Assembly: GCF_003073045.1 (NCBI RefSeq)
Contig: NC_037590.1
Coordinates: forward strand, 1,390,016 to 1,454,015
Source: Pomacea canaliculata
Lineage: Eukaryota > Mollusca > Gastropoda > Architaenioglossa > Ampullariidae
Reading direction: 5' to 3'
Length of the DNA stretch: 64,000 nucleotides
Each line of letters begins with the position of its first letter. Positions within the stretch are counted from its first letter, which is position 1. This document shows positions 1 through 64,000 of this stretch, piece after piece. The translations under genes were made by a program, and so were the position numbers. The notes beneath the pieces were generated by a model that did not search any database, was not told where the DNA came from, and was given only the letters and a program-made list of their open reading frames with translations.

Positions 1-2635
1 CGATGAGATGTTCTGATGGTGTGATGGGGCCATTGCCAAGCTTAACCTCAGCATTTTGAAGCCATGGCAAAGGTCTCCAAGCTAACCACTGTAATCAAAC
101 AATAAGTATATGCTATACAACTTCCAAAGTTCCTCAATGACTGTCAGCCATTACAGATCTATTTTAGTAATGAAATTAGCACATGCAAGTCTTTTGGGGA
201 ATACCTCATCTGTCATGCTGATATGTGTAGGTGATTGTGTGTATGAAGGGCAAAGATGCATTTGCATGTTTCATCCATCAAGCAACTGGCTTGAGTACAT
301 ACAGCAAGACAATCCTTATGCTGCTGTAGTTTTTTTTTTTTTTCATATTACATCTGCCTGGCCGTTTCTTTTTTTTTTCATCAGTTAACTACTAAAACGA
401 GACATGTTTGTACAAAGCTTCTGGTTTAGTCACATTCTTTGTTTAAACTTGCCAAGACTAACAGCGGAGACATTTGCAAGAGGCTAAGCATTGGTCTTGG
501 CAGACAGCAATTCACTAATACACATCCATGATGAAAGTGATGCCAGAGATGTATTGCACAGATGTAAGGAAAACCCAGTAGTGAAAAGTGATGGTGTGTG
601 CATACATCACATGAAATAATTTAAAATTTAGAAATGGTCCCAGAATTTTATTCTGCATTAAAGAAATAATCAACTAGAAACCCAACAGTTATGGCAAACA
701 CATTATTCTTGCACAAAAGACTCCCCAGAGATTGCTCATTAACATTAATGCAGGCTGCATGTACACTTGATCTCTTGGTTCGTTTAATTACCAAAACAAA
801 TGTCATCAGTAAAATCATTAACTTTGCACAAACAACAAAATCTACCAGAAAATTGATCAACCTACCAAAATTATCAAATCTATTATCACTTTTTAACAAT
901 GCAGGCCATGCATACAATTGCGAAAATGACAAAGTACTGTGAAAATAATCATGTGCTAACCTTGCTTTATGCAGTTGAAATCTGAAAAACGATTTGCCAA
1001 GACACTTATAATGGTATTTTGTGCAATCAAAGGCGCTACATGAGTCTTCACCAACTCGAAACTTCACGCCATCATCGAACCCATTAGGTGGCGCTCTCAT
1101 CGCAGAAAAACCCGTATGAACCATCTTGTAGTATTTACTATCTTTGGTGAAATGCTATGATAAAATTCTTTGAACTCTGCATTTCTCACTTTGGGTTACT
1201 AAAAAAGTAATGACCAAATTTCTCATACTATCATGAAAGTAGGCAATGCCTCATGAGTACATAACCAAAGCTCTCACATTCCATGAGATCAAGACATAAT
1301 TGAGGTCTATGTGTGCTTTTGTAGATAAAAAATATTTTATAAGACTTTTGTAACAAATTTTTGACAGCACTACATTACATTTATTTGCCAGCAGTTTATG
1401 ACCTCTGACTTGGGTAGGCCCATAAAAGGTTTTGCTCACCTCAGAATTGTCCTCTGGTAACAATCCTGGAATGGGACAAGTCAGGGTTTTCACCTGCCTA
1501 CCAAAGTGCAGTGATACCTCCAAACTGTAGTTACACTGAAGAGAGCAAAGAATAACCTTTTAGTACAGACATGAAACAAATCTAAGCAAGTAAATGGATC
1601 TTTAATCGCTCTCACAGGGTGTTTGATGGTGCAGCAGCTAAAGAACCTGTCACCATGACAAAAAATCGGGTGTCATGGGTTCATATCTCCGTTCTGATGT
1701 ATCTCAAGCTTGTGCAACTGTGTGGTGCTGGGGAAAGACATTATATAAATGTGTCATATTTATCATCACAACTGGAGGTGTGGCAAGAAGTCACCAAAGC
1801 AATGTACAAAGATATAGTTTTATGTTGGTCAGGAAACTGATGTTGCTCTGTATCCATACTTTGCGAGCTTATTTCTTGCTGCTGTTTCCTAGGGCTGTTT
1901 ATTGATGCAGAGCTCTCCATGTGCAACCATGTTAGTTCTGTTGTGGCAAAATCCTACTTTTTGAGGACTTTAGGCAGACTACAGCCCATGCTTACTCAAG
2001 CTGCTGCCAACTCACTTGCTGTGGCTACCATCACATCACAATTAGACTACTGTAACAGTGCATTGTGGAGGTATACCTGCTACTCAGTTGGATCGACTCC
2101 AAAGAGTTCAAAACACAGCTGCCAGGATTGTCACCCGTGCAAAGTCGTCCACTGAGCACATCACCCCTATGCTTCATTGGCTCCCAATGAACAAGCGCAT
2201 TGACCACAAAGTACTTTCGATTGCTCAGTCCTGCATGTCTAAAACGGCTCCTGACTATTTGCAAGAGATAGTTCCTCCTTACCAGCCGTCACGTAGCCTG
2301 CGCTCAGGCTCCCAGTCACGCTTCTGTCTCCCTGCAGTGGAAGACACCAACAAAAAGCGCACTGGAGCCAGGGCCTTCAAAAACGCGGCACCTAAGCTGT
2401 GGAATGCTCTGCCATCGTCACTCTCCACCATCACCTCACCAACCACGTTTCGAAAAAGGCTGAAGACCCATCTGTTTCTTTCAAAACAGCCTTAAACAAC
2501 CAAGAAACACTTCTGTCTCTATTTTTTACTTTCCTGGTGTTTTATATATTTCTTCACTTTATTTTTTCTTCTTTTGTCTTTTTTTTGTGCTCAATGAGCA
2601 TTCTTCTGAATGGATACCTGCGCATTACAAATAGA

Positions 2636-2688
<53 letters not shown>

Positions 2689-5600
2689 GGTGTGGTATGG
2701 ACCACTATAGGAAGATTAACCCCAGGTAACTGCTTCCACTTCTTCCAGTCAATATTTACAGTGATGGTGGTGTGTCATTTGTGCTGTTAACCATGATTTC
2801 ACTTTTCTTCTATTTCATGCTCATGTTTTTAAGTGCATCAGCTTGTGTTAATCGGGTAAATTTTTTAGGGTATTTGTTGCTTCAGATGGGTTATTTTCAA
2901 GATGATGTTAAGAGTTCTAAAGCACAGCCAGTGGCACCATAGGACAAAAAGTCCATTATGTCTGCATTTCCAGTGTGTTCCACGCTCTGGGGCCTGATGT
3001 GTAGAGGCACTCTGGTGTATGTGGCACATCAAGGTGGTGCAGCCTAATGTCAGTCCAGATGGTAGTTTGATTGCTAGCACCAAACAGATTTTGTACTGCA
3101 TCTCAGGCATATTTTCACAGAGTAATTAAAAAAAAACGGGAAAAAAAAGAGTCTTGAAGTGTTCCAGGTGTTGCTGAGAAATCAATCTGATGACTAGTTT
3201 TCTAGTGTTGCTTTTTGTGTACTGGAATATTGAATAAGCACCTAGATCTTAAACTCCAGGTCAAAAAAACCACAGAGATAGTTGAATTTAAAAAGCTAAA
3301 TTCCCTGTGTTGAGGCAAGCTCAATGCACTGTCCTAAAAGATAAAAACAAATCAAAGACTCTTGCACATAAAAAGAGTTATGTTATTGGTGCCAGCAACT
3401 AAGGCTATATCACAGCAAGGCAGACAGCCTTGTAAACAGATGCCACATGCAGAGAAAGAACACCAAGCCAGACACAAGAGCTGAACCCAGGACAGCCAAA
3501 CCTCACTGTATTGGTGACAGGTGCTAACCATTGCCCTGCACATAAAACAAGCATCTCTACCTGTATGAACGTTCCATGAACAGATGGCATGACAGTGCAT
3601 CCATCACAAGTCTTCAGAGGTACCAATATATTGTCAAGTACTTGCAGTCTGAAACAAAATTGACACAAAACCTCTAGATAAAGTTTTACTTGTTACTTAA
3701 TGGTGTCAAGACTACCCACACTAGAAATTAAAATGAAACAAGATTACCTTCTGCATATATTTCTATAAAAATACCATCATTTCTACTTGACTAAAGTGAC
3801 TAATATTTCCAACATAATTTAACCCTCTTAGCATTGCATAAAAGTAAAAGTATTACAAAGACTGGCTATAATAACTGAAGACTGTAAAGATGACAAAGGA
3901 TGATGTTTTGTTTTTTTATTATTGCTGCTCTGAGGTAAACATTAGACCAAGAAACCTATATGCATTTTTGGAAAGGAGAAAGCTAGAACTTTGCAATAAA
4001 ACTAATGAAAATTGACCTCCCCATGCTTGCTTGGCAAAGCCACAAGCGTGGCTCATCATGCTATAAGGGTTAATGTTGAGACATAATATTCTTGTCTAGA
4101 ACCAGTCCTCATGAATAACACTGACCTATGTAGTTCTTGTGGCCTAGATCTTAATAAATATTAACTTCATATAAATCTTCATACCTCTTATATATTTTAA
4201 GACCACATGCTGTACACAATTGTAACTGCACGTTATTTTGCTCACCCAGGTGGTGGTAATATACCAACAAGTTCCCTAATGGTTGTCACTGTATCCTCCA
4301 AAATGACTGAGGACTGATCCATTCTAGATCCATCCAGTTTCTTTGACTTGTTTGGCACCGTCAGTCTTAAAATTTGCTGCAACTGTGTATATATATATAT
4401 ACACACACACTCATAAATCTCACATTATAATGTGTACACACTAAAGAATTTTTCATTTTTTGGTCTACTTTTTAACCAAATAACAAAGTTTGAAGACCAC
4501 CCAGCCTGTTCCTTAAGTTATTTATTTCAGAGTACCTTGATGCCAATTTCTGTGATTGTTGGACAATTTTTGGAAAAACTCATTCGAAATCGCAGATTTT
4601 CTCCTGCCTTGACATAGTTTTGCAGCAACCTGGGGATTGAATAAACAGAATAAAAGAAATAAAGAAAATACATCTGAGGTGTTGTAACAAAACATTTAAT
4701 CCCATGAGTCTGTCACAATGAACAATAGGCCCTACACATACACCATCTCAAGTTTTGCAACCTTTCTGGTTTATTTGGATTTAAAGTGGATGAAAAATAG
4801 CAGCAGAAATACCAAAAAATATTTAGCATGCTGACGAGAACACGTAAAACTCATTATGATCTAAAAATATGTTGGTAGCAGATTCTTCTGCAAGGAATAT
4901 TTTGGCAAAACACTGAACAATAAATTCACTGCAATTGCATTTTTAAAGAAAATTTTGCTAGTAGACAACATTACATAACTGGTAATTTATTACAATTGGG
5001 AATAAAAGGGCATAGATAAAGTAGGGGAAATATAAAATAAATGGATAACTTAAAATAGAAGATCAAAGCCCAGGAAAATGCCACAACATTTAAGGGATGT
5101 GTTGATGACTTAGTAGCAACCTCGTTGGAGGTGGGCCTGGGAATAACATCTTTTTAGGGTTAAAGTGCTGGTGAAGGAAACAGGTGCAGCTCAGGTGGAA
5201 ACATCCTGGGTCACATGACAGTGCTACAGCCAATGATGCAAGTGCGTTGTGAGAATGACAGCAAGCAGGAAGACTTCTTACTTCACAGTGACATGCATCT
5301 TCTCAAAAAATCTTCCTGGTGGCACAAAAGTCTCAATCTGGTCCTCTGTTAGGTGATTGTCTCGTATATTTTCTGGAGTGACAGCAGTTACCACAACATC
5401 TTGTGACACCTGAAGTGGCACATGTGACACTTTCAGTAATATACTGTACTCAGGAAATCTATGACAATGACACGGAGAGCGCCTTTATGTCCATGAACAC
5501 TCATGCACACACAGTATATGTCAGACAAAGGTTTATTTTGAGCACAAACATGCATGTTTGTGCAAGCTCTCTCTCACATGTTCACACACACACACACAGA

Positions 5601-8600
5601 CACAAACATAGATGTATACACATACAATATGCATGATGACATATGGCATGCAGGTCTTACAGCACTGCATTACTTTACCAACAAAAAGACATTCTTGAAA
5701 ACACCAACTGAATATTACACCTACATAAGACACCAACAAATGAAAAAATGGTACACCAACATAAGAGGGAATGCACATTTAACAAGAGTGGAGATATCAG
5801 TATAATTTATATGAAACAATATAACCTTGACTCTTCATACAGAAACATGCAAGAACATATAACACACATTCACACAAACATTCATGCATGTGGGGCACCA
5901 AGAGTGTAATTTTTGCTCTCTAGCAATACAATTCATTCTATAGCTATAAATTCATTCTATACACACACACAGGATGGTTAGAAACTGGAATACCCAGAAA
6001 AAAACCAACAGTCAGCCTTCTAAACAGGTATCATATCTAGAGAGAGGTATGTCAAACCCAGGATATAAACCCTGACATCAGATGGTCACTGTCATGATAA
6101 TAGATTGACACTTTAGGGACTGAATTATGGCAGCAAAAGGTAAGTTGCAATAATCCATGAAAGCAAAAAAAAAAAAAAAAAAAAACAGCTATCTTGATGG
6201 TGACATCAGCATTTAGATAGCATTAAATAGTGAAGATGAAAAAAAATTGTCAAAGAAGAGATAAGGGGATGGTAGCAAGACTCTAAATCAGCGGTTCTCA
6301 ACCTTTTACTTGTGATGCCCCCCTGACGAACAAAGGTATGTAAGCAGCAATGTAAGCTAATTTCACTAATACCGGTATAAGAAACTACAAAAAATGACCA
6401 CCTTCGCGCCCCCCTTGTAAGCACGTTGAGAACCGCTGCTCTAAATGCTGGAGGTTAAGGGAATCATGGTCTCAGACAATCAAAGACTACAGGATGTTAA
6501 GGAAATCACGGTGCCAAACAATCAAAGACTAAAGGAGAAGACAGTAGAAAGGTGCTGTCTAGTGTCAATGAATGATGCTTCAGGTTGAGTTTGTTTTCAG
6601 TCATTCATTTCTGGATGTCAGAATAGCAGTGACTGACAAAAGAATGATTATCAATTTTTGTTGATGGAGATCTGCATAACTGGTGAGGGCAAGATAGCAG
6701 CAGACAAGGTGGGCAAGCACTAAAATTATACCACTGGCAGTGGTGCTGAGGGGAAGTGCCTCTGTACAATGATGGGGAGGGTGGAAGATTGAAGTACAGG
6801 CAGAAGATAGTGGTGAGTATAATAATGTTCACTAAATTGGTGAAGGATTACATGCTTTAGTTGCAACTCACACTCATAGTCTCTGCGCCCACAATGTTTG
6901 CATGCAGCTGGTATATCACACTCGCTGACCATACCCGCGAAGGCATTTTGCTGCTAGCTTTGAAAGTCCCTGCAATATTGTTTTGTTATGAACCTGAGCC
7001 ATGGCTATCATGATATTGAAACATTGGTGTCATGGGAATAAAATCTGTTATCAACAACATGAAGCACTGGTACCATCATAAAATATAGGCCTTTTTCCTC
7101 ATTTCCACAGAATTACATGCTCTTACACAGTCTACTGTTTTCTCTAAATTCTCAGGTAATCACCTGCTTTTCTTCTGTATTATCCTTATTAAATTCACAT
7201 TTACAGAAAGTACAAAATGAAAATATCTCTATAGTGTTGTATAAGAACAGACTGTTGGATTTTCTTTCACTTAGTACCAACCTGGAATTTGGTGAGGCAG
7301 CTGTAGTCTGAAAGGGAAGCAGTAGCTACCAAAGGCAAAAGGTTCTGAGAAGTAAAACCAATGCACTTTGTTAGAAACTGTGAGCATAGATCTATACACA
7401 AATAGCCAGACATAATGTGCAGAGAACTACATGAAAGGAGAATTTACTCACAACACGTAGCTCTTATTATCAATGAAAAAATATATAAAAATATCATAAA
7501 GGGATCATGATGGTAGTGGTGGTGGTGATGATGACTGTGACATCCTTTAAGAAGTAAACCACAAAAGGACTGATGGTTTGAAATGCATTTTACTTTATTC
7601 ATAACTTATAACAATCATAAATAAATACTGCAAAAAATCTGCTGATTTAGTGTGAAAGTATCATTCGAAGCCTGCTCACCATTCTGTACAAAGAGATCAA
7701 TGTAACAGTAGTCCACATAGTCTTGTTTTACCTGATGGTTGATCGTCTGTTCCTCCACATGGATCTCACTGCACACTAGAAGTCAACCAATGTATAATGG
7801 TTAAAGTGGGTTATGAAGGAGATCAAAAAAAATTTTTTTTTAATTTAAAACATCACATATAATAGTCTCCCCTTCCTACTTTTTATCTATGTCACAAACT
7901 GCTCAGTTCCCTGAACAATTTTTATACAATTATTTGACTAGCACTTAAAAGCAATCCTCATAATTTTAGACACCATTGGTCATTATGTGGCTTTTTGAAG
8001 ATCAATTTGTATCCTAAGCATAACAGTCAATAATATCATGTATATCTGGATGCACAACTGTTTAAACGTGTAACCAATGTGAAATGTGATTTGTAATAAA
8101 AGAATATTGCCTTAACTGAGGAATGAAGGAATACAGTCACACACCTGATTCTTTTCCTCTGAAAGAAAGTTGCACACCGTGGGCTTCTGTTGGTGTCAAT
8201 ATATTCAGGTATACAGCACTAGAAAGAACAACCTCACAAAATAACAGCAGTATTCTTTATCAAATTGAAAGAATAAGGGAGACATGGTAAAAGAAAATAC
8301 AATAAAATGTATATGCATGCATTAAAACTCTTCAATACAAATTCTTCAGGTAATGCTTTACTTGGATAATTATTATTCCTCCAATTACTGCACTGTGAAT
8401 TTTTGCATGTGATTGTTTACATTTATCGTTGTCACATGTTACATGGGAATTTATGCCCATATAAGCAAATAAATTCACAAATGCACATGGGTGCAGATAT
8501 TTTAGGTGTGAAAAAACTATAATTTAAATGTTTAAAATGTTTACAGGTCTGACCATTTATAATTTTCACTGAGTACTCTACTTGTGTGTGTGTGTTATAC

Positions 8601-8848
8601 ATAGTGTGCATGCATGTTTATGTATTAAAATGCACTTGATCCCAATCTGGAAATGTGTGCTTGTGCACTTGTATGTAAAGTACTGAAAGCCTAGTTTCAG
8701 GGACACAGTACCATGTAAATGTTTAATTGTAAGTGACTAGGTGGGGGAAAAATGTAAATGATTCATCCACAAAAAGCACAACTTACCCACATACATACTG
8801 TCCTGGAAGATATTCTCCTTTATCAGACCGAATGAGCAGCTGATTCAT
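1..8848 (-). CDS. Arrestin-domain protein, paralogue A (partial at 3' end)
   Basis: Spliced gene on the minus strand. Coding exons in order: 8848-8787, 8218-8145, 7775-7680, 7344-7282, 6969-6872, 5409-5282, 4629-4536, 4382-4246, 3648-3561, 1535-1440, and probably 88-1, which is open at the window edge. All have AG/GT borders, and the reading frame is kept across all joins: 312 codons up to the last exon. The start MNQLLIRSDKGEYLPG and the following strand with AVYLNI and GVQLSFRGKE look like the N-terminal arrestin fold. GSYCFPFRLQLPHQIPG fits the conserved arrestin-N stretch, and the CNYSLEV exon fits arrestin-C. Each exon has a counterpart in the plus-strand gene at 20653-30457. Arrestin-fold proteins are cytosolic adaptors in receptor or cargo trafficking; the cargo here is unknown. 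The last exon (WLAWRPLPW...NAEVKLGNG) is only weakly like its counterpart and is the least certain part. Exon 5 ends ATG AGT before GTGAGT, where paralogue B has ATG AAG. Confidence 0.8.
360..435. repeat. Short dispersed repeat, copy 1
   Basis: A T-run followed by CAGTTAACTACTAAAACGAG and then ACAAAGCTTCTGGTTTAGTCAC. It resembles 10388-10460 in the same orientation, which has ACTAGAACGAG and ACAAAGCTTCCGGTTTATTCAC. It lies in the last intron of arrestin paralogue A. The family is not recognised. Confidence 0.45.
1919..2495 (+). pseudogene. LINE reverse-transcriptase C-terminal remnant
   Basis: Two overlapping frames (about 1919-2080, then 2058-2495) together read as the C-terminal part of a non-LTR retrotransposon polyprotein. 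Motifs include ITSQLDYCNSALW, then PATQLDRLQRVQNTAARIVT, MLHWLPMNKRID and the closing APKLWNALPSSL...FRKRLKTHLF. This pattern is typical of CR1/L2-like LINEs, from general family knowledge. A frameshift near 2070-2090 separates the two pieces and no polymerase core precedes them, so it is a 5'-truncated dead copy. It lies in intron 9 of paralogue A, antisense to it. About 140 bp downstream is a (CAT)n tract that may have been its tail. Confidence 0.8.
2636..2688. repeat. (CAT)n microsatellite
   Basis: An uninterrupted CAT repeat of about 17 units, 140 bp beyond the LINE remnant. It produces a spurious poly-histidine reading frame. Confidence 0.97.
3387..3540 (-). mobile_element. tRNA-derived SINE, copy 1 (reverse)
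   Basis: The reverse complement matches the copies at 15531-15641, 27471-27660 and 63421-63606. All share a B-box-like GGGTTCA, the core CTTTCTCTGCATGTGGCATC, and TATAGCCTTAGTTGCTGGC near the 3' side. It sits about 20 bp downstream (in gene orientation) of the donor of exon 9 of arrestin paralogue A (exon end 3561). The tRNA origin is inferred from A-box and B-box-like promoter motifs. Confidence 0.8.
6289..6438. mobile_element. hAT-type MITE
   Basis: A 150-bp element with terminal inverted repeats CAGCGGTTCTCAACC / GTTGAGAACCGCTG. It is flanked by perfect 8-bp direct repeats CTCTAAAT at 6281-6288 and 6439-6446. An 8-bp duplication with CAG...CTG ends is the hAT signature. There is no coding capacity. 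It lies in intron 5 of arrestin paralogue A. Confidence 0.93.
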
Positions 8849-10387
8849 GTTGTTAATAACTGACTAGGTCTTTTTCTTCATAGTTTCCTACATAGTTTGA
8901 TCAGTTTATGGAGATGTATTAGCTAGGTTGTTGGTGTTTTATGCTGTCAGCAGCTGAGTTATGGTCCAGTGCATTCCTGCAAACAAGTGTTATATCTAAA
9001 GTCACCTGAGGTTTTCAGTTGTTCGTGTGGGTCAGTTGCACAATAAATAATTTTAAACTTTTAGGGCTTTAGATAGTTTCATAGAAAAAGTGCACAACAC
9101 AATTTTACAAATCTTTTATTTAATACAAGGGCGAGTGTTGAACGATTTAATTGCTGCTTTATTATTAGTTTTAGAAACATTTTCTCTCACAAGAGAACAA
9201 GAGTTCTCTCTCACTCTTAGATCGATCATGCCAATGGAAAGTTTTGAATGAATTTTTAACAAAACAGCCACTTGTTCCTGTTTAAAAGAAAAAAGATCAC
9301 AAAAAGCTGCAGCGTAGTATTTTGCTCGAAAAGGATTTCTGAAAAGTGCTCACTGCGTAAAGTGGGGAAAGTGACAAAACTGTGATAATTCCACGATACT
9401 CAGTTTTGTGCTAAATAAGAACCTTAAAAACAAAAAAAAAAAAAATCTGCATACTTTTACATCACACAAACACATGACACCCGCCTCTACATTAGCAGAT
9501 AATTACGATCGACTGTTCGCGGCTGGCGCAAGGAGCACTTGATGTTTTCTGTCGACGCCCATCTCAACCAAATGAGAATGGACAACAAGCGGATAAACCA
9601 TTTGGGTATTGCCACAAGATCACAGTCAAAGATGCACTCATCCCTTCCAAAAACAACAAAGACAATTCTCAGAGTTCATGCGTAACGCAGTGCCAATTAA
9701 GCGGCAAACGGGATTGTGAGCGTCGTTCACTGTCACCATGGAGTTTGCCACCCAAGCTGAGCACTTTCCTACGCCACTACATAGCTAGATAATTGAAAAT
9801 ACTTTGTCATTTTTCTTAAAAAGATTTTTTCGATATCTTTTTCATCGTAGTTGTAATTTTAAGATGATACTTTTTGCTTTCTTATGCACTTTCATTTAAC
9901 TCACTACCCTAGTTCACAAAGTTTTGTGATCAATTTTCACCCACCTCCCATCGTTCTACAGGTCTGACATTTTTTCCAGTGACTTATTTCCAGTGACAAT
10001 GTAATATTAGGTCATCTCCTGCAGTCCACAAGTATTACAATCTTTTTTTTAATTAAATTTTATAAAATAGGTTGAATAAGGGGAGATAGGTAAGGGCTCC
10101 TCTAGGACTAGTAAACTATATAGGTTATCTCCCCCCTTTAGTTTTTCCTATGGCACTGTAAAAATAAAACAAAAATCAATAACACAATTCAAAAAGGCTA
10201 ACAAGTTTTAAATGAAAATACTTATTTCAGATGCACCACAAATGGTAAAACACTTTTTTCTTGAGGTCTTGGGATTTAAAAAAAAATGCATATAACTTGA
10301 AATATAAATGCGACGGGCAATCTTGGAACACGATATCGAACTAATAATATCCCTGGACGCTGATTTTTCCCTGGACTGCTTGCAGAC

Positions 10388-10460
10388 GATTTTTTTTTTT
10401 TCAGTCAATTACTAGAACGAGGCTATAGTAGTATAGTTACAAAGCTTCCGGTTTATTCAC
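10388..10460. repeat. Short dispersed repeat, copy 2
   Basis: A direct-orientation relative of 360-435: T-run, CAGTCAATTACTAGAACGAG, then ACAAAGCTTCCGGTTTATTCAC. It lies exactly at the left edge of the GC-rich segment and may be the end of that segment's element. Confidence 0.45.
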
Positions 10461-12350
10461 TGTGGTGTAGCGAATGACTTCAACCATGGACATATATAGA
10501 CCTATACGGAACTTGGGAACACTCCAGGCCCCTCATACCGTCATGCGTGTCATCCCTGGACTGGGGCAGCGCTTGGTATCCATGTTGCCGGGGAACTGTC
10601 GTGGGGAAGTGACGACAGACAGTCGGACGGGGCACTTCAAGAGGTGCGTCATTGTTGTACCGCGACTGTCAGTTACAAACCCGCTACCCGCCTCATCACA
10701 CGCGTGGACTTAAAACGTGTAGAGACTAACATACAGCAAGAATTTGTCGTAGGAGAGCAGCAGTAACAACTGCCAGTTTTGTTGATGTGTGTATATGTGA
10801 GAGTGGATGGCGGTTTTTACGGGAATCAACAACACTGTAATATTGGAAGCTAAGGCAGAGGGGGAAAGGAAATAGGCACTGCCCTTACGTAAAGCTGGCC
10901 CCGAGAAAAAATAAAGTCTCCAACACCTCGCCCTCCAACGACCTGAAAAGGTTAGGGGATGACCTTTACCTTTTTACCTAACACTGGAAGTACGAATAGC
11001 ACGGATAGTACAGTATAGCAATCCTAGGTCTAGCTAGGTGGGATGGACGGACACTCGTAGTTAAGCCTTTACTACACTCTTGACTACTCCGCCATCCACG
11101 CCGACATAATCTTGTGCGCGATGCACTTCCACTAATTGCTAATTAACACTAATTAACGACTCGAGCCCTCAGCGCACTCCCCAATAAACAACACAACGCA
11201 ATTTACTGGAAACAAAGTAATTATTAAGTATAGAAAAATGTCGAGAGCTTATGTAGAATACAAATGAAAGGAAAAAAACGAACCTACAAATGAACAAATT
11301 CCCTGCCTTAGTTGTCTAGGGTGTCCCCATTAACCTACCCCCTTAATTACCACTAATCCAGGTATCTAGTGAGTCATTCGGTCACATACACATTCGTCGC
11401 TCAACACCTCGCACGCTCATACAGCACTTTGCTCGACCAGTAATGTCTTTGCCGTGTGGGATGGAATTACCCTTTGTGGTGTGACACACAATTGTCCTTG
11501 GTTTCTTCGGACGATTGTCTTTGTGACACGGAAGGCCCTCCCGATGCGACGCAGAAGAGATGGTGAGATGGTCTGTTGACCGTTGATCTTCCTTGTCTTG
11601 GCGGCTCTCCCTGGCACCATGACCCAGGAGGTATGGTGGTCTCCCTCGCCTGAACTTCCCCTGAGGTGCGAAGCGTGCTGAGCACGGAACTCAGACGAGC
11701 ATTCACGCGTACCGTCCCTCTCGACAGTGTGCACTCCATTTCGGTCACCGGTCGGCCTGTCGATCGTTACCACAGTCACCAGCGCCTGGCTCTGTGACCC
11801 AAGTAAAGTGTCCCACTGCGCTGCCAAGAGCCGCTCGAGGGTTTGCAGGGGTTAGAGGTCACTCTCCTTGACGCTCTGTTTTAAGAGCAGGCTGCACAAC
11901 CCTTAACCAGTCCCTTGTTTGGTGAAAGGACGGACTGAAGATCACCGACTTGATGCTTGTGACGAAGACTTGAGTTGCGAAGTCTTTTCTCGCCCTGATG
12001 CGTACTATTCAAGAATTTTGTGGTGAAGCCACAATTTCGGCTTTAACACAATATGAAAAGGGTGGCTTGGGCCACACATGCACCCGATTGGTCACTCTCA
12101 CACACTCATTGTCACAACTACGAACAATCATCACTGTTAGTGCGAGACACAGTCGGCCAGCCTGGGTTTCCCCCGCTGCCATGGACATGACTCGTGTCCG
12201 GTCATCTTTGACAACGTGGTGGTATTCCCCAATGCTCCACCCCCACGGACATTGGTGTACCGCTATGTGACCTTCCACACGAATCTGCTCAACTTAGGTG
12301 GGAATGGTGTGGCACCCGCAATATTTCTACTCTTCCATAACATACAGCGA
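10450..12350. other. GC-richer segment of unknown origin
   Basis: Base composition rises clearly against the AT-rich surroundings, with many CG dinucleotides. The longest reading frame is a minus-strand 136-codon frame at 11417-11827 that is rich in Arg, Ser and Thr. I recognise no domain in it. No long terminal repeats or target duplication could be made out. It could be an old LTR or other retroelement insertion, a CpG island, or an unrecognised non-coding gene. Confidence 0.3.
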
Positions 12351-13892
12351 CCACTTTCAGAGGAGCCACATTGTCCTATGTATTTTGCATAATTTGTGCG
12401 CATAGAAAAAAAAAATCCCTTTTGTTGTACTCGAGTCACATGTTGCTAAGTCTTTAATTGTTGAGGGGAGAACAGTGGTGGAGGATCGTGAGCTTAGGCA
12501 TTATTGTACACAGCTTTCCACTACAAGATTATTTTAATGTGGGTGGTAAGAGATGCATTATAACAGTTAGCCATGTGCCCAGTTTGCTGGCCAATGTTCA
12601 CGTTTTGACAATAAAAAGCAAAAGCATTCTAACATTTCTGAATGGGCAATGGCGTTAATGTTGGGGAAAGAACATAGCAATCAACCCTGAAGCAAAATAC
12701 AGGAATAATAAAGTAAAAAACATTTAGTAACAATTCCAAGCACAGAAAAATCGAACTTTGAATTTTCTTACTAAAAATCTGCATGTGTGCATACATACAC
12801 TTTCAGACATGTTCATGGCTCATCAAAGCAACTGTAACCACACAATATTTTCAGTAAATCTCTGCATGCACAAACTTGTAGGGCACGCAAATAGCACCAT
12901 CTTTCCACTGAATAATCAAACAGGCTTTATATATCCATATAGATACACACATAGTCATGTAAGTTGTACATATTCTTGTGTAATCTTTGTAAACAGTGTA
13001 TGTTCTTTTTAAATCCAGTGAGCTCGCAACTTATTATCAGAATAACATGTCTTTGGTAGTACTTCAAAAAAAGCTTTTTTCTCGTATCATGCTTTGAGGC
13101 CACTGGAGTTTTTATTTATTTAAGTGGCTTACATTTAGTATTTCCCCCACCCCACAATGTTGGTCTTATCTGAAGCTGAGAATGGCACCCAAAGCTGTAT
13201 TCACTTTGTTTAGGTCTTCAGTAAAGAACTGGTTAAAAAGATAGACCTTCCTATCTACATAAGTTTATTTTTAGGAATCATTTCTTTTAAATTTATCACA
13301 AATGCATTTCAATATATCCTTGCCCAGTCATGTTAGCATTTATGTGGCTACAACTCTTACCTGTTTAATGCAAACACCATCACATGACAAGATTCCTGAA
13401 TATGGACCACCCTTATTTCCACTTTTCATATATACAGTCCTTAATTAAGATATGCTGGAGTGATGCAAAACCCACAAATTTTAAACATTTTGTGGAACTG
13501 ATGTCATTAAAAGTGATAGGATTTTAAAACCATAGCATTGGAGTTCTGTTGACTTGCTGAATTCTCTAAATCAGACACTAAAAATGTGCTCTCTGTTACA
13601 GAGTTTTACAAAATGTCATTTAAACTAGTAGCATGGTCAAAACTGACCAACTGCCAGAAATGCTTATGACAGAAATACAGATCTTAATAAGAACGTCTTA
13701 GAACCACAAGTTGACATTAGCGACACAACTTTCATACTTTTACATAAGAGTATCCGAGGTCAGCAAGGCAACCAGATAGTACGCAAAACAGATGTAAACA
13801 TGTGAAAACATGGATGATAACCACTATACAGCAGTCTTTCTGACCCAGTCTACACAGAAAATAAGCAGACGTTTTTCTGGAGTAGCAGGATG

Positions 13893-16800
13893 TCAGTGAG
13901 CTGTTGCACTAAGAAAAGCCAGGTGGCCTTTGGGGCACTTGTTAGCATAGTGTCCTTTCTCTCCACACTGAAACAGAAGTTTTCACATTAGCTGTTAATA
14001 TTCCTGTAATAATAATGTGAACTTACAACACACAGTATCATGACCAAGATAGATTGCACTCTCTGCACAGACCAATAATGATAAATGAAAGATAACAGCC
14101 AGTGGACAATATGGTATGTATAGGCACACTGAACAATTTAAAGATGAAGTACAAGAGTAGAACGTAAAGCAATGGATGAAGGTATGAAGGGATATAAACA
14201 GTGTAAGATGAAGCCATTATACATGATGGTTAGCATGACAGTATTGCCAGAGAGTTAAGAATAGTAATTCAGGGATAATACTTTATGAAAAGAAATGTTT
14301 TCAGAGAGCGTTTGAATGCAGCCTAGGAGTCAGAGTGGCGAATGTGATGTGGAAGAGGGTTCCAATGCTTATCAGCCCACAGAACGTCTGTTGTCCATAT
14401 GTGACTGTCTTTGTGGGAGGGAGGGATAGAATGCGTGAGTCTGATGAGGAGCCAAGGTTTTGGGTGGGAGTGGGGACAGACAAGATTTCAGAAAAGTCCA
14501 ACACTATCCACCCCTTACAATTCCACCACTGACTGCATGCACAGACACTATATACTTCACAAAAAAAAAAAAAAATAATTGTCTATCATAAAAATGTATG
14601 TAAAAATACACTTTAACAAGCAACAAACTGTTCTACATTTAGGCCATACTATGTTATATTCCTTTAAACAACTTATCAACATACCCTCTACTGCTTTTTC
14701 AAAAAATATTTCTGAACTAGGCAACTGGTGATTTATTTTTTATAAAGGAAGTAATACAAATGGCACTTTTGTAAACTTTTCCAGATGTGAATGAAAATGA
14801 GTTGTTGCTGTAGTAACAGAATCGCCCTGCCACACAAAACCTATGAGGAATACATGAAGCATTTTCTCATGTGAGGAAACCATTTCCTTTCTGTGGCTAC
14901 ACCAGTAAATATTACGGTAGTGATTTATGGGAAATAATGTAATCTTAATTAAGTGAAGTAACCTGTAGAAAAATGTTAATTTTTTTTCAAATGCATTTAT
15001 TTTCTCTATACCATTAACCATTCACAAATAAAAAAACAAAACAAACAAAAGACAGTGCACATTTGTTAGTTGCAACAAGGCAAGTTGCCATCTGTGACAA
15101 GGGGATAGTACCATTTTACTCACCTTAAAGCATGTCACTTGATCCAGAGGTCGCCTTCCTTCTGCTGTTTCCTGAGTGCCAGACTTTATTACAAAAAAAT
15201 AAAAGCATCAACATGGCTCATTATGGCAAGTGTTTTCTTTATTATCATTAATAATACAGTGGAACCTCGACTAACAACCATAATCCGTTCTGGAAAGTTG
15301 GTCGGTACCTTGTTGGAACCAGCTGCCTCCCCATGCCTTGTGACACTGTGGATGCCTGTCCTGCCTAAACTGGCTTTGAAAACAAAATCACTCGCAGCAC
15401 TTGTCCCTTGGGTTTTCTTCTGCAAATCTTCGTAGATTTGCAGTGCCTTCTCACAAAAGCTAATATCTTCTAAGTGTTTCTTGTTTCTATACACAAGCAA
15501 CAACTTTTCTATTTCTTCCATTATTTGATGGGGCACGCTGTTCTTTCTCTGCACGTGGCATCTGTTTACAGGGCTGGCTGCTTGCCGTAATATAGCCTTA
15601 GTTGCTGACACGGCGTAAAACACCAATTTCCCCCCCCCCCCATTATTTGATGCCTTTGCTTTGTTAAGGTACATGTACTCACTCCTTTCAAAACATTAGC
15701 TTCTTTAAGCTGCTCCTTTCGCTTTAAAATTGTCGAGATTATCGACTTCGACATGCCGTATTTGGCAGTGATATCCAACACACGCATACCTCCTTCATAC
15801 TTTGAAATCATTTCCTTTTTCAACTGTTGGCCTCTTCCTTTTCATTACCTTGCTACTATTGCTTTTAATCTTCTTTGGAGCCATGATTGAGGGCTATATT
15901 ATTAAAATAAAGCACAAAAATCACTAAATAAGAAGGATGCGCACAAATAAAGATAATGAATGACCAATCATAAATGTGCCTCAAGCGCGAATGATGCTTG
16001 GTCTGAGATGCTGGTCGGTCACGTGTGAGTGACGTGGCTGCTCGATATGCGAATTTTGTTCAGTATTCGGCGCAAATTTTAACGAAATTTTTGGTTGTTA
16101 TCCGAAATGTTCGCTATCAAATGCGTTCGCTAGCTTAGGTTCCACTGTAATAATAAATGCAAAATTTTTAAAGCACATACTCATTCCTAAGGACCATGCT
16201 CTTAGCGCCTAAGAACAAGAACGAAACATGGACAGCAGCAAGGGACAGGAAAACAACAAATAACATATGAACTATAAAAGAATAAACAACAGTACTAATG
16301 AAAAATAAAATGAAATACAGAAAACGCAAAGAGGAACCAAATAACAAGAACAAGAACTCAAGGTTATAACAAAAGATATAAGGGTGTGAAAAAGGATTGG
16401 CATAAAGACAATTTCTTTTAACGATTTCTTTTGGCTTAACAGGAAAATACAAACACTAGGCATTAGAACCTCATCTATTTTGTATTTATTTTCTGCAATT
16501 TTTAAATGCCTCTCATATTTCAAACATCATAAAAAAATAATCTAGTTTTGGCCTCAATATGACATGTTACGTGTACATGCCCATGTATAGTGTCTCTGAC
16601 TTAAATTAGCATTACTAGTCCACTGACACCAAACACTGATAGCTACAAACTCACCTGTGATTCCTGCCTGCTCTGCACAAGAAGGTTCCATGCCATAGGC
16701 TGAATTGGACGTGGACAGTGCAAAGCTTTGTGACCTGCTTCACCACACATATGACATACAATGGCTGCTTTTTTTGCTTGTTGCTGTGGGTCAGGGGCTG

Positions 16801-19800
16801 GAATGTCAAAGCTTGGACTGGAAATGAAATTTGCCAAAGAGTTTCTTGCTACATCTGAAGATAATCCATTTACATTAAAGTTCACAAGAAAATTTCTAAA
16901 TTCATGGGTTAAAAAATTCTACTTTTGCTTCCGACTCTAAAAAGATCTCGTCTTATCTTCCTGACTCTCTAAAGAGATCTCTTGGCCTATCTTCCTGACT
17001 AAATATAAGCATAACTAGCTCTCCATCTGGTAGTAGTCCAAGTTTTACAAGTTCTTCTCATTTGAAATTAATCATGAGCAGCAACAATCTTCAAAAAGCC
17101 TACTATCTGTAAACATCGCCAGTTAGCAAGAGAATTCTCATGTCTAAGTCTTTCACAAGATTCTCTGTAAATTTCAAAAAAGCTGTTTTCTTACTGGACG
17201 TATTTACAGTCAGGTCCATCAAGACAAAATCCATTTAGGAAACATTGGCAGATGACTCTTCGCACATGTCGGTTCTTGCAGTTTGGCCCTGAATAAAAGT
17301 AACATACTTTTTAAACAGAAAAAATGTAAACAGGCAAAAATTGAAAGAAAAAGAATAAAACAATGATATTACTCTTCCCAATAAAACTAGTTTTTAGAAG
17401 AAATTTAGTTGGCTAATGTAGAAGAAGTGTGTGGAGGACGAGAGAACTGAACCATGCGTGTGCACATCTTCATAAAAAGTCTTTAGAATGATTGTTTTTT
17501 ACTTTGAGATTAAACTGAAAATGTGCGCTATTACATCTTTCTTTAAAAGAGTTTTTGTCCAAGTGATACATACTAAGTGACCCATTACATAATCATTTAG
17601 CTGAACTAACTACCTCAAATTCTATATAAAGCCTACTTACTGGAAACTTCTACATCAATCTGTTAGGATCTATTGCTTGCAAATTGTCAAGGGAGGGTAG
17701 AAGGTATGTGATGAAGAAACGATGCAACAATGCCCTTGTTAATGAGCATGAAGTTGTATACAAAAAAAAATTTTTACACAAACCATGTCGACAAAAACCC
17801 CGGTCATACCACGGGCAATCTTTGATTTTGTTTTCTGGATCAATGTGAAGAAACGGACATTCTTTGTTACTGCACTGACCTGAACAGAAAATCAGTATAA
17901 AGATGTAGGCAAAGTGAAAACAATAATAAGGCTTACAAAAATTCAAGCCTGAATACACATGCACACTTGAATTAGATTAATGCTGAGCATAATATGCAAC
18001 ACTCACCAAATTTGGAAAAGAAATAGCACTCTGGCATTTTGGACATGTCATACTCATGAAGAAACTCGCAGTCATCTCCCTTTTTACAGAGGCCTCGTAG
18101 CCAATGTTTGCAGACTACTGTCCGATCACCTTTGACATGGCGAAAAGGGCAGGCTGTACCCTTATTACACACTGATGAGAGGAAGAATGTGCAGATGGCT
18201 GACCCAGACTCTGGAAAAAAAAAAAAAAATCACAGCCACCAAACTCGAGCCTTTTCATAAAATTGTATATGCTGAATCAGGAGATGCTAACTCTCCTCGT
18301 GAGCTTATCTCAAGTTAAAACTTTCAAAGGTCATTTTATTCATGTCTGTCTTGGTCAATAAAATTATAAGACATTACATCCTACTTTTCCTAGTAGACTG
18401 AACAAGTGAAAGCATCAGTACCCAACTTCATCCAGCCTGATTTCTGCTAAAACTATTTTGCTGTGAACATTTGATCTATGGCTTTATTTAAAATAAACTT
18501 ATTTATGTGTGGTGTCAGTGTAGAAAACCAGTGTATATTTGATGCCTCTTTTCGCCAATTTGTCAAGTTCAAAGCTCATGTTAAATGGAGCCACGTTTCA
18601 AGCGAAGCTGACACACAACTCCCTTACTTGCTCTCTTTTCTTTCCATTGGTCCCTTCCTGTCCTTTTTTTCTCTCATAGGATAACCTCTCTGATTATGAC
18701 ATAATTTTGTACTGTTTAGTAGATGCATGTCAAAATTTCTTCTATGCATAACTTTTTTTATTTTAGACATTGATAACATTTGCCAACCAAACACAGCATA
18801 CTATTGTCCTTGAGACAAAAAAGAATATTGGTGCCAAATTTGGTGAGGATCAGAGAAAAGATGTAGATTTGCATAGGTTTTATACACATAGCTATACTCT
18901 ATTAATATAAGGTATTTTACTTGGCGCTTCTGTTGTAAGGGAAGGATTTATAATTATTATTGTGTTGTGCAAAAGTCAATAAACACAATGATAAAAGGCC
19001 ACTCACTTTAAACCACTGTATACAAGTACCAGCAGCAACCAATATATCTGATATGCATTTGCCTTTAATTTCTGCCATTAATTCTTCCAGCTCTGATGTC
19101 ATTGTCAACTTTTATTCTATGGCTCTATTTCAGTCAAACTTATTCATATGTAGTGCCCGTGTAAGAATACAGAGTTAAATACTTGTTCTCTTGATGTGCC
19201 TTCCCTGACTTGACAGGTTGACAGCTTATGTTCAGCAACAGGGGTATGTTTTGAGTTAAGGGGATGACAAAACTGCTGTGATGCTACCTGCCATGCAGCT
19301 CTCTTGCTTGCTCGCGTGCTCCTTAGCTCTCACATTCCTCTCTCTCGCTAATTCCAGAACTTGCATGCTTATCAGACCCTCTCCCTCACATTTTCTCTCT
19401 GTGAATGCACTGTTCATTTGTTCCCCCATCCCTTCCTCCCCTTCTTTACTTTCCTGTCTCTCATCTAAACTGTAAAAAAAGATTCTTATTTTGTTTTGTC
19501 CATATTTGTTCTGTACAGAAGACTTACAATTTCTTTTCTGTAGTATTTTATCATGTGGAACCTCTGGTAACAGCTTAGGAGAAAATAAACATGCTCTAGA
19601 ACATCATAAAGCTACCTGATCTATGGACTGCATTGTAACTGAAAAGAATATTCTTACTAAATTTCGTGCAGATCAAACAAACTGTATGAATTTGCTGTCC
19701 ACCCACCCACCAATCCCAAACACACAGTTTTATTTATACGATACATAGTTAATTTATTATTATGAACAAAATAATAAAGGGAGGTTAAATACAATCTCAT

Positions 19801-20043
19801 ACTGGTTAATAAAAAGAATCTGAAACTTTTTCTCTCTCACTCCCTTAAATCAGCCGGATTGGTATTATCAATTTTATTTACAAGTGGAAGGAGTAGAACT
19901 AAAAGCATCGATGAGAAGAGAAAGAGAGAGAGATGCTTACTGTCCATGCCAGGAAAAGGTAAAGGAAGTGATCCAATTTGCTGATCAAGAGCAAATTCTA
20001 TATCAAATTTTATATCCGATACGGGTGCTACTAGCTCCTGCAT
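13893..20043 (-). CDS. CPSF4: Cleavage and polyadenylation specificity factor subunit 4 (CPSF30)
   Basis: Seven coding exons: 20043-19941, 18210-18007, 17879-17784, 17288-17195, 16817-16655, 15171-15124 and 13967-13893. They give 783 nt (260 residues); human CPSF4 is about 269. Five CCCH fingers (C-x7-C-x5-C-x3-H, the third C-x8-C) sit at residues 41-59, 68-86, 96-114, 124-142 and 148-166. Two CCHC knuckles follow at 187-200 and 234-247, then the family ending GHLAFLS. The protein is the RNA-binding zinc-finger subunit of nuclear CPSF, which recognises the AAUAAA signal with WDR33. The start MQELVAPVSDIKFD matches the family N-terminus; an in-frame ATG five codons upstream (20058) is less likely. 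Splice sites are GT-AG with consistent phases. Intron 5 carries the Tigger element. The first knuckle is extra compared with the single one in vertebrates. Confidence 0.97.
15257..16147 (-). mobile_element. Tigger/pogo-type DNA transposon remnant
   Basis: The ends are CAGTGGAACCTCGACTAAC and the inverted match TTAGGTTCCACTG, flanked by TA on both sides (15255-15256, 16148-16149). On the minus strand from ATG 15884-15882 it encodes a broken CENP-B/Tigger-like N-terminus: a basic MAPKKIKSN start, a frameshift, then the helix-turn-helix segment MISKYEGGMRVLDITAKYGM. A second DNA-binding part (EKLLLVYRNKKHLEDISFCE) follows after a SINE insertion. The DDE catalytic part is missing, so this is an internally deleted, dead copy. 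It lies in CPSF4 intron 5, in the same orientation as CPSF4. Confidence 0.9.
15531..15641 (+). mobile_element. 5'-truncated SINE nested in Tigger, copy 2
   Basis: It is flanked by an 11-bp duplication ATTATTTGATG at 15520-15530 and 15642-15652. It begins inside the SINE at GGGCACGCTG and ends in a C-run. The duplicated sequence belongs to the Tigger coding region, so the SINE inserted after the Tigger element. 5' truncation with a target duplication is the mark of LINE-driven retrotransposition. Confidence 0.93.
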
Positions 20044-20652
20044 TTTGGTTTTGTGCACTCACAAAACTATGGCACAGTAATACGAGTAACAGCGTTCTCA
20101 GTCTCACAGGAAGTGCTTGTAGCTAGTTCCTGTCATGCGCTGAAGGCAATGTTCCCAAACTTAAAAAATGTTGCCATATCCATGCTTCCTTGTTTTCGGA
20201 GTGCATGCTGAGAGAGGAAGACGATTTAATACTACCAATTTACCTTTCGAAACGTGCTATGTAACTTGTTTGATGACTTGAACATACATCATGGTGCCGT
20301 CAAGAGATGTATAAATGAATGAACATGACATTTTTTTTTATTTCGCGCTACTTTCGATTTGTCCTATTTTAGTATCTTTATTCTTGGTATCTGAAGATAA
20401 TTTCACAAACTGTTATACATCAGTTAACTATTTGATTTCAGCGAAATGGAGATTTTATTGTATAAAACTTCGTCATTTGTTTTTTTCAAAATATTCGATA
20501 GATATTGATCGTGCTGCATGAACTTTTAACTCGATAGAGTCGTCTGCTCTAGTGTGAGCAGAACATGCGGCGATCGGACTATGCGTTTTGTGTTGGTTGA
20601 TTATTTTTAGGGCGACTCAGTGATTTTTACATTAATTTTAAAGTTTTGAAAC
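20044..20652. promoter_or_regulatory. Putative bidirectional promoter CPSF4 / arrestin B
   Basis: Only 609 bp separate the start codons of CPSF4 (minus) and arrestin paralogue B (plus), so both 5' UTRs and promoters must share or abut this stretch unless further 5' exons exist. No clear TATA box was identified. The segment 20500-20600 has more CG dinucleotides than its flanks (for example TCGATAGAGTCG and GCGGCGATCGG). Confidence 0.5.
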
Positions 20653-23600
20653 ATGAACCAGCTGTTTATTCGGTCGGACAAAGGGGAGTATCTTCCAGGA
20701 GAGTTTGTTTGTGGGTGAGTATAAATTATAATGCATGCCATGGGGTTGACTGATTTCTCTCGTACTTACGTGTGAGTGTGCGAGTGTTTAATTCCCTTCT
20801 CATGGTGAAATACACTTAATGTAAAATAATGCTTACGTCTGAGATTACACAGTAGCAATGGCAGGCAGTTGCACACAATGAGTACAAAATTTTCAATTTT
20901 TAGTATTTAATTATTTTTTGTTTAACCATTCTTCCAGCTTAATTATAGTCCGCTAAAAGTGCATGTCTATGAGTGATGGAAAAATAGTTCTGTAAACGTT
21001 TGTTAAAACAGCGCTGTGTACCTGGACATTAATGCTCCAACAGAAGGCCATGGCGTGCAGGTATCTTTCCAAGGAGAGGAATCAGGTGTGTTGCACCAGA
21101 TCAGAATCGAAATGTTTAGCCACTGTATTCCAACTTCTAGACAACTGCTAGCCAGTGTTTGATATGTGTGAACCAGATATAATATTAAACAGATTTGAGA
21201 TACTACAATGTATGAAACGGATCTGTGATACTACAATATGAGATTGATTTTGAGATACTTAAATGAATTAATTTTATATACCATATATATTCCAAACTCC
21301 TGAAAATATGAAGCGCATGTAGTAAGTTCCGGAAAAAGGGTAGATCTTTGATTATTTCATGTTTGAAATTTTGTATTTCTATATTGTCAACTTTGCATCA
21401 TTTGCATATTGTTATATTTCATTGGCACATGCAGATGTCTAAAGGAATGGACAGTTTTGTGATTGGGAGAGTTGAGCTGTTAAGTTTTGGGAGTTTTTTT
21501 TGAGTAAAAAACAAAATTTGAAAAATAAAGATATTAATGGGATCTTAGTTATTCTTAACTGGAAAACAGCTCGATGGATGTACTCAGATTGATAGTGAAG
21601 GTTCAATCTTCTGAGTGCAAATGTCATCAATCATTGCTTAGTTTTGATCAGTTCCTTTAATAGTGAGAGGAATGAAAGATTCCTCATGGAATACCTGTCG
21701 TTTGGGCTCATAGCTACTTTGTTGGTGAGGCCAGTTTAAAGACTGCTAAATTTCTTGTTCACCTTGTCACACTTGGAGACCAGGTCTTGGATTGAATCAC
21801 TTGCAGAGCATCTGTAAACAGGCCTTGAAGTGGAGGAGCAATAGCAACAGCCAGTGCCCTCAGTTCCTGAAGGAGCGTAGAGCTCTGTAGGTTTTGGCTC
21901 TAAGATCCCCACAGGAGACTACTAGGCATGACTCAGTGTGTAGCTTCCAGTTTACTGTAGGTAACTATTAGATTTTAAGCCTGTTGTGCCTTTAGGAGAT
22001 AATTTCTGGACAATGCACAACAGGCTAAATCTAATGTCTTCTCCAGACAGATGAAGGTAGCTGTCTGATGTCTGAGGTAGTCTTCAATCTGTGAATATGT
22101 TTATGCTATTTGGTTGTTGCTGCTTGGTGTTGTGGTTAATTAGTGTGACGTGTGGCTTAATGCCTTTGTCTTTAACACTCTGGATTTACTTACCCTCAGC
22201 TGGATGATGGACAGCATGCCCTTTGAGCACAGAGAGTATTATTTGCTTGGGTGGTCACTTAGACTTCAAATGTTTATCATATAATGAACCTATCCTTGGA
22301 TAAATGAGGTTACTTCTTTTGTTGGTAGCAACTTATTTGACCGCTTATGACATCTAATATTTGTGGCTTTTAGTGTGTTGTGAGTTACAAGTGAATGGAC
22401 TGAGGACGAACGTGCAGGCTAAACAAGAGTATGTGGATTACTGTCACACTGATCTCTTCACACAAAATGGTGGGTAACATTGAGGCTGAACTGATACATT
22501 TAGAATGTTAATGCACGAGGTAAGACTAGTACCTTATTATAATTTTGAAACAGCTTTTCCTGCACATGCAGGTTATGAGAGACATGAATGCACTGTGCTG
22601 TTGTAGCTGTGTGTAAATGGTGTTAATGTGCTAATGAATATGACTCAGTGCATCTTGAAACTGAAACTCTCTTATCAAGAGATTTTAAAATAAGATGCTA
22701 TTTAACTGAGCAGGAAGCACATAGCAGTTGAAGGAGGGGGATTGAACTGACGGCTTATAACCCAAGTAGCAGACTTTCTGCTATACAGCTGTTCAAGGAG
22801 TGGGAACGGATTCTCTTTATACTATCAATTATTCTCCCTACTCGTTCCCTTTCCACCAGCCAAGTCACCATCACTATTGATAAAGACCACTGCAATTCCA
22901 ACGCTCATAGCTTACCTTATCGTCATTTTTCAGCATTGATTTATGTTAGGTCCATCAGCATTTGATATCAGAATATTGGACATTAAATACAGCAAAAGCA
23001 AGAGCTGTTTATCTTTGTGCTTGCCATTTACAATTAAAATTATTGCCTTTTTTTTTTTCCATTAGAGCCCTTTGCCTGTGGCAGTTACTGCTTCCCATTC
23101 AGATTACGGCTACCACACCAGATTCCAGGTTGTGAGAAACATGGAACTTGTATAATGTATGGTAAAACTGATGAAAAAAAAGGAAGCTCACCATTTCAAT
23201 ATCACTATTCAAGAATGATCCTAGCAAAAAACATATTTGAAATTCACTGTTTCATAAATCAACCCTATAAAATCCAGCATCTGAAAAATGTCTTTATTAA
23301 AGAGAATTCTTATTTTGTATTTAAATAATACTGTTTTGCTAATGGACTATATGTGTAGACATTTTTGATTTACTATTTACTAGCCAGGATCCTTATTAAT
23401 ATATTTCCCTTCTTTCCAGGGACTTTTAAGACCACCTGCATTGAAACATCTTTTGCATGGTCAGCCTGTGTGATGTATCAGCTGCATGCTAACATTGCAG
23501 GTGCAGAGACTATGAAGGTGAGTTTGAAAATATCTACACAAATTCAGGTCTACAGAACAATTCTGCTTAATTAAATGGTATTAGCAAACACTTTTGTGTT

Positions 23601-26600
23601 TCAAAGATGAATAGTGGCGGCTGCATCCTCTTACCAGCACACACATACTCAGGTGTGTAGATATGCTATGGTACGTAGATATACCATGTATAGACATGCT
23701 GTGTGTGCAAAATTGTGTGAATTTGAATTCAGGTTTGTCCACAAACGTGCATTTACCTGGTGAACCATTTTAGAAGAGAACACAATTTCAGGTTTCACAA
23801 GATATTGTGGTGACTGCTGTGACACCAGAGAATCTACGAGACAATCATTTGACAAGAGCACATGAAATTGTTTTTGTGCCATCAAGAAGACTATTTGGTC
23901 AGAAGATGCATGTCACACTTAAGTAAGATACAATCTTTGTCAGTTATTAGTAATGATTTTCCATATAGCAGATATTGTTAAACAAAGCGGTCTTTGCCAG
24001 GTTGATTAGTAAAGAATTTCTTAAATTTTTTTGTATTCTTTACTGTCTGCCAGTGTATTAATGCAAATTACACAAATGTTATCTTCAATTTCAATTTAAG
24101 TAAACGTATTTTATTAGAAAATGTCAGACAATTTCAGCAGTTTTTTAATGCTGAAATTACTCGGCTTTCACTAATATAGTTATTGTAATGCCTTTTCCAG
24201 AATCACAAGCAGACACTGCTTGTTATTCTGAAATATTTTGGCAATAATTTCTCCTGTTTTCTGTACATTTTTTCCATCAAAGTGAACCTGATATTACATT
24301 TTCATTCAGTAGATGTTACTTGTGTACTGAATATTTCATCTAACCAGCTTTATAGCATTATGGATTTACTAAAATGGTTTGTACACATCTTCATAAACTC
24401 CTTTTCTTTCTTTTCTCTTTGATGGCTTTTCTTTAACAGACTGATAAAGAACTTTCTTAAAACTGGAGAAAATTTGCGGCTTCGTATGATTTTCACTCAT
24501 GGCAATCAGACAGCGATACATGGCTTCTCAATGAAGGTAAGGCCTTAGTGACAAGCAGCTATGTGCATTGGAAGATGAGTATTTATTGAGGGAAATCATA
24601 CTTGATCTTGAAATTTCATGAAGCATTCTAATTGCTTTGGTGCATTCTGTGAAAGAAATACTTTTCAAGGACTAATGCAATTTTTTGTTTAATAATTAGG
24701 TAAAGCTCAGTTACTTTCTACCTAAATAAGGATGACACTTTTGTTCTTGAGATACATGCCTACATGCACAGAAAGAGGACAACAACACAGATGTCAGGAT
24801 TATACATGGATATATTTATATTGTAAATACTTCAACCAATGGGAGAGTTGGGAACAGATGTTATTTAGGTGTATGTGTGTACAATTTTGACATTTTTTTA
24901 TCGACCTTAATCTGTGCAGGATTATGTTTATAGGGGTAGAGCTTGAGAACAGTCATTGAGATTTGGTGAAATGGGATCTTGCATAGTATTTAGAAGAAAG
25001 AAACTGCCCCTGCTAGTCTTTTTTGATTAATTTGTATAAAACAAAGTGGCTCCAAGATACTAATAGAATAAAGATAAATGTGGGAGAAGCAGACTTGTGA
25101 GAAGATAAATAAAAACATGAATAAATAAGTAGTACATGTATATAGAAATAAACCAAGAAATGAAAGAGTCCTCAGATATGTACAAGCTTCATGGGTTGTA
25201 AACCAGTGATGTATCCTACCTGAAACTAAGAGATGCTGAATGAAGGAAGAGAATTTTTGTGTACTGACTTAGCAATTCAATAAAACCAAGGACACATTTT
25301 TTCAGTGGTCAGTTGTTGGTTTTGTGGAGAGGATCTTGATTGTGGATAGGATTTGGTATTGGGTTTGTGTTAGAGGTAGGGACAACATGGGATTAAGGTA
25401 CATCAGTGGTTAGTGCATGGCACACTAGCTAGTTTACTATCTGTGTGTGTGTGCAGCATACTTTCCCCAGTTGACCCAGCTGGTGACTAAGAATGGGTTT
25501 TTGGGAAAGGAAGGTAGTGAGGGAACAAAACAATAGATTCATGTATAAGTAATAAACATTAAATATTAAAGAAAAGAGGGTAAAATAACCCACCCTCTTC
25601 CAGTTAATTACAACACTTGGCATATCAGGCTATTTCTAAAACTAAAACATAACCTCATGCTCTAAAAGCTTTCAGATAAAATATAAAAATGAGGTTAATT
25701 ATGCAAGTAATAGTCCAGATATGGTATTTATACAACTCTTAAAGTCATAAACCAACAGACTGTTAACATGAAGGTACAGTAGCTGAACAAAATTACACTC
25801 TGGACTGTGTATAGCAAATAAAAGGATAGTCTTAAATTTAGGAGCAATGCAACTTAAGGGATCTAGCAATAAGTAAAGTACACCTCTGCTACAGACCTGG
25901 CAGGCCTCAAAGAATGACAAATGGAAGGGGACACCATTAACAGTAACTAACCCCTGCAGCTTCACAGAGCAGTGAGCATCCTCCCACACTTACCCTAACT
26001 CATTGCCTTCTTCACCCCTTTCATCCCCTTCCCCCATATTCCCCATCCCCTACAATGCCTTTAGGTTGAAGCACTTGTTTCTCTCAAACACAACATTAAG
26101 AACAAAGGCATTGGGGGGGAGAAGAGATGAGCTCTACCCTCACAAAATAAGCTATCCCCAAAATAAGTTCGGTCTCCAACACTTAACTTCCAATTGGACT
26201 ACATTAGCTTCTCTTTTTTGGAAAGTAGTGGGGTTTGGTTTAGGGAAACAGGGAGTGTTCTAGCTATACAAACTGTAGATCTCAGACATTTTTTGGGAGG
26301 CTGTAAAAGGGACATTTTAAAGGAAATGTTTGGTTTTGAACTGAGGCTTCAAAAGAATCAGGGATGTCACTGGTATGCAAGTATAGTTACGTAAAAATTC
26401 AAGACTTTTCCTTTGTATGTAAACAGCTGCTTCAGACTCTGACACTGACAGTCCCATCAAAATCCAAGATAAAGGAGGTACCAGGTGTGGCCGATAAGAA
26501 AGTGACAGTCATAAGAGAAGTTGCTGGTATGATGCCATCAGGAGCCTATAATGTTGGGTATGTCTTTTGGTTATATTAGACTGGTATGTGACATTATGGA

Positions 26601-29600
26601 ACGTCTATTTATAATGTTTAAAAATTAGGTCTACCTTTTGGTGTGTTGTGGCTGATTATCTTGACAGAAATCCTGTATTTTTCATTACACTTTAGTGAAT
26701 TTATATCACTTTCTTTCTACAAAGACTACCATCTATTTCTCCTTCATGTTTTGGCAATATACCACCCAGATGTTCTAAAGTTTAGAACATTTGTTTAGAA
26801 TCTAAACAGACCGCTAGTGAATCTGGGGAGCATTGTCAACAAGGCTGGTGGAGTGGATGCTGACATCAAAAGTCGCATCAACAAGGCCAGGCATGCTTTC
26901 AACAGCCTACTCCCCATCTGGAACTCCTGAGCATTATCCTTCCACAGTAAGACCCCCATCCTCAACACCAATGTAAAAGCAGTCCTACTGTCTGGTTCTG
27001 AAACCTGGAGTGACAACACGGTCATCAACAAGCTCCAGACCCTTACCAACCGATCCCTACACCAAATTCTGGGAATAAGATGGCCTGAAAAGATCTCCAA
27101 CAGCATCCTTTGGATAAGAACCAACCAGAATTCTACTAGCCAAGACATCAAAAAGCGCAAATGGGGCTGGATGGGACACACCCTGCGCAAACCAGCTGAT
27201 ACCATTACCAGGCAGGAACTGGACTGGAACCTTCAGGGGAAGAGGAGAGTTGGGAAACCAAAGCAGACCTGGAAAAGAACAGTAGAAGGAGAGGCAATGG
27301 ACGTGGGAACCCCATGGGCCCAACTAAAGGGGGCTGCCCAAAACTGGGTTGACTGGTGAGGTGTTGTTGCGGTCCTATGCTCCACGAGGAGTAACAAGGA
27401 ATAAACTAAACTAACCCTGATATTCTAGACTCTAGATCTTTTTCAGTCAATCTTTCCTTAGATTTTTCCACGGCAGTCTGAGGGCATAACAGTTAGCGCC
27501 TGTCGCCAATACAGCGAGGGTTGCCTGTCTTGGGTTCAACTCTTGTCTCAGTCACGCTGTTCTTTCTCTGCATGTGGCATCTGTTTATAGGCCTGGCTGC
27601 CATGCTGTGATATAGCCTTAGTTTCTGGCGCAGCGTAAAACACCAATTCCTTCCCCCTTCCACCTTGGACTCGTCCTAAATCTCCATTTGCATCTCACAA
27701 TCATCCAAGTTACTTTCAGTCGTGGACTTGTCAAATCATCTTAGAAGGTTATCCTGGATTTACTAACATCTGCACTGATGATGGCACAAGGAGCATGCAA
27801 TGTTTTGAAGTAGATTAATTTTGTCCCTACAATCCACTCTGTCCACTAGTTTAGGTTACAAGAGGGCTAAATGGTCTTAAATGCTGAGTTCCATGCTCTT
27901 CATTTATTTTCCCACTTCAGTTAATTCTCATTCATTTCTGACTCTTCCCTCTGTTTTTCAATCTTTACTTTTTTTTTTTTTTGCTCTTACAGTGAAATAT
28001 TCCTTTTTTTTTTTAACAAGGGTAGAAATTGTTTTTATCTGAGTACCATGCCAAGGTATTTAAGAGTAATCTGAATCAGTCAGGTATTTATTGGACAGAG
28101 CACATTAAAATCACTCAGAAGTGGGCATTAGGAGCTGTGCATTTTTACGCAGAAAAATAACTTAATTTATAATTAGATGATAAACTTTTATGCATTTCAG
28201 CAAACACCTGAACTACAGAAGAATGAAGTGTAACATCTAGGAGGGTCTAACAACTTGATTTTCTTTTTCCAAGAATCAATAAATGCAGTGACACAGTTTT
28301 CATTATACTTGTCATAAATGGAAGATAATTTTTTCCTGAAAAACTTTTAAACCATGTTTTGTAGGAAGTTTTATCTGAATTTGTTTCAGAAATTGGCATG
28401 GTGTGGACAACCTCATGATACCCCTGAAGACTGAACATGGACAAAATATTTTGCCCAGCGTCCATGGAAAGTTTATCAAGGTGCATTTTGATGCCCGCAT
28501 GTCCTAGAGTTATTCAGATCCCACCTTTTTCTATAAATTCCTTTTATGATAATCTTGGAAGATACAGTGTTCACATGTATACTCCTGTTTGATTTAAGAA
28601 ATGATTGTTTCTTGATCTGGTTTGATCTTTGTTGTATATGTTCCATTGTGAGAGACATGCATGTTTGAAATATTTTCTCAGAAAATTATGCCAGGACCTA
28701 TTCAGATCTCTGGTCATTTAAAGGATTCATTTTATGTTAAAAATGTTTACAAGGGCACAATTTTTTTTCTGTAAAGAGAACAAAATATTGTGGAGAAATA
28801 CTGGTAGCGTTTAGAAGAGCAAAATTCAACAGACTTTTTTTGCTTAAGATTAATAGTCATTTTTAAAAAGTGGCTTAGTTCTTAAGATTGCTTGTAATTT
28901 TAAAGGTTACCATTAAAGTTTACTTGCTGACATGCTCTTCGTGCTGATTTTTTTTTTTGCCCAGTGTGAGTACAGCTTGGAGGTGGGTCTTAACATGGGC
29001 AAATATGTGAAGACAATCATTTGCCCCATTCCAGGTGTGTTACCAGAGTGCAACACTGAGGTGAGATGAGCAATCTGTTTGCTCAAAGATTCTATAACTG
29101 TGTGAAGCTTAGGAACTTCATATGACTGCTTGTGCAAGTTTGTATTAATGAGCATGTATGATTATTCGTGTGTGTATGCATGCACACATACAAAATTAAA
29201 ATTATGTGCATACATTTTTTGTTCAGATTAAGCCAATAGAACATATAATCTTTCTGTCTTCCATATGTACATGTGTCAGTAATTTTACCGTAAGAATGCA
29301 TCAGTGTCTACATAGGTCAGTAATGTTACTGTAAATACACATCAGTGTGCACATGTGTTTGTAATTTACTGTAAGCATACATCAGTGTGTGCTTAGGTCA
29401 GTAATGTTACTGTAATGTTATATCAGTATGTACATAGGTCAGTAATGTTACTGTAAACATACGTCAATGCATGAGGTGGAGCAGAAACATACAGTTGTAA
29501 GTGAAAAAGTTATTTATGTTGCATATCTCAACACAGATTTTGAAATCAATTTACAAACAGCAGATACATTCTTTCACTTATTAAAAGTACTTTGTTACAT

Positions 29601-30457
29601 TGATGTATTCTTACAGTAACAATACTGACACATGTACATTAAGATGATGCAATGAATGTCTGAACTCATAACTTTAACAAGAAACCATTAATACATTTTA
29701 CATTTTTAATACATTTTATGACTGATGCTTCATGCCAGCATCTCATAGACCTAGCTGATGTTGGATTATTGGCCTGCTTCTTCTGTCACTCAAATTTAAC
29801 ACATTGCTGATGATTACAGTGGCTGTCATGGGAACCTCATCCTTGGTTCCAAAATGCTGAAATTAAATTGGGAACAAGTCCCATCACCCCAACAGAACAC
29901 ATCCTGGGTGAGGAAAGCAACAATTGACTTTTCATATTTGTGTCTTAGTGGCTGAGATATGTTATGTAAAAGGCAAGGTAAATGATCTTAAACAATAAAG
30001 CCTGTGATAAGGACCACAACCTTAGTGGGAGACTCTGAAAAGAGCACTGTTTTGTTATTTCATATGCTGCTATTGGACCTTGTCATGGATTGCTAGAACA
30101 CTGTGTTTTGTCATTGTCATGGATTGTCCCCACTGTGAATGCTGAATGCTCATGCTATACTATAAAGTGTACTAGTATGCCATAGCAATATTATTGATAT
30201 AAAGATCTGTTTTTAATGATTTTAGGGGTCATATAAAGATGTATTTATGCATTATAACCATATGTAACCTAGAATAACATTTCACTTTTTGCATTTCTGT
30301 GGTACTGAAATAAAGAATTATGTATATGCATTACATATTAAATTTAATCCATTTTGTTTTCCTTCCACAGAAAGTGGACCTTTTTCACGTTTGCCCAGAT
30401 TCCAGGATCTGTAACATTTGGGCACCAGCAGAGATTACCTTAAAACCTATAGGTTGA
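20653..30457 (+). CDS. Arrestin-domain protein, paralogue B
   Basis: Eleven coding exons: 20653-20714, 21012-21085, 22374-22469, 23066-23128, 23420-23517, 23792-23922, 24440-24536, 26427-26557, 28390-28480, 28965-29060 and 30371-30457. They give 1026 nt, 341 residues. N-terminal arrestin features: DKGEYLPGEFVCG, then AVYLDI, GVQVSFQGEE, and ACGSYCFPFRLRLPHQIPG followed by GTFKTT. C-terminal arrestin features: ENLRLRMIF, LTLTVPSKSK, SVHGKFIKCEYSLEVGLNM and PIPGVLPE. It is closest in layout to alpha-arrestin (ARRDC-like) adaptors, but no PPxY motif is visible in the tail, so binding to NEDD4-type ligases is not supported. Phases agree at every join, and exon 9 (28390-28480) is needed to keep the frame. 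The short tail after arrestin-C ends AEITLKPIG. Intron 8 holds LINE and SINE fragments and intron 10 a tandem repeat. VPS26-like arrestin folds are an alternative, less well matched. Confidence 0.9.
26804..27412 (+). pseudogene. LINE C-terminal remnant, RTE-like, copy 1
   Basis: The frame reads GSIVNKAGGVDADIKSRINK, an in-frame stop after PIWNS, LQTLTNRSLHQILGIRWPEK, KWGWMGHTLRKPAD and GKRRVGKPKQTWKRT, ending near LCSTRSNKE. This is the post-polymerase tail common to many invertebrate non-LTR elements. Stops and the lack of the polymerase core show it is 5'-truncated. It sits in intron 8 of arrestin paralogue B in sense orientation. A related copy is at 38820-39760. Confidence 0.85.
27471..27660 (+). 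mobile_element. tRNA-derived SINE, copy 3
   Basis: Near full-length copy with A-box-like AGTTAGCGCCTGTC and B-box-like GGGTTCAACTC, then the core TTCTTTCTCTGCATGTGGCA and the tail AAAACACCAATTCC. It lies in intron 8 of arrestin paralogue B, just downstream of the LINE remnant. Confidence 0.85.
29275..29478. repeat. Tandem repeat, about 41-bp unit
   Basis: Roughly five copies of a unit beginning GTCAGTAATGTTACTGTAA and containing CATCAGTGTG. Unit starts fall near 29275, 29316, 29357, 29397 and 29438. It is a degenerate minisatellite in intron 10 of arrestin paralogue B. Confidence 0.85.
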
Positions 30458-31055
30458 TATAACAGCAAGTTATATGCAATTTGTACAGCAGGAAACTGTA
30501 AACCCTCTGCAATGAAGTTAGTCTTTTCAATTTTGAAATGTTGGTACATGAGGAAGATGTAATATGACTGATCTTGAATCTTTATTGTTACACGTTTGTA
30601 ACTGTTACATGTTTAAATCCAGTGAAACCGTTTGTGTTTTTATTTAAGTAAAGTCACAGCATGTATAAAAGAGGGGAATGTTTAAAGGAGAGAGTACATG
30701 ACTATTAGTTGTCCACAGACTCATTGTTTTTCCCCAAATGTGCAAGTAGAATGGCAGATTTACAAAGGGATACATGGGAATTTTATTAATAATTCTTGTG
30801 CTCTGTTTGTTTTGACTTTATGATCAAATTGTAATATAGTTTTTTCCATGGAAGACATGACATAATGACATATAAAATGAAAGTGAAAATATTGCAGAGA
30901 GCATTTTCTTTGTTGACCTGCTAATACTCATCTTCCGATTCTAGGTACAACTTTAACTACTTTCACAATTTAGCTATGAAAGTATATCATTCTGCATCTT
31001 TTTTTTTCCTTCTCTTTTGACATTGATAATGGACTTTTAATCCTATTCTTATTTT

Positions 31056-34000
31056 CAGGCCCGGTTCTACCTATTAGGCGAACTAGGCAATCGCCTAGGG
31101 CGCAGCGACCGAGGGGGGCGGAAAAAATGGCCTGCTTTTTTTTTTTTTTTTTTTAATGAATAATTTTAGGGAAAAATGTCATTTTCACAAAATGATATTA
31201 GCAGGACACTTTTCCTCTGCTTGTCGACTGACCACCACGCTAGTTTCTCAGTACATGTATGACAGGAAAACCCCATTATCGCATTATCCCAGGGCGCACC
31301 TGCAGTGACCACAGCTAACCGGCAGGGAAGAAGAGGGTGGCAGAGGGGCGGGGAAGGGCGGTGTTGGTGGAGGGCACCTTTTCCTCTGCTTGTAGGTTGA
31401 CTTCACCACCGAGTTTCTCAGTTCATGTAGTGATGTAGTACAGGAAAACCCATTATTACAGGGCCCACTTGAAGTGACCAGCTAACCAGCGGGGAAGAAG
31501 AGGGCGGAGAATAGACAACGGAGGGGCGGGTTGGTGGATGGGACTCAGTGCGGACCCCTAAGATGGAGTGGACCGCATTCCACTAATACCAAGCTCACCT
31601 TTCTTTCTTCTATCCTACTTTGGAAGAGGTTCCACACTTATGCATTGAAAACACTGCAGCTGACATCAGGGACAACAACACTGACTTGAGCTTGCTACGC
31701 GAGTTTCTCTGTGGTAATGACAACAGTTTTATGCTCAATATTGTTTACACTTACCAACTTTAAACCCGAAGGAACTTAGCTAATGTCACCAACGCGTTCT
31801 TAGTTAATAAGAGTATTAAAGTCTTTAGCAGACAAACATCAAGGTAGAGCCATTTGAAGTTTATAGCATATCTATTTACTGACACTGATGGCCTATAGTC
31901 TTGTACTTACTGTTGTGACTCATGGTCGTGAATATTTAACTTTCTTATTAATTATTAAATTTCTGTTCGTTTGGTGTATTACGCTTAATTTAGTTGTCAA
32001 TTTGTAATGTTTATTTTAATTATCTAAGAGTGCATCTGTTTGTCTACAGTTTGAATGGCTAGCTTGTTGTTATGCTCCATTGACAGAATATTTGAAATTG
32101 GTTATTAAGAGATAATGCGTACTAAGACCTACAGTCTATATACTTCTCTTGTTTTCACCTAACCCTATGCTGGACACCACGCAGTGTTGATCACTGGACT
32201 TTGTTTGGGGAGCTGCCCTGACACAATGATTTACAACTTTGCATTGTTAGCGTCCAGAAGACTCTCTCTTGACAGACCTTGCTCCCCGCCCACCTGTGAG
32301 GTGTGACTTTGGATGGGAACAAAGTAGCTGCTATCAGGGTGGTCTAGAGGCTGGAAGCTGTGATAGCTTGAGTTTTAGACCACACAGCAAATTAAGACCA
32401 GAGCAAGGTACACATTTCTTGTCTCCATCAGTGTGCACTCCATAAAACCTTTTACAGAGTGTTTGAAATCCCGCTACTCATAAGTGTAGGTCTGATTTGG
32501 GAGGCATGCAAGCATCCATGTGTGTATGATGCACGCCTGCAATTGAAAAACAGACGTACTTTTTCTTGACAAAAAGTAGTTCTTACTTATAAGTTATTAA
32601 TCAAATCTGCAGCAAATTCTCGAAAAAGATTTAATTTTAGTAAGCCATTCTTTGACACTTCTGGGTTCTAACGCCTCTGGTCGTAATGAGTTCTTGTAGA
32701 AAATCACTTTTCTACTATTTTTAAGCAGCAAACATGTAGTCAGTTCGCTTTTACTTGTTAGTTTGTCTGTGAGGTGAGAAAGAAGAGAACCATTGAAAGC
32801 ACTTGCCGATGGAGGTGCTATAGGTGGACAGGCCCACAGGTAGCGATAAATCTGTCACAGTTAATGACCAGTCGGATCAGACTAGAAGACTGGACAAAGA
32901 AGGTGGTGTGATGTTACTTGATATTTGTCCGTGAGAGAAGAAAGAGATGAGAGAAAGATTGAAAGGACCTAAGTGGGGTGGTGGAGAAGGGTAGAGATAA
33001 ATCTCTACCACTTTAAAGAAAGTCAGATCACATTACCAGGGCTGGACAGCCAGAGACTGGGGAAGAGGTAGTTGTAACTTTGAACTTAAAACCCACTGGA
33101 CGATGTGAAAACCTTTTCTGAGCGGCTGTAGACATCTCGTGCTGCTGTTTGAATTGACTTTGTAATCGTCTGTTCGGGTGCTTGGAGCTATCATCCTTCC
33201 ACAGCTGAGTCAGTAAAGGTTGTGAACTGCTTTTAGCCTGCCAGACTGAACAGTGCTCCTGTCCTACAGCCACTTCATGGGAGTTTGTAAAGATAAGTTC
33301 GCATGAATTTTATACTCTGTGACATAGCTGTATATATTTTATTAACACGATTTATGTCTTTCTTTACATTAATTTCATTTCCTTATTTCTTATAGTGCTT
33401 ATTTTGATTGTGTGGATGCAACGGGTTGCGATAGCGGTGGTGTAACTTTTTGCAAAACTTTTCATTGCACCAACGGGTCCGTGACAGTCTGGTGGTCTTT
33501 AGCACATCACAGTCGCGTTGAGTTCTGAGACAGACCGCCGCAATCATTACTGGTGATATTTCAGCCTGGCTTTCTTGTTTGAACTGCGTCCATTGAAGAC
33601 AGATTTAAACAGATTCAGGAGCACAGTGCATTATTTGGATTTCTTTATGATATCCAAAGCATTTCTGAAAAACCAAGGAAGGACATTCTACTATCTTGCC
33701 AGGTCTTGGCAAAGGCACTAATGCACATAGACAGCAAAGACATTGACGCGGAGGAACTCTGTTCTGAATTACAGGCTGTGGCTAGAAGACTTCCCAAGCC
33801 TAAAATGAACCCTAAAGAAGAACATTCATAATCCAACATAAGCTATTTGATATTGTGCCGAATGTTGTAGTGTCTCTCAGAAATTTATTGACCCTTCCAA
33901 TTTCTGTTGCCAGTGCAGAACGGAGTTTCTCAAAATTAAAATTAATTAAAAACTATACGAGATCAACAATGTTGCAAGAGAGACTGACTGGGCTGACCAC

Positions 34001-34227
34001 CATATCTATTGAGCATGACTTGGCAAATGCACTCAATCTGAAGAAACTGATAACTCGTTTTGCACAACAAAAAACAAGGAAAGTGAGGTTTTAAGCATCA
34101 ATTTCATGAATAGGACTAAATAAATTGCAAAACAAATGATATAACATGGTTCACTTTTTGTGAGGTGGGGGGGGGGCGCAGAATTTTTCTTTCGCCTAGG
34201 GCGCAACACAGCCTAGCGCCGGCCCTG
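31056..34227 (+). mobile_element. hAT transposon, degenerate
   Basis: The element is 3172 bp with imperfect inverted ends CAGGCCCGG / CCGGCCCTG. Inner copies of CGCCTAGGGCGC lie near both ends. Perfect 8-bp target duplications CTTATTTT lie at 31048-31055 and 34228-34235. Near its right end, plus-strand fragments resemble the C-terminal transposase: about 33600-33830 (FKQIQEHSALFGFLYDIQS) and 33855-34094, which carries the hAT dimerisation signature LPISVASAERSFSKLKLIK. The N-terminal zinc finger and catalytic regions are not evident, so the copy is dead. A 168-bp direct duplication lies near the left end (31203-31535). It sits 0.6 kb downstream of the stop codon of arrestin paralogue B. Confidence 0.93.
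33855..34094 (+). pseudogene. hAT transposase C-terminal dimerisation fragment
   Basis: An 80-codon frame with the hAT C-terminal motif (AERSFSKLKLIKNYTRSTM, then RLTGLTTISIEHDLA) and a basic end. It is part of the hAT element at 31056-34227. A frame change after about 33830 cuts it off from the upstream fragment, so no intact transposase remains. Confidence 0.9.
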
Positions 34228-34235
34228 CTTATTTT

Positions 34236-37200
34236 AGTAATATGCTTAATATGATCTGGGCAAGAAGATACAATGTCTTCTGAATGTTTTCCGCTGTGAT
34301 ATTTTCCGCACAATATTTTGTCCTTTTGTGTAATATTATATATCTGTTTTCTTATGAAAATGTTTATCATATGTAAACATTCCAGATAATTTTATCTGAG
34401 TATAAATTTCTTCATTGTGATGACATTAATTTAGCTAGCAGTGGCATAGGACGATGGTTGGCTTTGGGGTGGGGGTGGGGCATACTCCATGCTGACAGCG
34501 TTCACATTCTTGTCTCCTAAGCATCTTTTTTAAGGGCCCAGCTGCCCCCTTGCCCTCATATTCCCACACCACTGGCTAGTATAAGATGTTAGGTTTGTCT
34601 AAAATCTGGTTGGTTCTTGGCTTGTCAACAGAGAATTGTGCTTGAAATGTTTAAGTATTTGCAGTTGTGTTCATCAGCTGGTGCTCTTCATAAATTGGTG
34701 TTTTGCATATAAAACATTTTTATACAATGACCTCTTGTGACGTTTTTGATAACAAGGTGGTTTGATGTTTTGATCCGCACAAGCTGTGTTTTAGTTTTTG
34801 AAAGAATCTGTTGTTTGATGCTTATGTTTTTCAGGGGTGAAATGAAATTGGAGATATTAAAGATCTATCAGGATGACTCTCCTTTGTTTGATATGCAACT
34901 GCTTAATAAAAGTTGACTTGAATGCAGTCATTAACTTATGAATGTGGAACAGGGCTTTTAGTCCTTCAGTATCATATATATTCATGAACACTTATAGGCA
35001 CGCATACATTTATATATGCATAGAAGTGAGACAAGATTTATACAATTTACTCACCCATGGTATCTTGTAAGAGAGACCTCCAGCACAATGCCCGTGGCGT
35101 GGGAAAACAATAAACAAGGGACTCTGTAAAGACATGCTTTCTCAGAGACTACCTCTCAAAATCTTAGAAATGCTCCCACAAAGGTTTCCATCCTTGCAGT
35201 CGCACTCCTTTCAAAACTGTGGGATGTATTTTTTTCTGAAAATAAAAAAAACCCACCCTTATCAGTATCACCTTTTCCATTTGAAGCTGACAGGCTATAT
35301 AGATGACCAAACTTCAGAAACCTATGCAGAAACTTAAGGTTTGTTAAATCCACGTGCCAATGAGTTGTCAGCTTCTGCTAGGCAATTTGTCTGTTAACCA
35401 CTGAAACCCATCGATCTAGGGTGAGACATCTAAGTACCCAAACTGGCCAAACATCTTAAAAATAAAAGGATTTGCATTCCTGCACTGAACTAAGTTACAC
35501 CTTTAAAAAAAAAATACAAACTTTATAGGAAAAAAAAAAAAAAGGCAGCGTGTACATCATTTTCTTGAGTCTAGGGGTGTGTGTGTAGTATCAACTCATC
35601 TGTTTTTGTGTTTTCATCATTGTGACATGCCACTACAAGAGCTTGTGCCCAGCACTGATCGAGCCTTTCAGATTGACAGCTAGACTTTAATTAATGGCCA
35701 GGAAAAGGAAATAATAGTCCGAATATAGTTTTGTACTCCTGTGTGTGCTTTGCTTATCGTATTATATAATTGGAAGCATGATTGACGTTTGATGTACAGT
35801 TAAAGTGATTTATTGAAAAAGCATCTTAATTTAGAACCTGGAAAACCTCATCAACCACTGTATAATCATTCATTTCCTCCTGTCAGCACAGGTGAGGTCA
35901 AGGGGCTCCAGGCCTCTCTGTCTATAATTTTATTTGGTTGCTAAAAGCCATGCATGGGCCCCCGCATTTTAACATTTTAACCAGAAGAGGAAATTGTATG
36001 TGTCAATTTAGCTATACCATAAGATTTAAGAAGTTGCTGGCATGGGGTAGCATCCACATACAATCATGTTTCACGTGCTTTTACATAGACTGTCGATCGA
36101 GGTGGATCTCTCTTAAATTGACCTCGTCAGAATTAATATATAAAAAAAACTAGTTTGTTTGGCAAGTATTTTATGAAATAATACTTTCTCACAAACTTTA
36201 AAAGTTAGCTTCTTATTTTATTTTAAAGTTTATATAAATATTTGTCGTAGCTCAGCCTACAAAGTTTTTTCTAGTAAATATTTTCCTCGTTAAATTGTGA
36301 TTCCTGTCCCCTACCGCCCATGTTAAAGCGATTGACGTTTAAAGATTATCATGGATCAGCTACTGTTAATAGAGGTTAAATGTGTATCCAGCGGGTGCAC
36401 ATAGCAGGGGATCAGTGGATGAGCAGGTGCACGGTTCAAGCATGAATCTGCATCCCCTATACACGTCCGGAGTGCAACTCCGTGATTTTTCTGAGGAGAG
36501 ACGGTGATAACACGGACGTGTGTAATACAAGAGCGTGGTGATCGTCTAATGACCACGGATGATGTAAACTTTCGATCGTAGTCACACGTACTTGAGTTAG
36601 TGCATTTTTACCATCTGTTCCTTTCATTACTTAGTATATTTTATAGCAGTTTAATATCAAGGTGTTTGTATTAGAGATCGAAATGGGAAGGGAAGAGTGT
36701 ACAACAGACACGATGCAGCTGCAGCGGCTGAAGTCGCCCGACGTTTTCCGGTCGTGATTTTGTACAAATGTCATGGCCGCTGAGATGACTTTCGCTTGCT
36801 CCTAGCTCTATGATGATGAAATTGGTGCAATAATGCAATCGTACTACTCAATAAGATAGATCAGCGACATCCCCCAACTGTGTGATATCTTCCATTGTTT
36901 GGAGTAATCAAGTGTGCACAAAATGACTAGACACTTGCTAGTTAAAATAGTTCACCTATATTTATCGTTGATTTTGGTGTAACCTCATGCGCTTAACAGA
37001 AGACAGTTTTTCTTTAGATTACCGTGGGAAGCACAAATAAGCGTAAAGTGGTAAGCATATGTACTTAATTATAATATGTGTTTATAATTGTTGAAAAAGA
37101 ACGTGGTGTACCCGGTGCTTGTTAATTGCTCTTAGCAGTCTTAACACTCATGTATGTGTCAAATGTTCTCTCCAAAACTATTCATTTATACATAAGATGC

Positions 37201-37578
37201 TGTTCAGAATGTTAGCTAACCGGCAGGGCTTCTGCTAAGGCTAAATTCTTTGGGGTCCCAGGGACCCCTTCTTCAGATTTTTAAGGGGTCCCTGTTCTTC
37301 GCCCAAATTTGAATGGGACCCCATTGACGAAAATGGAAGGGGTCCTCCGAACTTTTAATGCGTACTGTACGCAATTTTTTGCGTAAGCAGAAGCTCTGAC
37401 TAACCTATTCAACCTTGGGACTTAATGGTCTTTGATCGTTCTTTTGACTCACATTCACACGTCACTACTTAATTATGTAACTTGCATCTTCCGCAAATGA
37501 GACGATTCACTATGTTTTTATAAAGTTGTAAAAACTTGGGTACTACATTTAATAAAGAGAACTGCAAAAAACTTTGTA
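34236..37578. other. Gene-free interval before the hydrolase gene
   Basis: No convincing exon was found. An AATAAA at about 34904 could be a polyadenylation signal for arrestin paralogue B if its 3' UTR runs through the hAT insertion; this is speculative. A CG-richer patch at about 36300-36800 may be the promoter region of the downstream hydrolase gene. The MITE at 37224-37398 lies here. Confidence 0.4.
37224..37398. mobile_element. MITE, probably hAT-type
   Basis: Terminal inverted repeats CAGGGCTTCTGCT / AGCAGAAGCTCTG enclose 175 bp with internal palindromes (GGGGTCCCAGGGACCCC). CTAACC flanks both sides (37216-37221, 37400-37405), which suggests an eroded 8-bp target duplication. There is no coding capacity. 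Confidence 0.75.
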
Positions 37579-40500
37579 ATGTATGAACAGCTACTTGCAG
37601 GTTTTGATGCTGTTGCAGACCAAGCCATGTTGCGCACTGTATCCCATTTGATCCTTGTGGCAATGTCATCAGCAGTGGTTGTGCCATATGCCATCACAAT
37701 TCTTTCGCATCTGATGTACAGCCATCAGCCACTGCGTCAAGCTGCAGCACGCTCATTGCATCCTCGTCGTGTGTATGCCTTTAGTCTTGTTCTTCTGCAA
37801 AAGATGGTCCTGTATTTGCGGTATTCCCCTCTTTACCTACGTTGGAGATATTATTATATAAATGCAGATCCAGCAATATTGATCAAGGTAAGAAGAAATA
37901 GGTCTAAAGAGACTTTATGACTGGCAGAAAACCATAAAATTTTCAACAATACCTTTAGGCTAGTCTAGATTGTTAATGCAGATCTAGATAAGAAAGAAGT
38001 TTTACAGCAGAAAAAAATTGCAAATATTTGCTTATGGCTGCACAATATAAAAAAGTTTAAATTATCACAACAGAGCATATCTCTTCAGTCCCATATTACT
38101 TCAAGAAAAACAATGATGCATTGTCTTTCCAATATCCTCACTAGACCCCAAAGAATGTGAGGAAGATTTTGATCAGACTGATGATATTCTTTTTAAGAAT
38201 TTCCATGAATTACATTATTTTTATAAAGTAAGAGGAAATGGATGCATTCCTGGCCTAATTTTAACTGATGCAAATAACTTGGTCTGTCATCCCTTGACTG
38301 CTTGCTTGGGGAGAATCACATGGATAGATGTAGCAGCTGACAAGGCTTGCCACTTACGCATGTCTTGGGCAATAGTGTGTGGGTCCTCAGAGAATGACTA
38401 GTTCTATCAAGTTTTTCACTGCCAGCCGGTTCGCACCATACCGAGTATACAGAAATAGCTGTCTAAAAGGCAAACTCAGCATGCGACAAAAGCTGTCCTG
38501 ACGTTCCTGTAGTCTGTCACCGCATACTCAGTATAGTGGCCAGAGTTAAATCCCTTGTTAGTGTAGAGCATTGAATACTGAGTATGTGGTGACAGACTAC
38601 ATATTATTATAATATTATATATATAATATTACTAACCCTAACCCATTATAATATTATATACATAATATTACTAACCCTAACCCTACCCTTCTGGCCACTA
38701 TACTGAGTATGCGGTGGACAGACTACAGGAACGTCAGGACAACTTTTGTCGCATGCTGAGTATGCTTTTTAGACAGCTATTTCTGTATACTCAGTATGGT
38801 GCAAACCGGGTGTTACAGCAGCAAACTCGATATACTTTTTGTAATGAAGACTGGGATAAGATAGAGTTGAATATTATCACCATCAGTCTTCCTGATGGTC
38901 ATAGAGTGGATTATGCGCAAGACAACCCAAGACAACACCGGTATCACGGTATCAAGTGGACCTTCACCAAACATTTAGAGGACCTGGACTTTGCAGATGA
39001 CATTAGTCTCCTATCTCATCTGCAGAAACACTTTTAAACCAAACTAAGCAAGTTAGCAGAGAAGACTGGCTTAAAGATCAAGAGAAAGAAGAAAGAAGTG
39101 ATGAGAATCAACAACAAGCAGTAAGTCCCAATCCACCTTTAAGGAGAGAACATCCTGGAAACAGACCGCTTTGTGTTTTTGGGGAGCATTGTCAACAAGG
39201 ATGGTGGAGCGGATGATAACATTAAATGTCGCATCAACAAGGCCAGACATGCTGCTTTCAACAGCCTACACCCCATCTAGAACCCCCGAGCATTATCCTT
39301 CCGCAGTAAGACCCCCATCTTCAACACCTATGTCAAGGCATTCCTACAAAACCTGGAGAGTGACAAACACCATCAACAACAAGCTCCAGACCTTTACCAA
39401 CCGATCCCTACACCATATTCTGGGAATAAGATGGTCTGAAAAGATCTCCAACAGCATCCTGTGGAAAAGAACCAACCAGAATGTCACTAGCCAAGAGATC
39501 AAAAAGCACAAATGGGGCTGGATAGGACACACCCTGACACAACCAGCTGATGCCTTTACCAGGCAGGCACTTGACTGGAATCCTCACGGGAAGAGGACAG
39601 TTGGGTGACCAAAGCAGACTTGGAAAAGAACAGTATATAGCAAGGCAAAGGACATGTTAACCACTAGGGCCCAACTGAAGGGGGCTGCCCAAAACCAGGT
39701 CTGCTGGCAAGGTGGTGTTGTGACCCTATGCTCCTCAAGGAGTAGCAAGGACTAAACTAAAGTACCTGTAGTCTTGTCTACAATTTTGCCTCCAGCCTTT
39801 TTGCTGCCATTGTGTTGATGCAACTTCTGAGACAGTTGTGCATGTGCCAGAAATGGACAACTATATGTTGTTGCTGCAACCATCACTCCCACTGCTATTA
39901 CCATTCATACTACTACAATCCCAGCTGCAAGTCAAAAGACTGTCAGAGAAGGAGCAAAGACTAAAAATGAATATTGTGTAGGGGTACTACGCTGTAGTAA
40001 CTGTATCTGTGCTGATGGCATTCACCTTCTTCTCAACCTGAATTCACCAATCATGAATACAAAGAACCCATTGTTTTGAGACCATTATTATTATTCTATT
40101 TTTTTATATTAGTCAAGTGTTTTGAGTTAGCTTTTGATAGTGGGGTCAAGTGCTTTATAAATTTTATTTTTTAAATTATTATTATTGGTTATTTAAATAG
40201 CAATAATATTTGCAGTCTTGTGACTGCTTGCAGAACATTGCTTATGGACGGAACAACTGTTCTCTTGATTTGCACTTGCCTGAACCTAGGCACACAGTTG
40301 TGCTGCAGAAGAAAGCAGTGCTAAAACCAGTGGTGGTCTTCCTTTTTGGAGGAGCTTGGTCATCTGGGGACAAGAGCATGTATGGAGCTTTGTGTTATCA
40401 ACTGGCCAATCGACTGGACTCACTTATATGTTGTCCAAACTATTCCTTGTATCCTCAGGTATGAGCGCCTGCAAAATAATTGATTTAGCATTTGTCAGAA

Positions 40501-43476
40501 AAGTTGGAGTGGGGAAACAGGTAAGGAGTAGCATGGAGGGGCTATATACTCGTGTGTGTGTGTGTGTGTGTGCGTACGTGCACACATATTTTAGCACATC
40601 TTGTGCAGGTTTGGATGTGTGCATGTGCATAAACATAAACCTACGATTTTCTTTTCTTTTTTTACTTTAAGATATCAGCAGGGAGTTTAGTTTTTAGTTC
40701 ATAAAATGTTTCCTTTCTGCATGAAATGTAAAGAAAATCATTAATTCTTTTGTTTCCAGAAAATTGTAGTTGTGTGTTAATTATATATAGACTTGTATGT
40801 TAACAAGAGACTTGCAGAATCAGCCAACAAGTTGTAGAAGCTGTGTCTGTATACTCACTGAAATGTCACAAAGTACTTCGTTAATCAAAGTCAATTTTTT
40901 AAATTGATAGTTCTTATTTTATTTTATGCATAGTTTATATTTTAGTTTGTGCATTTACTTGCAGGGCTGTGTTGATGACATGATACAAGACATTGTAGAC
41001 TGTGTTCAGTGGATCTACGACAATATACATAGCTATGGTGGACAAAAGGTGAACTTTTACATTTTTGGTGGCACTTTGAAAGAAAGATTTTTTAATTAAA
41101 ATTATTTTTTAAGTCATTGTTGTCAGGTTGATATGCACAGATTTGAATTTCATGATGTTATTTGTTAAAAATTTAACTTGAGCATATTAAGCACTCAAAT
41201 ACAAGCAATAACATGTTTGCGGATGAATATACTTTTATCATGGGCCCTGTCAGTAGTTAACTTATGAAGTCAAAGCAGAGAAGCAAATATGCCTGAATGT
41301 TGACATGGTGTAGAAATTATAGGGTTGGTGGAACAAAGCAATATGCTTTATGAAAGAGCTCACATTTTTCAAATACACTTGCTTGAATGAAGAAAAGAGT
41401 GCATGGATTGATTTTTACTCATCACGGTTTTTCTCTTTCCTCCTGTCTTCTTTTTTCTATTACAGATATATCTATTTAAAAGAAGTAGAATATATCATTT
41501 TTATATTCATATAACCTGAACTTCTAAAGGTTGGATTAATAAACCCAACACAGTACAGTGAATTTAGAAAATGTCTTTTGCTGATTACGGATTCATTGGG
41601 CAATAAGCTGTCAGATTAAAAAGCATGCAAGCGAGCACATTTATAGAAGCAGAAAAGTACCCATACATAGACTAGAGGTACAAAAGGTGTATTTATGGAC
41701 TTTTTTAAATTAGGAGAAATTGATGATTGTTGGTCACTCTGCTGGGGCCCACCTGGGTGCTTTGGCAATACTGGAGTTGCTCCACGAGGAACGCACACAG
41801 AACAGTAGTGTCCTGTCTCCAGACCTGTTACCATCTTTGTGCTTCCATGAAGGGCACTACACATCTGCTGCACCTATCGTTGGAAACCATGAGGATAGTT
41901 CTGAATCTTCAGAATCCTTTGCTGTGGTGAGTGAAAATGGGAACAGTGAATCTGTTGCTTTGATCATGGGCACCAGTGGTGCACTGTCCAGCTCACTAAC
42001 CCATGAACTTGAAGCTTCAGCTAGTGCTGCAGGACAGGAAGCCTTAGTATGTAGTGAAGGACTAGACACTTCAGCAGTTGATGTATTTGATGTCACCACA
42101 AATAGTGGTGTACCTGAGAGAATGGAACCATCTTTTATCATCTCTGGTTTAGAAGCATCTGGCATGGAAACATACGAGCCTGGAAAAGGTCTCACAGAGC
42201 TTGTCCAAGAAATCCAGGTAAAGGTAAGGAGGTCTGGAGGGCCAGGGGATGTGGTAGAAATCTCAAAGATAATAAGCCAAGAGGTAAGCACTGCCACAGG
42301 AGAGAATGAGAGTTGTGATGAAGAAGATGATGACAACGATTCCATCATCACCGTACGACCAAAGGACATTGAGCGACATGCTACATTGAGTGACCTATGT
42401 GGCTGCATCAAAGCCTTTGTAGGTGAGTTGAAAGGTGTCTTTATTTGTTGGTAATGCTTCTTTAGGAAATCGTGTTCCATGATTCAAAAAGCCTATGATG
42501 CAGGCTAGTGTTTGTCTTGGATGATGTACAGTTGTGTCTTAGAATGCCTTTTATTTTTGTTTTTTGCTGAAGTTTGGAATCAGTCATTTATATTAGTCTA
42601 CAAGTGCATATTTCTGTCTTGGTAAAGAAAGCAAGTATCAGTAGAAAAACATTTTTGAAATCTACTTGGAACATTGGAGTAGGAGAGCAGGAAGTTTATG
42701 AAGTTGTCAAGGGATGTGCCTTTAGAGCTAGAGACTCATGAGTAGCTTTATGTCTTCGCTCAGCCTGATTACTGTTGCATCTGTTTTAAGAACAGGCATG
42801 CTACTTTAAAAATAATAGAAATTTGCCTTTCAGAATCAGAATAAAATGGTATAGCCTTTAAACATTGTGTAGATAATGTGGCAAGAATAACTCCAAGAAG
42901 CACCATCTTGTGTCCAGGACTAGCAGGAGTATACCATATTGGAGATCACTACAGTCATGAATCCTTCCGGGGCATTGAAGATATATCTAGCATGACTCCA
43001 GCTATGTATGGTCATGACCATTTTGAACGTTTCTCCCCAACCACTATGTTGATGAGCCTCACAGCGCCAATCAGGTCTGATCTGTCGTTTAGTTTCTAGG
43101 CATGTGACTAATTGTATCAGCTTTGATAATAAATTGGCGGTTTTGCACTTAGTCTTGTTCTCATCTGGTAGGCTTTTTTTCACTCCTCACTTCTACCTTG
43201 TAGCAGGCATATTTTTATGAAATAACTATGAAGATTTTCAAATTGTGCAGTTTGCCGTGCATGGTGCTAGTCCATGGAACAGCTGACCGTGTGGTGCCAA
43301 TCAAATCTAGTGAAAAGATGGCGACTGCTTTGTCTCGCATTGGAACAAATGTGTCGCTCCAAGTGTTGCCCAACTGCGATCACTATGATATCTGTTTTGA
43401 CCTTATGCTTCCCTCTCGACAGTTCCACAATACACTCATGACAATCTTGATGGAAACAGCTTCTAGTGTCTTTTGA
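37579..43476 (+). CDS. Alpha/beta-hydrolase, isoprenylcysteine methylesterase-like
   Basis: Proposed exons: 37579-37887, 40216-40458, 40965-41048, 41714-42422, 42873-43074 and 43251-43476 (1773 nt, 590 residues). Phases agree throughout, but the first exon and its start ATG are the least certain. Residues about 21-46 are strongly hydrophobic, suggesting membrane anchoring. The hydrolase core has AYGRNNCSLDLHLP, the oxyanion-type FGGAW at 147-151, the nucleophile motif GHSAG with Ser221, Asp528 in HGTADRVVP and His560 in NCDHYD. Order and spacing resemble plant ICME/ICME-like esterases, which remove the carboxyl methyl ester from prenylated proteins; the animal substrate is unknown. Residues about 240-448, all in exon 4, form an acidic, Ser/Glu-rich insertion absent from plant homologues. 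A kynurenine-formamidase-like or other HSL-type esterase is the alternative. A candidate polyadenylation signal AATAAA lies at 44227-44232. Confidence 0.85.
38426..38809. mobile_element. Foldback element with telomere-like core
   Basis: Two arms of about 118 bp (38426-38545 and 38691-38809) are near-perfect reverse complements. Both end in CCGGTT.GCACCATAC-type sequence and include GACGTTCCTGTAGTCTG or its complement. The spacer has an AT-rich repeat and two CTAACCCTAACC-type tracts (38631-38644, 38670-38688). It also holds an extra partial copy of the arm sequence at about 38577-38603. No clear target duplication was identified. It lies in intron 1 of the hydrolase gene. Confidence 0.9.
38820..39760 (+). 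pseudogene. LINE remnant, RTE-like, copy 2
   Basis: It includes the end of the reverse transcriptase core (LEDLDFADDISLLSHLQ near 38970-39030), then GSIVNKDGGADDNIKCRINK, an RSLHHILGIRWSEKISNS segment, and KWGWIGHTLTQPAD followed by GKRTVG. Several frame changes and stops make it non-functional. It is the same family as 26804-27412 but extends further 5'. It starts directly after the foldback element, in intron 1 of the hydrolase gene. Confidence 0.87.
40550..40576. repeat. (TG)n microsatellite
   Basis: A short GT/TG dinucleotide tract in intron 2 of the hydrolase gene, extending into CGTACGTGCACACA. Confidence 0.85.
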
Positions 43477-46400
43477 TTATAATCTGTTACAAAACTTATA
43501 ATATGATACAGGTTCAAAGATTTTTATCTGCACAGAGCTCTTCTATCACAGAAAATTGGTTTGTGTTATGTTAGTACCATGACAGGTTGAGTACTGTTGA
43601 CATATCAAAGTTAGCATTACTAGGTTCTTTGGAGAGTGGTGTGCACATGTGAACGAGTCTATTTCAGTAAGTGTAATAGTTACAATGCAATGTGCAATTG
43701 AAGAATTGTATTATTACCATCTCTGTATGTTTGAATGTTTAAAATATCTTGCTAGTTTTCTAAACTTGATGCTGTTTATCCAAGTTATGATTTGTCAGAA
43801 CAGGTGTACGTGGAGAATTTTTTGTTCATGATTGTTCCTGAATGCAAATGTGCATATCTGGCTATTCTTTCGGTAAATGTGTTTTTCTGAAATTGATGCA
43901 GGTGCCTTTTCCATTTTGACGAGCCTGCTTTTGTTTTAACTCTATGGTTTTAGTCCAAAGGGATGCTATTTACTTTTAATAACAGCTTTCAGCGAAAGAT
44001 GCTATGTTTGCTTTAGATTGCAGTGCGATGAATTAGTTGTGGTTATGGAAAGAGAATGGCAGTTATTTTTCACTTTTGAAATAGTTTTATTCTAATTTGT
44101 TAGAATGACCGTGTGACCAAGCACTGACTAGCAGTCAGCAATATAAAATACCAAGTGCACACTTACTAACATCTATGTTAGTGATCAAAATGCTTTTGTA
44201 GTTTCAAAAAGATGAGTAGGTGTTGGAATAAACATATCTGTTAAAAATGTCAGGTGTTACCATATGATGAATTGAAAAACTATGGTCATATCACTGCTGA
44301 TATGTATATTTCCCTTCATCAAAGACACATGTTAATTTTTAAGACGTTCAACACCAATATCTAAAAGATTTATTTTGCTCAATACATTGCTTTCTAGTGT
44401 TTAGATCAAGGTGATTTGTTACAGCATTCAGGTGTCTTGGGGTAACAATATGGCATAGTGTGGCCACTGTTTAAGGTGAGCTTATTTCACACAAAACTGG
44501 ATTACCATGATTTTGTTTTCTTATAAATGACTTAAGTGAATATCCTTTGCCTTGCACTCTGACCTGTTCCTTTGTAAAATTTTGATCAAAAAGTAGTGGT
44601 ACACCTCATTGTGATATGTGATATTTAGTGATGATAGTATTTAGATGATTTCAAACTGTCTTCAGTGTTAAGCCATTACTATCAGCACCTTGTGAAGTGG
44701 CACTGAAATGGTATTGGAAATGTGTTTACAAATTAGCCGTGACTGCATGGCTTTTATTGAAAATAATGGTCATGGATAGATACAGGAAAGGTGGATGGGT
44801 TGCTCAAGAGCAGAGTTTGCCACTTTTCATGATGCATTGATCATTGCTGACAAATTTCCACAGACTATGATTAACTGGGCACTTTTAGTTAGTTCTAAAC
44901 AAAAAAACAAAAAAAAAACCACCACATTATAGTTTATAGATCATACAGTAACAGGATGCTCTAAGACAGCAATGAAAAGCAACAGGTCCAACTAAAAGTT
45001 ACTATTATATATCTTGTGATTTCGCTTTCAAAAACCGTCATTCACTTTGCTTTTAGTTAAATTCAGTTTATTTTTAATACCTGATCAAATCTTGGAAACA
45101 TTTTTAGTTTTGAAGTAGTCTTTGGGTAGGTGGATTTTCCAAAAACAAAACACGCTGTTGTACAACAGTAACAAGAAGAAATTTGTTTAAAATAAAACTT
45201 GTAAGATACATTTAAAATTATTTTTGTGATAATTTTTTAAAATAGGCCAAAGTGAATATTTGTAGGTATGTTAGGTAATTGAGCTAATTAGTTTTGAATC
45301 AATTCAGAGCTCTGTAACTGCATAGCAGTAATTCTGGAGAATACATAAAACCTATACATTTTCATGAAACCTTTATTTGCATCTCTTCAAGTGCCAAGTT
45401 GGAATTCTGAACTGGGAAAAAAGTGCACAATACATATGACCTTGACATTCATGAACTGCTTTTTAATAGACCTTTATTTGTGGCCTAGGTAGCTATTATG
45501 GGCTAGATGCAGGTTATTTGGAGAATGCCAGCAGCAATTGTAAGTCTATTATGTTCACAAAGTAACTCAACCTCAAGCAGGAGTTTCCCCAAGATGTACA
45601 ATTTTTTTTTCTTTACATCTATGCCAAACTAGAACTGGGCTGCTTGTGGATCAAGAAAAGGACTTTTTGGAAAATGTTTGTTTCCGCAAGACAAATAGAA
45701 ATCTTAATATCCACTCAAGATCATAGAATCTGGATCAAGCTCTACACTTTGTGGAGTTGGTAGCATCTCACCAACAACCCTATAAAAAGTGTGGCTAGTG
45801 ACAGATGACTATTACACAGACCCATAGTCTTTAAACCTAGCCTGAAACCTGTTATCTTACAAGTATCCTTGGCAGTTGACATTAAGGTACAGGAACCAGC
45901 AACTTCCATCAGTTCCTGCTGCCTTACTTTTTAACAGGATAGCTCTCTCTGTATTGCCAAGGAGGCTTAATTTTAACAGGACAGCTCCCTCTGTACTGCT
46001 GCAGCCTCTGTGAAAACGGCCGCCTTCCTGGGAAACCAACATAGCTGCCTGACATCAAATGTGGCCTCTACATATGCATCCAGGTCCACATACACAGTGA
46101 CAATTCTGCCAATTGTGTTGTAAATAAATAAAAAAGAAGAGTGAGATGGTGCAGGCTTTGTTCTGATCCAAATGGATGACTGTATGCTAATATTGTCCAG
46201 TTGTCTCAGGACTCATTCAACCCAAGCCACATAAAACAATATCCCATGAGCTCAAGATTTCAATTTAACAAGCACAATTTAGAGTGGGACTATAAAAACT
46301 TTACTTTTTTTGTGAAGTTGAGCCCAGCTGTCTGTCCTGCGCTTCCACACCAACATTTTTTTTTAAACAACCAAAGTTTTCTTGTATATGTTATTTCTAG

Positions 46401-49064
46401 CCAAAGCCATCTCTTAAATCATGACCCTCTAAAAAATTCTTTGGAAAATCTTCAACTTTACAAAATGTTTTATGTCAACAATCAAGATAAAAGCAAGACA
46501 ATGCTTAAAAAGCTCAAAAGCAAAAGGACTGCACTAAACTGATAATAGCTTCAATTTTACTTTACATTTGTTGTTCATGAGCGCCTTCATTACAACTGGT
46601 AAGATCTGAGTAACTGTAACATGGTATTATGACCTTATCTTAAAAATCCTTTTTTACATTTTGATGCTGAAATATGCTTAATAAAACATGTACAAATAAG
46701 TATTATTTAAGAAATGCAATAAAAGTACCTTGGACAACCAAGCATTAGTTAAGCGTTAAACATTTTGAAGTTTCTTTTGCCAAGGTAAATACACATTTCC
46801 CTTCCCCAGTGGCTGCAACCTATAGAATTCTTACCTTTCCATAACACACAGGAAGTTGCACGAAGAATGGTACTTTTATTAGCTTTTTTTTTTTTTTTTT
46901 AGAAATTGTGGATTCTTTGCTGTTACCCAGTTACTCACATCTCCCAGTGCAAAGCTAAGCAGCCATAGTGAAGCTACAAAGTCAACTGAATCTGGGGCCA
47001 GCCCAATCATGTCTTCTAAAACAAACATTCCCATTTCATCTCATTCCTTAAGGAGACTCGTTCAGCAAGGAAAGCTGCTTTATGAACACAGCTGCATGGC
47101 TTCTCGGACATTTGACTGATGGAATGGCATATAAAAAACAAAATGATACATGGGACATTTTGGTGATTATGAACATAAAAAGGTGACCTAAAAGATTTCA
47201 AAGCTAGATAAAAAGAGACACTATACCTCTAAAACTAGTTGGAAAACTAAGATCACTAGGTTAGGAACTGCCTATGCACAGCCCATATACTCTATGCAGT
47301 TTGTGATGATCAAGTAACAAAGACAAGCCCCAAATGTATTTACATTTCTAACAGTGGAAAGAGGACGACATGCTGGCTACAACTAATGTACTCAACAAGC
47401 TTGTTTACTACAGTGTGACACAAGGGCAGGGTTTTTCTTCTTCTTTTTTGTTTTTTAACTACATCCCTGATTTTGAAGGGGTCTTGATTTATTAAGTCTC
47501 GATATCCCTGATCTCACAACTGAGGTCACCAGAAAGCTCTTGATTTAAATACAGTCACGTGGGGCGGTTCCATCAAAGTACTGAGCAAGCAGTACTGTCG
47601 AGTCTGTGTGCTGCTGCATAATCTACTATTGCTGCTCTTATGGAGAAAGTCAAACGGACTTTGAGCCATGTCACACATAAAACAACTGCACAGGCTTGAC
47701 ATGCGACAATGCTCCATGTACATGGATACTGTGTTTAAAATAGACCTTTACAAAGATGAATGTTTTTTTTTTTTGGAAAACAAAAACCCAAACTAACAAC
47801 ATACCAGTATCTAGCACACACTACACAACACAACAAATGCCATTCATGGAGCCATTTTTGCCAACGGATTATACATGACAACAAACTGACCTTCAAATAT
47901 ACAGACCTTTTTACCTCCCCCACCCATCCATGCACAACATTCATGCATCCATTCACTTCCAGCATGCACAAATAGCTATGCAACTGCTAGAGTAGTAATG
48001 GCCTGTCAAAACACTGATGGCCACAGAAGTAACTGTAAAAAAAAAACCCAAAAAAACAAAACAAAACAAACAACAACAAAAAAAAAAAAACAAAATAAAA
48101 AAACTCAGCTACTTGGAAGTTACACCTCCCACACCCCATCAGGACAAATGAGTCGAAACCCTGTATTCTACATGCCAACAAATACAGAATGGCAGATACA
48201 GCTATCCTTTTCATCTGCTTGCCTGAGGACCACTGTTAGCATGAAAGACATGCTAAAACTGAAATAAATTATGCTTGATGACAAGACTATGATACAAAAA
48301 CAATGGCCAGGTGTATTGGTCTAAATGTAAGCATGCAAAGTACAGGGAAATAAAACTGTGTTTGTGTGTGTATGTGTGAGGGAAAGAAAATGTTTAAATG
48401 TATATTTCTAAGAAAATCTGAATGAGTAAGAAATCTGTATCACCGTTTCTCAGACATGAGGAATGAGTGATTCCCTAGGGCACTCTCTTAAAGTGATAAA
48501 GTCTGGAAGTCGAGCCACTCCCACCAAACTTGAGACACTTTCTTTGAGGGTCACCTTGTCACGAAAACCAAGGATGCTTCTGTGTGGCCAAAGTGCAGTC
48601 TAGAGAGCTGTGGCATGCTGGTCGTTGCAAAGGTTCTTGTCCTACACCTGAGCTTACCCCACTTCTGTCACCACATGCACAGCAAATGGTACAACAGAGA
48701 ACTAACACAAACCAACATGATGAGTGATGAATTGCACTGGACAGGCAGTCCCATGGTTCTAGATGCCTAGGTATGTTTAGGTTGTGTAGCAGGTGTGATA
48801 TTCCAGACTGTGTGCCCCTCTCTGCACCACAACATTTGCATACTGGCAATGGCCTTCATGCAGCCCACAGTCCTAAGTTTCTATGATCACACTCTGCATC
48901 GTCAAGTTGGTTAACAGAACCACAGAAACGCAACAACAAACTGTGTGGGAATACCTGGCGAGATTAAACGTGGCACCACATCTGTGACGCTTGCAGGACG
49001 TTCTCTGTCCCCAAAAGACTGATGCACATGCACACATACACAAAACACAAAAGTTCCAGTGACA
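43477..49064. other. Interval between hydrolase stop and JNK stop
   Basis: The two genes converge here, so the stretch should hold both 3' UTRs. No further coding exon was recognised on either strand. It contains poly-A/T runs (for example 46886-46901 and 48037-48102) and no obvious transposon ends. Confidence 0.5.
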
Positions 49065-63105
<14,041 letters not shown>

Positions 63106-63232
63106 TGAGCAAAGACCATCTGTCAAAGTAGATGCCGCTTTCCGAAACTATAATCAATTTACTGCCAGCAAATGGGCTAAAGTCATTATCTTAAATGGGA
63201 AAAAAGCTGAATTTGAACTTGATGGTTTTGCT
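63106..63232 (+). CDS. Single internal exon of an unidentified gene
   Basis: A 127-nt open segment follows a pyrimidine tract and CTGCAG, and ends at GCT before GTGAGT. The frame reads EQRPSVKVDAAFRNYNQF then TASKWAKVIILNGKKAEF and ELDGFA. Strong splice sites and non-repetitive, balanced composition make a real exon likely. I do not recognise the family. No neighbouring exon was found in the window; the gene presumably continues to the right. The SINE at 63421 would be in its next intron. Confidence 0.5.
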
Positions 63233-63420
63233 GTGAGTACAACTGGCAAGATATTTCCACAGAGAGGCAATATTTTCCACTGTGACTCTGGTGGTGGTAC
63301 CATGGTGATATTAATAGTGCTCTGTTCCTGTTAAGTCTAAAATTGTGCTGCAAACAGATAAGCAAGGCAACAAGACTTAAAAATATCAGGTTACCCTTAT
63401 TTTTTTATTGTGATCACACT

Positions 63421-63606
63421 GAGGCAGTGCAGTGATGCAGTGGTTAACGCCTGTCACTAATACAGTAAAGGTTGGCTGTCCTTGGTTCAGTTCTCATCTC
63501 GGGCACACTGTTCTTTCTCAGCATGTGGCATCTATTTATAGGGCTGGCTGCCTTGCTGTAATATGGCCTAAGTTGCTGGCTTGGCATGAAACACCAATCT
63601 CCCTTA
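63421..63606 (+). mobile_element. tRNA-derived SINE, copy 4
   Basis: Near full-length, with A-box-like AGTGGTTAACGCCTGTC, B-box-like TTGGTTCAGTTC, core TTCTTTCTCAGCATGTGGCA, and tail GAAACACCAATCTCCC. It has the same organisation as copy 3 at 27471-27660. Confidence 0.88.
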
Positions 63607-63825
63607 TCACACCTGAGACAGTAGATATAAAATTAGGATAGGTTGCTGCTTCATGTCAAGGCTATTGTGTCTTGTCTCTATAGTTATAAAAATGCTGTCC
63701 AGATCCTATGGATGTTGATTAACCTCCAAGGGTCAAAGCTATAAAGCTCTAGTAGAGATTCCCTGAGGTAAAATAATGTTAACCACTATCTGCAGAGTAT
63801 GGACACTTTTTGTTATTATTATTAT

Positions 63826-64000
63826 TTTTTTTTTTTTAAGGCCCTTCGCCCCTCCTGGGGCATAGGCCATCGACTACAGTCTTAACTGTTGTCGATGTTT
63901 TGGTAGCAAGGATTTGTTTTACGGGGTGGGGGTGCTGGCCCCACGCCCAACCCTCCTCCTTTTTCAGCCGGGCTTGGGACTGTCCTTGGCGGAGGGCGAC
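63826..64000. repeat. Probable dispersed repeat at right edge
   Basis: A poly-T run followed by AAGGCCCTTCGCCCCTCCTG, GGGCATAGGCCATCGACTAC and CCCCACGCCCAACC, much GC-richer than its surroundings. It resembles, from memory, a widespread invertebrate retroelement segment, but it is cut by the window end and cannot be classified here. Confidence 0.4.

Follow-up and report, generated by a model that had tools for sequence, protein, structure and literature searches.

The window analysed here, 64,000 nucleotides of Pomacea canaliculata DNA, contains two arrestin-domain genes, A and B, with a CPSF4 gene between them. We consider A and B, with a probability of roughly 70%, to be paralogues that go back to a single, old event at the CPSF4 locus, in which an arrestin-domain gene was duplicated in inverse orientation at the DNA level; we infer both the sisterhood of the two genes and the single-event origin of their layout. 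The features of the locus are as follows:

8848..1 (window edge), minus strand: gene A, 11 exons, 341 codons within the window, 3′ end beyond the window
8848-8787, 8218-8145, 7775-7680, 7344-7282, 6969-6872, 5409-5282, minus strand: gene A exons 1-6, splice model
4629-4536, 4382-4246, 3648-3561, 1535-1440, 88-1, minus strand: gene A exons 7-11, splice model
9501..12500, no strand assigned: CpG-rich region upstream of A, with observed/expected CpG of 0.64-0.91 across six bins of 500 bp
20043..13893, minus strand: CPSF4, seven exons, 264 aa, in-frame ATG-to-stop splice model
20043-19941, 18210-18007, 17879-17784, 17288-17195, 16817-16655, 15183-15124, 13967-13893, minus strand: CPSF4 exons, splice model
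20044..20652, no strand assigned: CPSF4-B interval, 609 bp between diverging start codons, CpG observed/expected 1.12 vs 0.37 for the window
20653..30414 or 30457, plus strand: gene B, 12 exons, ATG at 20653, splice model
20653-20714, 21012-21085, 22374-22469, 23066-23128, 23420-23517, 23792-23922, plus strand: gene B exons 1-6, splice model
24440-24536, 26427-26557, 28390-28480, 28965-29060, 29820-29907, plus strand: gene B exons 7-11, splice model
30371-30414 or 30399-30457, plus strand: gene B exon 12, splice-site reading

The exon-intron structures of the two genes correspond closely. A sequence-only reading of the same DNA had listed ten matched exons, and their A/B lengths were reproduced in full (62/62, 74/74, 96/96, 63/63, 98/98, 128/131, 94/97, 137/131, 88/91 and 96/96 nt), with AG and GT present at the intron borders of these ten pairs in our splice models. 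The count itself rises to eleven: an additional pair of 88 nt lies at 88..1 in A, at the window end, and at 29820..29907 in B, with 19 of 29 aligned residues identical. The claim of shared intron phases also held, as all ten common introns agree, an order matched in 18 of 100,000 permutations. Nine of the ten map onto the same aligned codon; intron 8 adjoins an alignment gap and has no mapping. In exon 1 the first 20 residues share the 17 identities previously reported (18 of 21 when the split codon is counted).

At the protein level, 209 of 335 aligned residues are identical (62%); BLASTP gave 209/348 identities with 13 gap positions (E 9e-155), and the local score of A against B was 1086 vs a maximum of 61 among 1000 shuffles of A. 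Identity is unevenly distributed along the protein: it amounts to 70-90% in exons 1, 2, 4 and 6 (86% in exon 1, 90% in exon 4), 56-66% in exons 3, 5, 10 and 11, and 45%, 42% and 52% in exons 7, 8 and 9, respectively. A tblastn search of the window for a third copy returned, among the matches listed, a best match outside A and B of E 0.73.

Gene A begins with an ATG at 8848 and remains open over 341 codons with zero stops and canonical borders at each visible junction. The short exon 12 of gene B has two plausible acceptors, with which translation would stop at 30414 (356 aa) or at 30457 (361 aa), and the frame stops at 348 aa if this splice is omitted. Either form of the B C-terminus is a plausible prediction from splice-site reading; 30457, the end proposed earlier, is therefore one of two plausible ends, with 30414 as the alternative. 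Intron 10 of gene B harbours a tandem array of 41/81-bp units at 29264-29466.

Both proteins matched Arrestin_N and Arrestin_C above the Pfam curated cut-offs, in agreement with the arrestin-fold assignment made from the letters. By these domains, A and B count as arrestin-domain proteins, or alpha-arrestins broadly defined. Protein B additionally had LDB19 and Rgp1 matches below the Pfam cut-off, and neither protein was assigned to a family in NCBIfam. In the PDB, single-sequence searches with A and with B returned nothing at E up to 10; the sole PDB match of a two-row profile, a spike-fibritin fusion at E 0.12, was taken as chance. Relatives were also sought among viral contigs (96 pattern matches, 0 confirmed) and prokaryote contigs (35 pattern matches, 0 confirmed), both of which are unsuited collections for an animal gene.

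The short motifs set further bounds on the assignment. A scan for [PL]PxY found none in the 341 aa of A within the window and none in B with either last exon, so that the (P/L)PxY motif of alpha-arrestins in the strict sense is missing from B and from the 341 aa seen of A. A pattern scan revealed no clathrin box and no AP2 box, either in the 341 aa of A or in the 356-aa form of B. YxxPhi occurs three times in A and once in B, and CxxC once in A; these matches were set aside, since such short patterns are common.

With visual and beta-arrestins A and B share the two Pfam domains, but differ in having no clathrin or AP2 box in the scanned sequence and no PDB match. The earlier statement that neither is an obvious classical visual or beta-arrestin fits the missing boxes, in the sequence scanned, and the lack of a solved-arrestin match in single-sequence searches. 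ARRDC1-4 and TXNIP likewise have the two domains in common with A and B, which differ from them by the lack of [PL]PxY in the sequence seen and of any PDB match. VPS26 and VPS26C/DSCR3 belong to a fold clan common to arrestins, according to a passage of PMC2515105, whereas A and B had no Vps26 match in Pfam at E up to 1. The same source uses the PY motif and helix I to tell alpha-arrestins from visual/beta arrestins. PMC2699828 doubts both criteria, that of helix I because models of ADC2-4 (ARRDC2-4) show this helix, and describes ADC5 as having neither helix I nor a (P/L)PxY motif. ARRDC5 is the only human alpha-arrestin without a PY motif, as stated in passages of PMC10110545 and PMC9105457. 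A and B resemble this vertebrate PY-less protein in combining Arrestin_N and Arrestin_C with the absence of PY in the sequence seen, a likeness that consists of domain matches and a missing motif.

Divergence between the copies is considerable. Over 335 aligned codons, NG86 gave dN 0.27 and dS 1.06, i.e. dN/dS of about 0.25; YN00 gave dN 0.27 and dS 1.12, and LWL85 dN 0.26 and dS 0.85. Bootstrapping (NG86, 200 resamples) placed dS at 0.85-1.47 and dN/dS at 0.17-0.33. At fourfold sites in codons with the same first two bases, 37 of 92 differ; per-exon dS was too noisy for a test of gene conversion, exon 7 yielding no value. A blastn comparison of the A and B regions produced nine matches, eight exonic and one to a dispersed repeat. 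With dS around 1 and matches confined to exons and this repeat, the duplication appears old. Judged from the coding sequences, the pair is under purifying selection on average, the pairwise ratio being silent on each copy's share.

A recent duplication or an assembly artefact was rejected, as introns and flanks are unalignable and dS is about 1, and so was retroposition, because A and B both retain the ten common introns. The inverted layout and the old DNA-level duplication proposed previously thus stand on opposite strands, matched introns and a dS of about 1.06. We propose that a PY-less arrestin-domain gene would have been copied once at the DNA level and inverted, with CPSF4 ending up between the copies, and that both would have stayed intact, as suggested by open frames, intact splice sites and a low pair-averaged dN/dS.

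The layout itself is that of a local inverted pair, with matching exon-intron structure on opposite strands of one locus and 11.8 kb from start codon to start codon. According to a passage of PMC4546093, the copies are inverted in 77 of 143 young same-chromosome human duplicate pairs, and the youngest same-chromosome duplicates of C. elegans are mostly adjacent and inverted. Given this frequency of inverse orientation in both species, the arrangement of A and B is ordinary; like the duplicates described there, A and B lie on opposite strands at one locus as DNA-level copies. Compared with the young human duplicates of that source (dS up to 0.1), A and B are far older by dS and have an extra gene between them.

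A single inverted duplication is the simplest account of this layout. A direct tandem duplication followed by an inversion or by a move of CPSF4 would give the same arrangement, and a dS of about 1 would have left time for such a later rearrangement; no breakpoint is readable, since introns and flanks are unalignable at this distance. This sequence of changes requires two events, however, and inverted duplicates are common at birth in the account of PMC4546093, so that we consider it unlikely.

Intron positions can persist over long times. A and B might accordingly belong to a larger arrestin-domain family that shares ancient introns, as non-sisters whose proximity is secondary, a possibility that the high dS (about 1.06) and such long-term retention of intron positions would accommodate. 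It is opposed by 62% identity across nearly the full length, by the 11.8 kb between start codons and by the ten of ten phases in common, and we hold it to be very unlikely. The idea that gene A is a decaying, non-functional copy finds some encouragement in its lower Arrestin_C score (35.9 vs 47.7 bits in B) and in a 3′ end that falls outside the window, but is contradicted by 341 stop-free codons with canonical borders, by two arrestin domains that exceed the cut-off and by the pair dN/dS of about 0.25; the odds of it appear minimal. The preferred reading therefore remains one old inverted duplication with two maintained copies. Among the papers searched, none joined ‘arrestin domain-containing’ and ‘CPSF4’, and for mollusc, snail or lophotrochozoan expansions nothing relevant appeared among the matches listed, judged by their titles and the opening of their abstracts.

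CPSF4 was found, as previously placed, between A and B as a complete gene, head-to-head with B. Its zinc-finger part matched solved CPSF4 at E 1.1e-73, and both CCCH and CCHC fingers were recognised by Pfam. Judging from arrangement and composition, CPSF4 and B probably share a divergent promoter, with 20044..20652 as the candidate. The CpG values fall short of proving this: over 128 bins of 500 bp, whose median CpG observed/expected is 0.27, the two bins that cover 20.0-21.0 kb come sixth and seventh, and the bin at 16.0-16.5 kb, inside CPSF4, equals them. The CpG-rich stretch at 9501..12500 is a possible separate promoter or 5′ region of A. A and B may therefore differ mainly in expression, B having the putative promoter shared with CPSF4 and A its own. 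Together with the uneven divergence of exons, these differing putative promoter settings lend slight weight to the ‘possible specialisation’ suggested from the letters.

Regarding function, we lean slightly, judging from the fold family, towards the products of A and B being trafficking adaptors that bind endosomal cargo. They would be short cytosolic proteins of barely more than two arrestin lobes, which would bind membrane cargo and steer it through the endosomal system. Because the sequence seen has no PY motifs, A and B would lack the means by which PY-bearing alpha-arrestins recruit Nedd4-type ligases, and would in this respect be like ARRDC5. A bolder scenario, which we regard as quite doubtful, would see in A and B a duplicate, conserved lineage-wide, from a PY-less arrestin subfamily that has no solved relative; one copy would be tied to the CPSF4 promoter and the other released, and the diverged second lobes (exons 7 to 9) would bind different cargo. 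If A and B are sisters, they offer a readable case of a short arrestin-domain adaptor duplicating and then diverging; they add one pair to the little-studied PY-less arrestins and open no new class of system.

Mobile elements and repeats are scattered over the window. A short dispersed repeat, SINE-like by size, is present in four copies (3391-3534, 15531-15637, 27492-27657 and 63437-63603), which are 81-91% alike across aligned stretches of 74-156 bp; Rfam and tRNA scans of the window gave no matches. It sits in intron 9 of A (3391-3528) and intron 8 of B (27492-27629), and was considered and dismissed as a trace of the duplication, since further copies occur near 15.5 kb and 63.4 kb. Another dispersed repeat, of 0.6 kb, is present at 26804-27413 (B intron 8) and 39159-39764; its two copies have 84% identity and resemble retroelement remnants. 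The former contains a frame with a DUF6451 match below the cut-off, whereas the frame of the latter had no Pfam match. In the CPSF4 intron between exons 5 and 6, a minus-strand frame at 15566-15841 with a CENP-B_N match below the cut-off is perhaps a DNA-transposon remnant. A hAT transposase dimerisation region was identified at 33816-34094 on the plus strand (E 2.3e-10).

Among other genes, a JNK-type MAP kinase gene is represented by pieces at 51074-56956 on the minus strand, where 51074-51403 matched MAPK8 at E 2.1e-49 and 56624-56956 is kinase-like, below the Pfam cut-off. Pieces of an alpha/beta-hydrolase-like gene lie at 41714-43476 on the plus strand: in the first, a GHSAG motif precedes a long stretch rich in Ser and Glu, and the second passes the Peptidase_S9 cut-off in Pfam, its top PDB match being an esterase (E 0.0041). 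Finally, a palindromic stretch of 0.39 kb at 38423-38812 is 79% self-complementary and includes a 39-bp tandem unit containing CTAACCCTAACCC.
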